DNA of 64,000 bases. Source: Neglectibacter timonensis (lineage in GTDB: Bacteria > Bacillota > Clostridia > Oscillospirales > Acutalibacteraceae). Within the stretch, counting starts at the first letter, position 1. Each line of letters begins with the position of its first letter. A program made the translations under genes and the position numbers. The notes under the pieces are model-generated. The model was not told the DNA's origin, searched no databases, and saw only the letters and a program-made list of their open reading frames with translations. Location: the NCBI RefSeq assembly GCF_900048895.1, contig NZ_LT160639.1:729524-793523 (forward strand). The letters run 5' to 3'. Shown here piece by piece: positions 1-64,000 of the stretch.

Positions 1-531
1 GCTTACCGGCGGCATCTGCTCCCATTCCTCCCGCAGAAGTCCATATTCATAAGTATCCTGCCAGAGCGGTTCTCCCTGCTCATTCCGAAAGAAAAAAATA
101 TTCTTTCTCAAATTGCCTTCCCTGCGCATACCTAACCGTTCCAACAGCCTCCAGGACCGTTCGTTCTCAGGATTGCACATTGCCGTAACCCGGTGCATTC
201 CCCATTCCGTGAAGCCCAGATCCAGCAGAGCCCGGGCCGCCTCGCCTGCATACCCTTTCCCCCAGTACTTGCGGTTGAACACATAGCCCAGCTCCCAGGT
301 GTCAAATTCACCTTCCGCAAAATAGACATTGCCCAGCAGGGCGCCATCCAGTAGACAGACCGCCCAGAAGTTTTGATCCTCCGCCCGACGGGCCGCCTCC
401 TGTTCGGCCATCTCCCGTGTATAGGGTTCATAGGGTTCATATTTTACCACTTCCGGGTCGGAGAGGTAATCATAAAGCCCTTCTCCATCACTTTTCAGAA
501 ACCTGCGCAGCACCAGCCGCCTGGTTGTCAT
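1..531 (-). CDS. GNAT-family N-acetyltransferase (RimJ/RimL type), 3' end cut by window edge
   Basis: A minus-strand frame opens with ATG at 531 and runs 177 codons to the window edge without a stop, so the C-terminus is missing. The start reads MTTRRLVLRRFLKSDGEGLY, the usual beginning of RimJ/RimL-like acetyltransferases. About 80-120 residues in are the family features NVYF..., WELGYVFNRKYWGKGYAGEA (acetyl-CoA loop) and NPENERSWRLLERLGMRREG. Such enzymes transfer acetyl from acetyl-CoA to an amine, often a ribosomal protein N-terminus or a small molecule; the acceptor here is unknown. It starts 5 nt after the folB stop, so it is probably the last gene of the fol run. It occupies the slot where folK is often found. 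Confidence 0.85.
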   Translation of the reverse strand, partial: MTTRRLVLRRFLKSDGEGLYDYLSDPEVVKYEPYEPYTREMAEQEAARRAEDQNFWAVCLLDGALLGNVYFAEGEFDTWELGYVFNRKYWGKGYAGEAARALLDLGFTEWGMHRVTAMCNPENERSWRLLERLGMRREGNLRKNIFFFRNEQGEPLWQDTYEYGLLREEWEQMPPVS

Positions 532-536
532 CTCTC

Positions 537-926
537 TCAATTTCCTGTTTTCTCCTTTTCCCCAGCCTTTCTGGAGGCAGTGACTTCTACTGCTACATAC
601 TCAAATATAGCGTTCATGGGGGCCTCCGGCTTTTTCAGCAGCAAGGTAATTTTCTCCACCTTCTCATGCTCTGCCAGGACCGCCTCGCACACGGCCTGAG
701 CCGCCCGTTCAATCAAATTGTACTTTGTCTCCGTAAAGGCCTTCTGTACGGTCTTGCGCACTGCAGCGTAATTGACCGTGTCGTCCAGGCTGTCGCTCTC
801 CCGGGCCTTTGTGAGGTCAGCCACCATGGCGATGTCCAGCAGAAATACCTGCCCATCCCGTTTTTCCTCCGGATTTACCCCATGATAGGCAAAAATCTCC
901 AGCCCCTTGATATAGATTGTATCCAT
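537..926 (-). CDS. folB: Dihydroneopterin aldolase
   Basis: This 129-residue protein has the normal length of FolB, which splits 7,8-dihydroneopterin into 6-hydroxymethyl-dihydropterin and glycolaldehyde in cytosolic folate synthesis. Visible features are the N-terminal strand YIKGLEIFAYHGV, the nearby acidic residue E21, the pterin-contact LIE motif near residues 71-73 and the catalytic-lysine region LLLKKPEAP around K98/K99. It lies downstream of folE and folP on the same strand, about 165 bp after folP, and just before a GNAT gene. It is not fused to FolK. The ATG at 926 fits family starts. Confidence 0.95.
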   Translation of the reverse strand: MDTIYIKGLEIFAYHGVNPEEKRDGQVFLLDIAMVADLTKARESDSLDDTVNYAAVRKTVQKAFTETKYNLIERAAQAVCEAVLAEHEKVEKITLLLKKPEAPMNAIFEYVAVEVTASRKAGEKEKTGN

Positions 927-1091
927 CGTTTTCTTTTCCTTTCTATCCTGTCTCCCTGCTAAATTCAGCGTGCAGCCTCCCGCTTGAAACAGCCTGCCCT
1001 CAAGCGCTCCGAAGCCCTGGGATACCGTATGGGCATCGTGGAGCGGGCCGAAAGGCCGGAGGAGCCGAAATCGGAAACAAAGGCTCAGGCG

Positions 1092-1916
1092 TCACCCTTC
1101 TGAAGAAAGGTGGCAAAGTGCGTCCGCCATGCGCGCCGCCTGCACCGCCTCCTTCACATCATGGACGCGCACCAAATCCGCACCGCCCAGAATAGCGGCG
1201 GTATGGGCCGCCAGTGTGGCGGGCAGACGCTCTTCAAAGGGGGGATTCCCGCAGGGCTGGCCTGTCACCCGCTTCCGGGAGGCCGCCATCAGAAAAGCCG
1301 TTTCCGGCAGTCTGGTTTTTTCCACATGGGCGATCAGCTTCAGATTGTCCTCATAGGTCTTGCCGAAGCCCACCCCAGGGTCAAAGCACAGCCTGCTTTT
1401 CCCCACGCCAAAGCATTCCGCCGCCCGAAGCCGTTCCTCAAAAAAGCTCTTCACTTCACGAAGGATATCCCCATGCTGCGCCCCCCGGGGATGCATCACA
1501 ATGCAGCCGCAGCCCGAGACGGCCACGGCCTGCAGCATTTCATCCCCAAAGCCGGACACGTCGTTGATGATCTGGACGCCCGCCTCCAGGGCTTTTTCCG
1601 CCACCCAGGGATAAAAGGTGTCTACGGACACCGCCAGACCGGTTTCCCGCACCACCGCCGGCACTACCGCCTGAATCCGCGCCCACTCCTCCTCCGGAGA
1701 GACGGCAGTATAACCGGGACGGGTGGACTGTCCCCCGATGTCGATGATATCCGCTCCGTCCCGCTCCATCTCCAGCGCACGGTTTACCGCCCGCTCCGGA
1801 TTCAGAAACTTCCCTCCGTCGGAAAACGAATCGGGCGTCACATTCAAAATACCCATCACGTAGGTGCGGGTGAGGGGAAAACGCTTTTCCCGCGCTTCAA
1901 AAGCAGCTGTCTCCAT
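1092..1916 (-). CDS. folP: Dihydropteroate synthase
   Basis: FolP condenses 6-hydroxymethyl-dihydropterin diphosphate with p-aminobenzoate and is the sulfonamide target. The 274-residue protein shows the signature MGILNVTPDSFSDGG at residues 21-35, the DGADIIDIGGQSTRPG strand and loop, IINDVSGF, the FDPGVGFGKT motif, the AASRKR lysine-arginine motif and VRVHDV at the end. All are expected of a TIM-barrel DHPS of normal length. The ATG at 1916 lies 17 nt after the folE stop, so the two are probably cotranscribed. Confidence 0.96.
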   Translation of the reverse strand: METAAFEAREKRFPLTRTYVMGILNVTPDSFSDGGKFLNPERAVNRALEMERDGADIIDIGGQSTRPGYTAVSPEEEWARIQAVVPAVVRETGLAVSVDTFYPWVAEKALEAGVQIINDVSGFGDEMLQAVAVSGCGCIVMHPRGAQHGDILREVKSFFEERLRAAECFGVGKSRLCFDPGVGFGKTYEDNLKLIAHVEKTRLPETAFLMAASRKRVTGQPCGNPPFEERLPATLAAHTAAILGGADLVRVHDVKEAVQAARMADALCHLSSEG

Positions 1917-1933
1917 AAAAGCCCCTCCTTTCC

Positions 1934-2497
1934 CTACCTGCCCCCCAGAAGGGCCATCACCTCGGCTCTGGTCTTCGCATCAGACCTCATACAGCCTCGC
2001 AGGGCCGAGGTCTGCGTTTTCGCGCCGGCGGCTCTGGCCCCGCGCATGGTCATGCAGAGATGCTCCGCCTCGATAAACACCGCCACGCCCAGCGGCTCCA
2101 TATTCTCATAGAGGAAATCGGCAATCTGTCCTGTCAAACGCTCCTGTACCTGGGGACGCCGGGCAAAACAGTCCACAATCCGGGCAAATTTGGAAAGCCC
2201 GATAATTCTCCCGTTTTTTGGGATATAGGCAATATGCGCCCTGCCGATAAAGGGCAGCAGATGGTGCTCACACACCGAATAGAGGGGGATATCCTTAACC
2301 AGCACCAGCTCGTCATGCTTCCCCCCCTCTGTGAAAATTTTTAAATGCTGTTTGGGATCAGCGCCCAGCCCGGAAAAAATTTCTCCGTACATTCTGGCAA
2401 CCCGTGCCGGAGTCTCCTGCAGCCCTTCCCGGTCCGGGTCCTCGCCCACCGCCTCCAGGATGTCCCGCACGGCCCGTTCTATTTTCTCCATATCCAT
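1934..2497 (-). CDS. folE: GTP cyclohydrolase I (type IA)
   Basis: FolE opens the guanine ring of GTP to give dihydroneopterin triphosphate, the first step of tetrahydrofolate synthesis. The 187-residue sequence contains the zinc ligands C76 and H79 in the CEHHLLPF motif and C148 in EAEHLCM, plus the conserved stretches ARVARMY, AYIPK and [10 protein letters not shown]. Length and motif spacing match bacterial FolE. It starts fol genes in the order folE-folP-folB. A purine-rich ribosome-binding site precedes the ATG at 2497. Confidence 0.96.
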
Positions 2498-2530
2498 ATC
2501 GCTCTCATCCTTTCTTCCGGCCCGGCCGCC

Positions 2531-3325
2531 TCAGGGCTTTCTGGCCAAATATAAATCCATGGTATCACGGAGCTCCAGCCTGCCGCCAAAGCGCATGATT
2601 GCCGAGGAAATCCCCTCCATCAAACCGGCTCTGGCGTTCTCCTCCATCGCCCGATGATCCGAATAGGTATTCAGCAGTCCGCAATATTCCTCCGGCCCCA
2701 AGGAACGGCTGCTGTGAAAAAGCCGGGATTCCACTCCCGAAAATCCCATTTCTTTCAGCTGCTGGGCGAGCGGCGCACAGTTTTCTTCCGTAAACTCCAC
2801 TGGAGATTTCCTGACAGCGCGGCCGAACCTCCCATACACTTTCTGAATTTCCTGGAACAGCTCCGGCTGTTCCGGCGCCGGGCAGGGGTGATTCCACCAG
2901 ACTGCCAGCGTTCCCCCGCTTTTCAGCAGACGCAGTGCCTTGGGATATCCCTGCTCTTCCGGTATCCAGTGAAAGGCCGTAGCCGAATAAAGGAGGTCAA
3001 AGGAATCGCCCTGCAGGGGACACTTCATAAAATCTCCCTGAAGGATCTCTAAATTGAAAAAATTTTGGAATTTCACCTGGGAATAGGCTGCCAGCTTTTC
3101 GCCCAGCTCCACGGCGGTCACCCGGCAGCCTGCCTCCAAAAAGGGTCGAGTGGCCTGCCCAGTGCCGATCCCCACCTCCAAAGCCCGCATTCCCCGTTCC
3201 AGGCCGGCATACTCCGCCACGGCCTGAAACAGCTCGTCCGGATATCCGGGACGCCAGCGGTCATAGTTTATTTCGTCCTCGTCAAACTTCATGCGCAGCC
3301 CGCGGTTTCCTTCTCGATATTCCAT
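2531..3325 (-). CDS. Class I SAM-dependent methyltransferase
   Basis: The 264-residue protein has SAM-binding motif I (ALEVGIGTGQATRPF, about residues 48-62), the acidic end of strand 2 (TAVELG), a motif II-like stretch (FDLLYSATAFHWI) and a motif III-like LLKSGG. It resembles ubiquinone/menaquinone- or trans-aconitate-type small-molecule methyltransferases, but the acceptor cannot be read from sequence. ATG at 3325 has a purine-rich upstream stretch; an internal ATG at 3292 (MKFDEDEINYDRWRP) is an alternative start. It sits 28 bp after tcdA and 33 bp before folE in the same run. Confidence 0.88.
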   Translation of the reverse strand: MEYREGNRGLRMKFDEDEINYDRWRPGYPDELFQAVAEYAGLERGMRALEVGIGTGQATRPFLEAGCRVTAVELGEKLAAYSQVKFQNFFNLEILQGDFMKCPLQGDSFDLLYSATAFHWIPEEQGYPKALRLLKSGGTLAVWWNHPCPAPEQPELFQEIQKVYGRFGRAVRKSPVEFTEENCAPLAQQLKEMGFSGVESRLFHSSRSLGPEEYCGLLNTYSDHRAMEENARAGLMEGISSAIMRFGGRLELRDTMDLYLARKP

Positions 3326-3353
3326 GCCGACGTCCTTTCCCCCGTTTTTTTAT

Positions 3354-4076
3354 CTACTCCGGCCAGCCGCCCAGCAAATCCTTTACCACCTCGGCGGCCA
3401 GCGCCAAACCGGCCGCTCCGGGGACGAAGGCCATGCTGCCTGGGGTGGGACGGCCCGCCGTGCCCTTTTTATCTTCTTCCTCCGCAGGCAAGGGCGTTCT
3501 CGCCTCTTCTGCCGACCACACGGCCTTCACGCCCTCAATCCCCCGCTTTTTCAGCTCCCGGCGCATCACTCTGGCCAGAGGGCAGACGCTGGTTTCGGAA
3601 AGATCTGTCACCCGGAAAGCCGTGGGATCGAATTTATTTCCCGCTCCCATACAGGAAATCACCGGCACGCCGGCCTCCTTAGCCCTGCAGATCAGCTCCA
3701 GCTTGGAGGATACTGTATCGATGGCGTCCACTACATAGTCGTATTGGGTAAAATCCAAAGCTGTCTCTTTTGTAAAGAACAGCTGCAGCGCCTCAACCCG
3801 GCATTCAGGGTTGATCCCGGCGATTCTTTCCTTTTCCGCCTCCACCTTGGGCTTCCCCACGGTGTCCGTCAGCGCGATAATCTGCCGGTTGAGGTTGGTG
3901 AAGCTCACCACGTCTCCGTCAATCAGGTCCAAAGCGCCGATGCCACTGCGCGCCAGGGCTTCAATAGCATAACCGCCCACGCCGCCCGCGCCGAACACCG
4001 CTACCCGGGCCCTTCTCAGCTTTTCCACGCCCTCTTGCCCAATGAGGAGCGCCTCTCTGGCAAAACGGTCTGCCAT
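3354..4076 (-). CDS. tcdA: tRNA threonylcarbamoyladenosine dehydratase (TcdA/CsdL, ThiF-E1 fold)
   Basis: TcdA uses ATP to cyclise t6A37 of tRNAs to ct6A. The 240-residue protein begins MADRFAREALLIGQEG and has the nucleotide loop GAGGVGG at 29-35. It continues with DLIDGDVVSFTNLNRQ at 50-65 (the conserved Arg after NLN) and the family-typical SCMGAGNKFDPTAFRVTDL segment. The reading frame extends in-frame to 4190, but ATG 4076 matches the family start and begins just as comFC ends, 3 bp inside its stop codon. This suggests translational coupling. Confidence 0.93.
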   Translation of the reverse strand: MADRFAREALLIGQEGVEKLRRARVAVFGAGGVGGYAIEALARSGIGALDLIDGDVVSFTNLNRQIIALTDTVGKPKVEAEKERIAGINPECRVEALQLFFTKETALDFTQYDYVVDAIDTVSSKLELICRAKEAGVPVISCMGAGNKFDPTAFRVTDLSETSVCPLARVMRRELKKRGIEGVKAVWSAEEARTPLPAEEEDKKGTAGRPTPGSMAFVPGAAGLALAAEVVKDLLGGWPE

Positions 4077-4077
4077 T

Positions 4078-4785
4078 CTATTTTTCCTCCTGTCTCTCTT
4101 CCCGTCTGCCTGTGCCGCCTCCAAGCTCCGCATCGGCTGCGCACAGGGCAAATACCTTTTCCGCCCCCGCACGGTACAGCTGTCCGGCACATTCCCGAAG
4201 AGTTGCGCCTGTAGTCACAATATCGTCTACCAGCAGAACCTTTTTCCCGTGAACTTCGGAGGAAGCCCGGTAGGCATTCCTGACATTCTGCCTGCGCTCT
4301 TTTGCAGAGAGAAGATGCTGCGTTTTATTTTCTTTCACCTTTTCCAATACTGGTTTCACAGGGAGATTCAGCAGTCTCCCCAGTTCCTCCGCCAGGGCCT
4401 CGCTCTGATTATAGCCCCGCTCCCGCCTGTGATTTTTCGACAGAGGCACAAAGGTGACCAGTTCCGGCTGCTCCGGGAAATCCGCTGCCCGCGCCATCAG
4501 CCGGGCAAAGGGTTTTGCCAGGCCTTTCTTCCCTTGAAATTTGAATCGGCGCATCGCTTCCACCACTTCGCCACGGTAGGAGAGGGGAGACCGGCAGGAA
4601 AACCCCGCGCCTCCCGGGACCGCTGCTTCCAGCCTGCGCGCCAGAGGCGCTATGGGCACCTTTTTCTCACAGGCGCTGCAAAAGCATTGTCCAGCATCCA
4701 CCGGCTTCCTGCAGAAGAGACATCTCTCCGGAAACAGCAGGGCAAGCAGCCTGTCACCCAGCGCAAATTTTCCCTCCCGGCTCAT
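4078..4785 (-). CDS. comFC: ComF-family phosphoribosyltransferase-like protein
   Basis: The 235-residue protein starts with a zinc-ribbon-like cluster (C22-LF-C25 ... C36-SA-C39). It ends with a type I phosphoribosyltransferase fold: RERGYNQSE at 121-129 and the PRPP motif VLLVDDIVTTGATL at about 183-196. ComFC proteins support natural DNA uptake in competent bacteria, but homologs occur in many non-competent clostridia. No ComFA helicase is adjacent, so a competence role is not shown here. The gene overlaps galT by 4 bp upstream and abuts tcdA downstream. Confidence 0.9.
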   Translation of the reverse strand: MSREGKFALGDRLLALLFPERCLFCRKPVDAGQCFCSACEKKVPIAPLARRLEAAVPGGAGFSCRSPLSYRGEVVEAMRRFKFQGKKGLAKPFARLMARAADFPEQPELVTFVPLSKNHRRERGYNQSEALAEELGRLLNLPVKPVLEKVKENKTQHLLSAKERRQNVRNAYRASSEVHGKKVLLVDDIVTTGATLRECAGQLYRAGAEKVFALCAADAELGGGTGRREERQEEK

Positions 4786-6290
4786 ATGACTTTACAAAAG
4801 CGGAGGAAAGCCGCTTCTCCCGCTTCCGTATCCTTAAAAACGCCGGCGTTTCCCAAAATCTTCTCAAAAATTTTTCCGATACTCTCCCTCACAGCCCGGC
4901 CGGCATTCTCCGCCGTAACTCCCGCCGCTTTCAAATCGGCATACCAATCCAGATGCTTTTCCATCTCCGGTCTCTTGAAAATCTCCTCCGCGCCTTCCGG
5001 GCAGGAAAGAGCCTGCTCCATCAACTCCGCCTCCTGCAGCAGGCGGGGCGGCAGAATCGCCAGGCCCATCACCTCGATCAGACCGATGTTTTCCTTCTTA
5101 ATGTGGTGATATTCCCCATGGGGATGGAACAATCCCAGAGGATGCTCCTCCGTGGTGCGGTTGTTGCGCAGCACCAGGTCCAGCTCGTACTCCTCCCCTC
5201 TGCGCCGGGCAATAGGGGTGATGGTGTTGTGGGGCGTCTCACCGGTAAAAGCCAGCACCTCTGCGCTCTCATCGGAATATCCGCGCCATTTCGCCAGAAT
5301 CCTATCCGCCAGTTCAATCAAAGACTCCCGGTCTGCAGACCGCAGACGCAGCACCGACATGGGCCAGTCCACAATACCTGCGCTCACGGTTTCAAAGCCG
5401 GAGAAGCGAACCTGCTCCCGAAGGGGCGCTTTTGCCATGGGGAACTCATAATTGCCCCCCTGGAAATGGTCGTGGGAAAGGATGGACCCTCCCACAATGG
5501 GAAGATCGGCGTTGGAGCCCACAAAATAGTGAGACAGCACTGTGACAAAATCCAACAGGCGCTCAAAAGAAGCGCGGCTGACCTTCATGGGCCGGTGCTC
5601 TTCGCTCAACACAATGCAGTGCTCGTTATAGTAGACATAGGGGGAATACTGCAGAAACCAGCGTTCCCCGCAGAGAGACAGGGGAATCAGCCGGTGATTG
5701 CCCCGGGCAGCCTGATTGGCCGTGCCCCGGTACCCCTCGTTCTCCCTGCAGAGGGCGCATTTAGGATAACCCGACTGGGGCGCGTTCCGGGCGGCGGCAA
5801 TGGCCTTAGGATCCTTCTCCGGCTTGGAGAGATTGATGGTAACAACCAGTTCGCCGTACTTCGTGGGCACGGTCCACATCCGGTCCTTCTCCACGCGGTC
5901 AACCCGGATGTAGTTGGAAGAACGGCTCAGCTCATAATAGTAATCGGTGGCAGCCTTTTTGTTCCCTTCATACAGTCCGTAAAACCTTGAAACCACCTCG
6001 GAAGGACGGGGCATCAGGCAGTTCATCACTTCCGTATCGAACAAGTCTCTCCCGTCCAAAGTGTCCGGATCGATAAGACTCTGTTCCGCGGCCCAATCGC
6101 AGATGCGTTCCAAAGGTTCCGCAGGGAAACGGAGCTTCTCCTCCACCGGCTTCCATTCAAATTCCGAAATGCCCAGCAGCGCAAGGATTCTGTTGGCGGA
6201 ATAGGCCGCATCCTCCGGCGCAAGCAGGCCCTTCTGCAGACCGTAGCAAAGCAGCCTGCTGATTTCCAAACTGAGGTCGACTGTGCCCAT
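4782..6290 (-). CDS. galT: UDP-glucose--hexose-1-phosphate uridylyltransferase (Firmicute GalT type)
   Basis: GalT swaps UMP between UDP-glucose and galactose-1-phosphate in the Leloir pathway. The 502-residue length is that of the longer Firmicute GalT family. The active-site HPH triad sits at 389-391 inside FHPHGEYHHIKKENIGL. The upstream motifs SGYPKCALCRENEGY, LSEEHRPMKV and GGSILSHDHFQGG are also present. It starts the minus-strand run that continues through comFC and tcdA. No galK or galE is next to it. Confidence 0.95.
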   Translation of the reverse strand: MGTVDLSLEISRLLCYGLQKGLLAPEDAAYSANRILALLGISEFEWKPVEEKLRFPAEPLERICDWAAEQSLIDPDTLDGRDLFDTEVMNCLMPRPSEVVSRFYGLYEGNKKAATDYYYELSRSSNYIRVDRVEKDRMWTVPTKYGELVVTINLSKPEKDPKAIAAARNAPQSGYPKCALCRENEGYRGTANQAARGNHRLIPLSLCGERWFLQYSPYVYYNEHCIVLSEEHRPMKVSRASFERLLDFVTVLSHYFVGSNADLPIVGGSILSHDHFQGGNYEFPMAKAPLREQVRFSGFETVSAGIVDWPMSVLRLRSADRESLIELADRILAKWRGYSDESAEVLAFTGETPHNTITPIARRRGEEYELDLVLRNNRTTEEHPLGLFHPHGEYHHIKKENIGLIEVMGLAILPPRLLQEAELMEQALSCPEGAEEIFKRPEMEKHLDWYADLKAAGVTAENAGRAVRESIGKIFEKILGNAGVFKDTEAGEAAFLRFCKVI

Positions 6291-6400
6291 GTTTCATCAT
6301 CCTTTCTGTATCAAAGCTTAATTTTACACCAAATACGGCATAGAAACAAGCGGACGCAGTAAATCAAAGGTGAGAAAAAACTTCCTTTCAAACGGCAGCG

Positions 6401-6428
6401 GGCCGAAACCTTTTCCGGTTTCGGCCCG
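6401..6428 (-). terminator. Rho-independent terminator of the GH25 gene
   Basis: An 11-bp perfect GC-rich stem (GGGCCGAAACC / GGTTTCGGCCC) with a 6-nt loop lies 52 bp past the stop of the GH25 gene. On the minus strand a T-rich stretch follows a little further on, at about 6375-6388. It separates the GH25 unit from galT. Confidence 0.75.
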
Positions 6429-6480
6429 CCTCAGATTTCCGGACTGCCTATCCCGGAAATCCACTTTGTTTCTTCAGCTC

Positions 6481-7437
6481 TTATTCTGCCCGGCCTTCCT
6501 CTTGTCCTTCCACTTCTTCTTTCTTTTCAGCATCGGAATCTACGGGCATTTCTTGGGAAAACGCGGAAATCTCTGCATCTGCCTGTCGCAGCAGCGTGTC
6601 GAAACGCTCCAGCACCTTGGAGATCACGTAGACTGCCCGCACATAGCTGTAGCTTGCGTCCAGCTCAATTTTCCCGGGGTCTGTGCCGTTGCCTCCCAGA
6701 TTCAGCTCCTCGTAGACCTGCTTTACCCCCTCCCGCGCCCAATTGGGAACGGAATCGATAGTGGGATACCTTTTCTCGTTTTCATCGTAAACCTGCTGTG
6801 CCAGCTTCAGAACCTCTTCCTTAGTCATATCATCGCCTCCCATCCCCTTGATAATCTCGGGATAATCCTTATAAGCGTAGTCCATGTCAAACTGCCGCCC
6901 GTTTAAAATACCGTTGTTCGTATATTGCCACATTCCATAGGGCTTGTCATACTCCAGCACGTCGTTCCACTGGGCGACCCATTTATCGAATGGATCAAGC
7001 CTGGGGCTGTTCAGCCGGGTTTCCATCCAGTTCAGGAAGGAATAAATGCCGCAGTAATAGCCCGCCTTTTCGATTTCCCTGCAGTAAGTGATACAGTTGT
7101 CGATAATTGTCTCTCCCGATGGCAGGGAGCTGTCCTCCACATCATACCACACGCCGTACAAAGGCGTTTTTCCCTGAAGCAGCCGCAGCGTATGGGCGGC
7201 TTCGCTTTTCGCCATATCCGTATTTTTGGCATAGGAATAGAGATAGACCCCATAGGGAATCCCCGCTGCCAGACATTTGCGGACATTGTTTTCGTATTGC
7301 GTATCATCCTGATTGGTATAATTGCTGCCGTAGCCGCAGCGGATGATTACAAAATCGATCTGTCCCTTGAGCGCGTCAATATTCACGTCGCCGTTGAACT
7401 CAGAGATATCGATTCCTCTTGTCGGTAAGCTCGCCAT
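6481..7437 (-). CDS. GH25-type lysozyme-like hydrolase with an extra C-terminal domain, no signal peptide
   Basis: Residues about 5-200 form a glycoside hydrolase 25 domain (N-acetylmuramidase fold). They show RGIDISEFNG with D10, FVIIRCGYG, PYGVYLYSYA, the catalytic-type pair D99/E101 in YDVEDSS, YCGIYSFLNW and KWVAQWN. Residues about 205-318 start DDMTKEEVLKLAQQVYDENE and contain VPNWAREGVKQVYEEL, as seen C-terminal to phage-type lysins. There is no hydrophobic signal segment, so export is not explained; phage-derived endolysins also lack one. No phage structural genes are nearby. It is a single-gene unit divergent from the MATE gene. Confidence 0.85.
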   Translation of the reverse strand: MASLPTRGIDISEFNGDVNIDALKGQIDFVIIRCGYGSNYTNQDDTQYENNVRKCLAAGIPYGVYLYSYAKNTDMAKSEAAHTLRLLQGKTPLYGVWYDVEDSSLPSGETIIDNCITYCREIEKAGYYCGIYSFLNWMETRLNSPRLDPFDKWVAQWNDVLEYDKPYGMWQYTNNGILNGRQFDMDYAYKDYPEIIKGMGGDDMTKEEVLKLAQQVYDENEKRYPTIDSVPNWAREGVKQVYEELNLGGNGTDPGKIELDASYSYVRAVYVISKVLERFDTLLRQADAEISAFSQEMPVDSDAEKKEEVEGQEEGRAE

Positions 7438-7627
7438 TGATTCAAAAAACCTCCCTTCTTGTCAGAACTTGGAAAAACCCGGAACGTCGTATAAATACAG
7501 GTCTCTCCAAACCATAGTATGAAAAAAATCGAAAGTTGTCCACAAAAGCTCTAAGCATTCCGGAACCGCGTTCCTCCGCCGCAGCCGGAGGGCAAAGCGT
7601 TGCAGCTTCTGCACTGCGGAAGTATTC

Positions 7628-7656
7628 TTTACTTTTTTCCATATCCTCGGTATAAT
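7628..7656 (+). promoter_or_regulatory. Sigma-A-type promoter for MATE gene
   Basis: TTTACT at 7628-7633 and a perfect TATAAT at 7651-7656 are separated by 17 bp, 28 bp upstream of the MATE start codon. Confidence 0.7.
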
Positions 7657-7683
7657 GGGCGGTGAATGGCTTAGAGAAGGGGT

Positions 7684-9114
7684 ATGAGAATGGAAGAAAA
7701 CCGCATCGCAAAACTGCTCTCTCAGCAGGGGATCCCCCGCCTGCATACTACGCTGGGGGCGGTGCTGTTCCTGGCCTGGCCGGCTGTGGTGGAACAGATC
7801 ATGATTACACTGGTACAGTATGTGGACACGGCCATGGTAGGCTCTTTGGGCTCTGCCGCCACCGCTGCCGTCGGCCTCACGGCCAGCACAACCTGGCTTT
7901 TCAACGGCTTCCTGAACGCTGCCTCCGTGGGCTTTTCTGTGCAGGTGGCCCAGCATCTGGGCGCAGGCCGCGAAACCGAAGCGAAAAAAGTCACCTGGCA
8001 GGCGCTTCGCTTCGTCGGGATTTTCGGCGCCGCCATAGGGCTTCTCGCCCTTGCGCTCTCCTTTCCCCTGCCAACCCTGCTGGGAGCGGAAGAATCCATC
8101 CGCGGGGATGCCTCTCTTTATTTCCGCATTATCGCGTGCGCCATGCCCTTTACCCTGGGCGCCAATATGCTCAGCGCCGCCATCCGCTGCGCAGGCGATA
8201 CCCGTACCCCTATGATCCTCAACATCCTCATCAACCTTCTCAATATTTGTCTGAATTTTCTGTTTATCTATCCCTCCAGAAAGCTTACGCTGTTTGGACA
8301 CGAGTGTTCCGTCTGGGGAGCGGGCTGGGGCGTGGGAGGCGCAGCCTTTGCCTCGGGCCTTTCCACTGCCGTTGTTTTCCTGTTGTTTGTGCTGGTGCTG
8401 TTCCGCAAACGTTCTCCCATCCGCATCAGCCTGAAGGAACGTTTTTCCTTTGAAAGAACCTGCCTTTCCGCAGTCTGGCGGCTTGGTCTGCCTGTAGCGT
8501 TGGAGCGCGCCACCGTCAGTGTGGCACAGATCATCATCACAGCGGTGATCACTGGGATCGGCACAACGGCTGTAGCGGCCAACCATCTGGCTGTGACAGC
8601 CGAATCCATCAGCTATTTGCCTGCCTACGGCGTGGCGGTAGCGGCCACCACTCTTGTGGGCCAAGCAGTGGGAGCGGGAAGGAAGGATCTGGCCAAACGC
8701 TTTGCCCGCCTGGTCACCTGGATCGGCATTCTGGTAATGACCTTTGGCGGCCTGCTGCTGTTCTGCCTGGCTCCTCAGCTGATCCGGATTTTCACCTCCG
8801 AATCCGAGGTCGTTGCCCTGGGCACCCAGGTCCTGCGCATCGTGGCCTTTGCGGAACCGCTGTTCGGCGCATCCATCGTCGCCTCCGGCGCCCTGCGAGG
8901 CGCCGGGGATTCCAAAGGGCCTTTCTTCATCAGCCTCGCAACCATGTGGGGCGTGCGTATCACCCTTTCCTTCCTGCTGGCAGGCAGCCTGGGGCTTAAT
9001 GGTGTCTGGCTGGCTATGGCGGCAGAACTCTGTGTCCGCGGTCTCATCTTCATGGTCCGGCTATACCGGGGCCGCTGGCTGAACATTGACCTGTTTCAAA
9101 CGAAAAAGTCGTAA
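7684..9114 (+). CDS. MATE-family multidrug/Na+ efflux transporter
   Basis: The 476-residue membrane protein has about twelve hydrophobic segments in two MatE repeats. The first begins VLFLAWPAVVEQIMITLVQYVDTAMVGSLG, shown here only as a description of the helix pair, and includes the family motif VDTAMVGSLG. The second begins about residue 265 with LGLPVALERATVSVAQ. Other typical features are NGFLNAASVGFSVQVAQHLGAG and GAGDSKGPF. MATE exporters expel cationic or aromatic compounds using Na+ or H+ gradients. ATG 7684 follows AGAAGGGG at good spacing; ATG 7690 is an alternative. The gene has its own promoter and sits directly before the tRNA locus. Confidence 0.93.
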   Translation: MRMEENRIAKLLSQQGIPRLHTTLGAVLFLAWPAVVEQIMITLVQYVDTAMVGSLGSAATAAVGLTASTTWLFNGFLNAASVGFSVQVAQHLGAGRETEAKKVTWQALRFVGIFGAAIGLLALALSFPLPTLLGAEESIRGDASLYFRIIACAMPFTLGANMLSAAIRCAGDTRTPMILNILINLLNICLNFLFIYPSRKLTLFGHECSVWGAGWGVGGAAFASGLSTAVVFLLFVLVLFRKRSPIRISLKERFSFERTCLSAVWRLGLPVALERATVSVAQIIITAVITGIGTTAVAANHLAVTAESISYLPAYGVAVAATTLVGQAVGAGRKDLAKRFARLVTWIGILVMTFGGLLLFCLAPQLIRIFTSESEVVALGTQVLRIVAFAEPLFGASIVASGALRGAGDSKGPFFISLATMWGVRITLSFLLAGSLGLNGVWLAMAAELCVRGLIFMVRLYRGRWLNIDLFQTKKS

Positions 9115-9121
9115 AAAGCAC

Positions 9122-9150
9122 TTTACAACAAGCCGCCGTTGTGCTAGAAT
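9122..9150 (+). promoter_or_regulatory. Promoter of tRNA-Ala locus
   Basis: TTTACA at 9122-9127 and TAGAAT at 9145-9150, with a 17-bp spacer, lie upstream of the tRNA-like repeats. A hairpin (GTGCTGTC / GACAGCAC, about 9155-9178) follows. Confidence 0.65.
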
Positions 9151-9182
9151 AAGCGTGCTGTCTCAGAGCGGACAGCACATTT

Positions 9183-9255
9183 GGGCCTGTAGCTCAGCTG
9201 GGAGTGCGAGAGCAACATAACGCGGGCCCAAATCCCTACCCCAAAATTGGCATAA
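9183..9255 (+). pseudogene. Broken tRNA-Ala 5' half (duplicate of the intact gene's first 22 nt)
   Basis: Positions 9183-9204 are identical to the first 22 nt of the intact tRNA-Ala at 9256 (acceptor strand, D-arm start). After that the sequence diverges and has no anticodon or T arm. A 9-bp perfect inverted repeat (ATTTGGGCC ... GGCCCAAAT) encloses the fragment at about 9180-9232, so the transcript would fold into a long hairpin rather than a tRNA. It is probably a scar of recombination at the tRNA attachment site. Confidence 0.75.
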
Positions 9256-9331
9256 GGGCCTGTAGCTCAGCTGGGAGAGCGTTCGGTTCGCATCCGAGAG
9301 GTCAAGGGTTCGAATCCCTCCAGGTCCACCA
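9256..9331 (+). tRNA. tRNA-Ala(CGC)
   Basis: The 76-nt gene folds as a full cloverleaf with encoded ACCA end. The acceptor stem GGGCCTG/CAGGTCC contains the G3:U70 wobble pair that identifies alanine tRNAs. The anticodon loop is TTCGCAT, giving anticodon CGC (codon GCG). The T stem has an A49:C65 mismatch. A strong terminator follows at once. It forms the left boundary of the 20.8-kb island, because its last 59 nt recur at 30079-30137 with five changes. Confidence 0.93.
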
Positions 9332-9333
9332 TC

Positions 9334-9370
9334 AAAAAAGCCGTGAAATCGCTGATTTCACGGCTTTTTT
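9334..9370 (+). terminator. Terminator of tRNA-Ala
   Basis: A 17-bp perfect stem (AAAAAAGCCGTGAAATC / GATTTCACGGCTTTTTT) with a 3-nt loop starts 2 nt after the tRNA CCA end and finishes in a T run. Confidence 0.9.
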
Positions 9371-10134
9371 GTGTTTTTGGGCGTTTCCAGTTTCTTCCTG
9401 AAAAATGCAGAACTGTTGCCTTCGCCCCGCAGATCATTCGCATCCATCTGGCACGGAGAAAAAGTGAGAATTCAGGAGGAAACAGGAGTTTTTCAGAGAA
9501 ACGCTTTTTGAGAGCCAACAACGCCATTTTGGGTGAAACCGAGCCGTTCGCATCCAAGCGGATACACCAAAACGATTCGCATTCCCTTTGTGAAAACCGA
9601 TGAAGCTTGTCGGCAATCTGCTCAAAGAATGAAAATAAGATTTGTGGATCTGATTTTTATCGGAGCCACTTTCTTTTTATGAGGAGGAATATGTGATTCG
9701 CTGTGATTTGTCCTGGTGTGTTTGCAACCGATTATCACAGGCGGCAAATATACGTTCTGACGCAGACAGAAAATGTTAAAAAGCTGTCAGATATTGGCCA
9801 AAATTGATTTCAGCAAGACACGAGGGAAAATCTGTTTTATTCTAAAGTGAGTGATTTCCAAATCTGCAAGGCCTACAAGTTTTATGAATTAATGATTTAT
9901 GAAATGTTATGCGGAACAGTATTTTGAAGCAAATTACGGAGTGACGGAATCAAGCTGTCTGATTTTCCAGAACCAACCGGATATTCCACTGAACTGTGCG
10001 ACTGGCAAAGAGATATGGATTGAGGAGACTTGAGCGGATACCATATTTTCAAGTTCCAAGGAAAATATTCTCGGAACATCTTTTTAAAATGCTGCAGTTG
10101 TTCAACAGTATATGAGGATGAATAATCATGTTAA
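9371..10134. other. Island left end, AT-rich, no gene recognised
   Basis: About 760 bp without a convincing coding frame. All open frames are short and lack ribosome-binding sites. The only structure I see is the recurrent TTCGCATCC-like motif in the first 220 bp (separate entry). It is probably the non-coding end of the integrated element. Confidence 0.5.
9437..9585 (+). repeat. Dispersed copies of the tRNA anticodon-arm word TTCGCATCC (left end)
   Basis: TTCGCATCC, part of the tRNA-Ala anticodon arm (9287-9295), recurs exactly at 9437-9445 and 9547-9555 and as TTCGCATTCC at 9576-9585. Similar words cluster at the right end of the island. They may be recombinase arm sites or scars of repeated integration; the function is inferred. 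Confidence 0.5.
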
Positions 10135-10163
10135 TTGTAAGTATGTGTTTCGAAAGATATAAT
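10135..10163 (+). promoter_or_regulatory. Promoter of the first island oxidoreductase
   Basis: TTGTAA at 10135-10140 and a perfect TATAAT at 10158-10163, with a 17-bp spacer, lie about 108 bp upstream of the start codon at 10271. Confidence 0.7.
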
Positions 10164-10270
10164 GTTTTTAAAAGGCCGGGCATGATTGTGAATTTGTCCC
10201 ATCCGATCGGATGAAAGTTGTTTTCAGGAAATCAAACGCAGCGCAAAAATGCAGCAAAGAATGGAGGAAA

Positions 10271-11326
10271 ATGAACATGGGGATTCAATTGGGAATTGTT
10301 GGCTACGGAGGAATGGGCGGATTTCATCACCGAAACGCTTCCAAAATTGAAGGGGTTCAGGTGGTAGGCGCTTACGACATTGACCCCGTGCGGGTACAGG
10401 TGGCGGAGGAAAGCGGGCTCAGGGGATTTTCGTCCCTGGAGGATTTGCTTGCGTGTGAGGACATCAACACTGTTCTGGTTGCCGTGCCGAACGACTGTCA
10501 CATGGAGATCTGCATTGCCGCGTCGAATGCCGGCAAGCATGTCATCTGCGAGAAGCCTGCCGCTTTGAACGTGGACGAGCTGGATCAGATGATTGCCGCG
10601 GCTGGTCGCAACGGGAAACTCTTCACCGTACATCAGAACCGCCGTTGGGACAAGGACTTCCGGATCGTTAAGGATATCCTTGATTCCGGGGAACTGGGAA
10701 AGGTGTATTCCATCCAGTCCAGACTGCATGGATCCGGTGGAGTAATGTTCGGTTGGCGCGGTGAAAAGAAGCACGGCGGCGGCATGTTGTACGACTGGGG
10801 CGTTCACTTTATCGATCAGTTGATGTGGATGCTGGGATATGACAATTTCAGGAGCGTATTCTGCAAGACCAGCAATGTAAAAACTACGGAGGTGGAGGAC
10901 TATTTCTTCCTCGTGTTTGATTTGGAGGATGGCAGTCACGTTCAAGTGGAGATAGGGACATTTGTACTCAAAGAGCTTCCAAGATGGCTTCTGCTTGGCG
11001 ATGAGGCAACTGCCTATGTGAACGATTTTTCCAGAAGCGGCGGGATCATCCGGCTGGACAGCACAGTGGAGACAAAGTCTGAGATTATTATGACCTCGGC
11101 CGGTCCAACCAGGACGTTTGCGCCCAGGCCGGATAACGTGAAGCTTGAGAGTGAGCTTCCGGACGTGGAAGCCGATTGGTCGGAATACTACAAAAATGTG
11201 CGGGATGCGATCGACGGAAAAGCAGAGTTGATCGTACAGCCCTGGCAGGTGCGGAAAGTGCTGAAAACTATCGAAGCTGCATTCCGCTCCGCGGAAACAG
11301 GAGAACTTGTTTCTCTCAAAAATTAA
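10271..11326 (+). CDS. Gfo/Idh/MocA-family NAD(P)-dependent oxidoreductase 1
   Basis: The 351-residue protein has an N-terminal Rossmann domain with GIVGYGGMGG (residues 8-17), the family motif EKP at 94-96 (catalytic-type K95) and D175-WGV-H179 in the C-terminal domain. Members oxidise or reduce hydroxyls of sugars, inositols or their derivatives. The frame is open upstream to 10211, but ATG 10271 has GGAGG at ideal distance and fits the fold start. It has its own promoter and a terminator after it, so it is a separate unit ahead of the main cluster. It is one of four related enzymes here. The substrate is unknown. Confidence 0.9.
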   Translation: MNMGIQLGIVGYGGMGGFHHRNASKIEGVQVVGAYDIDPVRVQVAEESGLRGFSSLEDLLACEDINTVLVAVPNDCHMEICIAASNAGKHVICEKPAALNVDELDQMIAAAGRNGKLFTVHQNRRWDKDFRIVKDILDSGELGKVYSIQSRLHGSGGVMFGWRGEKKHGGGMLYDWGVHFIDQLMWMLGYDNFRSVFCKTSNVKTTEVEDYFFLVFDLEDGSHVQVEIGTFVLKELPRWLLLGDEATAYVNDFSRSGGIIRLDSTVETKSEIIMTSAGPTRTFAPRPDNVKLESELPDVEADWSEYYKNVRDAIDGKAELIVQPWQVRKVLKTIEAAFRSAETGELVSLKN

Positions 11327-11346
11327 ATTTGTAAACTCAAATGAGA

Positions 11347-11380
11347 GCCGCCTAATGAAATTATCATCAGGCGGCTTTTC
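11347..11380 (+). terminator. Rho-independent terminator
   Basis: A 12-bp stem with one mismatch (GCCGCCTAATGA / TCATCAGGCGGC), 5-nt loop and TTTTC tail starts 20 bp after the stop of the oxidoreductase gene. Confidence 0.85.
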
Positions 11381-11418
11381 GTCTATGCTGTAAGAATGAA
11401 AAAACGAGGAAAATATAG

Positions 11419-12551
11419 GGCAATACCGCACAGAAAAGTAGGCGCGATACTGCCAGAAGTGATATAATAAGACCATGGATAAACAGATGACAATGTCTGC
11501 GCTTAGTGATGAGTTGGCGCAGGTACGGACAAAGAAGAAAGAATTTCCAGCCCAGATCGAGCGGATCGTCCCGTGGAAGGAATGGCTTACGCTGATCCAG
11601 CCGTGCTATTACAAAGGAGAGCGCGGCAATAAACCCTATCCACTGGAGACCATGCTGCGGTTGTATCTGCTGCAAAATCTGTATGACCTGAGTGATGAAG
11701 CAACAGCGGCGGAGGCAATCGACAGCCGGGCATTTTCAGATTTCTGCGGCGTTGATTCCAGCAATCAGGTGCCGAACGGAGATACCATTGGCCGCTTTCG
11801 GAACCTGCCGGTGAAGAATGGACTGCAGGAGAAACTGTTTGCACAAGTTGTTACCGCGCTCACTGAACAGGGCCTTATCCTGAAAAAGGGAACGATCGTA
11901 GATTCCACCATTATTTCCGCGCCGTCTTCCACCAAGAACAAGGAGAAAAAGCGGGATCCGGATGCACATCAGGTCAAGAAGGGCAACACATGGCACTTTG
12001 GCTATAAAGCCCATGTTGGGGTGGATAAGGACAGCGGACTGGTACACACAGTGGAGGCGACACCAGCTAATGTCCATGATGTGACGCAGACTTCATCCCT
12101 GCTGACCGGTGAGGAAGATGTCGTTTACGGCGACAGTGGCTATCTTGGAGCCGGGAACCGTGAGGACGCGATCGTTCGGAACAAATCCGGACGCAAGATC
12201 AAATACAAAATTAACCGACGTCCATCTCAATTAAAAAAGCTGAGCAAGAGCGGCCAGTATGCCGCAAAGAAAGCAGAACACGCAAAGTCTTCTGTTCGGG
12301 CAAAAGTAGAGCACGTATTCGGTGTCGTCAAGAAACAGCTGCAATTTCGAAAAACGCGATACCGAGGGCTCGAAAAGCAGCGAGCCAAATTCAATATCAT
12401 GTTCGCATTGGCGAATCTGCTTCTGGCTGACAGGCCCTGCCTGGCGGCTTGAAGTTGTGCGCTCTCGCGAAGAAATGCGCCGGGAAGCCTATGGTTTCCT
12501 GCCTGATGGGTGATTCGACAGCGCTTGCCTCAGCAATTGTGCGGTGCTGCC
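11419..12551 (+). mobile_element. IS5-family insertion sequence, complete, 1,133 bp
   Basis: The element encloses one transposase gene. Its ends are imperfect inverted repeats: GGCAATACCGCACA at the left and the complement of GGCAGCACCGCACA at the right, 12 of 14 matching. The 4-bp word ATAG directly flanks both ends (11415-11418 and 12552-12555), as expected for a target duplication of IS5-type elements. It inserted in the short gap between the first oxidoreductase and the sensor kinase gene. Confidence 0.85.
11475..12452 (+). CDS. IS5-family DDE transposase
   Basis: The 325-residue protein carries an N-terminal DUF772-like region (ERIVPWKEWLTLIQPCYYKG ... PYPLETMLRLYLLQNLYDLSD). Its catalytic triad is D in IVDSTIISAPSS, D in VVYGDSGYLGA and E in SVRAKVEHVFGVVKKQL. 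The GYKAHVGVD segment before the second Asp is also typical. Length is complete and no frameshift is seen, so the element may still be active. It lies inside the IS bounded by ATAG duplications. Confidence 0.93.
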   Translation: MDKQMTMSALSDELAQVRTKKKEFPAQIERIVPWKEWLTLIQPCYYKGERGNKPYPLETMLRLYLLQNLYDLSDEATAAEAIDSRAFSDFCGVDSSNQVPNGDTIGRFRNLPVKNGLQEKLFAQVVTALTEQGLILKKGTIVDSTIISAPSSTKNKEKKRDPDAHQVKKGNTWHFGYKAHVGVDKDSGLVHTVEATPANVHDVTQTSSLLTGEEDVVYGDSGYLGAGNREDAIVRNKSGRKIKYKINRRPSQLKKLSKSGQYAAKKAEHAKSSVRAKVEHVFGVVKKQLQFRKTRYRGLEKQRAKFNIMFALANLLLADRPCLAA

Positions 12552-12585
12552 ATAGGACGATAGTCTTTCGAGAAAGGAAAACGAT

Positions 12586-14358
12586 ATGTCGTTGAGAAAA
12601 AAGCTGACATTGTCTATGCTCATGATTGCGGTGATCCCCGTGATGGTACTGGGAGGCTTTTATTATCAGTATTTCAGCGGGGTCCTTTTGAGCAACGTGC
12701 AGCAGCGGGAGCTGCAGAATAACAGCCAGATTATTTACAGCGTTGATAACTTTTTCAATTCAATCTTCAAGATTTCCGATTCCCTGCTAATGAATGAAGA
12801 GCTCATGGACATTCTGCAGAAAAGCTATGAGGAACAGAGTTCACCTCTCGAAGGATACCGCGACAAGGCACAGGTGGACAAGCTGCTTTACAAGGACGGC
12901 TATTACCTGGATGGCAGAATAGAGACTATCGCCATATTTCCGGGGAACAACAGCATGTTTTACTACTGCACAAAGGAAGACGTCAATCCGTCCTATGATA
13001 TCCATGCGGAAGAGTGGTACGAAAAGATTGCCAGTAAAGAGGGGGCGAAAGTATTGGTGGGAGTGCACCAAAACCGTCTGGTGTACGCATTCTCCGACGC
13101 AGCCAGACCCTATTGCGTAACTGTCGGAAGATCGATTTACTCCCCATATGATTCCCAACTGCTTGGCACTATGCTAATCAACATTAACGTACACGATCTC
13201 CAGACCTGCTGGCCGGCTTTCAAGGAAGATTCGCAGGAGCGGTTTTACCTGCTGGATGACGAAAACAACGTTGTGTTCAGCAATCTGACGGAGGAGATTG
13301 GCAGTAAATTCTTTCAGGACGGCCTGGAAGACGGCATTTCTTCCTGCCGAATCGACGGGGAATTGTACGATACGATCGTCTCGGGCTCCAAAAGCCTGGG
13401 ATGGAAAAGCGTCAAAATGATTCCACGCAGCCAGTTGGATCAAGAGATCGCCGTTGTTCCTTATATGACGCTCCTCCTCATGCTGATCCTTACGGTTCTG
13501 GCAGTTCTGGTTTCAATCTTTATTTCCAAAATCTCTACACGTCCGCTTCAGGAGCTTTATGTGAAGCTCCAGAGCTTTGAAGCGGAAAAAAGCGGGATTC
13601 CGCTCCCTGAAAATCAGGTGGAGATCAAAGGCCTTTCCCGCAGCTACCAGCACATGATCAACGAGATCAACGCCCTCACCATCAAAAACTACGAGACGCA
13701 GATCCAATTGCGCAGGGCAGAACTCATGGCGCTCCAATCCCAGATCAATCCCCATTTTATCTACAACACGCTCAATTCCATCAAGTGGATGGCGGATATG
13801 CAAGGATCCAAGCGTATGGTAACGGCGTTGGATTCCCTGATCAAGCTCATGCAGTTTTCCTCCAAAAACAGCCGGGAGGTCATCCGGATTCAGGACGAGA
13901 TCGATCTGATCCGGGACTACATCAACCTGATCAACCTCAAATATTTCGACAGGATCTTTGTTGATGTCCATGTGGAGCCGGGCTTGGAAAACTACGAAAC
14001 GCTGAAATTCCTTCTGCAACCGATCGTAGAGAATTCCATCTACCACGGTTTCAGCAGTATGATCCGGCAATGCACGGTGCAGATCAACATTACCCGAAAA
14101 GAAGACCGTATTCTGTATGAGGTGATCGACAATGGCAAAGGGATGAGCAAGGAGAAGATCCGACAGGCTCTGGAGGAAGATCACCCCCTCAACTCCCATT
14201 CGTTTAACAAGATCGGTCTTTATAATGTGAATAAGAGAATCCAGTATATTTTTGGAGAGGAGTACGGTATTCAAATCGACAGCGAACCCGGCAAGTACAC
14301 GAGGGTGATTGTGGAAATTCCAGCCCGTATCTATAAGGAGGAGATGGCAAATGCGTAA
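12586..14358 (+). CDS. YesM/LytS-type sensor histidine kinase
   Basis: The 590-residue protein has a first membrane helix near residues 8-28, an extracellular sensor region to about 290, a second helix (about 292-315), a HAMP-like linker and a His_kinase domain. The phospho-accepting H390 lies in QINPHFIYNTLNSIKWM. The ATPase lobe has LLQPIVENSIYHG and DNGKGM. YesM-type kinases sense extracellular sugars and act with AraC-type regulators. Its stop overlaps the response-regulator start by 8 bp. ATG 12586 follows AGAAAGGAAAA. The IS insertion ends 34 bp upstream and may affect its promoter. Confidence 0.93.
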   Translation: MSLRKKLTLSMLMIAVIPVMVLGGFYYQYFSGVLLSNVQQRELQNNSQIIYSVDNFFNSIFKISDSLLMNEELMDILQKSYEEQSSPLEGYRDKAQVDKLLYKDGYYLDGRIETIAIFPGNNSMFYYCTKEDVNPSYDIHAEEWYEKIASKEGAKVLVGVHQNRLVYAFSDAARPYCVTVGRSIYSPYDSQLLGTMLININVHDLQTCWPAFKEDSQERFYLLDDENNVVFSNLTEEIGSKFFQDGLEDGISSCRIDGELYDTIVSGSKSLGWKSVKMIPRSQLDQEIAVVPYMTLLLMLILTVLAVLVSIFISKISTRPLQELYVKLQSFEAEKSGIPLPENQVEIKGLSRSYQHMINEINALTIKNYETQIQLRRAELMALQSQINPHFIYNTLNSIKWMADMQGSKRMVTALDSLIKLMQFSSKNSREVIRIQDEIDLIRDYINLINLKYFDRIFVDVHVEPGLENYETLKFLLQPIVENSIYHGFSSMIRQCTVQINITRKEDRILYEVIDNGKGMSKEKIRQALEEDHPLNSHSFNKIGLYNVNKRIQYIFGEEYGIQIDSEPGKYTRVIVEIPARIYKEEMANA

Positions 14359-15922
14359 CATCGGGATCGCGATCATTGATGACGAGAGCCTGGTCCGGCT
14401 CGGAATCAAATCTTCTGTGGCGTGGGAAGAGTATGGCTATGAGATTGTAGGAGAAGCGGACAACGGGCAGACCGGCCTGGAGATGATCAGGGAAAAACAC
14501 CCGGATATCGTCCTGCTCGACGTCTGTATGCCGGTGATGAACGGGATCGAAGTTCTGAAATCCCTGCAAAAGCTGAAGATTCAGTGCAAGGTTATTATCT
14601 TGAGCTGCCACGATGATTTCTGTTTTGTAAAAGAGGCAATGAAGAACGGTGCGTTCGATTACCTGAGAAAAAATGAGACCAACAGCGCGAACATCCTGAC
14701 GGTTCTGGAGGAGGTACGGCACTCACTGTGCAAAAAGCAGGACGAGGGGCAGGGAGGCTGGGACAGTTACGCGCGTCATGTCTGCCTGCACCGTCTGATC
14801 ACCGGCAGCAGCGAACCTGCTGAACGGCAGTTGCCTGTCAGTCAATTGCACATCCGGGAAGGAAACCTCTGCTGCATTGTGTTTGCAGTGCAGAATTACC
14901 AGAAAGTACAGGCCCGTTACGGAGAGGGACGCCCCTTCCCACTGGAACAAAGCGTTATCAACCTCACAGTGGAAGTGCTGCACCAGTGGACGCAGGAACT
15001 GGAAGTTTTTCTTCTGCAGGAAAACCGGTATGTTATCCTGCTGAGCAGTCAGAACAGTGTCAGCAGCACCCAGTGGGAGGAGAAAGCCTGCAGCCTGGTC
15101 CACGAACTCCACACCGTGTTCCAGAATTATCTGAATGCTGACACCTGCTACGGTGTCAGCAGCGCCGTCTCGAAATTCTCTGCATTGCCGGAGGCGTTCG
15201 AGCACGCGCGCTACTCTCTGCATCTTCACTATTTTCAGCCGGACAGGTTCCTTATCAAGGAGATGCGCAAGCCGGATCGGACGATGAGCCGCCCGGAAGT
15301 CAAGGAATGCCTTGGCGATATCAATATCTGTGTGTTGCAGAAGCAATACACGCAAATCTTTTCCCGATTTTATGCTTTCATCCAGTGGCTGCAGCAGCAC
15401 CACAGGGAGAACCTGGACGTTATGGGGGTGCAGAACTTTTTCTCCAATATGGTGCGCTTCCTTCTCCTGCAGGAGGGAAAGGCGCCGGAAGAAACGGTGG
15501 AAAAGCTTCAGGCCTGCGAAACCGTGGAGGAAGCGCAGCGTTTCCTTGAGGACTTCCAAAAGGGGTTGAAGACAGGAGAGCCGGCTCTTGACCAGAAAAA
15601 CTACCTGATTCGCGAGGCGGCGGATTATATCCGGCAGAATTTGAGCCGCGGCGACATCTCGCTCGATGAGATCGCCGACCACCTGATGATCAGTAAGTCT
15701 TATCTCTGCCGCCTGTTCCAAAAAAACCTGGGGATTTCCGTGCAGCAGTACATCTACCACACCCGGATTGAACAGGCGAAGGAGTACCTGAACGACTTCC
15801 GGCTGAAAATCTACGAGGTGGCAGAGCTTACCGGCTTCAACAGCTCCACCCATTTTAATATCGTCTTTAAAAAGATTATGCGGTGCACTCCGGCAGAGTA
15901 CAGGAACGGCCTGAAGCAGTGA
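14351..15922 (+). CDS. YesN-type response regulator with AraC HTH domain
   Basis: The 523-residue protein starts with a receiver domain (IAIIDDESLVRLG; phospho-acceptor D57 in LLLDVCMPVMNG). A long middle region follows, and the protein ends with an AraC/XylS DNA-binding domain from about residue 425: DISLDEIADHLMISKSYLCR, a KNLGISVQQYI turn and VAELTGFNSSTHF. Such regulators turn on neighbouring sugar-transport operons. ATG 14351 is chosen because it begins the receiver domain and overlaps the kinase stop. It probably acts on the SBP promoter just downstream, where a 12-nt direct repeat is visible. Confidence 0.93.
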   Translation: MRNIGIAIIDDESLVRLGIKSSVAWEEYGYEIVGEADNGQTGLEMIREKHPDIVLLDVCMPVMNGIEVLKSLQKLKIQCKVIILSCHDDFCFVKEAMKNGAFDYLRKNETNSANILTVLEEVRHSLCKKQDEGQGGWDSYARHVCLHRLITGSSEPAERQLPVSQLHIREGNLCCIVFAVQNYQKVQARYGEGRPFPLEQSVINLTVEVLHQWTQELEVFLLQENRYVILLSSQNSVSSTQWEEKACSLVHELHTVFQNYLNADTCYGVSSAVSKFSALPEAFEHARYSLHLHYFQPDRFLIKEMRKPDRTMSRPEVKECLGDINICVLQKQYTQIFSRFYAFIQWLQQHHRENLDVMGVQNFFSNMVRFLLLQEGKAPEETVEKLQACETVEEAQRFLEDFQKGLKTGEPALDQKNYLIREAADYIRQNLSRGDISLDEIADHLMISKSYLCRLFQKNLGISVQQYIYHTRIEQAKEYLNDFRLKIYEVAELTGFNSSTHFNIVFKKIMRCTPAEYRNGLKQ

Positions 15923-15948
15923 GGGAAAGGTCAATATGAATAAATAAA

Positions 15949-16002
15949 GTTCAAGATCCTCCGCGGGTTTAAGCTTTGTGTACTAAAATTGTTCAATATC
16001 CT
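15949..16002 (+). promoter_or_regulatory. Candidate YesN operator: direct repeat 42 bp apart
   Basis: GTTCAAGATCCT (15949-15960) and GTTCAATATCCT (15991-16002) match at 11 of 12 positions and start exactly 42 bp apart, four helical turns. They lie between the response-regulator stop and the SBP promoter. AraC-type regulators bind such tandem direct repeats. The assignment is inferred. Confidence 0.5.
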
Positions 16003-16025
16003 GATATTTTCTTCAACAGCGTTTA

Positions 16026-16054
16026 TGGAAAATAGTGAACAGATTCTCTATAAT
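16026..16054 (+). promoter_or_regulatory. Promoter of ABC-importer/GRE operon
   Basis: A perfect TATAAT at 16049-16054 has a weak -35 (TGGAAA, 16026-16031) 17 bp upstream. A weak -35 fits an activator-dependent promoter, with candidate activator sites just upstream. Confidence 0.55.
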
Positions 16055-16138
16055 ATAAGTAACCTAATTCGGGAAAACAGACAAAATGGAGGGAAGAGAG
16101 AAACCGGTTTTCAAAAAAAATTGAAGGAAGATAACCGA

Positions 16139-17416
16139 ATGTACAAGAAATTACTTGCGTTGTGTTTGGCGGCGCTTTTGACAGCGTCCGCGGCAGGGTG
16201 CTCCCAGGGCACAGAGGGCAGCAGCGCCCCAGCGGAAGGCGGCAGCGCCCCGGCAGGGGACGCCGCCCCCAGCGGAGAAGTGGTAACCATCCGCATGGGC
16301 GGCTGGGGCAACTTCGAGGATGAGCACGCGCCCGGCACCGTGGGCATGGAGGAGGCCATCGGCGTTAAGATAGAATTCCAGAAATACCCCACCGACGCGG
16401 ACTTCTGGAACAACCTCCCCGCCCAGATCGCGGCCAAGACGGCCCCCGACTTTATTTCCCTGACCAACGAGCTGTACCTTCCGTACATTAACGACGGCCT
16501 GGTGGTTCCCCTTACCTCCTATGTGGAGGACGGCACCATCAGCTGCTGGGACTCCATCGCACAGAACCTGAAGGATATCTGGGAGATCGACGGCGAGATT
16601 TACGGCATCCCCACCCACCAGTCCCCCGCGGTGTTCGCCATCAATATGAACCTGTGGAACGAGGCTGGCCTGACAGAGGACGACTTCCCGGAGACCTGGG
16701 ACGATGTGCTGGCGATCTGCCAGGTGTTCAAGGACCAGCTGGGGATGACCGGCCTGTGCCTGAACACCCAGGAGTTCCACTTTACCCAGTACGCCCTCTC
16801 CTTCGGCGGCGGCTGGGGCCTGGGCAAGACCATCAACACCCCCGAGAACGCCGCGGCCCTGCAGTTCCTTATCGACGCCTACCACCAGGGCTATGTGGTT
16901 ACCCCGAAGGAGCTGGGCGTGAGCTATGACGGCTCCGTGCTCATGACAAACGACGCGGCCATGTCCACCGGCGGCACCTGGTATATCAACGACTTTGCCA
17001 AGAACGCGCCGGATGTGGAGGTCCGCTACATCAAGATCCCCCACGCGGAAGGCCACGAGGACGCTTCCGGCACCTTCCACGCCCCCGCCTACGCCATCCT
17101 GAAGGGCGGCGCCCACGAGAAAGAGACCGCCATGGCCATCAATTATTTGATGAATGACGCTCGTTACGAGGCCATCATTGACCTGGGCTATATCCCAGTG
17201 GATGAGAAATTCTTCGACGAGTTCCGGGAGAAGCAGCCGGCGCTGGCCGACCAGATAGAAGCTCTCCCTCTTTCCAACGGCTTCGGCTACCCCCCCTCCG
17301 GCAAAATGTTTGCCGACGCGCTGATCTCCAAAATGGAGGAAGCCCTTTTCAACCCTGACTCCACCGTAACCGGCGCTCAGATTGTGGAAGAACTCCAGGC
17401 GGAGTATGGCGAGTAA
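16139..17416 (+). CDS. ABC sugar importer, extracellular solute-binding lipoprotein
   Basis: The 425-residue protein begins with a lipoprotein signal peptide (MYKKLLALCLAALLTASAAGC, cleavage before C21), followed by an Ala/Gly/Ser-rich linker and a family 1 (SBP_bac_1) fold. Typical features are AAKTAPDFISL, YGIPTHQSPAVFAINMNLW and GGTWYIND. Family members bind mono- or oligosaccharides at the cell surface and deliver them to two permeases. ATG 16139 is chosen for the signal peptide; the frame is open to 15989. It heads the import operon. Its ligand should reveal the substrate of the whole cluster. Confidence 0.92.
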   Translation: MYKKLLALCLAALLTASAAGCSQGTEGSSAPAEGGSAPAGDAAPSGEVVTIRMGGWGNFEDEHAPGTVGMEEAIGVKIEFQKYPTDADFWNNLPAQIAAKTAPDFISLTNELYLPYINDGLVVPLTSYVEDGTISCWDSIAQNLKDIWEIDGEIYGIPTHQSPAVFAINMNLWNEAGLTEDDFPETWDDVLAICQVFKDQLGMTGLCLNTQEFHFTQYALSFGGGWGLGKTINTPENAAALQFLIDAYHQGYVVTPKELGVSYDGSVLMTNDAAMSTGGTWYINDFAKNAPDVEVRYIKIPHAEGHEDASGTFHAPAYAILKGGAHEKETAMAINYLMNDARYEAIIDLGYIPVDEKFFDEFREKQPALADQIEALPLSNGFGYPPSGKMFADALISKMEEALFNPDSTVTGAQIVEELQAEYGE

Positions 17417-17460
17417 AGGGCACCAAAGAGGAATAAAAACGAAAGAATGAGATTGTCGGT

Positions 17461-17491
17461 GCCCCCTGGCGGCCAACGGCTGTCAGGGGGC
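17461..17491 (+). other. Intergenic hairpin between SBP and permease genes
   Basis: GCCCCCTG (17461-17468) pairs with CAGGGGGC (17484-17491), with an inner GCC/GGC stem. There is no T run. Such hairpins between binding-protein and permease genes often stabilise the SBP transcript and lower permease expression. Confidence 0.6.
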
Positions 17492-17509
17492 ATAATCAAA
17501 GGAGGGATT

Positions 17510-18436
17510 ATGGGGATGACGACTGAGAATACAGGCGGCGGAGGAAAAAAGCACAGTAAGCTGCGCAGGCAAGAGGCAGTGGCAGGCTGGCTTTTTGTGC
17601 TGCCCGCGGTAATCTTCTGGCTTGTTTGGTTTTTGTACCCGGCGGTAAAGGCTATCTCTATCAGCTTCTTCCGGTACAACTACGCCACGCCGGAGACTAA
17701 CGCCTTTATCGGGATGGAAAACTACATCCGCCTGTTTCAGGATCCCAAATTTTTTGAGGCCATGCAGCACAGCTTCCTCATGGTGCTTGTCATTGTGCCG
17801 CTGCAGTCCCTTTTTGCCTTTTCCATTGCGGTCCTGCTCAATGGGAAAATCCGGTTTAAAGGGTTCTTCCGCTCCAGCTGCTACATACCCTACGTGATTT
17901 CGTCAATGGCGGTTACCATCTTTTTCATGTACTTCTTCATCAAGGATGGGCCCGCGACCAAATTCTTTACCCTTTTTGGCTTTGAAAATGTAAGCTGGTT
18001 TGCCAACGTGAAGTACGCGCTCCCCTTCCTCATCATCCTTTACGTGTGGCAGTAGGTGGGCTTTTACGTGGTGATCTTCATCGGCGGCCTGCAGGAGATC
18101 CCGGCAGAGCTGTACGAGGCGGCCAAGGTAGACGGGGCCGGCCCCTGGCAGCGGCTCATCCGCATTACGGTGCCGCTTTTGAAAAACACCACCTACCTGG
18201 TTTTGACCTTTGGCATGATCAACGCGTTCCAGGTTTTTGACCAGATAGCGGCCATGTCCAAGCAGTCCCCGCTGGGTTCCCCTTCGGGCGCCACCAGCAC
18301 GCTGGTCACCTTTTTGTACCAGCAGTCCTTCAGCTACATGGACATGGGCTACGGCAGCGCCGCCGCGGTGATCCTTTTCCTCATCATCTTTTCCTTGTCC
18401 ACCGTGCGGGAAATTTTAGGAAGGAGGTCGGAATAA
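17510..18436 (+). pseudogene. ABC sugar permease (MalF/UgpA type), interrupted by in-frame TAG
   Basis: ATG 17510 follows AAAGGAGGG. The frame encodes membrane helices (WLFVLPAVIFWLVWFLYPAVK and others) up to codon 181. Codon 182 is TAG (18053-18055), after which the same frame continues without shift to 18436. The part after the stop has the EAA cytoplasmic loop (IPAELYEAAKVDGAG) and the last helices, which the ATPase needs. The full frame would encode 308 residues, the normal length. The site reads VWQ-stop-VGFY, where relatives often have an aromatic residue, so one TGG-to-TAG change would explain it. Causes could be true decay, a sequencing error or suppression. Confidence 0.85.
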
Positions 18437-19258
18437 ATGAGAACGCGGGGAAGCGTAGTCGGAAAGGTGCTCACCTATTTCTTCCTGGCCCTTTTGGCTT
18501 TGATCTTTTTGGTTCCTGTGTTTTACGTCATGTACAATTCGCTGCTGCCAAAGCGGTACATCGGCTCCTTTGTGCCGCCCTCCGTCTGGAGCCTGGACAA
18601 CTACAAGGAGCTCTTTGCGGATTTCCCCATCATGGGGTGGTATAAGAATACGGCCATTTCCACCCTGGCGGTGGTGCTGGGCAACATTGTCTTCACGCCC
18701 ATGGCGGGCTACGGCCTGGCCAGGCTCAGGTTCCCGGGCAAAAAGGTAATTTTTGTCTGCCTCATGCTCTCCATGATGATCCCGGGCCAGCTGGTGCTAT
18801 TACCCCAGTATATTATGATGGCCCAGATGGGGCTGGTTGACACGCTTGCCGCCATTATCATCCCCTACCTGTCCCAGTCCATGTTTATCTTTATGGCCAG
18901 GCAGTTCTTCTACGGAATCCCTGAGGAGCTGGAGGAGGCGGCGCGCATCGACGGCCTGGGCCGGTTCGGCACCTATGTGCGCATTGTGCTGCCCATTTCT
19001 GGCGTGCTCATCGCCACCATAGCGATTTTCAATTTTACCGGCACCTGGAACTCTTACCTGGTTCCCTCCACCTTCATCTCCACCCTGGAGAAGTTCGTGC
19101 TGGTGGTGGGGCTGCAAACGGTGAACAACGAGCATTTCCAGCAGGAAAATCTCACTCTGGCCGGCGTGTTCCTCTTGTCCTTCCCTGTCATCATCTTCTT
19201 CATGTTTACCCAGAAGTTCTTCGTGCAGGGAATCGCCACATCCGGCATCAAGAGCTGA
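18437..19258 (+). CDS. ABC sugar permease (MalG/UgpE type)
   Basis: The 273-residue inner-membrane protein has about six helices and the EAA loop EELEEAARIDGLGRFGTYVR that contacts the ATPase, as expected for the second permease of a CUT1 importer. It starts immediately after the first permease stop and is intact. No ATPase gene is in the cluster. CUT1 systems of Firmicutes commonly borrow a shared MsmK/MalK-type ATPase encoded elsewhere. Confidence 0.93.
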   Translation: MRTRGSVVGKVLTYFFLALLALIFLVPVFYVMYNSLLPKRYIGSFVPPSVWSLDNYKELFADFPIMGWYKNTAISTLAVVLGNIVFTPMAGYGLARLRFPGKKVIFVCLMLSMMIPGQLVLLPQYIMMAQMGLVDTLAAIIIPYLSQSMFIFMARQFFYGIPEELEEAARIDGLGRFGTYVRIVLPISGVLIATIAIFNFTGTWNSYLVPSTFISTLEKFVLVVGLQTVNNEHFQQENLTLAGVFLLSFPVIIFFMFTQKFFVQGIATSGIKS

Positions 19259-19319
19259 ACCCAGGCCCGGGAACAGGTTTCCCGGCATTACAATACTGAC
19301 ACAATGGAGGAATGCAGAA

Positions 19320-20417
19320 ATGAAAAAATGGAAGGTTGCCTTAATTGGCTGCGGATCGATCGCGGACAATACGTATCTTCCCCGGATCGGCGAGATTCCG
19401 GAGGCGGATCTGGTTGCAGTCTGCGATATCATCCCGGAGAGAGCAAAGAACTATGCAGAAAAATTTCATGTGCCGGCCTGGTACACCAGCATCGATGAAC
19501 TGCTGGAGAAGTGTGACTTCGAGATCCTGATGAACACGACATCGATCCCAGCGCACCACGAGATCAACATGAAGGCGCTGCGGGCCGGAAAGCATCTTTA
19601 CTCACAGAAGCCCGTCGGCCTGACGGTGGAGGAGGTGACCGAGCAGATCGAGGCTGCCAAGGCAGCCGGTGTGAAATACACTGCTTCACCGATCCACATG
19701 CTGCGTGACGACATCCGCTTTGCCAAAAAGCTGATTGCCGACGGCTGCATCGGGGAGATTATGAAGGTGCACACCAACGTTTGCCACGGCGGCCCGGAAT
19801 ATTTCCAGTACCGCACGGCGGACCCCACCTGGTTCCACCGGCCCGGCAGCGGCGCCCTGTACGACATGGGCGTCCACGGCCTTACCATGACCACGGGCAT
19901 CCTTGGTCCCGCGAAGGCTGTGGGCTGCATGGCCAAAATCTCCGAGCCTGTCCGCACGGTAAGAACCGGTACCTTTGACGGCATGCAGATCCAGGCCGAC
20001 CAGCTGTACGATAACTACATCATTACGCTCGATTACGGCGAGAGAACCATGGCGGTGGTGGAGTCCGGCTTCTGCCAGAAGGACAGCCGCGCACCTCAGA
20101 TGGAGATTTTCGGTACAAAGGGAACGATCACTTTCGTCAACAACGGTAACATGAACCCGCTCGATTCGCTGGAAGTTTACCTTGATGCGCCGGAGCGCGG
20201 TATTCGCGGCTGGCTGAAGCCTATGGAGTGGGATGTTCCGGCTTCTGAGATGAACTTTTTCCAATGCAAGGTGGTTCAGGATCTGATCCATGCCATTGAG
20301 GAGGACCGTCCCGTCGGTTTGCCCCCGGAGCACGCCAGACACGTGGTGGACATCATGTGCACTATTCCGGAAGCGATCAAGACAAAGAGCATTGTCCCGC
20401 TGCACACCACTTTCTGA
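19320..20417 (+). CDS. Gfo/Idh/MocA-family oxidoreductase 2
   Basis: The 365-residue protein has a Rossmann start (VALIGCGSIADN, G10-C-G12) and the usual C-terminal sheet domain with a YDMGVHGL segment. Where the family normally has EKP, this protein has Q96-K97-P98 (YSQKPVGLT). The lysine is kept, but the preceding acidic residue is lost. ATG 19320 follows GGAGG. It lies 61 bp after the permease gene. It probably acts on the imported sugar or a derivative, and the altered motif may mark a different reaction from its three siblings. Confidence 0.9.
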   Translation: MKKWKVALIGCGSIADNTYLPRIGEIPEADLVAVCDIIPERAKNYAEKFHVPAWYTSIDELLEKCDFEILMNTTSIPAHHEINMKALRAGKHLYSQKPVGLTVEEVTEQIEAAKAAGVKYTASPIHMLRDDIRFAKKLIADGCIGEIMKVHTNVCHGGPEYFQYRTADPTWFHRPGSGALYDMGVHGLTMTTGILGPAKAVGCMAKISEPVRTVRTGTFDGMQIQADQLYDNYIITLDYGERTMAVVESGFCQKDSRAPQMEIFGTKGTITFVNNGNMNPLDSLEVYLDAPERGIRGWLKPMEWDVPASEMNFFQCKVVQDLIHAIEEDRPVGLPPEHARHVVDIMCTIPEAIKTKSIVPLHTTF

Positions 20418-20452
20418 GCAGAGGGGAACTGATCACAGATGAGGTGAATGTT

Positions 20453-21571
20453 ATGAAGAAATATCGCATTGGTCTGGTGGGCTTCGCTCACATGCACGTT
20501 TTGGGTCAGATCAAGCCGTTTCTGTCCATGCCGGAGCGCGTGGAATGGATCGGTGCCTCGGATATCAAGCCGATGGTAGAGTCTGAATATTTTGAAAGCT
20601 CCAGCCGCTCCATGAACCTGAAGCTCTGTCAGGAGCAGTGTGGGTTCACCCGCGTGTTTGAGGATTACCGTGATCTTCTCGATCTCAAACCCGACCTTGT
20701 CCTTGTGAACTGCGAGAACGCGTTTCACGGAATCGTTATCCCCGAGATCCTCATGCGCGGGATCCACGTGGTGGTGGAAAAGCCGTTGGCCTATTCCACT
20801 GAACACGCCATGGCTATTGCCCGCGCTTCCCGGATCGGTAAGGCGGACTGCATGATCAATTGGCCGACCACATGGCAGGCCAGCGTCCGCCTGGGCCAGA
20901 AGCTTGTCAGCGAAGGTGTTGTGGGAAAGGTGTACCGTTTCCAGTTCCGCAACCCGGATTCCATGGGTCCGTTCTCTTACGGCCAGGTCATGACGGATCG
21001 GCAGCTGGGCAAGGAATGGTGGCATCAGGAAGCGGCGGGAGGCGGCAGCTTGCTGGACTACTGCTGCTACGGCACCATCCTTTCGAACTGGTACCTGGGC
21101 GAAAAGCCTCAGGGCGTGTATGGCTTGAAGGCGAACTTTAACCACCGGTTTGGCGACGCGGAGGACTACGCCTCCCTGATGGTTCGGTACCCCGAGGCGG
21201 TTTCCATTCTGGAGGGAACCTGGAACACCATAAGCAGCGGCTATCCCTCCGGGCCCATTGTCTGGGGCGAAAAGGGCGCCCTGATTGTGGAAAACGGCGA
21301 CCATGGCATCCACGCCAACGTTTGTGTTTACCTCGATCGTTATTCCACAACGCCCAGCAAGGTGTATTGCTCCGACGACTACCCGCTGCCTGAGGGAAGA
21401 TCCAACCTGGCTCAGGAGGTCTTCCATCACCTGGAGACCGGAGAACCGGTACACTACACCATGGATCTCAATAACAATCTTTGGTCTGCCGCTATGTTGG
21501 ATGCGGGAATTCGCTCCAGCCGGTCGTTGAAAATGGAAGAAGTAAAAACCGCTTGTTGGACGATTGGGTAA
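20453..21571 (+). CDS. Gfo/Idh/MocA-family oxidoreductase 3
   Basis: The 372-residue protein keeps the EKP motif (E109-K110-P111), but its nucleotide loop reads GLVGFAHMHVLGQ rather than the standard GxGxxG. That form occurs in a recognisable branch of the family. The frame is open upstream into oxidoreductase 2, but ATG 20453 has GAGGTGAA upstream and matches the fold start. It follows oxidoreductase 2 by 35 bp and precedes the TIM-barrel gene by 19 bp. Confidence 0.9.
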   Translation: MKKYRIGLVGFAHMHVLGQIKPFLSMPERVEWIGASDIKPMVESEYFESSSRSMNLKLCQEQCGFTRVFEDYRDLLDLKPDLVLVNCENAFHGIVIPEILMRGIHVVVEKPLAYSTEHAMAIARASRIGKADCMINWPTTWQASVRLGQKLVSEGVVGKVYRFQFRNPDSMGPFSYGQVMTDRQLGKEWWHQEAAGGGSLLDYCCYGTILSNWYLGEKPQGVYGLKANFNHRFGDAEDYASLMVRYPEAVSILEGTWNTISSGYPSGPIVWGEKGALIVENGDHGIHANVCVYLDRYSTTPSKVYCSDDYPLPEGRSNLAQEVFHHLETGEPVHYTMDLNNNLWSAAMLDAGIRSSRSLKMEEVKTACWTIG

Positions 21572-21590
21572 TATAAGAGGAGGATGCTAC

Positions 21591-22478
21591 ATGAAACTTG
21601 CAAACGTTTCCTGGGGTTGGACGCCGATCCCGGAGGATATGCCGCATGGGGACTCTCTGATCCGAATCGCGGATCAGATCCGTGAACTCGGCTTCGAGGG
21701 CGTGGACTATCTGGGAACCCCGGAAGCACTGGATGAATTCTTCACGGAGGAAGCCTGCCGGGCGCTGGGGGATCACTCCCGCTCCATCGGCCTTGAACCC
21801 AACGTGTTCGTCTTCCAGGACGCTTCGTGGAACGACGCCTGCAGCGAAAAAAGGGAGGACAGCGTCAGGCACTTCGAGAAGGCCGCACAGGCCGCAAAGT
21901 GGATCGGATGCCGGATTGTCTCCACGCTGGTGCCGATGCCCTGCGGCGCAACCCCCTGGAAGTTCAACCCCGCCGCACCGGCGATCAAGCAGGGATACCA
22001 TATGCCCGCCGACTACTGCTACCAGAAGGACTGGGATACCCTGATGGACAGTTACCGCAAGTGTCTGGCCATTGCAAAGCGGTACGGGCTGCGCATGTCC
22101 GTGGAGTGCTTCCCCTATTCCATGATCTCCACACCGCACGCCATGCTGCAGCTGCTCAAGGACGTCGATGACCCGGATTTCGGCATTCAGCTGGACACGA
22201 ACCACCTGATCATGCAGCACATCGATCCGGAATGGACGATCTACATGCTGGGAGGCAAACGTATTTTCAATGTTCACTGCAAAGACAGCGATGCCGTCTC
22301 CAGAAACAACATCCCCGCCGGCTGCGGCATCACCGACTATCCCGCTGTGATTCAGGCGCTGAAGAATGTCGGGTATGACGGAAACCTTTCCGTCGAGCTG
22401 GAGTTCACAGACAACCCCCGCCGCTACAACAAGCAGGCGATGGATCATCTCAAGCTCTGCCTTGCGGGTGAATACTGA
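21591..22478 (+). CDS. Sugar phosphate isomerase/epimerase-like TIM barrel (xylose isomerase-like family)
   Basis: The 295-residue protein fits AP-endonuclease-2/xylose-isomerase-like barrels such as IolE, IolH, epimerases and C-deglycosidase subunits. Metal-site residues appear in order: E in SVECFPYS, D in QLDTNHL, H in NVHCKD and E in SVELEF. The combination with Gfo/Idh/MocA enzymes recalls inositol catabolism (IolG/IolE) and C-glycoside cleavage by gut bacteria (3-oxidation followed by elimination). The start ATG 21591 follows GAGGAGG. Exact activity cannot be assigned. Confidence 0.85.
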   Translation: MKLANVSWGWTPIPEDMPHGDSLIRIADQIRELGFEGVDYLGTPEALDEFFTEEACRALGDHSRSIGLEPNVFVFQDASWNDACSEKREDSVRHFEKAAQAAKWIGCRIVSTLVPMPCGATPWKFNPAAPAIKQGYHMPADYCYQKDWDTLMDSYRKCLAIAKRYGLRMSVECFPYSMISTPHAMLQLLKDVDDPDFGIQLDTNHLIMQHIDPEWTIYMLGGKRIFNVHCKDSDAVSRNNIPAGCGITDYPAVIQALKNVGYDGNLSVELEFTDNPRRYNKQAMDHLKLCLAGEY

Positions 22479-22570
22479 GCTGCCGTCTGGAGGCACACAG
22501 GGGGTATCCCCCTCGATCCGGGCGCGGCGCCGGATAAAAATCATGTTTTTTTGGAAGAGGAGTAGGAGTA

Positions 22571-23698
22571 ATGAAGCAGTATAAGGTTGCCATCATCGGC
22601 AACGGTATGATTTGCAACGCGGCACATATTCCCGCCTACAAAGCCATGGGTGACAAGGTGAAGATTGTCGCAGTGGCGGATATCCGCGAGGAAGCCGCCA
22701 AAGAAACCGCCGAGCGTCACGGGATCCCCAAGTACTATGTGGATCCGTATAAAATGCTGGAGGAGGAGAAACCCGACATCATCTCCGTGTGCACACCGAA
22801 CGCATACCACAAGGAGTATACCCTTGCCGGTTTCCGTGCGGGCTGCCATGTAGTCTGCGAAAAGCCTGTGGCTGTAACCTGCGCGGATGCGGAGGAGATG
22901 TTCAACGCGGCGGAGAAGGCGGGGAAACATCTGTTTGTCATCCAGTCTCTGCGTTTCACGGGTAACTTCAAAGCGGCTGCCGGACTGGCAAAAAGCGGTT
23001 GCCTGGGAGACATTTACTACGCGGATCTGAACCTGGTCCGGCGCCGCGGCGTTCCGAGATGGGGCATGTTCCACATGGCGAAAGAAAATGTGGGCGGCGC
23101 CTTCTGCGACCTGGGCGTTCATATGTGCGACTACCTGATGTCAATTTCCGGTAACCCGAAGATGGTTTCCGTCAGTGGAAGTGCTGTGACCAGGATCGTC
23201 AACAAGGAGAAGAATATTGAGTTCTCCAATGCGGAGAGCGGAGCTCCCACCGGTCTGTTCACTCCCAGAAAGTTCGACATGAAAGAGTTTGATGTTGAGG
23301 AATTTGCCAACGGCTACATTCGTCTGGAAAATGGCATGACAGTCACTTTCAAGATCTCCTGGGCGCTGAATCTGCCCAACAGCAACACTGTCAGCATCTG
23401 CGGAGACAAGGGCGGTCTGACCATTGGGGACGATGGACTCAAGCTGCTCACGACGCAGGGCAATTACCAGGCCGACGTTTTGCCGAGGGTTTTCCCCGAC
23501 CCATATACGGAACTCTCAGATTTCACCGGCCACATCCACGAGATGAACTACATCCTGAAGGTCCTCAACGGGGAAATGACCATGGAGGAATACCCCATCC
23601 AGAAGGACGAGGTTATGAATGTGGTTGCGATCATCGAAGCGTTTTACAAATCTGCACAGCTGGGCAGGGAAGTCACTGCTCAGGAACTGGACCGGTAA
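22571..23698 (+). CDS. Gfo/Idh/MocA-family oxidoreductase 4
   Basis: The 375-residue protein has VAIIGNGMICNAAH (G10-N-G12), the EKP motif at 97-99 (VCEKPVAVT) and a C-terminal CDLGVHMCDYLM segment. ATG 22571 follows GGAGTAGGAG. A 92-bp gap with a small GGGGG/CCCCC hairpin separates it from the TIM-barrel gene. It resembles oxidoreductase 1 in motif content more than 2 or 3. It is the last oxidoreductase before the radical enzyme genes. Confidence 0.9.
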   Translation: MKQYKVAIIGNGMICNAAHIPAYKAMGDKVKIVAVADIREEAAKETAERHGIPKYYVDPYKMLEEEKPDIISVCTPNAYHKEYTLAGFRAGCHVVCEKPVAVTCADAEEMFNAAEKAGKHLFVIQSLRFTGNFKAAAGLAKSGCLGDIYYADLNLVRRRGVPRWGMFHMAKENVGGAFCDLGVHMCDYLMSISGNPKMVSVSGSAVTRIVNKEKNIEFSNAESGAPTGLFTPRKFDMKEFDVEEFANGYIRLENGMTVTFKISWALNLPNSNTVSICGDKGGLTIGDDGLKLLTTQGNYQADVLPRVFPDPYTELSDFTGHIHEMNYILKVLNGEMTMEEYPIQKDEVMNVVAIIEAFYKSAQLGREVTAQELDR

Positions 23699-23751
23699 GC
23701 GGAAGCTGCAAGGGATATTTGCACAGAGCACGGCGTGACGGAAGAACTTGC

Positions 23752-23812
23752 CGTTTCGCCTTGGGACGAAACGCAACAGGGGGACTCTGCCCGGGCGGGA
23801 GAGCCCCCTGTT
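23752..23812 (+). other. Tandem hairpins upstream of GRE activase
   Basis: CGTTTCG/CGAAACG (23752-23773) is followed by a strong GC-rich hairpin (AACAGGGGG+CTCT / AGAG+CCCCCTGTT, 23775-23812). Neither has a T run. They lie in the 150-bp gap before the activase gene and may stabilise or process the downstream GRE transcript. Confidence 0.6.
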
Positions 23813-23848
23813 CTGGTGTGCGAGACGACAACGGAAGGGGAGGAATCC

Positions 23849-24754
23849 ATGAAAGGAATCATAACGGAGATTGAGAGGTTTGCGCTGAAAGACGGACCGG
23901 GGATCCGCACCACAGTGTTTTTCAAGGGGTGCAACATGGCGTGCAAATGGTGCCATAACCCGGAAACGCTGTCGGTTCGGCCACAGCTGATGATTTATCC
24001 GGACAAATGCATTGGCTGCGGCGCCTGTGTGGAGGCCTGCAGGGCGGGAGCCAGAACCCTCGGCAAAAACGGTGCCCTGCAGTACGATCGCACCGCCTGC
24101 AAGCACTGCGGAGCCTGCGCCGCGAACTGCTTCTCCGGTGCTCTCGTCATGTCCGGAAAGGAGATGACCGTTGAGGAAGTGATGGAGGAGATCCTGCAGG
24201 ACAGGGCTTACTACCGGAATTCCGGCGGCGGCGTAACACTCTCCGGCGGCGAGGTTTCCACGCAGCCAGAATTTGCCCTGGAATTGCTGCAGGCCCTGAA
24301 AAAGGAGGGAATTTCCACGGCGATCGAGACGAACCTGCATGCGCCATGGAGCGTCTACGAAAGAATGCTGCCCTTCCTCGATCTGGTGATGTTCGACATC
24401 AAGATTTTCGATGAGGAAGCGCACAGACGCTGGACCGGCGTGAGCAATCGTCAAATCCTGGAGAACGCAAAGAAGGTGGCGGCTTCCGGCAAGCCTTATC
24501 TGGTGCGTACCCCGGTGATCCCCGGAGTGAACGACACGGAGGAGGAGATCGGCAGCATTGCCAACTACGTGGGAACCCTGGGAGGCGCTCAATATTATGA
24601 GCTTCTGCTGTTCAATCCCCTGGGAGAGAGCAAGTATGACGCCCTGCAGATGGACAATACATTTGCCGGGACCCGCCCCACTGGAGAGGAAGGCGCAGCA
24701 CGCCTGAAATGGGTGGCCGCTCAAACGCCCGGACTTTCCGTGAGGGTAGGCTGA
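23849..24754 (+). CDS. Glycyl-radical enzyme activating enzyme (radical SAM)
   Basis: The 301-residue protein uses S-adenosylmethionine and a [4Fe-4S] cluster to abstract a hydrogen from the glycyl loop of its partner. The radical-SAM cysteines are C28, C32 and C35 (GCNMACKWCHN). Two ferredoxin-like clusters follow (C54, C57, C60, C64 and C84, C87, C90, C94), as in activases of glycerol dehydratase-type GREs rather than of PFL itself, which lacks the insert. Other typical features are DGPGIRTTVF, the GGGVTLSGGE motif and DIKIFD. ATG 23849 follows GGGGAGGA. The gene ends 20 bp before the GRE gene. Confidence 0.95.
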   Translation: MKGIITEIERFALKDGPGIRTTVFFKGCNMACKWCHNPETLSVRPQLMIYPDKCIGCGACVEACRAGARTLGKNGALQYDRTACKHCGACAANCFSGALVMSGKEMTVEEVMEEILQDRAYYRNSGGGVTLSGGEVSTQPEFALELLQALKKEGISTAIETNLHAPWSVYERMLPFLDLVMFDIKIFDEEAHRRWTGVSNRQILENAKKVAASGKPYLVRTPVIPGVNDTEEEIGSIANYVGTLGGAQYYELLLFNPLGESKYDALQMDNTFAGTRPTGEEGAARLKWVAAQTPGLSVRVG

Positions 24755-24774
24755 CGAAGAAAGGGAGAGGTTGT

Positions 24775-26976
24775 ATGGTCAACAGAATCAATATATTCCA
24801 GCCGGATGCTCCCATGAGCTACGATGACAGGATCAAAATTTTAAAGGAAAGAAAGCTTGAGGAAACCAGGGTGAAGTCCACCATGAAGGTGTATCAGGAC
24901 GGGGATGACTATGGAAGCATCCCGGCTCCGGAGACGTACCAGTTCCATTGCATTCCGAACCACGAGAACGGTTCCTGGTACGGGTATGACGGGTGGAGCA
25001 AGAATTTTTACAAGCTGATGACTGAGCACCCGGTCTACATTGATCCGGTGGACGCGTTCACCTGCCGCTGGATGTTCAGTATGATCTGGTTTGACGAGAA
25101 ATCCCCGGACAAGGGGCTGAACTGGAACCCGAATTTTCCCTACGATGATCTCAAGCCGGAACAGGAACTGTATGGCATTATCTCCGGGATCGGCTCGGAC
25201 GCGCACTTCGGCGGCGACTACCGGATCGGGTTGAGCCTTGGCTGGGGCGGGATCTTGGAAAAGCTGGCTTTCTACCGCAAAAAGCACCCCGAACACGCAG
25301 AGTTTTACGACGCGGAGGAACTTGTGGTGCACGGTGTGCAGAACTGGATCTCGCACGCGATTGAGGAGAGCGAGCGTCTGGCCCGTGTGGAGCGCCATCC
25401 GGTCCTGCGGGAAAACCTGCTTCAAATGGCGCAGGTAAATCGCAACATCCTCAACGGTGCGCCCAAAACCATGCGGGAAGCCTGTCAGTGGGTTTGCTGG
25501 TTCAACATGGCCAGCCGCACCTACAACCGCGACGGAGCGGGTTTCCAGCTCGATGAAGTGCTCAAACAGTACTACGATGCCGACATGAAAGAGGGGAGGA
25601 TCACCAGGGACGAGGCGATCTTCTACATCGCTTGTCTGTTGCTCAACGATCCGCACTATTACCAGATCGGAGGGACAAACGAAAACGGCGATCCCCTGCT
25701 CAGCGAGTTCAGCTATATGGTGCTCGAGGGAGCGGATAAGCTGGATTCGGCTTGCAACATCACGGTAAGAGTGGACGAAAACATCGACAGAAAGTTCCTG
25801 AACAAAGCGGTGGACTACCTGTTCAAGAACAAGAACGGCTGGCCGCGCTTTTCCGGTGACGAGGCCCTGAACAGAGGCTTCATGCGTTTGGGCTATCCCG
25901 AATCGCTTGCCCGGCAGAGGATCGCGGTGGGCTGCCACTGGATGAGCTTGCCCGGCATGGAGTACAGCTTGAATGACTGCGTCAAAATCAACAGCGCTAA
26001 GGTGTTCGAGGTTGCCATGGATGAGATGATGAGCCATAAGGGCCCATACTCCACACAACTGCTGTGGGATCTGTACCAGAGACATATGGCCCGGGCTGTA
26101 GAGGTAACTGCCGAGGGTATCGCGTTCCACCTGCGGTACCAACAGTACAACGAGCCGGAGCTGATGTTGAACCTGATCAGTCATGGTCCTATCGAAAAAG
26201 GTCTGGATATGACGTGCGGCGGCGCCATGTACTACAACCTCTGCATGGACGGCTCGGCTATTGCCACGGTGGCGGACTCTTTTGGCGCACTGCAGCAGCG
26301 GGTGGAGGAGGAGAAGCGGATCGACTGGGAGACGCTTTACCATCATCTGAAAACAGATTTCCAGGATAAGGGCGGTGAGCTTGTACGCCAGATGCTCTCC
26401 CGCAGTGCCCGCTACGGCGGCGGAAACACCATCAGCGACCAGTGGGCGGTGAAAATTTCGGAGTCATACTCCAACCAGGTGCGCTCCGTCAGCCAGAAGT
26501 ATCCGGGCTACCAGTTTATCCCCGGCTGGTTCAGCTGGTCGAATACGATTGTGCTCGGCAAGCAGGTAGGTGCCACCCCCAACGGCCGCCACGCCTTCGA
26601 GCCGATCAACCATGGGGCCAACCCGCACCCCGGCTTCCGCAAGGACGGCGCCCTCACCGCAATGAGCAATTCCATCTGCGCGGTGCAGCCGGGCTATGGG
26701 AATACCGCGCCGGTACAGCTGGAGCTTGACCCTGGTATGGGGCGCGGTGAGGAGGCTGTGCAAAAGATCGCCGACTATATCATGACGCTGTTCGAGCAGG
26801 GGGCCACCCTGCTGAACATCAATATTGTGAACGGTCAGCAGATTCTCGAAGCCGACAAGGACCCCAGCAAGTACCCCAACCTGGTGGTACGCGTCACGGG
26901 CTTTACGGCGTACTTCTGCTCTCTGACTCCGGAGTTCAGAAAACTGGTGGTGGATCGTATTCTCATACAGGGATGA
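24775..26976 (+). CDS. Glycyl radical enzyme of unassigned specificity
   Basis: The 733-residue protein has the C-terminal glycyl-radical loop VRVTGFTAYF with Gly709 and the usual tail LTPEFRKLVVDRIL. The mid-protein thiyl-radical site is Cys387 in RIAVGCHWMSLPG. Known GRE eliminases (glycerol, propanediol, choline, hydroxyproline, isethionate) have C-x-E, where Glu is the base; here the residues are His-Trp. At 733 residues it is shorter than most (about 780-850). The N-terminal region DPVDAFTCRWMFSMIWF and the segment LLLNDPHYYQIGG do not match a family I can name. ATG 24775 follows AAGGGAGAGG. Its neighbours point to a sugar-like substrate. Confidence 0.9.
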   Translation: MVNRINIFQPDAPMSYDDRIKILKERKLEETRVKSTMKVYQDGDDYGSIPAPETYQFHCIPNHENGSWYGYDGWSKNFYKLMTEHPVYIDPVDAFTCRWMFSMIWFDEKSPDKGLNWNPNFPYDDLKPEQELYGIISGIGSDAHFGGDYRIGLSLGWGGILEKLAFYRKKHPEHAEFYDAEELVVHGVQNWISHAIEESERLARVERHPVLRENLLQMAQVNRNILNGAPKTMREACQWVCWFNMASRTYNRDGAGFQLDEVLKQYYDADMKEGRITRDEAIFYIACLLLNDPHYYQIGGTNENGDPLLSEFSYMVLEGADKLDSACNITVRVDENIDRKFLNKAVDYLFKNKNGWPRFSGDEALNRGFMRLGYPESLARQRIAVGCHWMSLPGMEYSLNDCVKINSAKVFEVAMDEMMSHKGPYSTQLLWDLYQRHMARAVEVTAEGIAFHLRYQQYNEPELMLNLISHGPIEKGLDMTCGGAMYYNLCMDGSAIATVADSFGALQQRVEEEKRIDWETLYHHLKTDFQDKGGELVRQMLSRSARYGGGNTISDQWAVKISESYSNQVRSVSQKYPGYQFIPGWFSWSNTIVLGKQVGATPNGRHAFEPINHGANPHPGFRKDGALTAMSNSICAVQPGYGNTAPVQLELDPGMGRGEEAVQKIADYIMTLFEQGATLLNINIVNGQQILEADKDPSKYPNLVVRVTGFTAYFCSLTPEFRKLVVDRILIQG

Positions 26977-27110
26977 ACAAATGATTTGGCTTGGCTTCTG
27001 TTTTTTCTACGTCACGGTTTTATTGCGAAAATAAATCCTAAATGGCAGGCTGAGCAGGAAGCATAAAGAAATATCAGAAATCATTTGGTCAGATACGTAA
27101 ACTTTCTGCA

Positions 27111-27144
27111 GGGAGGCATCGTGCAAGCGGTGCCTCCCTGTTTT
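27111..27144 (+). terminator. Terminator of the GRE operon
   Basis: GGGAGGCA (27111-27118) pairs with TGCCTCCC (27131-27138), followed by TGTTTT. It lies 134 bp after the GRE stop. I see no other gene between 26977 and 27476. Confidence 0.75.
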
Positions 27145-27208
27145 GATATGCTTTAGCGAAACGAGAGCCCCCGACTAGGACGGGGAGAGTAAAAGAAATT
27201 ATATAATG

Positions 27209-27276
27209 AAAAGACCTTCTGGTAGAATAAAGTTGCGGTCGGTCAACTGCAACAATAAAAAACCAGGAGGTCTTTT
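27209..27276. repeat. Two-tier imperfect palindrome, possible mobile-element relic
   Basis: Outer arms AAAAGACCTTCTGG (27209-27222) and CCAGGAGGTCTTTT (27263-27276) pair with one wobble. Inner arms GTTGCGGT (27232-27239) and ACTGCAAC (27246-27253) also pair with one wobble. The unit is 68 bp, directly after a TATAAT word. It could be a small non-autonomous element or the left end of a lost insertion. Confidence 0.5.
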
Positions 27277-27476
27277 CTAAGCCTTCGGTTCTGCCAGGGG
27301 ACATGACCAATTCAGGAAGCATGTTTCCCAAATGGAACGGTGCCAGCCTTTTTACCAGATAAGGTGTAAAAATGAATTAACACTTCAACATCCCGTGAAA
27401 TATGACACACATACACATATAGAAAGTAAATTCAATAGTTTGAGTAAAGCCTGCGGTCCCAAGGAAGGAGACTGAA

Positions 27477-28490
27477 ATGAGAAAAGAAAGTGCAATCATT
27501 CGCAAGTGCTCTGCTCAGAGAACGGGAGAGCCGTTTCATTACGCCTCAATCCAGCATATTCTTTCCAACATTATGAATGCAGGAATTCTTCGCAGCGGAG
27601 AAACGAAGTCGGAGGTGTTTCCTGAGCTGCAGATTGTTTCTCTGGAACAATTTAATCGTGTGGCAAAGGCTCGTGAGCAGCGTTCCGTAAATTATGCGAT
27701 AAAGTGCGGCGGAACCACCGAGACAGTGCAGCTGGAGGATGGCACGGAAGCCACCGTCGTTCGCCCGCCTCGCGCCTATCCTCGAAAGATCGTAGGAAAA
27801 GCCCTCTTGTCAGGCAATGTGTATTGCGGTCACTGCGGTGGCCGCATTTTTGCAACTACCGCAAGAAAAACGCATCGCCCAACGGAGGACAATGAGCGTA
27901 TCGCCATCTATAAATGCTACAACCGAGCGCAGCACAAGGAACAATGCGACGGACCATCCACCTATCGTGCCGAGAAGGTGGATAAGGTGATCGAACATCT
28001 TCTGCGGGGGATTTTTGAACGAGCCAAGAGGATTGATGAAAAAACCATTTTAAAAATGCTGGTCGACGCTTCGGCGGAACAGTGTCAGCAGGAGCTGAAA
28101 GCCGCAAAGCTGGAATATACCAAGACGATGAAGGAATTGTCAAGGTGGGGAGATTTGATGCTGGACTCTCTGGATGGCACTTGTGTTTTTACGCCGGAGC
28201 AGGTGAAGGCCAGGCTGGACGATGTGCAGGCAACAGCGGACGAGATAGCCCACCAGGTTCAGCAGCTGGAAGAGAAGAGCCGTCAGATGAAGCCTGCGGC
28301 AGCCGATCTTCTGAGGGAGCATCAACAGATTCTGACATGGGCAGAACTGTTCGACTCCGCCGCGATAGGGGAGAAGAAGGTCATTGCGTCCTACCTGATC
28401 AAGGCGGTCACCTTAACCCGCGGCTATGGGATCCAGGTCGACTTCAATATCTCCGAGGCGCAGTTTTTGAATGGGCTGGAGATGGGGTGA
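27477..28490 (+). pseudogene. Large serine recombinase, C-terminal part only
   Basis: The 337-residue frame contains the end of a Recombinase domain (SIQHILSNIMNAGILRSG ... FPELQIVSLEQFNRV). A zinc ribbon follows (C117, C120, C147, C157; VYCGHCGGRIF and KCYNR), then a coiled coil (about 205-300) and a C-terminal strand region. The N-terminal resolvase domain with the catalytic serine is absent, and no such sequence is visible upstream. It is therefore an N-terminally truncated integrase-type gene. ATG 27477 follows AAGGAAGGAG, so a truncated DNA-binding protein could still be made. It fits the idea that this stretch is an integrated element. Confidence 0.85.
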
Positions 28491-28544
28491 GGGGGCGCGA
28501 TGATAACGAGGTTTCTTTCCATGATGCAAAAGCATGGGCTCACT

Positions 28545-29819
28545 TTAGTTTTTCAGACATCCAATGGGAACCACACAAACGCCGTCATGCCGGCGATACG
28601 CGTAATCCCCGATTCCCGTCAGAACCATAAGGAAAGAAGGGGACTTCATTTTTTCCGTGTCGATTTTCTCCTGCATCGCTTTCAGACTTTTTGCCCCTTC
28701 TTCGATAAGCTTATCGCCGCCGAGTTTCATTTCAATCAAGCCGTATTTCCCGTTTCTCAAGTGAATGACAGCATCACATTCCTGCCCGTCCTTGTCACGG
28801 TAGTGATACACCTCCCCGTTCAGAGCATCCGCAAATACACGCAGATCCCTCACGCAAAGAGTTTCAAACAGAAATCCAAAGGTTTTGAGATCGTTTAAAA
28901 GATCGGTTGGACCAACACCAAGAGCCGCTGCCGCAATCGACGGATCTATATAATATCGTGTGTCGGACGAGCGAATCGCAGTCTTTGACCGAAGGTTCGG
29001 GTTCCATGCCGGCATATCTTCTACAACGAAGATTTTACGAAGAGCGTCGAGATAGGAGGCTACCGTCTCCTCGCTGATAGGGGATTCGTCATTTGCGGCA
29101 ATATCCTGTGCGATGACGGTGTTCGGTACCTGCCCACCTTGGTTTCTTGCATAGGAGCGCATAAGGCGCTTGACTCTTTCAGGATTTTTCTGAACATGGT
29201 CTGCCCGGTTTATATCGGAGTGCACCACAGCATCATAGTAATCGCGCGCCTGATCCAGCGCGATTTCATCGCGCATATCGATAGCCTGTGGCCAGCCGCC
29301 TCTGCATATGAGAAATGCCAGACGATCCAAGCTGAGGTTCGCAGTTCCGTCAACCTCTTCCGTATTCTCAAACAGCACCTTTAAGCTGATATCCCCTGTA
29401 GAGTCTCCAGACTCATATAGACTCATGGGCCGCATGGTTAGCCAGGTGAAGCGGCCTGTGCCGGAGTGTGTTATTTCTTTGGTGTCGGCAGGAACAGCAG
29501 AGCCAGTAAGAATGAACTGTCCAAGTTCACCGCGGTGGTCTACCTCAAAACGAACAGCGTCCCACAGCTTGGGAGCCAGCTGCCATTCGTCGATCAATCT
29601 TGGCACGGCGCCCTTCAAGAGCCTTTTCGGATTCAGTTCAGACATGGTGAGGTTCTGTTCTTTCTTTTCGGGATCATCCATATACAGAATGCTGGCTGCA
29701 ATCTGTTCGGCGGTTGTGGTTTTGCCGCACCATTTGGGGCCTTCGATGAGAACCGCGCCTTTGCCTTCCAGCTTACGCTTCAATATGTCATCAGCAACTC
29801 GTTTTCTGTAGACCTTCAT
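28545..29819 (-). CDS. AAA-type ATPase with DUF4143 nuclease-like C-terminal domain
   Basis: The 424-residue protein has Walker A GPKWCGKTTT (residues 27-36), a Walker B-like LIDEWQLAP, the sensor strand FILTGSA and the AAA_14/DUF4143 layout. The C-terminal region (about 300-410) resembles a PD-(D/E)xK-type fold: D in DAVIHL and E-x-K in LIEMKLGG. Members are common in anaerobes, mobile islands and defence islands, but their function is not established. It is convergent with the recombinase remnant and lies near the island's right end. Confidence 0.9.
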   Translation of the reverse strand: MKVYRKRVADDILKRKLEGKGAVLIEGPKWCGKTTTAEQIAASILYMDDPEKKEQNLTMSELNPKRLLKGAVPRLIDEWQLAPKLWDAVRFEVDHRGELGQFILTGSAVPADTKEITHSGTGRFTWLTMRPMSLYESGDSTGDISLKVLFENTEEVDGTANLSLDRLAFLICRGGWPQAIDMRDEIALDQARDYYDAVVHSDINRADHVQKNPERVKRLMRSYARNQGGQVPNTVIAQDIAANDESPISEETVASYLDALRKIFVVEDMPAWNPNLRSKTAIRSSDTRYYIDPSIAAAALGVGPTDLLNDLKTFGFLFETLCVRDLRVFADALNGEVYHYRDKDGQECDAVIHLRNGKYGLIEMKLGGDKLIEEGAKSLKAMQEKIDTEKMKSPSFLMVLTGIGDYAYRRHDGVCVVPIGCLKN

Positions 29820-30001
29820 TTCGACTCCCTCGATTCCGCTTTTTCTTTAGTATACACCGTGTTGTCAGATATTCCAAGAGTTTTCCGAAGATTGGCGAAA
29901 TATTATTCCGATGGTTGGCGAAGAAAAGGGCCGATTAACCGCTCTTGTCCGCTCAAAATCGGAGCAGGAGTGCGCACCGTCCGATGAAAAATTCCGAACA
30001 A

Positions 30002-30103
30002 TACGCATCCCGTGCCGGTTTTGAACGATACGCATCCATTCTCTTCCACATGATCGGTGGATGCGTTATGTCGCGTTCGGGAGAGCGTTCGGTTCGCATC
30101 CGA
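30002..30103 (+). repeat. Dispersed ACGCATCC/TTCGCATCC words (right end)
   Basis: TACGCATCC occurs at 30002-30010 and 30029-30037, its complement GGATGCGT at 30059-30066, and TTCGCATCC inside the tRNA remnant. This mirrors the cluster at the left end (9437-9585). The 260 bp between the ATPase gene and the tRNA remnant contain no gene. Confidence 0.5.
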
Positions 30104-30137
30104 GAGGTCGAGAGTTCGAGTCTCTTCAGGTCCACCA
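30079..30137 (+). pseudogene. tRNA-Ala 3'-end remnant (right attachment site)
   Basis: These 59 nt match the last 59 nt of tRNA-Ala(CGC) (9273-9331) at 54 positions, including the D-stem 3' half, whole anticodon arm, T arm and CCA. There is no 5' half. The changes covary in the T stem: G52:C62 becomes A52:U62 and A49:C65 becomes G49:U65. The remnant therefore descends from a once-functional tRNA. This is the standard trace of integration into a tRNA 3' end. Confidence 0.88.
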
Positions 30138-30142
30138 ACAGA

Positions 30143-30186
30143 ACAGATCTGTTTTTTATTGAAAGATAAAAGACAGATCTGTTTTC
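30143..30186 (+). terminator. Orphaned tRNA terminator
   Basis: Two copies of ACAGATCTGT (30143-30152, 30173-30182) can pair as a stem extended by TTTTAT/ATAAAA, followed by TTTT. It lies 5 nt after the tRNA remnant and is probably the original terminator of the split tRNA gene. Confidence 0.6.
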
Positions 30187-30331
30187 ATTTCTTGAAAAGC
30201 AAGAAAATCAGGGGATTCATCATCACATTTCCCAAAATAATGCTTCCAAAGCAACTAAAACATACAGATGATTATATTTGAGTTTCTCTTCAATTTAAAA
30301 GATAATGATACGTGAGGTATTCAGTGTGGGC

Positions 30332-30361
30332 AAAAAAAGGACCGAGCAATACGCTCGGTCC
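30332..30361 (-). terminator. Terminator of the Opp/AGE operon
   Basis: GGACCGAGC (30339-30347) pairs with GCTCGGTCC (30353-30361). On the minus strand it is followed by a seven-T run. It closes the long minus-strand operon starting at 40960. Confidence 0.85.
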
Positions 30362-30365
30362 TTCG

Positions 30366-30647
30366 TTATTTCACAACATCCGAAATGATTTTATTTACCT
30401 TCAATTCGGGCTTGGCCGCCGACATCAGCGAATTTGCTACCAGACACTTATTCCCCAGTGAGATGAAATTCATGGCCATTTCCGCTGTAATCTCTCTATT
30501 CTCTTTGGCTCTTGTAAATTCTTTCTCATTTACCATCTCAGGCAAGCATTTTTTTACCATCCTCAGTTGATCTCTCAACGCCTCCACGAGTTCCTGTATT
30601 CTCCAGTATCCATAAATAGTCTCAGAGATTCTTGCCTTGCAATTCAC
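30366..30647 (-). pseudogene. Small C-terminal fragment, possibly of a GntR/FadR-type regulator
   Basis: A frame of about 93 codons (GTG at 30647; open upstream to 30725) ends just before a strong terminator. The sequence includes DALGFLAENSGRLV, ISETIYGYWRIQELVEALRDQ and REITAEMAMNF. The pattern weakly recalls the end of FCD ligand-binding domains, where a hydrolysable-looking His-rich tail is usual but absent here. There is no DNA-binding domain. It is probably the remains of a regulator truncated when the dehydrogenase end was joined here, or an unrelated small protein. Confidence 0.4.
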
Positions 30648-30699
30648 AAGCCTACCGGAATTTTCCGCCAGAAAACCCAGGGCATCTCCGCCAGTCAGA

Positions 30700-31812
30700 T
30701 CAGACTGTGGATAGTTCGGGGCTGTTTACTGATGCAGGAACGGTTTCGAATTCATCTTTATTTTGTACCCGCTTTTCAGGTTGCATATCAACGATAACCT
30801 TCATTGTGCTTTCACGATTTTCATCAATATACTTATAAGCGCTCTGATATTGCTGGAAAGAAAACTTCTTGGAAATCAAGGGCTTCAGCTGTACCTTGCG
30901 CTCGCTTACTAGCTCGATCGCCTTTTGATAGTCCTCGTTCCGATACATCATGGATGTATTCAGACTCAGTTCATGGTCATTGAGTACAGCCAAATCCACT
31001 GTGGCCATTCCATCAAACACAGCCACTAGTATTAAAACGCTGCCCTTCCTAGCACTACGAATAGCCTGATTCATAGTGATATTGTTACCGGCACAATCAT
31101 AAATCACATCAGCCTTATCGGGACCAAAATATCGTATAAATTCTGTGGCGAAATCCTCTGTTTTGGTATTGATACACGCCTCAACACCAACCTCTTTGGC
31201 CTTAGCCAATCGGATATCACTTACATCAGTAATCATTACATTATGAGCTCCCAGGCCCTTAGCTACTTGCGCAGTCAAAATTCCGATAGGGCCAGCCCCT
31301 AAAACACATATGCTTTTCCCATTCACATCGCCCGCGCAGCCAACTGCATGGACTGCAACAGCCAAAGGCTCAATCAGGGCCCCCTCCTCCAAGCTTATTG
31401 TCTCCGGAAGCGCTGTGACTCTTTTCGCATCCACTGCAAAATACTGAGAAGCCATCCCCGTTGTTTGAAATCCCATAACCTTCAGCTTCTCGCAAAGGTT
31501 ATATTTACCATGGCGGCAGGGATAGCATTCTCCGCATACTACTTGGGGCTGTACGGTCACTTTTTGGCCGATTGTAAACCCCGTTGTACCCTCTCCAATC
31601 TTCTCGATCAAGCCAGATACTTCATGGCCTTGAGTGACGGGATAGCTGGTAAATGGATGTTTCCCATGATAGACATGGATATCCGATCCACATATACCAA
31701 TATTCATAATTTTAATCAATACCTCTCCCGTTTTGGGATCCGGTACCGGCACTTCGTGGAATTCAATCTGGCCAGGGGATATCATCACTTGCTGCAGCAT
31801 CGTTTTCATCAT
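30700..31812 (-). CDS. Zinc-dependent medium-chain dehydrogenase (sorbitol/threonine dehydrogenase-like)
   Basis: The 370-residue protein has the catalytic-zinc motif C41-GSDIH and GHE at 62-64, and four structural-zinc cysteines (C93, C96, C99, C107). Its NAD-binding loop is VLGAGPIG. It oxidises a secondary alcohol, usually a polyol or sugar. ATG 31812 is preferred: it follows GGAGGC and starts just after the upstream aldo/keto reductase stop. The frame is open to 31920. The tail after about residue 345 (EKRVQNKDEFETVPASVNSP) is longer than usual. Confidence 0.92.
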   Translation of the reverse strand: MMKTMLQQVMISPGQIEFHEVPVPDPKTGEVLIKIMNIGICGSDIHVYHGKHPFTSYPVTQGHEVSGLIEKIGEGTTGFTIGQKVTVQPQVVCGECYPCRHGKYNLCEKLKVMGFQTTGMASQYFAVDAKRVTALPETISLEEGALIEPLAVAVHAVGCAGDVNGKSICVLGAGPIGILTAQVAKGLGAHNVMITDVSDIRLAKAKEVGVEACINTKTEDFATEFIRYFGPDKADVIYDCAGNNITMNQAIRSARKGSVLILVAVFDGMATVDLAVLNDHELSLNTSMMYRNEDYQKAIELVSERKVQLKPLISKKFSFQQYQSAYKYIDENRESTMKVIVDMQPEKRVQNKDEFETVPASVNSPELSTV

Positions 31813-31825
31813 ATGTCCGCCTCCA

Positions 31826-32773
31826 TCAACCACGGGCAAGCCAGCAGGCATCTTCAGGGGTAACAAGCTTTTCTCCTGCCAACAGGCTTTCCAGTAACAT
31901 TTCCTTGTTATCCGATCCAATGATTGGAATACAAGTAACCTCGTTTTGTATCAGATAACCCAAGATCGGTACCGCCAATGGCACTTCGTGCTCCCTAGCA
32001 TATTTTTGAGCGCGAGCCAGTCGGCGCATATTTTCCGGTGATCCGTAATTACGCTGGACTTCCATATCTAAAGAGGCCAAGCCTCCGGCTGCAACCTTTT
32101 GAAAAAATCCCTGAGCTTGAGCGCTAAATGCAAAAACGGGCATTTCGTGCTTCTTATACCATTCATAGGAATCATCATCCATTACCAAAGAAGTGTACTG
32201 TTGAAAATAGAGACTGAGCGTATCCGCAAAACTCCACTGAATCTGGCTGCTTCCAAAACCTATCTGTCCGCTTTCTTTAGCATAATTATTCGCTGAAGCA
32301 ATGCGTTCCACTGTCCAGTTAGAAGCGCCGATCATGCGGATCTTGCCACTTTTAAGCAAACGGTTTAATCCATCTATAATACCTTCCACTGGCTCCTTTT
32401 TATCATCCTTGTGCACCCAATAGATGTCTACATGATCAGTATTTAGAGCCTTTAAACTTGTATCGAGGTCCGACTTCATTTCCTCATAGGACAGACGGGA
32501 TTTTCCGTCTTCGTTAGGATGACCACATTTGGTAGAGACAATAATCCGGTTTCGATTGCCCCGAATCTTCATATATTCGCCTACCAATTCCTCAGCTCTG
32601 CCACCGGCATAAGCACGAGCAGTATCAATACAATTCCCACCGTATTCCAAATAGCAGTCGTAGATAGAAAACAGCTCTTCCTTAGAGAGTGCTTGCATCC
32701 GGACGGCGGAACCAATTGCCAGTTTCGATACATGGAGCAAATCTCCGTTTGCCTTGATATCCGTATAGATCAT
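31826..32773 (-). CDS. Aldo/keto reductase
   Basis: The 315-residue TIM-barrel oxidoreductase shows the tetrad regions NCIDTARAYAGGRAEE (D and Y), VSTKCGH (K) and IYWVHKDD (H), plus MIGASNWTVERI. Such enzymes reduce sugar aldehydes or ketones with NADPH. ATG 32773 follows GAGGAG; an in-frame TTG at 32794 overlaps the previous gene and is less likely. It sits between the ceramidase-like gene and the dehydrogenase. The pair could interconvert a carbonyl and a hydroxyl of the imported compound. Confidence 0.92.
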   Translation of the reverse strand: MIYTDIKANGDLLHVSKLAIGSAVRMQALSKEELFSIYDCYLEYGGNCIDTARAYAGGRAEELVGEYMKIRGNRNRIIVSTKCGHPNEDGKSRLSYEEMKSDLDTSLKALNTDHVDIYWVHKDDKKEPVEGIIDGLNRLLKSGKIRMIGASNWTVERIASANNYAKESGQIGFGSSQIQWSFADTLSLYFQQYTSLVMDDDSYEWYKKHEMPVFAFSAQAQGFFQKVAAGGLASLDMEVQRNYGSPENMRRLARAQKYAREHEVPLAVPILGYLIQNEVTCIPIIGSDNKEMLLESLLAGEKLVTPEDACWLARG

Positions 32774-32790
32774 ACTATATGGCTCCTCAT

Positions 32791-34218
32791 TCAAATATCA
32801 GGATTTAAGATTTCGTCGAACATATCAAACATGGCTTCAGTCACTTTTTCCTCAGTTATAGCGTCTTTAACCGGGTTTCGACCATAGGAAGGAGTATGGT
32901 TTTCAAATCCCCACTTGTCCACATAATAGTGAGAACCGTGAAACCGATCATGTAAATCACGGTCAACAGCAGGTTGGTAGCAGGTGACTATTACCAGGTT
33001 CTTTAAAGGTGCAGCTTCCTTTAAGCGCATGCCGATCTCCACCATCATCTCGCCCTCGTAGCAAAAGACGGGTAAATCTCCAATCTTTATGAGCTTTAAT
33101 CCAATGTAAACAAATTGGTTGGGGACATCTACATTATGCATCTTGCTGTCATCGATTTCCCGATCATCAAAGAGCTGGGGTAGCCCCCAGTTAGTCACCT
33201 TGGTGGCTGGAAGTTTTAGATAACGCTCCGCTACATCGATTCTGATATTTTCTTTTAGCTTTGAAATACTGTCGAAAACCTTGAGTGCATCGTTCCCTTG
33301 ACGTGCTGCCATGTGAGCGCTTAACTTCCACATATACTCACCCAAGTAATGATTGTATCGTTCGTCTGGCTCCCAACTTCCGTCAGGATGATAGGTATGG
33401 AAAAAACTGTGAACTGGAGTCTGATTGGCACCTGCTGCTATCGTCCAGGCCACAACGGTCTCTTCTCCGCGGATAGCATAGGCCTCTTCAACAAAGTTGG
33501 CGATTTCACCAGCCAAATCACCGTAGGCAGCCATATTCCCATCCTTGTCCTTGACACGAAAACCCATCGTAGAGTGGACGGCATAGTTAATGATGCCTGC
33601 TATCATGCTGCCGTTTTCATCTACGAATTTTAATACAGATAGTGTTTTATCGCTGGGACGCTCCGGATTGGTACCGAAAGCATACTGGCCGTTAGGCAGG
33701 AGCTCATCACGGCTTATATTTATATAGCTTTTCCCTTCTGCATGTCCAAACCTAGCGGGTTTCAGATTGGCGACCGCATCGTCAATAGCAGCTATAGATT
33801 GCTCGAAACAATACTTACCATAATCCCACTCATTTTGCTGTACCGGAGATTCTGGGCCAAATTCACCCATCTTTACTTCACGGTTCATCTCCTCTAGGGT
33901 GGTACCCGGATCATAGACCGCTTTCAGAGGACAAGAGTGGCTGTGAGTGTTGCTAAATGAGATATAGTCCTCAGTAATTCCGTATTTTTCCATTGCATAT
34001 TTCTTAATGTAATGCAGGTTGCCACACTCAGTTTCACTAACCAAAAACAAAAAGCGTTTTACACCGTTATCTAGTATCACAGCTCGCAGATGAATAGCCT
34101 GACGAGCATAAGTATATTGTCCGTCGCCGTTTAAATCAGCCTGTTTAAATGGAAACATAGAAGGCAGCGGTGTGACATCCTTTCGGGCAGCGCCTACTTT
34201 CAACCGGTATTTACTCAT
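32791..34218 (-). CDS. Neutral/alkaline ceramidase-like hydrolase (PF04734-like)
   Basis: The 475-residue protein resembles the N-terminal domain of neutral ceramidases. FSNTHSHSCP corresponds to the zinc/THTHSGP motif, with a second His in NYAVHSTM and late metal-site-like residues around FCYEGEMMVEIG. No signal peptide is seen, so it is probably cytoplasmic and acts on imported material. In bacteria this family includes proteins of unknown function in glycan clusters, and ceramide hydrolysis is not implied. ATG 34218 follows GGAGG and overlaps the AGE-family gene by 8 bp. Confidence 0.7.
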   Translation of the reverse strand: MSKYRLKVGAARKDVTPLPSMFPFKQADLNGDGQYTYARQAIHLRAVILDNGVKRFLFLVSETECGNLHYIKKYAMEKYGITEDYISFSNTHSHSCPLKAVYDPGTTLEEMNREVKMGEFGPESPVQQNEWDYGKYCFEQSIAAIDDAVANLKPARFGHAEGKSYINISRDELLPNGQYAFGTNPERPSDKTLSVLKFVDENGSMIAGIINYAVHSTMGFRVKDKDGNMAAYGDLAGEIANFVEEAYAIRGEETVVAWTIAAGANQTPVHSFFHTYHPDGSWEPDERYNHYLGEYMWKLSAHMAARQGNDALKVFDSISKLKENIRIDVAERYLKLPATKVTNWGLPQLFDDREIDDSKMHNVDVPNQFVYIGLKLIKIGDLPVFCYEGEMMVEIGMRLKEAAPLKNLVIVTCYQPAVDRDLHDRFHGSHYYVDKWGFENHTPSYGRNPVKDAITEEKVTEAMFDMFDEILNPDI

Positions 34219-35434
34219 GATGGTGTCCTCCATTTATTTCTTTATTCAATGTGGTTTCCAGCAGTTCCAGGGACTGAAGCAGCATTCTACCACTGTGATA
34301 GGGACACATCAGCGGTCCCCTAACTTCCCAAGCTTTGAAGCATTTTCCAGCTCGTTTAGTCTTCCAGATCCAAGTTCCATCTGGCCGGATCATTTTGTCT
34401 CTGACGAATGTCCAGCAGGCTCCCGCCTCTTCGAGATAGCGCTCTTCCCCAGTGTGACAGTAGGCACTAAATAAACCGTTTATTGCCTCCGCCTGCACCC
34501 ACCACTCCTTTTCCGTATTGATTTTTCCGTGGTGGAATTGCTGGTAAACACCCCCATACTCTCTGTCCACACCGCTTAAAATACTGTGATTCGAAATGTT
34601 AGTGCACACCTGGCTGATTTCGGAAGCTTTGGCACTGTCCTTGATACAGGGAAGAGTTGTCCAAAGAATCCATGCCAGTTCGAAATTGTCACCATAAGCC
34701 TCCAAATCAGAAACGCACTCCCAATCTCCTGTAAAAGCCTGGATTGCGGCCCAAGTCCTATGGTCTACCATCCGGTCGCTGAGCAAGATAGACAGTCTTT
34801 CGATGGCATCATCCACTTCGGATGTTTGCTGCGCTTGTCGAAGTTGATCAAATCCCCAGAGCAGATGCATATTAGGACGCAAAGACTTATCCCTCTTCAC
34901 AGAATCCATTGTACCTCCTGTGTGCTTATCCGCAGGTACCCAGTCTCTGCTACAAACATCATGATAGCCGTGGTACTGGTTCTTCCCACACTTCTCCACC
35001 TTTTCAAATAACTGCTGGGCCATCGCCAAACTTTCGTGGTTGTGTGATGCACGGTAGTAAGCGGCAAACGCTGCGATGGCAAAGGAATGGACATATCCAT
35101 GTTTCTCCGTAACAATTGGTGTTCCGTCACTTTGCAGAATAGGGAAGATTCCGCCATACTCGGAATCAATAAAATGTTCAGAGACATAGTTATAAGCGCG
35201 ATCAGCTATTCTTAGATAACGTTCGTCATGATAGATCAGATAAGCATAAGAGAAAGTCCAGAAGATCCGGAAGTTCAGAGTTGCAGATTTCTCACTGTCT
35301 GGCATAACTTCATTCCAGCAACTTACGTTGTAGAATCCTCCATTTTCCTCGTCAAGATCATTTTTCATCCAAAACTCCAGCAGTTCTAAGGCTGCTTTAG
35401 TCATTTCATTTCTCAGCTCAGACAAATTTATCAT
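34211..35434 (-). CDS. N-acylglucosamine 2-epimerase (AGE)/cellobiose 2-epimerase-family protein
   Basis: The 407-residue protein has the length and alpha6/alpha6-barrel motifs of the AGE family: NGGFYNVSCW near the start, RIFWTFSYAYL, KHGYVHSFAIAAF, the catalytic-type histidines, KEWWVQAEAINGL and CPYHSGRMLL. These enzymes epimerise or isomerise the reducing-end sugar of mono- or disaccharides. It overlaps oppF by 4 bp and the ceramidase-like gene by 8 bp, showing tight translational coupling. It suggests the Opp-type importer carries a glycan or glycoconjugate rather than peptides. Confidence 0.9.
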   Translation of the reverse strand: MINLSELRNEMTKAALELLEFWMKNDLDEENGGFYNVSCWNEVMPDSEKSATLNFRIFWTFSYAYLIYHDERYLRIADRAYNYVSEHFIDSEYGGIFPILQSDGTPIVTEKHGYVHSFAIAAFAAYYRASHNHESLAMAQQLFEKVEKCGKNQYHGYHDVCSRDWVPADKHTGGTMDSVKRDKSLRPNMHLLWGFDQLRQAQQTSEVDDAIERLSILLSDRMVDHRTWAAIQAFTGDWECVSDLEAYGDNFELAWILWTTLPCIKDSAKASEISQVCTNISNHSILSGVDREYGGVYQQFHHGKINTEKEWWVQAEAINGLFSAYCHTGEERYLEEAGACWTFVRDKMIRPDGTWIWKTKRAGKCFKAWEVRGPLMCPYHSGRMLLQSLELLETTLNKEINGGHHHE

Positions 35435-36411
35435 TTTACCACCCTGCCTTCCAGTTCGTAAAGCTCTTTAGCCCTACAACAGGCCACAAAATGTTTCGGC
35501 AGCAACTCCTCCAACTGCTGGTGCTGTAAACACGCCTTGCAGGCATGAGGGCAACGGCTGACAAAGCGGCAACCTGGCTGGGGTTCGATCGGCGAGGTTA
35601 ATTCGCCCTTAATTACAATACGTTCTTGATGGTTGTGTACATCCGTTGAGGGAATGGCTGATAACAGTGCCTTAGTATATGGATGAAGTGGCATCTTAAA
35701 TATCTCATCAGATGGGCTAGTCTCTACGAGCTGTCCAAGATACATGACACAAAGATCATCCGAGATATGCTTGACAACGGATAGGTTATGGGTAATAAAC
35801 ATATAAGTCAAACCTAACTGATCCTGCAGGTCCTGCAGAAGGTTGAGCACCTGTGCCTGGATCGAAACATCCAGCGCAGAGACAGGTTCGTCACAGACAA
35901 TAAACTTAGGGTTCAATGCTAAAGCCCGTCCTATGCCCACACGCTGACGGCGGCCGCCATCCAACTCATGAGGATAGGAATTCTTCAAACGTTCCTCAAT
36001 ACCGACCAAATTCATAATCCGATCAGTTTCTGCATCCAGAGCGCTTTTTCCCTGAAAGCGTCCACTGCGTTTTAGAGGGTCCATAATTACTTGACGGACA
36101 GACATACGGGGATTCAGTGAGGAGTATGGATCCTGAAAAATAATCTGCATATCTTCCCGCAAAGACCGCAATTTCCGTTTTCCAATTCGTGTAATATCTT
36201 CTCCTTGAAAGTAAATTTGGCCCTCCGTACTTTCCAACAGATGAATCATTGTACGACCCAAGGTAGACTTGCCACAACCTGATTCGCCAACCACACCCAT
36301 GGTTCTGCCCTGGTCAATGGAAAAAGTGACATCATCTACCGCATGCAATTGACCTGACGGCGTATCAAAATACTTTTTTAAATGTCTGGCTTCAATCAGA
36401 GGAGCGCTCAT
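35431..36411 (-). CDS. Opp/Dpp-type ABC importer ATPase (OppF-like)
   Basis: The 326-residue ATPase has Walker A GESGCGKST, the ABC signature as LDGGRRQR (a form seen in OppF proteins in place of LSGGQ), Walker B FIVCDEPVSALD and the switch His in FITHNLS. The oligopeptide-transporter C-terminal domain has cysteines around CRFVSRCPHACKAC, as in [4Fe-4S]-bearing OppD/F proteins. It pairs with the OppD-like ATPase upstream, which it overlaps by 4 bp. Confidence 0.95.
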   Translation of the reverse strand: MSAPLIEARHLKKYFDTPSGQLHAVDDVTFSIDQGRTMGVVGESGCGKSTLGRTMIHLLESTEGQIYFQGEDITRIGKRKLRSLREDMQIIFQDPYSSLNPRMSVRQVIMDPLKRSGRFQGKSALDAETDRIMNLVGIEERLKNSYPHELDGGRRQRVGIGRALALNPKFIVCDEPVSALDVSIQAQVLNLLQDLQDQLGLTYMFITHNLSVVKHISDDLCVMYLGQLVETSPSDEIFKMPLHPYTKALLSAIPSTDVHNHQERIVIKGELTSPIEPQPGCRFVSRCPHACKACLQHQQLEELLPKHFVACCRAKELYELEGRVVK

Positions 36412-37397
36412 TTATTTGCCTCCCATTTTTTCAGTTTACCACACCTACAGTAGTGACTCCGACCGACTACAACCGGTTCCGGCTTTTTAGAAACACAGCT
36501 TTCGTCTGCGAGGGGACAGCGTGGACAAAAATAACAACCCTGAGGCAGATTTGTGGGATCGGGAGGCAGACCCTCAATAGAATGTAGACGGCCTTTATCC
36601 TCGTTCAATTTTGGGATGGCACCAAATAAGCCTTTAGTATAGGGATGACTGGGGTGATCGAATACAGAAAACAAGTCTCCGTGTTCGACGATCTCCCCGG
36701 CATAAACTACCGCCACATAGTCGCACATTTCTGCCACAACCCCTAGGTCATGGGTAATCAGGATCATGGAAGCATCTTTCTTCTTAACAAGATTCCGCAT
36801 CATTTCCAGCACCTGTGCTTGAATGGTCACATCCAACGCGGTAGTTGGCTCGTCCGCTAGAAGAAGTCGGGGATTACAAGCCAACGTCATAGCAATGACA
36901 ACACGTTGCTTCATGCCGCCTGAAAACTGATGAGGATATTCCTTATAACGATTTTTGGGGATTCCTACCATTTCAAGCATTTGTTCCGCCCGTTCCTGAG
37001 CCTCTTTTTTACTTACCTTTTCGTGGAGAGCTACACCCTCGGCAATCTGCTCACCTACACGCATAACAGGATTCAGCGCAGTCATGGGATCCTGAAAGAT
37101 CATAGATATTTTTTTTCCACGAATCTCATGCATTTCCAACTCGCTCAGTTCCTGTAGATTTCTTCCCTCAAAATAGATCTCTCCCCCTTTAACTGCAGAG
37201 GAATGTGGGGGCAGAATACGCATGATGGATTTTGCAATGGTAGTTTTTCCCGCTCCAGTCTCTCCCACAAGTCCCAGAGTCTGGCCCTTATCTAGCTTCA
37301 GGCTTACACCATTAACTGCATGAACAACCTGTCCCTCGGAGGTATATTCAACCGTCAGGTCTTTGATTTCTAAAAAGTCTCTTCCCCGCTCATTCAT
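36408..37397 (-). CDS. Opp/Dpp-type ABC importer ATPase (OppD-like)
   Basis: The 329-residue ATPase has Walker A GETGAGKTT, signature FSGGMKQR, Walker B LLLADEPTTALD and switch His ILITHDLG. It ends with the cysteine-containing oppD C-terminal region (GCYFCPRCPLADESC). ATG 37397 is chosen, after AGGTGGGG; an in-frame GTG lies at 37409. It is 13 bp downstream of the oppC-like gene. Confidence 0.95.
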   Translation of the reverse strand: MNERGRDFLEIKDLTVEYTSEGQVVHAVNGVSLKLDKGQTLGLVGETGAGKTTIAKSIMRILPPHSSAVKGGEIYFEGRNLQELSELEMHEIRGKKISMIFQDPMTALNPVMRVGEQIAEGVALHEKVSKKEAQERAEQMLEMVGIPKNRYKEYPHQFSGGMKQRVVIAMTLACNPRLLLADEPTTALDVTIQAQVLEMMRNLVKKKDASMILITHDLGVVAEMCDYVAVVYAGEIVEHGDLFSVFDHPSHPYTKGLFGAIPKLNEDKGRLHSIEGLPPDPTNLPQGCYFCPRCPLADESCVSKKPEPVVVGRSHYCRCGKLKKWEANK

Positions 37398-37410
37398 AAT
37401 CTTCCCCACC

Positions 37411-38298
37411 TCACTTTTTCAGTTTCGGGTCAAGCGCATCCCGAAGGCCATCGCCGATGGAATTTAAGCTTAATACCGTAATAATGATAAAGATGCCAGG
37501 GATTATGACTAATTTGGGATCCATACGGATAAAATCCTTGCCTGAAGAAAGCATTGCCCCCCATTCAGGCGTAGGCGCTTGAATTCCTAGGCCGATGAAT
37601 GCTAAAGAGGCTGTGGCCAAGATTGTACCCGGAACGCTAGACGTTGCCTGAACAATCAAGGGAGCAAAAGAGTTCGGCACGATGTATTTGAACAATATCT
37701 CCCACAAACCGCAGTTGGTTGCCTTTGCCGCCTCCACATATTCTAGATTACGGATCGATAGAATCTGTGCTCGCAGCGTCCTTGCGTATCCTGCAATATG
37801 TCCTACTGAGAGAGCAATCATTAGGTTAAACCAGTTACTGCCCAAGACTATGGCCACAATAATGGATAGCAACAAATTGGGGATAGCCTGTAGCACATCG
37901 AAAAAACGCATTATCAAGTTATCCACCATACCGCCAAAATAGCCAGAAATAGCTCCCGTGATAACACCGAACACAAGGGCCATTAATGTGGACAACGTAC
38001 CGATAGCAAGAGAATATCTAGCACCATACATAATACGCGTCAGTTCGTCTCGCCCCAGCTCATCTGTTCCCAACAGATGTGAAAGTGATATGGGTGCATT
38101 CGCATTGGCCATGTCCAACTTAATAGGATCATAGGGAGAAAGAACTCCGGCAAAGACTGCCATAAACACCAGAACCGCAAAGAGGATAATTCCAATCCGT
38201 GCGCCAGAATGCGCCCAGAGGCGCTTTAGCGTCGTCATAGAAGAAGCCTGATGCTTTTTGGCCTTATCCCGGGCGGCAACTATTGTATTACTTGACAC
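37411..38298 (-). CDS. Opp/Dpp-type ABC permease (OppC/DppC-like)
   Basis: The 295-residue membrane protein has an N-terminal OppC_N helix (RIGIILFAVLVFMAVFAG), five further helices and the EAA loop LEYVEAAKATNCGLWEILFK. DPIKLD and HLLGTDELGRDELTR are typical of the family. It overlaps the oppB-like gene by 11 bp. Confidence 0.95.
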   Translation of the reverse strand: MSSNTIVAARDKAKKHQASSMTTLKRLWAHSGARIGIILFAVLVFMAVFAGVLSPYDPIKLDMANANAPISLSHLLGTDELGRDELTRIMYGARYSLAIGTLSTLMALVFGVITGAISGYFGGMVDNLIMRFFDVLQAIPNLLLSIIVAIVLGSNWFNLMIALSVGHIAGYARTLRAQILSIRNLEYVEAAKATNCGLWEILFKYIVPNSFAPLIVQATSSVPGTILATASLAFIGLGIQAPTPEWGAMLSSGKDFIRMDPKLVIIPGIFIIITVLSLNSIGDGLRDALDPKLKK

Positions 38299-39256
38299 CT
38301 GATTTCACTCTCCTTTTTTTGGACTGACCTTCAAACTGTGCCTTGATTCTAGGATCAATGTATGCATAGATAATATCTACCAACAGCATAACAACACTAA
38401 ATACAATAGCCAGCATTATGACAGAGCCCTGAACTGCATAATAGTCCCGGCTGCCAATAGCGTTGACCGTGTACTGACCGATACCTGGTATAGAAAACAG
38501 ATTTTCAATGACGATGGTACCCGCCATTTGCATCCCAAAGCTGCCTCCGAGAGAGGTGACGACGGGAATCATGGAATTTGGTAGAATGTGCCGAGTCAAG
38601 ATATTTCGCTCACTGACCCCCTTGGCTCGGGCAGTGGTTACATAGTCGGCCTCAATAACTTCCAGAACCGAAGAACGGGCCATACGGGCTGTGGCAGCAA
38701 TGCCGCCGAACCCATTGGTAATCACCGGCAAAATCCAGTGCTGCCAAGTCCCAATTCCGGTAGAAGGTAGCCAATGCAAGTGCAATGAAAATAGTAGTAC
38801 TAGCATCAATCCCAGCCAGAACCCCGGCATGGAAATACCCAGAAGAGCTATGAACATGGATGTGGTATCCTGCCATTTGCCGTTATGCTGAGCCGCCACA
38901 ATTCCCAACGGAATACCAAAAGCAATCGACATCAGTATGGACGTGAATGCGAGGATCAATGTCGCAGGAAATCTGGAGATTAACGCAGACGTTACTGAGG
39001 TGCCATCTACAACGGATTCTCCAAAGTTAAAGTGCAGAAATACATCTTTCAGGTAATTCAACAGTCGGATAAAGTATGGATCGTTGAGACCTAGGCGCTC
39101 TCGAAGTGCGGCATAAGCCTCGTCACTGGCATTCGTACCCAGAATAATCTTGGCGATATCACCGGGAACGAAATACATGATAGTGAAGATTACGATGGTA
39201 ACCGCCAAAATAATAGGGATCATCCACAGAAGGCGTTTTAGGATATATTTATACAT
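38288..39256 (-). CDS. Opp/Dpp-type ABC permease (OppB/DppB-like)
   Basis: The 322-residue protein has the conserved N-terminal helix MYKYILKRLLWMIP, YFVPGDIAKIILG, about six membrane segments and the EAA loop IEADYVTTARAKGVSERNIL. The chosen ATG 39256 follows GAGGGTG, and the family start supports it over 39277. A hairpin separates it from the binding-protein gene. Confidence 0.95.
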   Translation of the reverse strand: MYKYILKRLLWMIPIILAVTIVIFTIMYFVPGDIAKIILGTNASDEAYAALRERLGLNDPYFIRLLNYLKDVFLHFNFGESVVDGTSVTSALISRFPATLILAFTSILMSIAFGIPLGIVAAQHNGKWQDTTSMFIALLGISMPGFWLGLMLVLLFSLHLHWLPSTGIGTWQHWILPVITNGFGGIAATARMARSSVLEVIEADYVTTARAKGVSERNILTRHILPNSMIPVVTSLGGSFGMQMAGTIVIENLFSIPGIGQYTVNAIGSRDYYAVQGSVIMLAIVFSVVMLLVDIIYAYIDPRIKAQFEGQSKKRRVKSGVK

Positions 39257-39301
39257 ACAGCACCCTCTTTTCCTCAAGTTAGTAAAGTTCGGTCGAAAGG
39301 A

Positions 39302-39339
39302 AGATTGCTAGGCGAACCAGGTATCTCTCCTAGCAATCT
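39302..39339 (-). other. Intergenic hairpin after the Opp binding-protein gene
   Basis: An 11-bp perfect stem (AGATTGCTAGG / CCTAGCAATCT) lies between the SBP stop and oppB. It has a weak T-rich tail on the minus strand. It probably attenuates read-through so that the binding protein is made in excess. Confidence 0.65.
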
Positions 39340-39352
39340 ACACAATTCAGTC

Positions 39353-40960
39353 TTAGAAATTGTAAGAGCAGGCCCCGGGTACGATGGACCAGTTCTCGGC
39401 AAACACGAATTCAGTAACTTTCTTGCTGCCCAGTACATACATTTTTTGAGCAAAGATACCATAAGCATAACATTTATCGTTGAGCAAATTCTTGAACTTG
39501 GTCATATCCTCCGGAGTATGGCTGTTGGGATCAAGACAGGCTTTTAGGTAGCCCTGAAGCTCTTCATCATGAACGAAATTGGCTGTAAATCCATCTCGAA
39601 TCTCCTGGTCAAAAGTCCATCGCCACATATTGGCCAGATAGTCCCCTGCTCCACGATAGCCGATGAAGATATCCCAAGCATCCGGGTCGGCACACATCTC
39701 TTCGTAAAGTGCTGCCTCATAGCTTTCAATTTTCGGGTTCAATCCCAATTCACGCAGGTAGGAATCAACAATCTGTGCCACGCGGACGATAGTATTGTCG
39801 GTCTCGGTGATAATACGAATTTCCTGGCTGGTATCAAACCCGGAGGATGTCAACAATTCTTTAGCTTTGTCCAAATTCACACCATTGCGCCCATAGTATT
39901 CGTCATCATACCAGTCCATTTGAAAATCGCCGAAACACTCCGATCCTACGGTGCATAGCGCAGTTCCCTGACCGCCTAGAACATTTTGTACAATGGCACC
40001 AGTATCAACTGCGTATGCACAAGCTTTACGTAGATCTTCGTTAGCAAAAGCATTATTTTCCGAATTATTGAAGAACATAATCAAAGTGGCGCCGCGAAGG
40101 TAATCATCGGCGAAGAAACCATCTTTCACACTCAGATCGTCCTCGTTCAAAAAATCAAATAGATCTGCACTGGCGACGGAGGGAATCATATCGACTTCGT
40201 TGTTCTGCAGGGCAATGTCCATTTGAGTAGCATCGGTGATGATCTTGAAAGTAATTTTGTCCACATTAGCCTTGGCCTGCAGGGCTTTGTTGACATTCTC
40301 ACCCCAGTAGTCGTCCCGTTTTTCGGCTACAATTTCAGAACCAGTAGTATATTTGCTGACTTGGTAGTGAGCTGTGGTAACAGGATTCTTGGCAAACTCG
40401 TTTCCATATTTCTCATAGGTCTCCCGAACCACGCCCTTAATACTGGAAGCCAGCAACTCGACTAAGCCAATTTGGGAGGCGTTTAAGTGCATTTTAAAAT
40501 GAGTGTCATCCACAACTTCGATCTCGTCAATATATTCCATATTGGCATCCACACCCAGTGGTTTTATGGTATCTACATACCATTTAACATCATTGGCAGT
40601 ATAAGTATTACCGTCTGCATCTTTAACACCCTCATTAATTTCAAAGGCCCAGACCCACTGACCATTGCTTTCGCTTTCCAACTCATAGCTCTTTGCAATA
40701 CTGGGTTGCGGTTCGCCTCCCATGCCGTTGATGTAGAGTAAGTGCTCATAGACAGTCTGATAGGTGGCGATATTGCCGGTATTACTGGCCACGAACGGAT
40801 CCAGGGTTCCGGGATCTGCCGCAATACCAACGACGACCTCAGAGGCCCGTCCAGCATCGGGGGTCCCTCCATTTCCAGTGCTGTCTGTCTGGGAATTGCA
40901 GGCTCCAAATGACAGACACAGTGCGGCGGCAAGAATCAGTGCGAATACTTTTTTCATCAT
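39353..40960 (-). CDS. Family 5 ABC solute-binding lipoprotein (Opp/Dpp type)
   Basis: The 535-residue protein has a lipoprotein signal (MMKKVFALILAAALCLSFGAC, C21) and an SBP_bac_5 fold: SEVVVGIAADPGTLDPF, SYELESE..., LRKACAYAVD, the latter typical of the family. Members bind oligopeptides, nickel or, in some clusters, glycosides and oligosaccharides. It is the first gene of the minus-strand operon that continues through the importer and five downstream genes. Its promoter faces the LysR gene. Confidence 0.94.
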   Translation of the reverse strand: MMKKVFALILAAALCLSFGACNSQTDSTGNGGTPDAGRASEVVVGIAADPGTLDPFVASNTGNIATYQTVYEHLLYINGMGGEPQPSIAKSYELESESNGQWVWAFEINEGVKDADGNTYTANDVKWYVDTIKPLGVDANMEYIDEIEVVDDTHFKMHLNASQIGLVELLASSIKGVVRETYEKYGNEFAKNPVTTAHYQVSKYTTGSEIVAEKRDDYWGENVNKALQAKANVDKITFKIITDATQMDIALQNNEVDMIPSVASADLFDFLNEDDLSVKDGFFADDYLRGATLIMFFNNSENNAFANEDLRKACAYAVDTGAIVQNVLGGQGTALCTVGSECFGDFQMDWYDDEYYGRNGVNLDKAKELLTSSGFDTSQEIRIITETDNTIVRVAQIVDSYLRELGLNPKIESYEAALYEEMCADPDAWDIFIGYRGAGDYLANMWRWTFDQEIRDGFTANFVHDEELQGYLKACLDPNSHTPEDMTKFKNLLNDKCYAYGIFAQKMYVLGSKKVTEFVFAENWSIVPGACSYNF

Positions 40961-40984
40961 GGTTATTCTTCCCTTCTAAAATTT

Positions 40985-41014
40985 ATCATCAACAGACTTA
41001 TCAATATCTGTCAA
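40985..41014 (-). promoter_or_regulatory. Promoter of the Opp operon
   Basis: On the minus strand a perfect TTGACA (41014-41009) is followed after 18 bp by GATGAT (40990-40985). It lies back to back with the LysR promoter, a usual arrangement for LysR control. Confidence 0.55.
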
Positions 41015-41042
41015 TTTACAAATAGAGAATTTGTGTTATACT
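41015..41042 (+). promoter_or_regulatory. Promoter of the tandem LysR genes
   Basis: TTTACA (41015-41020) and TATACT (41037-41042) with a 16-bp spacer. The -35 box directly abuts that of the divergent Opp operon. Confidence 0.6.
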
Positions 41043-41084
41043 ATAAAAAACCGAATGGTAAAATGATAAATTGTAGGTGATGGC

Positions 41085-41969
41085 GTGGAAATAAAGGTAT
41101 TGGAGGAATTTTGTATACTAGCTGAGACTGGGAGTTTTTCCAAAGCATCACAAAAACTTCTCATTTCCCAACCAATATTGACCCGTCACATTCAAAAACT
41201 GGAACAAGAACTCGGTTACTCCCTATTCGACAGAAGTACAAGAATGGTTGCACTGAACGCATCCGGAGCTCTATTTTTTCCCTACGCTCAACAAATGGTC
41301 GACACCTATCAAAATTATAGGAACGCAGCGGCTCATAGCAAAGCTACAGGCGGAAGCCTCTCCCTAAAAATTGGAATGGCAGAATCTTTCAGCCAATCCA
41401 GCATCCATGACACGATCTTTCGGTTTGCTACTGCCAGCGGGATATCACCCCAGTTTTCCGAAGGTCCAACAGACAAACTAAAAGAAATGCTATATTCTTC
41501 AAGACTTGATCTAGTCATCACTTACGAAAAGAAAGATGTCTGCGAGGATGGTTTCTCTCGCTTAACCTACTTCAGCGACGAATTGGCGGCCGTTCTGCCG
41601 AGTCTGCATGAACTTTCTGAACAACCTTTCATCTCGCTATCTGACTTAGCTTCCTCCGGCTTCATTTTGCTGCGGGAAGATTATATGATTGGCAGGCTTT
41701 CCTTGCAATGCTGTCAACTTGCCGGTTTCCAACCTCGTATTGTGCATGCCTCAAAATTTGAAGATAATGTGTTGGAAATGGTTCGGAAAAATGTTGGGGT
41801 TTCAATTCTACTCAAGTTACCACGAAAGGCCAACGGTATAGTCATCCTTGATATGAAACCCACCATTCGTGTAGATTTAAATCTTCTTTACTGTGAGGAG
41901 AACGCTTCTCCCGCAGTCAGGGAGCTAATTAGATTTATTCGTGAGCAAAGGCCCAATATAGGAGTGTGA
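41085..41969 (+). CDS. LysR-family transcriptional regulator 1
   Basis: The 294-residue protein has the N-terminal winged HTH (LEEFCILAETGSFSKASQKL and LISQPILTRHIQKLEQELGY) and an inducer-binding domain. GTG 41085 is the start; the nearby ATG is out of frame. It is divergent from the Opp operon over a 124-bp gap and is the likely regulator of that operon. Confidence 0.93.
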   Translation: MEIKVLEEFCILAETGSFSKASQKLLISQPILTRHIQKLEQELGYSLFDRSTRMVALNASGALFFPYAQQMVDTYQNYRNAAAHSKATGGSLSLKIGMAESFSQSSIHDTIFRFATASGISPQFSEGPTDKLKEMLYSSRLDLVITYEKKDVCEDGFSRLTYFSDELAAVLPSLHELSEQPFISLSDLASSGFILLREDYMIGRLSLQCCQLAGFQPRIVHASKFEDNVLEMVRKNVGVSILLKLPRKANGIVILDMKPTIRVDLNLLYCEENASPAVRELIRFIREQRPNIGV

Positions 41970-41977
41970 AATAATTT

Positions 41978-42871
41978 ATGGAAATCAATTATGTCCAGGA
42001 GTATCTCACGCTGCTCTCTGTCGGAAACTATCTGGACGCAGCAGAGGAAATGTATACCTCTCCTGCCAGTCTTGCCCGACATATCAAAAAGTTGGAAGAA
42101 GACCTTGGTTTTGAACTGTTTGTTCCACAAGGCCGTTCGCTTGTCCCGAGTGAACTGGCTAAAGCCTTTACACCTTTCGCGGAAGAAATCGTTCACGCCC
42201 AAGAGCGTTGCTACAATTTTTTGGATACTTACCAATCAAAAAAACCGGATATGCTGCGTGTCGGGACGCTCGCCGTCGAAGGTGCCGCTTACCATCTTCC
42301 GGATCTGATCTCCGCTTTTTTGCTGGCCAATCCGCAGGTTTCCGTGGAGATGTATGAAGGGGAGACCAAAGAACTTTGTTCTATGCTTTTCGTTAATAAA
42401 TTGGATCTCGTCTTTTCTTTTCTCCCAGAAGAATACCGAGAAACCACAGTTCATTTTTCCGTTGTCAAGGACCATATGGCCCTTTTTGTGCCAATGGATT
42501 ACCCATTATCTAGTTTGAGGTCAGTACGTTTGGGAAAACTGAATGGCATGACCTTTGTCCCTCGTCCCCGGCACAGTTTTCTTTCGGATTTTTGCAATAA
42601 TTTACTTAAAGAAAATGATATTTCCTATAAGATGACATTTGATCCCCCCAGCACGGCGAACCTGCTTTCCATGGTAGCCAGTGGCTCGGGAATCAGTCTC
42701 ATGCCAAAAATAGCAGCAGAGTACTTACTTGGTGCTTTTGGAAAAAACACTGATATCCGTGTGGTTGATATTGAACCTGAAATTGATACTTCAGTTCATC
42801 TTCTCTATATGGCTAATCACAACCAGACGCAACAATGTAAGAATTTTATTCATTTCATTAAAAATATGTAA
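41978..42871 (+). CDS. LysR-family transcriptional regulator 2
   Basis: The 297-residue protein has a LysR HTH (YLTLLSVGNYLDAAEEMY, SPASLARHIKKLEEDLGF) and a C-terminal effector domain. It starts 8 bp after LysR 1, so the two are cotranscribed. Its HTH differs from that of LysR 1, so it is an ancient paralog or a distinct regulator and not a recent duplicate. Confidence 0.92.
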   Translation: MEINYVQEYLTLLSVGNYLDAAEEMYTSPASLARHIKKLEEDLGFELFVPQGRSLVPSELAKAFTPFAEEIVHAQERCYNFLDTYQSKKPDMLRVGTLAVEGAAYHLPDLISAFLLANPQVSVEMYEGETKELCSMLFVNKLDLVFSFLPEEYRETTVHFSVVKDHMALFVPMDYPLSSLRSVRLGKLNGMTFVPRPRHSFLSDFCNNLLKENDISYKMTFDPPSTANLLSMVASGSGISLMPKIAAEYLLGAFGKNTDIRVVDIEPEIDTSVHLLYMANHNQTQQCKNFIHFIKNM

Positions 42872-42882
42872 ATATGATTTCT

Positions 42883-42917
42883 ACCGCTTTCCGGTTTACT
42901 GGAGAGCGGTTTTTTTG
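42883..42917 (+). terminator. Terminator of the LysR genes
   Basis: ACCGCTTTCC (42883-42892) pairs with GGAGAGCGGT (42901-42910) with one wobble, followed by seven T. It lies between the convergent LysR 2 and MBL genes. Confidence 0.85.
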
Positions 42918-42934
42918 CGGGGGACTACTCCTCC

Positions 42935-43891
42935 CTAAAGACCTTTCTCTTGAATAAGCAGCTCGATGAGTTCCTCGTTGCTCATGGAATTTTCTGGATG
43001 GGAATTGTGCCAAAGTTCAGAACTATAGCTGGAACGAATGTGACCAAGCCGATGGATCAACATCGTCGGGCCAGGCTTAGTCATGGCAAATCGCGGCGGC
43101 TTGGGGATGTCGTGGGAAAGGTTTCGCCCACAAAGTATGTCCTCAAGAGATTCCAACATCAGGTATAGTGTCCCTTTCGTATGTACTATGCGGTCATGGC
43201 CACTATATATTTGAATGTCCTCCGGGAATAAACTAATCGCTCGTTTTAAGTAACGGCGATACTTTTCCAACTCGTCGAACCCGCCACGATAGCTGTTGAG
43301 TATCTGCACGGAATCGCTGCCACAGGCCCAATGCTCCTCCTGGTTCCAATAAATCACCGAACCTTGGCTATGCCCAGGCAACAGCACAACAGTAAGCTTT
43401 ACTCCGCCGAGATCGATGATATCTCCGTCCTCTGCCAGATAATAAGGATAACTTTCGGTAATTCGGCCTTTTACGTAGTGTTTTTTGCAGAATTCGATTA
43501 TTTCTTGGTCGTAATTTGCAAAAAGCTCCAAATCGCTGAGCCTGCGCTCGATATCGGAGTCCCAATCTAAGGTCTGCAGCTCACCACTGTTGAAATGAAC
43601 CTCATCAAACAGAGTTGCCGCTCCACAGTGGTCCGGATGGCAGTGACCCAAAAGTGCAATCATAGGTTTATTTGGGTCTAGGCCGATATTCTGCTCAATG
43701 TACTTCCTCAGACCATCTGTCGCTCCCAGACCGGTGTCAATGACCGCGATCTTTTCCTCTCCGATGATCACATAGATGTTGAAAGTACTTCCATTATCGA
43801 AACCAGGATCTCGGCAAGGGGCGTAACTTTCTGTAATATGATAGAAATGATCATTAATTTTCTCGTGCACAAAAAATTGTAAGGCGTCCAT
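42935..43891 (-). CDS. MBL-fold metallo-hydrolase 1
   Basis: The 318-residue protein has the metallo-beta-lactamase metal motif HCHPDHCG after KIAVIDTGLGATDG, a second His in LLPGHSQGSV, and an Asp and His further on (ACGSDS, YSGHDR). Members hydrolyse esters, lactones or thioesters using two metals. It is convergent with the LysR genes and divergent from a MATE exporter. The substrate is unknown. Confidence 0.9.
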   Translation of the reverse strand: MDALQFFVHEKINDHFYHITESYAPCRDPGFDNGSTFNIYVIIGEEKIAVIDTGLGATDGLRKYIEQNIGLDPNKPMIALLGHCHPDHCGAATLFDEVHFNSGELQTLDWDSDIERRLSDLELFANYDQEIIEFCKKHYVKGRITESYPYYLAEDGDIIDLGGVKLTVVLLPGHSQGSVIYWNQEEHWACGSDSVQILNSYRGGFDELEKYRRYLKRAISLFPEDIQIYSGHDRIVHTKGTLYLMLESLEDILCGRNLSHDIPKPPRFAMTKPGPTMLIHRLGHIRSSYSSELWHNSHPENSMSNEELIELLIQEKGL

Positions 43892-44098
43892 AGGCTTTTC
43901 CCTCGCATCTTTTAAGTAACAGTCTTATTTTCTTTTGTCTATGACTATTATGGACATTACCTGCATAGCAAGCAAACCGTTTTTGCTAGGATTTATTCCA
44001 TTTCAACATAAATACCGCAGAAAGTGGCTTGGTTTTGTCCTGTTTGTGCTGTTATGATAGTATCGTGCTAAAAAATGAACTAAGAAAGAAGCGATGAT

Positions 44099-45517
44099 AT
44101 GGAAGTTGTCAAAAAAAAAGAGACAATTGGTCTGGACATGACGGAGGGACCCGTCTTATCAAAACTACTGATTTTTGTAATCCCCCTACTCTTGAGTAAT
44201 TTGATTCAGCAGTTCTATAATACGGTTGACGTAGCCATCATCGGCAATTATGTGGGTTCCACAGGTACGGTAGGGGTGTCCACTGGGGGAGAAGTTGCCA
44301 CCCTCATCACCTTTATGGCTGCCGCTTTCGGTTCTGCCGGTCAAATCTATGTATCCCAGCTTTATGGTTCAAGGAATCATAAAGCCATCAGCGAAACCCT
44401 TACTACATCCTTAATCTTCATGGGTGTTGTCTCCGTTGTCTTTACCGTTGTCTGCATTGTTTTCTGTGATGTCTTCCTTGGTTGGCTCAACACGCCGGAG
44501 GAAGCGTTCTCTCAGGCGCACGACTATATGATGATTGTGAACTTCGGCCTGCCTGCCATCTTCGGCTACAATATGATCTGTGGCGTGTTGCGCGGTATGG
44601 GTGAGGGTAAGCGCCCACTGATTTTTATCACAGTAGCGGCTGTTTGCAATATCCTCCTGGATTTACTGCTGGTGGCTGTGATCCCTTTGAAAGCAGCTGG
44701 TACTGCTATCGCCACTGTTGTGGCCCAGTATGCCTCCTGTGCTGCAGCTGGCATTTTCCTCTACCGGAAACATAAAACATTTGACCTACATATGTTTGGA
44801 CTAAAAATGAACAAAGAGCATTTAAAAGTCCTTTTAAAGTTGGGGCTGCCCTTAACCGCTCAATCTGCGTTTATCCATTTCACCCAACTCATCTGTACCT
44901 CCAGTATCAATACCTTCGGCCTAGCCGCTTCTTCCGTCAACTCCATCGGCACCAAAATTCAGAAGATGATTACCGTATTTTCTACCAGTATTACCACTGG
45001 TGCCGGTGCTATGGTCGGCCAAAACATCGGCGCAAAAAAGTTTGAGAGAGTAAAAAAAACCGTCTATATCACCCTTGCTTGCTCCGGAGTGGTATGCCTG
45101 TTATCGTGTCTGGTCTCTTTCTTTCTTCCACGACAGGCTTTTCTACTGTTTGGGGCGGAACCAGAAATCCTGGATCTCGGTGTAACCTATATGCACATCT
45201 GTATTTTGATCTTTTTGTTTACTGCACCTCAGGGTAGCTATTCCGCTGTTTTAGTGGGTTCCGGCAATGCTAAGCTTAATTTTATTTCCGGTGTATTGGA
45301 TGGCGTAGTACTCCGTCTGGGCATCAGTTACCTATTGGCTTACGGCTTCCACATGGGAGTTATCGGCTTTTTCTATGGTAATGCCCTAGCTCGTCTAGGT
45401 CCCATTGTTATCAGCGTAATTTATTATTACAGCGGTAGATGGAAAACCTTGAAACTTGTCAAGAATCAGGATATCAGTACATCTACGGACACAACCGAAG
45501 AATCCTTGGCACTATAA
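44099..45517 (+). CDS. MATE-family efflux transporter 2
   Basis: The 472-residue membrane protein has two MatE repeats and the features [33 protein letters not shown] and [16 protein letters not shown]. It belongs to the NorM/DinF-like branch common in clostridia and is only distantly similar to the MATE at 7684. It lies between two MBL-fold genes. The trio might process and export a compound, but that is inferred. Confidence 0.93.
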
Positions 45518-45576
45518 AAAGTCCGTGCAAAGCTATCGCTATTAAATAAATCATTACTAAAAAGGAGAAATAATCC

Positions 45577-46518
45577 ATGGAAAACAAACAGTCACTTACC
45601 AAGCTTTATCCCATTGTACAAATCAGAAAGGATACCTGGGAAATTGATGAATTTGATGTAGCAAGTCTGTTTCTTCTCATTGGTACAGAGAAAGCCATGC
45701 TGATTGATACCGGGATGGGCATCGGCGATCTCCGCGGTGCGGTGGAGAGGATTACCGACAAACCCATAATTGTAGTACACTCCCATGGTCATATAGACCA
45801 CACAGGAAACTCTCGACAATTCGAGGAAATCTGGCTCCATCCTGCCGATCAAGATATGCCGATCCCAGATTCTGTGGAACGAAGACGCTATGATACCGAG
45901 CGTATCGCTGCCCGACAAAAAGGCAGTATTGGCGCGCCATATAACATGTTCAATCTTTATCCCTACGATATAGAGATTGATTTGAGAGATCCCAAAGACG
46001 AAAAAAAACCGATAGTTAAAGATTTATATGACGGACAGCAATTCAATCTGGGAGACCGAATTATCACTGTCTATGAATGCCCTGGTCATACCGCAGGCGA
46101 GGTGGTGTTTTTGGATGAAACCAACCGTATGTTATTTGCTGGAGATGCTATTAATTTCAATTTGGGCATAGGTTCTGTTCCCTTGGACACTACTCTGCTT
46201 GCAATGAAACGCATCCAGGGCATGAGCAGTAAGTACGATGGCATTTGGAATGGCCACCATGATTTTCGTGCCTTGGGTATGCCGCTGGACAATGATTGCC
46301 TTGAAAATATCATTAGAATATTGGAAGATCTCATGAAAGGTAATGCAAGCTTTTGCGAATGTCCCAGCTTCTGGGGCCAGCCTATGCCATTAAGCAAAAC
46401 TCACATCGGAGCAGAGTCAAACCATCCGTACGCTCATAAACAGACCGCCTTTCTGCGTAAAGGGAGAAATTTTTTGCGAATTGACAGAAATTACAGCTAT
46501 GAAAAGACTAAAGAATAG
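45577..46518 (+). CDS. MBL-fold metallo-hydrolase 2
   Basis: The 313-residue protein has the metal motif HSHGHIDHTG, KAMLIDTGMGIGDL before it, YECPGHTAGEVV, and the final Asp/His in FAGDAI and WNGHHDF. It is a relative of MBL 1 with the same overall order of motifs, but differs in its middle region. It starts 59 bp after the MATE gene and follows AAGGAG. Confidence 0.9.
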   Translation: MENKQSLTKLYPIVQIRKDTWEIDEFDVASLFLLIGTEKAMLIDTGMGIGDLRGAVERITDKPIIVVHSHGHIDHTGNSRQFEEIWLHPADQDMPIPDSVERRRYDTERIAARQKGSIGAPYNMFNLYPYDIEIDLRDPKDEKKPIVKDLYDGQQFNLGDRIITVYECPGHTAGEVVFLDETNRMLFAGDAINFNLGIGSVPLDTTLLAMKRIQGMSSKYDGIWNGHHDFRALGMPLDNDCLENIIRILEDLMKGNASFCECPSFWGQPMPLSKTHIGAESNHPYAHKQTAFLRKGRNFLRIDRNYSYEKTKE

Positions 46519-46596
46519 GCTTCTCCTAACTACATTATTCTGTTTGTTGTCAGAAAAAATCTTAAAATATTGAAATCGAATCTGGGCCAATAAAGT

Positions 46597-46654
46597 GTCC
46601 ACAGTATAGAAAGACGTCCCTTCTTTCAAAGGGACGTCTTTCTATACTGTGGAC
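46597..46654. repeat. 26-bp perfect inverted repeat
   Basis: Arms at 46597-46622 and 46629-46654 are exact complements around a 6-nt loop. The right arm contains the last codons and stop of the zinc-ribbon remnant. It can act as a terminator for both sides but is much longer than usual, so it may be an element relic. Confidence 0.75.
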
Positions 46655-46788
46655 TGATTATTCTCAAATTCTTTGACTTCCTGTTCCAGTGCTGGCCTGA
46701 CCTCTTGCTTTCCGCAATCCGGGCAGGCGTCCACCTCACACTCGCGTTTGAAAATAAATCCGCAGTTTTTGCAGTAGTTGATGCTTAC
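46642..46788 (-). pseudogene. Zinc-ribbon protein remnant (mobile-element type)
   Basis: About 48 codons encode NYCKNCGFIFKRE and ACPDCGKQEVRPA, with two Cx2C pairs in zinc-ribbon spacing, and end at TAG 46642-46644. There is no start codon: a stop lies in frame four codons before the first Cys pair. Short zinc-ribbon proteins of this kind are frequent cargo of conjugative elements of gut Firmicutes. It is the end of a decayed gene. Confidence 0.6.
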
Positions 46789-46839
46789 CTATTCCGCAGT
46801 AGCAGAACATACACAAGCCATACCAAATTCGATTTGCCG

Positions 46840-47097
46840 GAGACTTTCTGGGATTTGGTCTCAATTCCAGGAGACGGCGACCAATACTTTAGCAATTTGC
46901 ATAAAGATCTTGACCCATTGCTTGAGTAACTACTCCCCGGATTATCTAAGCGAATCACCGCCCGAGACAAAGAAGCTCTCCTGCTTATTTGCCTCGGTAA
47001 CTCTCAGAAATTTGCGGCCGAAAAAATGGGGATCTCTCAACAGGCCGTGAACCGGCATTTAAAAAAAATTAAAAATATTCTGCAAAAGGGGGTGTAG
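46840..47097 (+). pseudogene. Sigma-70 region 4-like protein remnant with internal stop
   Basis: The plus-strand frame reads FDLPETFWDLVSIPGDG ... KDLDPLLE, then TAA at 46927-46929. It continues in the same frame as ITARDKEALLLICLGNSQ and FAAEKMGISQQAVNRHLKKI to the stop at 47095. The last part is a helix-turn-helix like region 4 of small sigma factors found in conjugative elements and phages. No start region is visible. It is a broken gene. Confidence 0.6.
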
Positions 47098-47468
47098 AAA
47101 GGTCCTTCTTGCTGCCTATATAAGTGAGGGGACAAAATCTCCTGCAGCTCCTTGACAACAGAATACACCGTGTATCGGATACATCACTCCCCCAAGCGGA
47201 GCTATCAGACTGACCAACAGTTAAACCAGCAGGCGGCACCTGCCGGATGGCCATGATGCCGGGAGAACAGAGAACTTCTGTCCAGTCATTGAGAAATGAG
47301 GGCAGCCGGGTGAGAACCACGCGGAGATGAGATTCCTATGAGGGCAAGAGCTATTGTCCGTCCGGTACATTCCCGAAGCCATGGCCATGGCTCCGCGTCG
47401 AGGGGTGCGTGGCAAATATCGACGCCTTACAAAACGACCGATATCAGATAAACGCTTCATGATAGAAG
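47098..47468. other. Non-coding or decayed stretch
   Basis: Frames here are short and have no recognisable domain, ribosome-binding site or promoter. Composition is mixed. It is probably more debris of the mobile element whose sigma-like and zinc-ribbon relics lie upstream. Confidence 0.4.
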
Positions 47469-48185
47469 CTACGGGGATAACTGTAAAAACAGATATCCCC
47501 GTATTTGTGTTATAAATCGAGTGACGTAACCGCATACCTTGGAAAATACGATGTTTTTCATAAGGTTAACTCTGGTGTATGGGAATTGCGCATAAATGAT
47601 TAAGTACTTCTCCAGAACCTCGTCTTTTGCTTTGGCGGAAATTTTCTGGTTATTGCCGTCATAGTATTTTAGTTTGACTGACGTTGCCGGTTCGCCCGCT
47701 GAAAATGTCAGCACACAGGAATAATCGCTCCCCTCGATGGTGACCTGATCCTTAAATTCGATTTGCTGGAACGCATCTCCCGGATCAAAGTATAAACCAC
47801 TTTCATCGCGATACAGATAATAAGCCGAAGCAGTACCTTGCGCACCGCTTTTATACGTGACGGTTCCTACAGCAGCTACCGTTTCATCATCCACATTGGC
47901 TCCAAATTGGAGACTTGATAAATTTTGATCCCCCGCATAGGAGACCTCCTCATCCACATCAAAGTAGTAAACTGCAGCAGCATCCAGATCGAAGGTGAAT
48001 CTGTTATTTTCAAAGGCCGCGTAGTTCTTTGAGGACGCGGCAATTTCCTCCGTGTCATTCACAACAATGACGCCCACCGCAGATTCATAATCAGGTTTAA
48101 ACTCCTTTTCTGAGCTGCAGGCTGACAGACCAAAAACATACAGGATGGCCAATAAGCAAGTAATGATCTTTCTCTGTTCTTTCAT
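47469..48185 (-). CDS. Lipoprotein of unknown function
   Basis: The 238-residue protein starts with a lipoprotein signal (LLAILYVFGLSAC, with cleavage before the Cys). A beta-rich domain follows (residues 30-200: SAVGVIVVNDTEEIAA, NNRFTFDLDAAAVYYFD, DQVTIEGSDYSCVLTF) with no family I recognise. The last 30 residues (MKNIVFSKVCGYVTRFITQI ...) look different, and the coding end runs through a hairpin at 47471-47502. The true end may therefore have been lost in the adjacent decay. Confidence 0.75.
   Translation of the reverse strand: MKEQRKIITCLLAILYVFGLSACSSEKEFKPDYESAVGVIVVNDTEEIAASSKNYAAFENNRFTFDLDAAAVYYFDVDEEVSYAGDQNLSSLQFGANVDDETVAAVGTVTYKSGAQGTASAYYLYRDESGLYFDPGDAFQQIEFKDQVTIEGSDYSCVLTFSAGEPATSVKLKYYDGNNQKISAKAKDEVLEKYLIIYAQFPYTRVNLMKNIVFSKVCGYVTRFITQIRGYLFLQLSP
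47471..47502. other. Hairpin overlapping the lipoprotein 3' end
   Basis: ACGGGGATAACTG (47471-47483) pairs with CAGATATCCCCGT (47490-47502) with one mismatch and a T/A-rich loop. It lies inside the annotated coding end, which is unusual for a terminator. Confidence 0.55.
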
Positions 48186-48344
48186 ATTGAGCTCCTTATA
48201 TAGATTTTATTTATTATAACAGAACTCACAGTAAAAATGAAGCACCTACCATTTACACTAACCAAGGGATGCAATTTGACTTAACACGAACTCTTTTTAG
48301 GATCTATCTAAACTTTTATTCCACAACACTATTGAACTAAAATG

Positions 48345-48379
48345 TCAAAACAAAACGGCTGCCCTTAGCGGGCAGCCGT
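48345..48379 (-). terminator. Terminator of the diguanylate cyclase gene
   Basis: A 10-bp perfect stem (ACGGCTGCCC / GGGCAGCCGT) is followed on the minus strand by TTTTGTTTT. It lies about 110 bp after the stop of the GGDEF gene. I see no gene between 48186 and 48487. Confidence 0.85.
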
Positions 48380-48487
48380 CATTTCGTTTTTATGGATCTT
48401 TCCGCAGCCTCACCCATGAGTTCCATGGTGCAACAACTGACAATGCGTCTCACTGTGAGATCTGTTTTTAGTCTTCCCAAGCTGCGC

Positions 48488-49636
48488 TCAGTGCGGGGTT
48501 CGGCATTTCAACGCCGATTTATTTTGATACATATTCGCGTCAGCACGGATAAAAGCATCCTCTATGGATTCTCCCGGACGGGTGCAGGCATGGCCGGCGG
48601 CCATGGAGACCGGCATCTCCAGCTCCATCGACACATGTTCCAGCTCCACCGTCAAATCCGCAAGCAGCGCTTCCGCACGCTCCGGCGGACAGTCCGGCAG
48701 GATCACGGAAAATTCATCCCCGCCGATGCGAAACAAATACTCTGTCGTATTGGAAAAGACGGTGCGGATCGCGTCCGCGGCGCGCCGCAGCACCTTATCC
48801 CCGCCGTGATGCCCGAAATTGTCGTTGACCTGTTTGAAGTGGTTGCAGTCCAGCATGACGCAGCAGATCGTGCGCGTTCCGCGCTCCCGCTCCAGCGTAT
48901 TCACACGCTCCACATAGGCGGCCCGGTTGTAAAGGCCGGTCAGGGCATCCGTATACACCAGCTGAAACAGATGCTTTTCCCCTTCCAGCCGCTCATTCTG
49001 TTTTTGAATATGCAGGGTCTTGCGGATGGACTGCAGGAATACTACATAGCAGGCAAGCACCACGGCAGCGAAGATCAGCCAGCAGGGCGCGTACTCGGGA
49101 CGCTGGACCATTGGCACGGGATAGGCGGCGAAAAAAATCAGCGCGAAGTAGATCAGCACGGTGGAAAACGCCATCGTCCCCCAGCCGGAATCCACCGTAT
49201 CCAGCAAAACATGATAGGCACGGATCCGTTTATAGCCCATAACAAAAAGAATCGAAAACAGAGAGAGGACTACCAGAAAAGTCCAGACCGACCCTCCCTG
49301 GAACAGGATACCCATGTAACGGCCGATGAACGCAACAATCAGCGACACGGTGTCCACAAAGCAGAACGTCAACAGAAACCGGCTCCCCTTGTGGCGCGAC
49401 AACGTCAAAAACAGCAGAAAACTCGGCACCGTCATAAACACGGCCGCAGCCAGAGAAGCGGGGATTTCCCAGAAATAGACCCCTGCAAAATAAAAAAACA
49501 GGATGACCCCACAACCGCCGTACATCAAGGCGCGGTATAACAGCGTCTCTCTTTTCAATTTGAAGATCATGGAATAAATGAGAAGATCAAAAAAGATAAC
49601 CGTCACATCTGTCAGGACGGCGAATAGATCAGGCAA
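48488..49636 (-). CDS. Membrane diguanylate cyclase (GGDEF)
   Basis: The 382-residue protein has six or so membrane helices in residues 1-200, a linker coiled coil (IQKQNERLEGEKHLFQLV) and a GGDEF domain. Its start DALTGLYNRAAY, metal-site LDCNHFKQVND and intact active site G305-GDEF-309 indicate synthesis of cyclic di-GMP from two GTP. No RxxD inhibitory site is visible five residues before GGDEF. It is monocistronic and divergent from the ATP-grasp gene. Confidence 0.94.
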   Translation of the reverse strand: MPDLFAVLTDVTVIFFDLLIYSMIFKLKRETLLYRALMYGGCGVILFFYFAGVYFWEIPASLAAAVFMTVPSFLLFLTLSRHKGSRFLLTFCFVDTVSLIVAFIGRYMGILFQGGSVWTFLVVLSLFSILFVMGYKRIRAYHVLLDTVDSGWGTMAFSTVLIYFALIFFAAYPVPMVQRPEYAPCWLIFAAVVLACYVVFLQSIRKTLHIQKQNERLEGEKHLFQLVYTDALTGLYNRAAYVERVNTLERERGTRTICCVMLDCNHFKQVNDNFGHHGGDKVLRRAADAIRTVFSNTTEYLFRIGGDEFSVILPDCPPERAEALLADLTVELEHVSMELEMPVSMAAGHACTRPGESIEDAFIRADANMYQNKSALKCRTPH

Positions 49637-49840
49637 AAAAACTCCTCCATCCGGCGCGGTTTTCCGAGCCTCTTATACCCTTCCGTATGTCTCATGGGCC
49701 GGCGCCGCTCATGGCCTCTTCCCCTTTAGCATGCCCATCCAAACCTTGACGAACCGGGTCGGACTCGTTAAAATGGAACTGCAAACGCAAGGCCTATTTA
49801 TCCCTATTATAAGATTTTTGCGGGCGGAGCGGGGCCGTTT

Positions 49841-49890
49841 TACGAAATTGGTATCTGAAAATACGAAATTGGCGCCTGAGAGGGTTGACA
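49841..49890 (+). promoter_or_regulatory. Tandem 18-nt repeats next to a -35 box
   Basis: TACGAAATTGGTATCTGA (49841-49858) and TACGAAATTGGCGCCTGA (49862-49879) start 21 bp apart, two helical turns. A perfect TTGACA follows at 49885-49890, but the -10 at 17 bp is poor. It looks like an activator site for the ATP-grasp gene. The rest of 49637-50057 shows no gene. Confidence 0.5.
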
Positions 49891-50057
49891 GGTGTGCCGC
49901 AAAGCGTTTTGTGCGATCATCGGACAGGAGTATGAGAGCGATTGACGGATTCCTCCGTCGGTATAAGAGTTTCGTATCTGAGGCCTTTGTTCATTGCTGC
50001 GGGGAAAGTACTATTCAAAATTCAGCAAAGGTTACCGGCAGACCGGGAGGAATCACC

Positions 50058-50999
50058 ATGAACAACAAAACACGCGCCCTGGTAAGGATTGTGCAGGAAA
50101 TCTGCAGCGAAAAGGATATTCACTGCACTTCCTTTTCACACAACTGGATTCTAAAGCTTACAAAGGATGACCGCAGCGGGATCATCTTCGGTTATAATTT
50201 CGGCCTGAATTCCTCCTCCTCTGCAGCGCTGTGCAAAGACAAATGTGCTGCAAGCGAGGTCTTGGCTCACTCCCGCATCCCCCATATTCCCCATCACCTT
50301 TTCGTGTCGCCGGACGACGCCCATCAGATCGAGCAAACTGGAAGCTGGGAGAAGCTGTACCGCCTGCTTGAGGAGTACGGCGCCGCGGTCTGTAAGCCCA
50401 ACGAAGGGGCGGGGGGTGATTCCGTATGGAAGGTCCGGACCCAGTTCGAACTAGAAAAGGCAGCGCAGGAAATCTTCCGGCATTTCAGGGCCATGGCCCT
50501 GTCCCCCTACTTCGAAATCAAAACAGAATACAGAGCCGTCGTATTGGATGGGGAGGTAAAGCTGATCTATGCGAAACAGCTCCCGACTGTGACCGGCGAC
50601 GGGAAATCCTCTCTCTTTGACCTGCTGCTCGCCTACAGGAAGAACAACCGCCTTGTGAGTAACCTCGAATTTTCCCCACAGGAGCTGAACCGGATTCCGG
50701 CCGCCGGGGAAGAATGCCGGCTCAGCTGGAAGTTTAATTTGGCCCAAGGCGCCCGTCCGGCGGTGCTGGAAATGTCCTCCATCCATTATCCGATCCTGGC
50801 CGGACTGGCCCGGAACGCCGCACAGGCCTTGGCCATGCGGTTCTGCTCCGTCGATATTGCGGATACGGAATCCGGGTATCGGGTTATGGAGGTTAACAGC
50901 GGCGTCATGATGGAATGCTTCGCGCTTTTCAGCGAGGATAATTATCGAGCTGCAAAGGGAATATACGAGGAAGCTATTCTGCTGATGCTGAACCTCTGA
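50058..50999 (+). CDS. ATP-grasp family ligase-like protein
   Basis: The 313-residue protein matches the ATP-grasp fold of cyanophycin- and glutathione-synthetase-like ligases. It shows a nucleotide-contact strand AAVCKPNEGAGGDSVWKV, EIKTEYRAVVLDGEVKLIYAKQ and, near the end, the metal-binding FCSVDIADTESGYRVMEVNSG (D and E ... N). Such enzymes join a carboxylate to an amine via an acyl phosphate. ATG 50058 follows GGGAGGAA; the long open frame before it is not used. It is alone, with no partner peptide or ligase gene. The product is unknown. Confidence 0.85.
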   Translation: MNNKTRALVRIVQEICSEKDIHCTSFSHNWILKLTKDDRSGIIFGYNFGLNSSSSAALCKDKCAASEVLAHSRIPHIPHHLFVSPDDAHQIEQTGSWEKLYRLLEEYGAAVCKPNEGAGGDSVWKVRTQFELEKAAQEIFRHFRAMALSPYFEIKTEYRAVVLDGEVKLIYAKQLPTVTGDGKSSLFDLLLAYRKNNRLVSNLEFSPQELNRIPAAGEECRLSWKFNLAQGARPAVLEMSSIHYPILAGLARNAAQALAMRFCSVDIADTESGYRVMEVNSGVMMECFALFSEDNYRAAKGIYEEAILLMLNL

Positions 51000-51065
51000 G
51001 AGAAAATGATGTTTTTGGCTCCCAGAGGAGGGGCCATGCTATCTTCTTTTCTGCCGGTACGAAAC

Positions 51066-51119
51066 AAAAACACAGGCAGGCGCTGGAAACATTTTCATCC
51101 GGCGCCTGCCTGTGTTTTT
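51066..51119. terminator. Bidirectional terminator
   Basis: An 18-bp perfect stem (51066-51083 with 51102-51119) with A run before and T run after lies between the convergent ATP-grasp and bicupin genes and can serve both. Confidence 0.9.
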
Positions 51120-51120
51120 G

Positions 51121-51813
51121 TTATTGGTTTGCTCTCCAGCGGAACGACACCCAAAGCAGTTCCTCTCCTTCGGCTGTCAGGAAGTGGAGGAGGTCCGGCG
51201 CAACGGCAACCACGTCGCCGCTGGTAATCTCGGCCGTCTCCTCCCCAACGGTTATCATCCCCTTGCCCCGGAGAATGAGATACATTTCTTCTTCCTGGTG
51301 GCTATGGGCCTCTACCGCATCCTCTTTGGTCAAATAGCCATAGTGTTGCCCGAAAGGCGTTTTCAGCTGGGGCGGTACGGCACAGGTAAAAAACGCCCCG
51401 TCCCTCTGCCTGTGCTGAGCCGCTTCTGCGTTGAAGCGGCAGAAGGAAATTTCCTCCCCAAAGGGCTCTCCGCCTTCCAAGTGAGGCCACCAAAGGGCCG
51501 CCCACTGAAAGGGAGCCTCATCCCTGTCGGTACACAACATGGTATGATAGACGCCTGGTGGAATAGCCACCACATCGCCCGTCCTTACGGCAAGATTTTT
51601 TCCGTTCACCATCACATAACCCGTACCCGACGTCACAACATAAATTTCATCAGTAGGGTGTTGGTGCCCCAGCATACTGCGATTGTTGAGCAGGTATCCG
51701 TAAGCGTGCTCAAACGGCGGATGCAGGCTGGGCGGCACAACGTCGTCTGCGAGAATCGTCCCCTCGTGAGACGGCTTAGCCTGCAGCGGATCAAACCGGC
51801 AGATTTCTATCAT
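51121..51813 (-). CDS. Bicupin protein
   Basis: The 230-residue protein has two cupin barrels. The first has metal motif 1 GHQHPTDEIYVVTSGTG and motif 2 GDVVAIPPGVYHTM. The second has EAHSHQEEEMYLILRGKG and GDVVAVAPDLLHFL. Both keep the His/His/Glu and His ligands. Bicupins include dioxygenases, decarboxylases, isomerases and sugar-binding proteins, and I cannot pick one. It is a single gene with its own terminator. The frame at 51842-52126 upstream is not convincing. Confidence 0.88.
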   Translation of the reverse strand: MIEICRFDPLQAKPSHEGTILADDVVPPSLHPPFEHAYGYLLNNRSMLGHQHPTDEIYVVTSGTGYVMVNGKNLAVRTGDVVAIPPGVYHTMLCTDRDEAPFQWAALWWPHLEGGEPFGEEISFCRFNAEAAQHRQRDGAFFTCAVPPQLKTPFGQHYGYLTKEDAVEAHSHQEEEMYLILRGKGMITVGEETAEITSGDVVAVAPDLLHFLTAEGEELLWVSFRWRANQ

Positions 51814-52064
51814 TTTTTCTTCCTCCCTTTACGCTACGATATCACATAAAAATCTTTCCCAAAAGAAGCTCCGTACCTTTTCCCAAGATAAGAGAAGCGT
51901 TTTCTCGTCTCAGGCTTTTAGGCGACCACCCGCGATTTTCCGGCCAGTCCCAGACTTCTGCGGTTATTATAACACAGACAGTGCTGAGGGGAAAGAGACT
52001 GCTTCCAGAATACAGCCCTTTTTTCCTGCAGATTCTTAAAGTTTCACGAAAAAATGTCCTGCCC

Positions 52065-52093
52065 TTGTCCATACTCTTCCGTTGTGCTAAGAT
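52065..52093 (+). promoter_or_regulatory. Promoter of nrdG
   Basis: TTGTCC (52065-52070) and TAAGAT (52088-52093) with a 17-bp spacer, 53 bp upstream of the nrdG start. Confidence 0.6.
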
Positions 52094-52146
52094 GGAACGG
52101 AAACAGGCGTCAGATTTTGACGCCACAGCAGAAAGGATCCTGTCAA

Positions 52147-52845
52147 ATGCGCATCGGCGGCTTTCAGAAACTTACCCTGCTCGATTTTCCCGACCAGATG
52201 GCCTGCATCGTATTCACACCCGGCTGCAACTTCCGCTGCCCCTACTGCCACAATGCAGGACTGGTCCTCCAGCGGGAGGATGCCGGGGAAGTCTCCCAGG
52301 AGGAGGTACTAGCCTACCTGAAAAAACGCCGCGGGCTGTTGGAGGGTGTGGTGATCACCGGCGGAGAACCTCTGCTGCAGCCGGATCTGGAGAGCTTCCT
52401 CCAAGAGGTCCGCAGCCTGGGATATCTCATCAAGCTGGACACCAACGGCAGCTTCCCTCAACGGCTGGAAGATCTGCTGCGCGCCGGCCTCCTGGATTAT
52501 ATCGCCATGGACCTCAAACACAGCCCGGAAGGCTACTCCAGAGCCGCGGGTATAGACGCCGCCCCGCTGCTGCCCCGGATAGAAAGAAGCGTCTCCCTCC
52601 TGATGCACGGCAAAACACCTTATGAATTCCGCACCACCTTGGTGAAGGGGCTCCATACACCCGGAGACGTGGAGCGAATCGCTGGATGGATCGCCGGGGA
52701 TTCCCCCTATTTTCTGCAGTCCTACGCGGACTCCGGCGACATCCTCTCTCCCGGCGGACTGGACGCATTTTCTGAAGGAGAGCTGCAACAGATGCTTCAG
52801 CTTGCAAGGAAGCACTGCCCGAAGGCTGCGCTGAGAGGAATTTGA
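52147..52845 (+). CDS. nrdG: Anaerobic ribonucleotide reductase activating protein
   Basis: The 232-residue radical-SAM enzyme installs the glycyl radical on NrdD. The SAM-cluster cysteines are C27, C31 and C34 in GCNFRCPYCHN. MRIGGFQKLTLLDFPDQ at the start and VVITGGEPLLQPDL follow the pattern of the clostridial/archaeal NrdG branch, which is longer than the E. coli type. The frame is open to 52054, but ATG 52147 follows AGAAAGGA. It precedes nrdD by 250 bp and has its own promoter. Confidence 0.93.
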   Translation: MRIGGFQKLTLLDFPDQMACIVFTPGCNFRCPYCHNAGLVLQREDAGEVSQEEVLAYLKKRRGLLEGVVITGGEPLLQPDLESFLQEVRSLGYLIKLDTNGSFPQRLEDLLRAGLLDYIAMDLKHSPEGYSRAAGIDAAPLLPRIERSVSLLMHGKTPYEFRTTLVKGLHTPGDVERIAGWIAGDSPYFLQSYADSGDILSPGGLDAFSEGELQQMLQLARKHCPKAALRGI

Positions 52846-52874
52846 AATTTTGGAGAGAAACCGTCACTCAGATT

Positions 52875-52922
52875 TCCCAAGATATTGCAGAATACCACAT
52901 TGACTTGCCCAATATATTGTGC
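52875..52922 (+). promoter_or_regulatory. Two NrdR boxes upstream of nrdD
   Basis: CAAGATATTG (52878-52887) and the perfect palindrome CAATATATTG (52910-52919) fit the core of the NrdR box. They start 32 bp apart, about three helical turns, the spacing typical for paired NrdR boxes. The second lies inside the promoter spacer, so binding would block RNA polymerase. Confidence 0.75.
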
Positions 52923-52928
52923 TACCAT
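52900..52928 (+). promoter_or_regulatory. Promoter of nrdD
   Basis: TTGACT (52900-52905) and TACCAT (52923-52928), with a 17-bp spacer, overlap the second NrdR box. The transcript would have a leader of about 165 nt. Confidence 0.65.
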
Positions 52929-53096
52929 AGAGGCGCAATAGAACACAGGAACGGCGGCAGGGTTTCAGCTTTCAGGAAGAGCACTCTATGTTTGAGCCTG
53001 ATGAGTCATAAATATCCGGTGCAGAAACTGCGCCGGATTCTGCTTTGCAGGAGCTACATAGCCTTACTGCCCGGAGAAAGGGAGCGGCGTATTATC

Positions 53097-55490
53097 ATGA
53101 AAAACTACCAGGTCATCAAGCGCAGCGGCAGTATCACGGCGTTTGATCTGCATAAGATTTCAGCGGCCATCGAAAAAGCCTTCTGTGCCAGGAACCGGCA
53201 GTACGATTCCTCTGTGATCGATCTGCTGACGCTTCGTGTAACGGCGGATTTTGAACCCAAGATCAAAGAGGGCCGTATTTCAGTGGAAGATATTCAGGAC
53301 AGCGTGGAGACAGTGCTGAGCCAGTCCGGATATGCGGATGTGGCGAAGGCCTACATTCTGTACCGGCGCCAAAGAGAAAAATTGCGCAATACCGAGGCAA
53401 CCCTTCTCGATTACAAGCAGGTAGTAGACAACTACCTTAAGGTGAACGACTGGAGGGTTAAGGAGAACTCTACCGTCACCTATTCGGTGGGCGGGCTGAT
53501 TCTCTCCAATTCCGGCGCTATCACCGCCAACTACTGGCTGTCGGAAATCTACGATGACGAAATTGCCAACGCTCACAGGAACGCGGAAATCCACATTCAC
53601 GACCTCTCCATGCTGACCGGCTACTGCGCGGGCTGGTCCCTCAAGCAGCTCATTCAGGAGGGGCTGGGCGGGATTCCTGGAAAAATCACCTCCGCTCCGG
53701 CAAAGCATCTGGCTACGCTCTGCAATCAAATGGTGAACTTTCTGGGAATTATGCAGAACGAATGGGCCGGAGCACAGGCCTTTTCCTCCTTCGACACCTA
53801 TCTGGCCCCCTTCGTCAAGGCGGACCAGCTCACCTACGACCAGGTAAAAAAATGCATTGAATCCTTCATTTACGGCGTTAACACGCCTTCCCGCTGGGGA
53901 ACCCAAGCGCCGTTTTCCAACATCACCCTGGATTGGACCGTGCCCAACGACCTCGCCGAGCTGTACGCCATTGTGGGCGGTAGGGAGATGCCTTTTAAAT
54001 ACAAGGATTGCAAGGCGGAAATGGATATGGTCAATAAGGCGTTTATCGAGGTCATGATCGAGGGAGACGCCAACGGCCGGGGGTTCCAGTATCCCATTCC
54101 CACCTATTCCATCACCAGGGATTTCGACTGGTCGGAAACAGAGAACAACCGTCTGCTGTTTGAGATGACGGCCAAATACGGCACCCCCTATTTTTCCAAT
54201 TATATCAACAGCGATATGGAGCCCAGCGATATCCGCAGCATGTGCTGCCGCCTGCGGCTGGATCTGCGGGAACTGCGCAAGAAGACTGGCGGTTTCTTCG
54301 GCAGTGGGGAGAGCACCGGTTCCGTGGGCGTTGTAACCATCAACATGCCTCACATTGCCTATCTGGCGGAAGACGAAGCTGATTTCTACCGCCGGCTGGA
54401 TCATCTGATGGATCTCGCCGCCCGCTCCCTGAAAATCAAACGCACCGTCATCACCAAACTGCTGGACGGGGGCCTTTACCCCTATACCAAACGGTACCTG
54501 GGTACCTTTGAGCACCATTTCTCCACCATCGGCCTGCTTGGCATGAACGAGGCCGGCCTGAACGCGAAATGGCTGCAAAAAGATATGACCCACGAGGCCA
54601 CGCAGGCCTTTACCCGGGATGTCCTGAACCATATGCGGACACGTCTCTCCGACTATCAGGAACAGTATGGAGATCTATACAATTTGGAGGCCACTCCTGC
54701 GGAATCTACTGCCTACCGCATGGCCAAGCACGACGTGGAAAAATTCCACGACATTGTAACCGCCGCAGAGGACAACGGCACGCCCTATTACACCAACAGC
54801 TCCCATCTGCCGGTAGGTTATACGGACGACCTGTTCTCCGCCCTGGACATTCAGGACGGCTTGCAAACCCTTTATACTTCCGGAACGGTGTTCCACGCTT
54901 TTCTGGGAGAGCGTCTGGGAGACTGGCACGCTGCAGCCAAGCTGGTGAAAAAGATCGCGGAAAACTACAAGCTTCCTTATTATACCCTGTCCCCCACCTA
55001 TTCCATCTGTAAAAACCACGGATACCTGGCTGGAGAGCAATACGAATGCCCTGTCTGTCACGAGAAGACAGAGGTCTACAGCAGGATTACCGGGTATTAT
55101 CGTCCGGTACAGAACTGGAACGACGGAAAGGCACAGGAATATAAGCAGCGGAAGAACTATCAGGTTTCCGCAGCGCCGGGCCCTCTCTGCAACGCCCCGG
55201 CCGCCGCTCCCGGACGGCAGGAAAGGGAACCCCGCGAAGCGCCCGTAGGAGAAAATGTGTTACTGTTCACCACCGCTTCCTGTCCCAACTGCAGGGCCGC
55301 AAAGGAAATGCTGCAGCGGGCGGGAGTCCTCTATACAGTGGTTCCCGCAGAGGAACAGCCCGAATTGGTACAGAGGTACGACATCCTGCAGGCGCCGACC
55401 CTGGTGCTGGAAGGAGAAAAGCCCGCCGGAATTTATCCCGGGCTCTCCGGCGTGCAGCGGGTAATTGAATTGTTCACGGAATCCCGCTGA
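53097..55490 (+). CDS. nrdD: Anaerobic ribonucleoside-triphosphate reductase with fused C-terminal glutaredoxin-like domain
   Basis: The 797-residue protein has an ATP-cone at about 1-95 (YQVIKRSGSITAFD) and a class III reductase core with the Cys motif GYCAGWSL and MCCRLRLDLRELRKKTGGF. The zinc site is CKNHGY ... CPVC and the glycyl-radical loop is SRITGYYRPV with Gly666. After an Ala/Pro-rich linker (about 690-715) a thioredoxin-fold domain follows: VLLFTTASCPNC with redox pair C729/C732 and APTLVLEG with cis-Pro. Such a domain could supply electrons directly, replacing formate. ATG 53097 is chosen; the frame is open upstream to 52842. Confidence 0.94.
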   Translation: MKNYQVIKRSGSITAFDLHKISAAIEKAFCARNRQYDSSVIDLLTLRVTADFEPKIKEGRISVEDIQDSVETVLSQSGYADVAKAYILYRRQREKLRNTEATLLDYKQVVDNYLKVNDWRVKENSTVTYSVGGLILSNSGAITANYWLSEIYDDEIANAHRNAEIHIHDLSMLTGYCAGWSLKQLIQEGLGGIPGKITSAPAKHLATLCNQMVNFLGIMQNEWAGAQAFSSFDTYLAPFVKADQLTYDQVKKCIESFIYGVNTPSRWGTQAPFSNITLDWTVPNDLAELYAIVGGREMPFKYKDCKAEMDMVNKAFIEVMIEGDANGRGFQYPIPTYSITRDFDWSETENNRLLFEMTAKYGTPYFSNYINSDMEPSDIRSMCCRLRLDLRELRKKTGGFFGSGESTGSVGVVTINMPHIAYLAEDEADFYRRLDHLMDLAARSLKIKRTVITKLLDGGLYPYTKRYLGTFEHHFSTIGLLGMNEAGLNAKWLQKDMTHEATQAFTRDVLNHMRTRLSDYQEQYGDLYNLEATPAESTAYRMAKHDVEKFHDIVTAAEDNGTPYYTNSSHLPVGYTDDLFSALDIQDGLQTLYTSGTVFHAFLGERLGDWHAAAKLVKKIAENYKLPYYTLSPTYSICKNHGYLAGEQYECPVCHEKTEVYSRITGYYRPVQNWNDGKAQEYKQRKNYQVSAAPGPLCNAPAAAPGRQEREPREAPVGENVLLFTTASCPNCRAAKEMLQRAGVLYTVVPAEEQPELVQRYDILQAPTLVLEGEKPAGIYPGLSGVQRVIELFTESR

Positions 55491-55685
55491 TATGACAGGA
55501 CAAAGGGGCCTGTTCCTGTGAAACTCCATAGAGGACATAAGGAGAAGCTTCAAAAGCAGAACCTTTCCACAGGATAAACAAGAGGTCTTTCAGGAGCGCG
55601 CTGTAAAAAACTGCAGCGCGCTCCTGCTTTTTTCTGTCCTCTGCAAACCAGCACAAAAAAGAGGTTTCTTTGCACTGTATTTTCC

Positions 55686-55714
55686 TTGCAATTGACCAAA
55701 GAATCAGCTATGAT
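55686..55714 (+). promoter_or_regulatory. Promoter of the uroporphyrinogen-decarboxylase-like genes
   Basis: TTGCAA (55686-55691) and TATGAT (55709-55714) with a 17-bp spacer, about 95 bp before the start codon. Confidence 0.6.
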
Positions 55715-55809
55715 GAAGCTTAAGGAAAGCCCCGCCTTCACTTCTCTGTTTCGGCGAAATAGGCGCGTTTTCCGAAACGATAGAGTGCACATTGGAGGCG
55801 GTATATAAA

Positions 55810-56784
55810 ATGACCCATCGCGAACGGTTTATCAGAACGCTAAAGCGGGAAAAAATCGGCGGCCAGGTTCCCCATTTCGAGCTGGTATTTTTTCTGACTA
55901 TGGAGGCTTTCGGCAAGGTACATCCCTCCCACCGGGAGTACGGTCAGTGGAATCAGATGAGCCTCACAGAAAAAAAGCTGCATATGGAGGATATGGCTGG
56001 GCTTTATCTGGACACTGCCCGGCGGTTTCACCACAGCGGTATTTTCGTGCATCCTAACCCGGGCCGTACCTTTGAAGAGATCCAATGGCTTTTGGAAACC
56101 ATCCGGGAGAAATCCGGGGATGAATATTATCTCACCATGCACGGAGACCCCACCTGGTCCATTCCAGATGGAAATACCATGATGGAGTTTTCCAGAAGAA
56201 TGTATGAAGAACCAGAACTGCTCAATGAAGAATCAGAACGCCGGACAGAGGCCTGTCTGGAGCTTGCCGCCAGGCTTGATAGCCATGGTCACCTGCTGGA
56301 CGGCTTCACCCTCTGTTCTGATTACTGTTTCAATGTAAATCCCTTCTTTTCCCGGGAGAAATTTGAGGAGTTGATTACCCCTTATCTTTCCAGTGTAATC
56401 CGCGGATACCGGGAGCTGGGTTATTACACCATCAAGCACACGGACGGCAATATCATGCCGATAGCAGACCTGCTGGTGGATTGCGGTCCCCATGCCCTGC
56501 ATTCCCTGGATCCCCAGGGCGGCGTCAGCCTCGGCACAATGATGCAAACCTATGGTGACCGCGTTGCCCTGATCGGGAACGTCAACTGCGGCCTGCTGCA
56601 GACCGGCACTGACGAAGAATGCCGGGCAGACGTCCTGCGTTCCCTGCACGAGGGCATGCAGAATGGAGGAGGATATCTCTTTTCCACCTCCAACTGCATC
56701 TACACCGGCCTGCCGCTTTCCCGCTACGAGCTGATGCTCTCCCTCTGGGAACAGTACGGGAATTATGACAGAACCGGCAATTGA
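55810..56784 (+). CDS. Uroporphyrinogen decarboxylase-like protein 1
   Basis: The 324-residue protein has the URO-D barrel pattern: MTHRERFIRTLKREK at the start, DGFTLCSDYCFNVNPFFS, the KHTDGNIMPIADLLVDCG loop and LHSLDPQGGVSLG. In clostridia such proteins are often methyltransferases acting on corrinoid proteins rather than haem enzymes. No hem genes or corrinoid-binding protein lie here. ATG 55810 follows GGAGG; the preceding TTG is less likely. It is followed by a second member of the superfamily. Confidence 0.85.
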   Translation: MTHRERFIRTLKREKIGGQVPHFELVFFLTMEAFGKVHPSHREYGQWNQMSLTEKKLHMEDMAGLYLDTARRFHHSGIFVHPNPGRTFEEIQWLLETIREKSGDEYYLTMHGDPTWSIPDGNTMMEFSRRMYEEPELLNEESERRTEACLELAARLDSHGHLLDGFTLCSDYCFNVNPFFSREKFEELITPYLSSVIRGYRELGYYTIKHTDGNIMPIADLLVDCGPHALHSLDPQGGVSLGTMMQTYGDRVALIGNVNCGLLQTGTDEECRADVLRSLHEGMQNGGGYLFSTSNCIYTGLPLSRYELMLSLWEQYGNYDRTGN

Positions 56785-56876
56785 GAGAAAAACCGGACGG
56801 AGTCGTCCTGTTTTTGAATACAGTAGGCAGCCCTGTATCAAAACTGGAGAATGGGCTGCGGGAGGAGCGTTGTTTT

Positions 56877-58136
56877 ATGACAATTCAAGAGCATACCGCA
56901 ATTAACAGGGACAAAGAAATCGTTCAGGAACTTGCCAGGCAGGTGTTGGACCTCTCTTCTCTGGAAATCAACCAAAAGAGGAAGGACAGGCTTCGCGCCG
57001 TCAATGATCTTCATACCGGCCTCAGGCCCGGCGTATGGCTGAATGAAATCCCCTGGCACGAGATGGACATCGACGGTAAACTGGTTCTGCACTGTACGGA
57101 TCCCTTTGCCAGGGAGATGGAACAGTATTTCCGGCGCATCCTGTTCCGCTGGGAGTATTTCCAGGCTGACATGGTGGTAGAGGGTTTTTATCCGATTGAA
57201 AAATCTTACGAAAGCACTGGAAACGGCCTGGGAATTCAGGAAGATGTGCGCAGGACGGACGAATACAACAACATCGTCTCCCACTCCTATCACGACGTGT
57301 TGGATACAGAGGAAAAGCTCGCAAAGCTGCATCCGCCGGTCTTGACCGCCCATCCGGAAATCGACTGCAGAAACCGTGCGGCCGCAGAAGAGCTGCTGGG
57401 CGGCACCATGCCGGTACGGCTGATGGGAACGCAGATTTACTATGCCCCCTGGGATGATATCGCCATGCTCCGGGGAGTGGAGCCCATCCTCTATGACATG
57501 ATGGACCGGCCGGAATTCCTGCATCAGATTATCGCAGGCTACACGGCCAATCAGGACAGCCTGATGACTCAGCTGGAGAAGCTGGGCCTGCTGGAGGATG
57601 AGCTGACGGAACTGCACTGCACGCCCGCTTATACCGACGACCTCCCCAAGGCCGGTTCCGGAGAGTCCGTCAGGCTGAAGAACGTTTGGTTCCGCAGCAT
57701 GGCGCAGATGTTCTCCACTGTCTCCCCTGCCATGCACGACGAGTTCGAGCTGGAATATATGCGCCCGCTGATGGCCCGATGCGGCCTGGTTTATTACGGC
57801 TGCTGCGAACCGCTGGACAACAAGATTTCTCTGCTCAAGACCATCCCGAATATGCGGAAAATCGGCGTCAGTCCTTGGGCGGATATCGAATCCTGCGCAG
57901 AGCAGCTTGGCAGCGATTATGTTTATGCACGCAAGCCCAATCCGGCCTTTGTGGCCGGAGAGTTCGACGAGGACGTAGTCCGGAAAGAAATTGAAGATAC
58001 CGTCCGTGTCTGTATCAGGTATCGCTGTCCCTACGAGTTCGTTTTAAAGGATATCAGCACGGTTTCCCAACACCCGGAAAACCTGATTAAATGGACCCGG
58101 ACCGTTCAGGAAACCCTGGATCGCTATTATGGCTGA
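56877..58136 (+). CDS. Uroporphyrinogen decarboxylase-like protein 2
   Basis: The 419-residue protein is a longer, divergent member of the same superfamily, with LVYYGCCEPLDNKISLLKTI and VGISPWADIE-like barrel strands (here KIGVSPWADIE). Proteins of this length occur near corrinoid methyltransferase systems in gut clostridia. The frame overlaps URO-D-like 1 by 4 bp at its open edge, but ATG 56877 follows GGGAGGAG. The two probably form one operon and may be partners. No methyl donor can be inferred. Confidence 0.85.
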   Translation: MTIQEHTAINRDKEIVQELARQVLDLSSLEINQKRKDRLRAVNDLHTGLRPGVWLNEIPWHEMDIDGKLVLHCTDPFAREMEQYFRRILFRWEYFQADMVVEGFYPIEKSYESTGNGLGIQEDVRRTDEYNNIVSHSYHDVLDTEEKLAKLHPPVLTAHPEIDCRNRAAAEELLGGTMPVRLMGTQIYYAPWDDIAMLRGVEPILYDMMDRPEFLHQIIAGYTANQDSLMTQLEKLGLLEDELTELHCTPAYTDDLPKAGSGESVRLKNVWFRSMAQMFSTVSPAMHDEFELEYMRPLMARCGLVYYGCCEPLDNKISLLKTIPNMRKIGVSPWADIESCAEQLGSDYVYARKPNPAFVAGEFDEDVVRKEIEDTVRVCIRYRCPYEFVLKDISTVSQHPENLIKWTRTVQETLDRYYG

Positions 58137-58266
58137 ATCTGTGCGGAAGTCTCTCCGTTTTCGGTTCCTGCCGGCAGTCCGCCGCTGCAAATCTTTGTAT
58201 AAAACCTGCTTCTTCGCTTGCTTCTCTCCCAAAAGAACGCTACAATGGAGAAAAGGAGTGTGATTA

Positions 58267-58635
58267 ATGATGAAGTTCTGCTGGACTACCCTGCGTGTTT
58301 CTGATTTTGACAAGAGCCTGCGGTTTTACCGCGACCTCATTGGCCTGCCTGTGGCAGAATGCTCCTCCCACGGCGGCGCTTCCATTGCCATGCTGGGGCC
58401 GGAGGACGGTCCGAAAATTGAACTGCTTTATGAGGCGGACGCCCCGCTCCAGGGACAGGGGGACGGAATTTCCCTTGGCTTCGAGGTAGGTGATCTGAGC
58501 TATGCGACAAAGAAAATGGCAGACCATGGATACCCGCTGCGCCGCGGCCCCATCTCGCCCCATCCCCACATCCGTTTTTCTTTTTTCTCTGATCCGGACG
58601 GATATGAAGTACAGCTGGTTGAAAATTTGAACTGA
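58267..58635 (+). CDS. VOC-family (glyoxalase/bleomycin-resistance fold) protein
   Basis: The 122-residue protein has the two betaalphabetabetabeta repeats of VOC proteins: TLRVSDFDKSLRFYRDLIGL near the start and FFSDPDGYEVQLVENL at the end. Family members are metal-dependent lyases, isomerases or drug-binding proteins. The start could be 58267 or 58270 (ATGATG). A purine-rich stretch AAAAGGAG precedes it. It sits between the URO-D-like and nitroreductase genes. Confidence 0.9.
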   Translation: MMKFCWTTLRVSDFDKSLRFYRDLIGLPVAECSSHGGASIAMLGPEDGPKIELLYEADAPLQGQGDGISLGFEVGDLSYATKKMADHGYPLRRGPISPHPHIRFSFFSDPDGYEVQLVENLN

Positions 58636-58665
58636 GAACTATATTCTAGAAAGTGAGGCTCCCAA

Positions 58666-59190
58666 ATGGATACGGATTTTTTGAAGCTGGCCGCAGCCCG
58701 TTATTCCGTGCGCAAATTCAGGCCTGATCCTGTGGAACCGGAAAAACTGGACCTAATCCTCCGTGCAGGAAATCTGGCCCCTACAGCCTGTAATCTTCAG
58801 CCCCAGCGGATTCTTGTTCTCAGCAGTGAGGAATCCCTGGATAAGCTACGCCGTTGCACAAGATGCCACTTTAACGCCCCCGCCGCTTTGCTGGTCTGTT
58901 ATCACAGGGAGGAGTGCTGGAAACGGGAGTATGATGAGAAAAGCAGCGGCGACATTGACGCCAGTATCGTAACCACGCATATGATGCTGGAAGCCGCTTC
59001 TCTTGGCATCGGGAGCACCTGGGTGATGTACTTTAACCCGGAGGCCGTCCGCGAGGAATTCGAGGTTCCGGAACAGCTGGAACCCACTGCCCTTCTGGTG
59101 CTGGGTTACCCTGCTGAAGATGCAAAGCCCTCTCCCAGGCATACTGAATCCCGCCCTCTGGAAGAGCTGGTGGTGTGGGAGCATTTTTAG
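58666..59190 (+). CDS. Nitroreductase-family flavoprotein
   Basis: The 174-residue protein shows the nitroreductase start LAAARYSVRKFRPDPVE with FMN-phosphate-binding Arg residues, APTACNLQPQRILV, IVTTHMMLEAASLGIGSTWV and a C-terminal GYPAEDAKPSPRHTESRPLE. These FMN enzymes reduce nitro compounds, quinones or flavins with NAD(P)H. It follows the VOC gene by 30 bp and has a terminator after it. Confidence 0.92.
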   Translation: MDTDFLKLAAARYSVRKFRPDPVEPEKLDLILRAGNLAPTACNLQPQRILVLSSEESLDKLRRCTRCHFNAPAALLVCYHREECWKREYDEKSSGDIDASIVTTHMMLEAASLGIGSTWVMYFNPEAVREEFEVPEQLEPTALLVLGYPAEDAKPSPRHTESRPLEELVVWEHF

Positions 59191-59216
59191 CCTGTCTCGT
59201 TCCCCGGAGAAAATCA

Positions 59217-59252
59217 AAAAAAGGAAGCTGCCGTTTCGGCTGCTTCCTTTTC
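59217..59252. terminator. Bidirectional terminator
   Basis: AAAAAGGAAGC pairs with GCTTCCTTTT and an inner GCCG/CGGC stem with a single mismatch. It separates the convergent nitroreductase and hybrid kinase genes. Confidence 0.85.
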
Positions 59253-59292
59253 TGTATATTTAGATCTTGTTCCCCTCGAAAATACAGCCTCT

Positions 59293-61728
59293 TCAATTTC
59301 CATCCTTCTTCCATATCTCCGCAAGAGTCTGATAAAGCAATCTGGGGTCAATTGGCTTTGCCAGGTGCCCATTCATGCCTGCCTCATAGGCGCGCACAAC
59401 GTCTTCATGAAAGGCATCCGCAGTCATCGCAAGGATGGGGATGGTTTTAGCTCTTTCATGGTTGGATTTCCGGATTGCCCGAGTCGCCTCATACCCGTCC
59501 ATCACAGGCATCTGCACATCCATCAAAATGAGATCGTATTTATCCCCATCGGCCAAAAAGCGCTCCAACGCCTCCCGTCCGTTTTCCGCGCAGTCCACGT
59601 TCATTTCAGCCATTTTCAGCAACTCCACAGCAATTTCCCGGTTCAGGACGTTGTCTTCCACCAACAGAACACAACAGCCTGCCAATTCCGGCCAATTCCT
59701 CTCCTCACCTTGGGAAGAGGCCATAGCCACCTTGCTGAGCCCGGTGACGGAGAGTAGGGCATTGTACAGGGTAGAGGCGAAAATCGGCTTGGAAAGGAAC
59801 CCGTTGGCGCCCGCCTCTCTGGCGCTTTTCTCGATCGAACTCCAGTCATACGCCGTCATGATGATGACAGTGGTATCGGGCCCCACCAATTCCCGTATGC
59901 GCCGGGTTACCTCGATGCCGTCGATATCCGGCATCTTCCAATCGATGAGACATACGTCAAAATCCTCCCCGACTTGGTGGGCGAGGCGGACCTTCTCAAT
60001 TCCCTCTTCACCTGTCAGCGCCCAGTCAGACACAATTCCCAAGTTCTTCAGCAGCAGGGCCGCATGGATGCAGCTGTCGCGGTCGTCATCGGCAACCATC
60101 ACTTTCAGCGCCTCCAGCTCTGGCTGCTGATAGTGCTGTTGACCGTCGCCGTCCGCCGGGACATCAAAATCCAGTTCAACGGCAAAGGTGGTTCCGACCT
60201 CTATCTCGCTTTTTACCGAGATGGTGCCGCCCATCAGGGTGACCAGATTTTTCGTGATCGCCATGCCAAGGCCGGTGCCGCCAAACTTCTGGCCGGTGGC
60301 TGCGCTTTCCTGCTCAAAGGGGATGAACAGCCGATCCAAAAACTCCCTGTTCATGCCAATCCCTGTGTCGCTTACGGAAAACCGCAGCCGCACACGGCTC
60401 CTCTTCCGCTGCAGCTGCCGGATTTCCAGGCGGATGGAACCGCCTGCAGGTGTAAACTTCAGCGCATTGGTAAGGAGGTTCAAAAGAACCTGGTTCAGCC
60501 GCAGCGGGTCGCCGATCAGCACCGTCCCGGTCAAGTCCACCAGCGGGACGGTGAAGGTCAGGCCTTTTTCCACAGCCTGGGGATATATAATAGAGGTAAG
60601 CTGCTCCGCGACAGTCTCCAGATTGAAGGCCTCGTGGGCAATTTTCATCTTTCCCTCGTCGATTTTTGACATATCCAAAATATCGTTGATCAGGGTCATC
60701 AAATGCTTGGAGGAATACCCTATTTTTTCCAGGCAGTCCTTCACTCTCTGACGGTCCTCGATATAGGCGGCTGCAATGGTGGTCATGCCTATAATCGCAT
60801 TCATGGGGGTGCGGATCTCATGGGACATCCGGGAAAGAAATTCCGATTTAGCCCGGTTGGCCCGCTCTGCCACTGTAAGAGCATCCTTCAAAGCTTCAGC
60901 CTGTTCCGTCAGTCTGCGCTGAATTTCCCGAAGCTCCGTCACGTCGGTGATGTCGATACAGATGGCCAGATAAACAGGGCAGCCGTCCTGCCAGTTTACG
61001 CAGGAGGCATTGACCTGCAGCCAGAGGGCCTTTCCATTGCGGCTCATCACATTCATCACGAACTGTACCGGCTCCCCACAGAGAAGCTTTTCCCGATTTT
61101 CCTGAATTGAAGTCCAATTGGCCTTGATATTTTTCAAGTGCAGGGGGTTCTCTCCATTTTCTCCATCGCCAAAATATTCTATAAAACGCCTGTTCCCTTC
61201 CAGCAGCTTCAAACTGAGATCCTGGCCCACCCGGTATTTGGCCACAAAGCCCGGCAGGCTCTCATAGGTGACCGACTGCTCTCTCTGCATTTGCACGATG
61301 CCGTCAACATTGGTCAACACCGAATAGGCCACTTGATACCCATTGATATACTCATCGGCAAACTGTGTAGAGAATTGAACCCAGATAAAATCCCCGTTTT
61401 TCCGGCGAAACCGGGAGAGCAGCCGGTATCCCTTCTGATGTGCGGCCAGAGCCCCCAAAACTGCTTCCGTCAGCTCCTTCCACTCCTCGGGATCGTCCCT
61501 GTAGTAAAGGTCGGGCCGGTTGTGAAAAGTTGCTTCATATTCCTCTTTGGACCATCCGGTAAACTCATAATAAAATTTATTGGCCCAGATCAGGGTGAAA
61601 TGTTCATCCAACAGATGCTTGCTGACACTGACTCCCAATAACTCCATCAGCGTGCTGTATTCATAGTCTGCAGGTGCAAAACGCGGTCCGTCCTTTTCTT
61701 CTGCTAACTCCTGTCTCTGCTCGCTCAT
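59293..61728 (-). CDS. Hybrid sensor histidine kinase (PAS-PAS-HisKA-HATPase-REC-REC)
   Basis: The 811-residue soluble protein has two PAS domains (about 25-150 and 160-280), a short coiled coil and HisKA with H303 in SRMSHEIRTPMNAIIG. It then has HATPase (N-box NQVLLNLLTNALKFT, DTGIGM, GTGLGM) and two receiver domains with D596 (CLIDWKMPDIDG) and D737 (LMDVQMPVMDG). No membrane segment, HPt domain or output domain is present. Such kinases are frequent in gut clostridia. ATG 61728 overlaps the stop of a decayed upstream frame. Confidence 0.94.
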   Translation of the reverse strand: MSEQRQELAEEKDGPRFAPADYEYSTLMELLGVSVSKHLLDEHFTLIWANKFYYEFTGWSKEEYEATFHNRPDLYYRDDPEEWKELTEAVLGALAAHQKGYRLLSRFRRKNGDFIWVQFSTQFADEYINGYQVAYSVLTNVDGIVQMQREQSVTYESLPGFVAKYRVGQDLSLKLLEGNRRFIEYFGDGENGENPLHLKNIKANWTSIQENREKLLCGEPVQFVMNVMSRNGKALWLQVNASCVNWQDGCPVYLAICIDITDVTELREIQRRLTEQAEALKDALTVAERANRAKSEFLSRMSHEIRTPMNAIIGMTTIAAAYIEDRQRVKDCLEKIGYSSKHLMTLINDILDMSKIDEGKMKIAHEAFNLETVAEQLTSIIYPQAVEKGLTFTVPLVDLTGTVLIGDPLRLNQVLLNLLTNALKFTPAGGSIRLEIRQLQRKRSRVRLRFSVSDTGIGMNREFLDRLFIPFEQESAATGQKFGGTGLGMAITKNLVTLMGGTISVKSEIEVGTTFAVELDFDVPADGDGQQHYQQPELEALKVMVADDDRDSCIHAALLLKNLGIVSDWALTGEEGIEKVRLAHQVGEDFDVCLIDWKMPDIDGIEVTRRIRELVGPDTTVIIMTAYDWSSIEKSAREAGANGFLSKPIFASTLYNALLSVTGLSKVAMASSQGEERNWPELAGCCVLLVEDNVLNREIAVELLKMAEMNVDCAENGREALERFLADGDKYDLILMDVQMPVMDGYEATRAIRKSNHERAKTIPILAMTADAFHEDVVRAYEAGMNGHLAKPIDPRLLYQTLAEIWKKDGN

Positions 61729-62110
61729 ACCAATGGCTCCTTCCGCCGGTATCTCATGTCACGCATTCCTGTTTCAGGATTCGGACTGTCTCCCCACTCC
61801 GCCCGCTGTTCCATAGAACGGATCATTTTTTTCAACAGCTGTTTTGCTTTTACAGATTCGGAGAGAGGCCATACCATTCCGCCATCCGTGTACTTCTTCG
61901 TATCCCCGTCAAAAGCTCATACGCCTCTGCAGTATATCCTTGTTCCAGCCTGACAGCCATACCGGAAAAATGTCCCCATCATTTTTACTGCGCTTCCTGC
62001 CAACATCATGGCTCTTCTGTTTTCAGCCGTTGCCCGGCCGTCTGATTTTATCTGCATCTTCCCCAGCTGGGTACAGTTTTCCAGAAGCCGGAGCAACCTT
62101 GTTCATGTTA
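61725..62110 (-). pseudogene. Frame-broken small gene directly upstream of the hybrid kinase
   Basis: Minus-strand translation gives coherent pieces in different frames: LLRLLENCTQLGKMQIKSDG and MMLAGSAVKMMGTFFRYG, then YTAEAYELLTGIRRSTRMAE, then SVKAKQLLKKMIRSMEQRAE and MRYRRKEPLV. The last ends in TGA overlapping the kinase ATG (ATGA). The pieces read as one amphipathic protein broken by two frameshifts. No family is recognised. The remaining bases up to 62202 hold no gene. Confidence 0.5.
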
Positions 62111-62211
62111 GTTTTTTTATTATATCACGCAGTTCTGAAAAACTCAACTGGCTTCTGGAAATCCCAGCTTGAAAATGGTATCATATAATAAAATCGGCAG
62201 CGGTGGTGAGA

Positions 62212-63684
62212 ATGGATTTCATGGAAGACAGAAACCAAATTTCAAACCTCATTTATAACTATTTTTTCAACCGTCTGATCTTCTGCTCTTACCAATACGG
62301 AGAGCAGCTTCCCCCAATTGACACGCTGTGCAACGAGTTCGGCGTTTCGCCCCAAACAGTGAAGACTGCGCTGCGCTGCCTTCGGGAAGAGGGGTACATC
62401 GACATGCACAGAGGGCGCCCCACCACTGTTATCTTCCAGCAGACCCTGGAGAACGCCATGCAGCTGTCTCAGGACTACTTTATCCTGCGCAGGGACGCTT
62501 ATCTTGACCTGCAGAACTGTGCGGGCCTGCTGTTTCCCACCCTGTTGGCCGCAGGATTTCAGCGTATCGAAAGAAACAAGTTCCCTTATCTCTCAAGGCT
62601 GGCTGAACGGCCATCTATCAATGATGTGCTCCATTTTTTCAGCTGCGTCCTGCAGAGCCTGGACAATCCCCTTGTGATGAATCTCTATTGGGAGATTACT
62701 GTTTTCTGGGGAATGCCATTCCTCAAATACAGTAAATCAAACTTACCAATCCACCGGGATTTCCTTCAGGACCGGATGCAGTCTCTCCTACTGCTCGCCC
62801 AGCGGCAGGCATGGGAACCTCTTATAGAGGAACTGGCCGCACTCCAGCGGGATACATTCGCCCCGTTTATCGCCGAGCTGGACACCAGGCCTCCTCTGCC
62901 GAAAGAAGAACAGATTCCTTTCTCCTGGAGTATCTACCGGGAACGGCCACAGTGCTGCTACAGCCTGGCAGGCAGGCTTTTACATGAGATTTACCTAGGA
63001 GAATACCGGGATTCCGCGTTTCTTCCCTCCTATCAGCGAATGGCTGAGAAATACAGCGTCTCCCTCAGCACCATCCGCCGTACGGTAGCTGTGCTGGATC
63101 AGCTTGGCGTCCTGCAGCCGGTGAATGGGAAGGGGGTGCGCGTCTTCTCCATTGGGGAACCCTGTAGGAAGCCGGATTTCAAAAGCCCAGCTGTCCGCCG
63201 GAACCTTTCCTACTTTGTCCAATCCTTCGAGATCCTCCTCTGTACCTGTGAACCGGTCTCATGTTCTGTTCTTGAATCCGTGCCGGCCGAAGCGGTGCGT
63301 CTGCTTACCGAACAATTTGAGCATAACCTGCGGTCTGGCATTCAGGAATTATCTTTGTGGCATTGGCTCCTTTTTGTGATAAAAAACACAAGGCTGCAAA
63401 GTCTGCGTGATATTTATGGCCGGATCTATAGCCTGTTTCTTTGGGGATATCCCCTGAAAGCCTCCCAACAGGAAAACAGGGAACAGGATGCAGGCATGTT
63501 AACCTTTACCAAACGCATCATTGTCTGCCTGAAGGACAATGACTTCTCTGGCTGCGGGATAGCTGTGCGCACATTACTTTCCCAGCAGTTCCCTTTGGCA
63601 GAGCAGTGCTTACTGCGTCACGGTATCCCGCCAGAAGAAATAAAGCTTTCCCCATCCATTCATCTGCTGCTCACGGGATCCTGA
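62212..63684 (+). CDS. Transcriptional regulator with two GntR-type winged-helix domains
   Basis: The 490-residue protein starts with a GntR-type wHTH (about 1-75): YGEQLPPIDTLCNEFGVSPQ and TVKTALRCLREEGYI. A second one lies at about 265-320: FLPSYQRMAEKYSVSLSTIR and VLDQLGVLQPVNGKGVRVF. The spacing region and C-terminus are helical with no recognised ligand fold. Two DNA-binding domains on one chain suggest binding to two half-sites or DNA looping. ATG 62212 follows GGTGGTGAG, and a -10-like TATAAT is at 62184-62189. It is divergent from the kinase. Confidence 0.88.
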   Translation: MDFMEDRNQISNLIYNYFFNRLIFCSYQYGEQLPPIDTLCNEFGVSPQTVKTALRCLREEGYIDMHRGRPTTVIFQQTLENAMQLSQDYFILRRDAYLDLQNCAGLLFPTLLAAGFQRIERNKFPYLSRLAERPSINDVLHFFSCVLQSLDNPLVMNLYWEITVFWGMPFLKYSKSNLPIHRDFLQDRMQSLLLLAQRQAWEPLIEELAALQRDTFAPFIAELDTRPPLPKEEQIPFSWSIYRERPQCCYSLAGRLLHEIYLGEYRDSAFLPSYQRMAEKYSVSLSTIRRTVAVLDQLGVLQPVNGKGVRVFSIGEPCRKPDFKSPAVRRNLSYFVQSFEILLCTCEPVSCSVLESVPAEAVRLLTEQFEHNLRSGIQELSLWHWLLFVIKNTRLQSLRDIYGRIYSLFLWGYPLKASQQENREQDAGMLTFTKRIIVCLKDNDFSGCGIAVRTLLSQQFPLAEQCLLRHGIPPEEIKLSPSIHLLLTGS

Positions 63685-63744
63685 TTCGCCTCATCCCGCA
63701 GGAATAAGGGGAATCAGGGTCCGTCCTGTCTTTCGGCTATAAAG

Positions 63745-63784
63745 AAAAGAGTTGAACCATTTTTTTAATGATTCAACTCTTTTT
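63745..63784 (+). terminator. Terminator of the GntR-type regulator
   Basis: AAAAGAGTTGAA (63745-63756) pairs perfectly with TTCAACTCTTTT (63772-63783), ending in a T run. Confidence 0.85.
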
Positions 63785-63866
63785 ACTTTGGCAAAAGCTA
63801 CTCGTCTCTTGATTTTTTCGTACCCGTTATTCTACAATAAAAAAACCAGAAAAGTAAAGTTTCTTC

Positions 63867-63894
63867 TTCACAGTGCAGAAATCTATGGTATAAT
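63867..63894 (+). promoter_or_regulatory. Promoter of a gene beyond the window
   Basis: TTCACA (63867-63872) and a perfect TATAAT (63889-63894) with a 16-bp spacer. No coding start is visible before the window ends at 64000, and nothing else is recognised in 63785-64000. Confidence 0.55.
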
Positions 63895-64000
63895 ACTGAC
63901 AATCCCCAATATTATGTCTACAAGTAGCCATTCTGTCCCTCCTAAAGCATTCTCTGGCGGGACAGTGCTTTTCCCCATAAAAATCCATTCAATACTGAAG

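Follow-up and report, generated by a model that had tools for sequence, protein, structure and literature searches.

The window analysed here is a stretch of 64,000 nt from Neglectibacter timonensis (GCF_900048895.1, NZ_LT160639.1, positions 729,524-793,523 of the forward strand). Between 10271 and 26976 its plus strand encodes four Gfo/Idh/MocA oxidoreductases (MocA1 to MocA4) and a TIM barrel. The same strand also has genes there for a sensor/regulator pair of YesM/YesN-like type, for an importer of the CUT1 type, and for a glycyl radical enzyme (GRE) and a radical-SAM activase (table 1). Every gene listed in a previous sequence-only reading was found in place, but that reading had overlooked the IS5 transposase and the amber stop in permease A. 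All four MocA proteins of the window scored above the PF01408 cut-off. The GRE open reading frame opens within that of the activase, and its likely start is 24775. The names YesM/YesN, LacI, AraC, ROK, parts of CUT2 importers and some TIM barrels in the neighbourhoods were read by eye from the printed sequence.

Table 1. Features of the island, in window coordinates, with the basis of each assignment.
Feature	Position	Strand	Basis
MocA1, Gfo/Idh/MocA oxidoreductase, His-type (D-x3-H)	10271-11326	+	PF01408 95.8 bits, motif
IS5-family transposase, between MocA1 and sensor kinase	11475-12452	+	NF033581 327 bits, cut-off 140
YesM-like sensor histidine kinase	12586-14358	+	histidine-kinase matches; YesM name by eye
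YesN-like response regulator, AraC-type output domain	14351-15922	+	response-regulator and AraC-type matches; YesN name by eye
CUT1-type sugar-binding protein (SBP)	16139-17416	+	PF13416 92 bits, PF01547 80 bits
CUT1-type permease A, in-frame amber codon at 18053-18055	17510-18436	+	ORF reading
CUT1-type permease B	18437-19258	+	profile match
Importer interval missing from the MH27-2 copy	16093-19291		joint within an imperfect repeat of 19 bp (window 16074-16092, 19292-19310)
MocA2, His-type, core partner co-occurring with the GRE	19320-20417	+	PF01408 69 bits, motif, co-occurrence
MocA3, Tyr-type (D-x3-Y), closest solved relative glucose-fructose oxidoreductase	20453-21571	+	PF01408, PDB search, motif
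Xylose-isomerase-like TIM barrel, weakly like ketose 3-epimerases	21591-22478	+	PF01261 124 bits; weak PDB matches
MocA4, His-type, full-length DgpA (glycoside 3-dehydrogenase) homologue	22571-23698	+	DgpA1 9m3d E 2.9e-51, DgpA 7xr9 E 2.1e-48
Radical-SAM GRE activase, ferredoxin-like insert	23849-24754	+	TIGR02494 343 bits (cut-off 174), PF04055 80.5 bits, Fer4 matches
GRE, apparently undescribed family; Cys387 loop GCHWMSLPGMEYSLND, glycyl loop RVTGFTAYF, Gly709	24775-26976	+	PF02901 348 bits, PF01228 50 bits

In Acutalibacter sp. 1XD8-36 (L029) a MocA1 relative (333 bits) and the orthologue of the sensor gene are direct neighbours, some 65 bp apart, where the window has the IS5 transposase; the L021 contig starts within this same element. 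Permease A is intact in two relatives, and the importer genes of Acutalibacter sp. 1XD8-36 are free of the stop. The window island has 99% DNA identity with an island in another genus (the MH27-2 copy), which has lost the importer. The importer of N. timonensis is probably non-functional, so the substrate may take another way into the cell. Between the two copies the sensor kinase differs at 21 nt and 19 aa, which shows drift, whereas MocA2, the TIM barrel, MocA4, the activase and the GRE together differ at 15 nt and only 2 aa, as expected of enzymes under selection. Compared with L022, dN/dS was 0.02 to 0.12 in the five enzyme genes for which it could be computed, the activase not among them, with silent sites close to saturation.

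The window GRE shows the features of the PFL-like superfamily that it shares with the glycerol and propanediol dehydratases, CutC, HypD and isethionate lyase, that is, PF02901 and PF01228 over their cut-offs, a thiyl cysteine loop and an RVxGx glycyl loop. Unlike these enzymes, it has a residue other than Glu at Cys+2 and falls far below the cut-offs of the named models that it matched. No cut-off of a named GRE model in NCBIfam was reached (the best match, TIGR01774, gave 236 bits against 678, and the highest score among equivalog models was 212 bits, with a cut-off of 1109). A place of the GRE inside a known functional family with an unrelated substrate, named beforehand as a refutation, was thus not borne out. 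For comparison, 63 family rows were gathered from ORFs longer than 560 aa. Because they were chosen for their likeness to the GRE of the window, near relatives are over-represented; the G125 GRE, split across L029 and L030, and the near copy at L021 stand outside the 63. They were set against 51 other GREs, of which 42 come from five genomes that also carry family GREs (24 from G977, 8 from G708, 6 from G1351 and 2 each from G983 and G1384), the rest being four from the own genome, three from E. coli K-12 and two from family loci.

All 63 family GREs share the motif G-C-[HN]-W-x3-PG-x-E-x4-D at the radical cysteine. The thiyl Cys is present in every row and the glycyl Gly in 62, the remaining row having a gap. 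The Trp of the motif, at Cys+2, occurs in 63/63 family members and in 0/51 other GREs. Five aligned solved GREs and 36/51 of the others have Glu at this position, which we take to be the catalytic residue of the GRE 1,2-eliminases (glycerol dehydratase, PDH, CutC, HypD, IslA). His144 and Asp401 of the window GRE, each kept in 63/63, align with His164 and Asp447 of glycerol dehydratase, presumably active-site positions; among the other GREs the His is found in 40/51 and the Asp in 5/51. The closest solved GRE was E. coli PflD (304 bits), followed by the best CutC (282) and glycerol dehydratase (268). PflD and YbiW, the 1,5-anhydrohexitol 6-phosphate lyases of E. coli, resemble the window GRE in fold, as judged from sequence, and in keeping the His164 position, PflD also the Asp447 position. 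However, their Glu at Cys+2 is Trp in the window family, the family-invariant Glu396, His437, Asp492 and His613 are absent from both, and neither the PTS genes beside pflD nor the fsa gene near ybiW have counterparts in the window block. The window GRE apparently belongs to an undescribed GRE family.

The 3.67-Mb genome of N. timonensis holds 28 MocA genes. With the 24 outside the island as background, 0.11 would be expected per 17 kb, and four or more have a probability of about 6e-6; this value ignores ordinary operon clustering, and linkage across genomes is therefore a better test. MocA genes lie in the same operon as 28/63 family GREs and 0/51 other GREs, so the association, whose restriction to a single genome had been named beforehand as a refutation, extends well beyond N. 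timonensis. If MocA genes up to 5 kb away are counted, provided that they share the strand of the GRE, the figures are 30/63 and 2/51. By clade, operon MocA genes accompany 11/16 GREs of clade A, 17/22 of clade B and 0/25 of the third clade. On the tree of family GREs, the label "three or more MocA" requires six changes, and 0/500 shuffles were as low. Among 394 order-level genomes, the own included, MocA2 was found in 10, the GRE in 14 and both in nine (P about 3e-14, uncorrected for relatedness). The tenth MocA2 genome, G882, carries the operon too, but there the contig ends within the GRE gene, and the order search for the GRE (E <= 1e-90) did not list this genome. An operon MocA2-MocA3-MocA4-MocA3'-GRE was seen in 10 loci of four other families. 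The genome-wide searches scored the best few candidates per genome, so that copy numbers are minimum values; some genomes occur in more than one of the samples drawn at family, order, class and phylum level.

These cross-genome tests rule out a chance neighbourhood of GRE and MocA genes. By sequence comparison the genes form one conserved unit, and GRE and MocA genes very probably serve one pathway. Partners kept together in related bacteria point to an undescribed anaerobic breakdown route for sugar-like compounds. Nevertheless, 33/63 family GREs lack a MocA gene on their own strand up to a distance of 5 kb (some lie on short contigs), and in the third clade operon MocA genes are absent altogether, so that the GRE itself does not need the MocA steps.

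MocA4 aligns with DgpA over its full length, carries the R-R-[RK]-x-V-P-x-W-G loop and keeps the catalytic D/H motif; it is a DgpA homologue with predicted glycoside 3-dehydrogenase activity. MocA3 is closest in the PDB to glucose-fructose oxidoreductase, although the similarity is weak (E 3e-10) and MocA3 sits in an operon with a GRE. Both have Tyr in place of the His of the D-x3-H pair, and we take Tyr217 of glucose-fructose oxidoreductase to be the Tyr matching D-x3-Y, a motif found in all 27 MocA3-type proteins of family operons, the window's included. In the four-MocA operons MocA2 and MocA4 are of the His-type, MocA3 and MocA3' of the Tyr-type. The N. timonensis genome has a second MocA2/MocA3 pair, which is grouped with a GH65 gene and the genes of a CUT1-type importer. 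The TIM barrel, weakly matched to MJ1311, TM0416 and tagatose 3-epimerase, had been taken for a pathway member but lies outside the shared core: all ten four-MocA operons lack a TIM gene, and five other clade-B loci have one.

An inositol pathway was rejected, the window MocA proteins scoring 37 to 116 bits against the IolG cut-off of 355 (TIGR04380), and no kinase, aldolase or phosphotransferase was found in the block, as the earlier reading had held for the first two. The dgp C-glycoside cluster resembles the window block in pairing a MocA gene with one for a protein like sugar isomerases, but the window block adds a GRE and no DgpC-type chain was among the 13 PDB matches of its TIM barrel. 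Strict dgp-type C-glycoside cleavage is unsupported; the beta-subunit model PF19906 had no match in the own genome, as in the control genomes. The levoglucosan system (LgdA-LgdB1-LgdB2-LgdC), described as C3 oxidation followed by elimination (PMC7676230), shares the logic of dehydrogenase plus isomerase-like protein; it uses hydration where the window has a radical enzyme, however, and was rejected with LgdA-model scores of 36 to 91 bits for the window MocA proteins against a cut-off of 650 (NF052479). No title among the open literature matches listed, a scope that leaves most subscription papers outside, places GRE and MocA enzymes in one pathway, and the claim that no described pathway joins these sets holds to that extent.

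As the best explanation, the block would be an anaerobic catabolic operon that has moved horizontally and has as its committed step a new GRE family acting on a neutral compound of sugar type. The earlier suggestion that the GRE converts a keto-sugar, cyclitol or anhydro-sugar into a central metabolite is compatible with the data. We tentatively propose a full chain of glycoside C3 oxidation, elimination to a 1,5-anhydro-sugar, reduction and radical ring opening, its first three steps inferred by analogy and the last two conjectural. MocA4, with tightly held NAD(H), would oxidize C3 of the sugar of a glycoside. The 3-keto-glycoside would then lose its aglycone by beta-elimination, spontaneously in O-glycosides or with the TIM barrel, giving 1,5-anhydro-hex-1-en-3-ulose. 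DgpA-type enzymes do yield 3-oxo-glycosides, and most tested 3-oxo-O-glycosides are reported to decay non-enzymatically to aglycone and hexose enediolone (PMC11239390); 1,5-anhydro-D-erythro-hex-1-en-3-ulose is the proposed product of C-glycoside elimination (PMC8563793). The His-type and Tyr-type pair MocA2/MocA3 would reduce the enone to a 1,5-anhydrohexitol. Cys387 of the activated GRE might abstract a hydrogen beside the ring C-O bond and open the ring to a deoxy-ketose, which might enter glycolysis through unlinked kinases and aldolases. A related conversion is that of 1,5-anhydroglucitol and 1,5-anhydromannitol 6-phosphates to 1-deoxyfructose-6-phosphate by YbiW and PflD (Ma et al. 2024, as given in the review PMC12441222). 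Against the chain, PflD outscores CutC and glycerol dehydratase by a small margin, the block has neither a kinase nor a phosphotransferase, and the family lacks the Cys+2 Glu of PflD, YbiW and the other aligned solved GREs, so that PflD-like chemistry may not apply. Moreover, the mannose-6-phosphate-isomerase-like (PMI-like), hexokinase, GPI and ribulose-phosphate-epimerase genes at some other family loci handle intact sugars, not 1-deoxy sugars. For a protein of about 730 aa ("TGFQE") that recurs beside the family GREs at L036, L038, L112 and L137, searches of Pfam, NCBIfam and the PDB, which did not pair every copy with every library, yielded no useful match and no clue to a substrate.

In a reading about as likely as the full chain, the His-/Tyr-type MocA pairs would work with the TIM barrel to change the configuration of a rare sugar or cyclitol. 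The GRE would then act as a dehydratase, its base moved from Cys+2 to the family-invariant Glu at Cys+9, so that an ordinary 1,2-elimination would give a deoxy-keto compound. The make-up of the four-MocA operons and the constant D-x3-Y agree with this, as do the second MocA2/MocA3 pair beside an importer and a GH65 gene and the conservation of the His164 and Asp447 positions and of the Cys+9 Glu, each in 63/63. Yet the latter Glu also occurs in 13/51 other GREs, and is therefore not special to the family; it is found in none of the five aligned solved GREs, and many operons have no TIM barrel.

Less likely, the GRE is not an eliminase but an epimerase that takes and gives back one hydrogen, yielding an intact common sugar. 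The loss of the eliminase Glu at Cys+2 would be in keeping with this. So would a relative with 56% identity (L063), beside which only the activase and an apparent CUT2-type importer (named by eye; binding protein PF13407) were found, and two loci with genes for intact hexoses near a family GRE, L033 (hexokinase, GPI, PMI-like, ribulose-phosphate epimerase) and L137 (FGGY and PfkB kinases, a galactitol-phosphate-dehydrogenase-like gene). On the other hand, no invariant second hydrogen donor can be assigned from sequence, the MocA pairs could already epimerize by redox, and we know of no GRE epimerase. It is improbable that the GRE splits a C-C bond in a keto-sugar supplied by the MocA proteins, in the way that pyruvate formate-lyase acts on a 2-keto acid: that enzyme also has a residue other than Glu at Cys+2 (Ser in PflB), but its adjacent Cys-Cys pair is absent from the family (Gly before, His or Asn after Cys, 63/63), which keeps the glycerol-dehydratase-type His and Asp throughout.

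It is likewise improbable that the operon is decaying cargo, with MocA, TIM and GRE genes carried along on an IS5-flanked island and of no present use to this host. The amber stop in permease A, the importer deletion in the MH27-2 copy, the IS5 insertion and the drift of the sensor fit such a reading, but the conservation of the enzyme genes, with their 2 aa changes among 15 nt differences and low dN/dS, speaks against it.

Somewhat less likely than not, the family, with its rebuilt catalytic loop (GC[HN]W...PGxE), performs a radical reaction on unphosphorylated sugars that is new to the superfamily, either the opening of neutral anhydro-sugar rings or an epimerization. Together with the MocA redox pairs it would then offer a reductive, oxygen-sensitive means of taking glycosides apart without hydrolysis, distributed among many families of Clostridia. 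Named GREs carry out important reactions in the gut, such as the conversion of choline to TMA, the dehydration of hydroxyproline and the formation of p-cresol, and according to a review (PMC11574389) the functions of many abundant gut GREs are unassigned. For one such family the present analysis supplies a sequence fingerprint, a defined group of partner enzymes and a pathway open to testing. Opening of neutral anhydro-sugars would connect radical chemistry with glycoside 3-oxidation, whose anhydro-enone product has no described fermentative fate known to us; epimerization would, as far as we know, be a new reaction for a GRE.

On sequence grounds, the glycyl radical enzyme (GRE) of the window belongs to a separate family within a known superfamily; this family and its operon type appear to be new. 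The protein matches PF02901 and PF01228, and in a profile search no curated GRE model approached its cut-off. Relatives were sought in genomes of the same family (300), order (394), class (391) and phylum (398) and on eight named contigs; at the set cut-offs, 11, 14, 28 and 3 of these genomes, respectively, were GRE-positive (own genome included each time). The comparison set consisted of 51 other GREs. Five genomes that also yielded family GREs supplied 42 of them; the window's own genome, E. coli K-12 and two family loci supplied the other nine. Trp two residues after the thiyl Cys (Cys+2; the Cys is Cys387 in the window GRE) is found in 63 of the 114 unique GREs and in none of the 51 others, which have Glu (36), Ser (6), Gln (3), Asp (2), Gly (2) or Asn (2) there. 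The same 63 all have Gly before Cys, His or Asn at +1, Pro-Gly at +6/+7, Glu at +9 and Asp at +14, the last two being present in 13 and 5 of the 51 others. Moreover, His437, Asp492 and His613 are each conserved in 63/63 family rows, against 2, 1 and 0 of the others, and a fully supported branch sets the family rows apart from three outgroup rows in the tree. Among solved chains, the window GRE is closest to E. coli PflD (304 bits), ahead of CutC (282 bits) and glycerol dehydratase (268 bits). PFL-like GRE matches, some of them split, numbered 28, 16, 13 and 11 in genomes G977, G777, G1084 and G708; the GREs of G977, G708 and G1351 show a wide spread of Cys+2 residues, an uncharted GRE expansion.

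The link between family GREs and MocA genes is real. The sequence-only reading had paired them in the window, and the pairing recurs beyond one genome: an operon walk found MocA genes in 28 of the 63 family GRE operons and in 0/51 others, with an activase in 55 of the 63. When same-strand genes up to 5 kb away are counted, at least one MocA gene accompanies 30/63 family GREs compared with 2/51 others, and at least three accompany 17/63 compared with 0/51. By clade, the link holds for 11/16 rows of clade A (that of the window), 17/22 of clade B and 0/25 of the third. Ten loci from four families other than the window's share the order MocA2-MocA3-MocA4-MocA3'-(activase)-GRE, their MocA2 and MocA4 scoring 404-453 and 372-395 bits against those of the window. 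Among the 394 order genomes, MocA2 (E <= 1e-60) occurs in 10, the GRE in 14 and both in 9; the tenth MocA2 genome (G882) has the whole operon, with the GRE cut by the contig end. In G777, MocA2-3-4 lie on one contig and MocA3'-activase-GRE on another. No title joining GRE and MocA enzymes appeared among the matches listed from the open-access literature.

The window is part of contig 13 in a genome of 3.67 Mb, and all genes listed in the sequence-only reading were found on its plus strand. Features of the island, its surroundings and related loci are collected below.

Coordinates of features in the window and in related loci
Feature	Source	Position	Remarks
tRNA-Ala gene	window	9256-9331	upstream of block
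IS5 transposase	window		between MocA1 and sensor kinase; absent from the sequence-only reading
Sensor kinase	window	12586-14358	
Sensor kinase	L021 (MH27-2)	197-1966	
Importer-loss joint	L021	3641-3760	imperfect 19-bp repeat, overlapping ribosome-binding-site-like sequence
Permease A (CUT1-type), in-frame amber codon	window	18053-18055	genes intact in relatives L022 and L023; codon absent from the sequence-only reading
Serine-recombinase C-terminal part (zinc ribbon)	window	27477-28490	downstream of block; likely mobile-element remnant
Second transport/sugar-type block	window, minus strand	30700-41969	Zn-alcohol dehydrogenase, weak ceramidase-like protein, AGE-type epimerase, Opp-type importer with SBP_bac_5
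LysR regulator	window, plus strand		adjoins minus-strand block
Second MocA2/MocA3 pair (paralogues)	own genome, contig 12	L215 10913-15814; L216 3-6206	neighbours: LacI-like and AraC-like regulators (by eye), CUT1-type importer, GH65, URO-D-like
Four-MocA loci	L067-L071, L124, L127, L130, L134, L218		L124 without adjacent activase; L218 GRE cut
Two different GREs adjoining	L032	7072-12239	GCGEY-type GRE, activase, family GRE
~730-aa protein	L036	8595-10811	
~730-aa protein	L038	11369-13645	
~730-aa protein	L112	11192-13384	
~730-aa protein	L137	8445-10640	

The second MocA2/MocA3 pair has GH65 and a CUT1-type importer beside it, as does the GRE of locus L129, and the work of the MocA pairs therefore probably centres on glycosides. 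MocA4 is homologous over its full length to DgpA, described in PMC11239390 as oxidizing glucosides at C3 by means of bound NAD, with a 3-oxo-sugar serving as the acceptor. Both MocA3 and MocA3' belong to the Tyr type (D-x3-Y in 27/27), and the MocA3 of the window is closest to glucose-fructose oxidoreductase. Clade A has TIM-barrel genes of more than one kind, and such genes also occur at five clade-B loci (L066, L119, L122, L125, L129), of which L122 alone was checked with PF01261; all ten four-MocA operons lack them. The surroundings of other family GREs hold various types of sugar importer, GH130, GH38 and fucosidase-like genes, as well as PMI-like, hexokinase, GPI, ribulose-phosphate-epimerase, FGGY and PfkB genes. 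A protein of ~730 aa, with no useful match in Pfam, NCBIfam or PDB searches, also recurs beside GREs with the GC[HN]W signature, often with CUT1-type importer genes.

Known chemistry could connect the MocA and GRE halves of the island. According to PMC8563793 and PMC7676230, 3-keto-glycosides yield 1,5-anhydro-hex-1-en-3-ulose by elimination, which for most O-glycosides tested in PMC11239390 needs no enzyme, and the review PMC12441222 tells of ring opening of 1,5-anhydrohexitol phosphates by YbiW/PflD. Apart from the YbiW/PflD work told in review, our open-access search found no paper pairing a GRE with anhydroglucitol or anhydrofructose. The extra MocA enzymes would reduce the enone, bridging glycoside elimination and GRE ring opening. 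The full chain (C3 oxidation, elimination, enone reduction, ring opening) is put forward only tentatively, because the GRE lacks Glu at Cys+2, the phosphate step is lacking and some family loci hold intact-hexose genes. Sugar editing followed by dehydration by the GRE is an equally tentative possibility. His144 and Asp401, aligned with His164 and Asp447 of glycerol dehydratase, are conserved in 63/63 family rows. That the GRE acts as an epimerase is unlikely, and C-C cleavage by it is more unlikely still.

The island copy of Oscillospiraceae bacterium MH27-2 (L021), from another genus, is 99.0% (3,703 bp) and 99.6% (7,914 bp) identical in DNA to that of the window, compared with 73% for a pyruvate formate-lyase gene between the two genomes. 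The L021 contig begins within the same IS5 element as the window's and ends in the start of another IS5-type transposase, directly past the GRE. Near-identity and flanking elements together indicate that the island moved recently, probably carried with IS5 elements. The MH27-2 copy has neither the binding protein nor either permease. Over MocA2, TIM barrel, MocA4, activase and GRE, the copies differ by 15 nucleotides and 2 amino acids, and MocA3 proteins are 99.2% identical; the sensor kinases differ by 21 nucleotides and 19 amino acids, and the response regulators by 15 and 9. These patterns indicate that selection maintains the enzymes, the importer and sensor meanwhile being lost or drifting; that the island is decaying cargo is quite improbable. 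The substrate would either enter by a different importer or be formed inside the cell.

If the chain from glycoside oxidation to GRE ring opening is true, enone reduction would consume reducing power, which would be of use to a fermenter.
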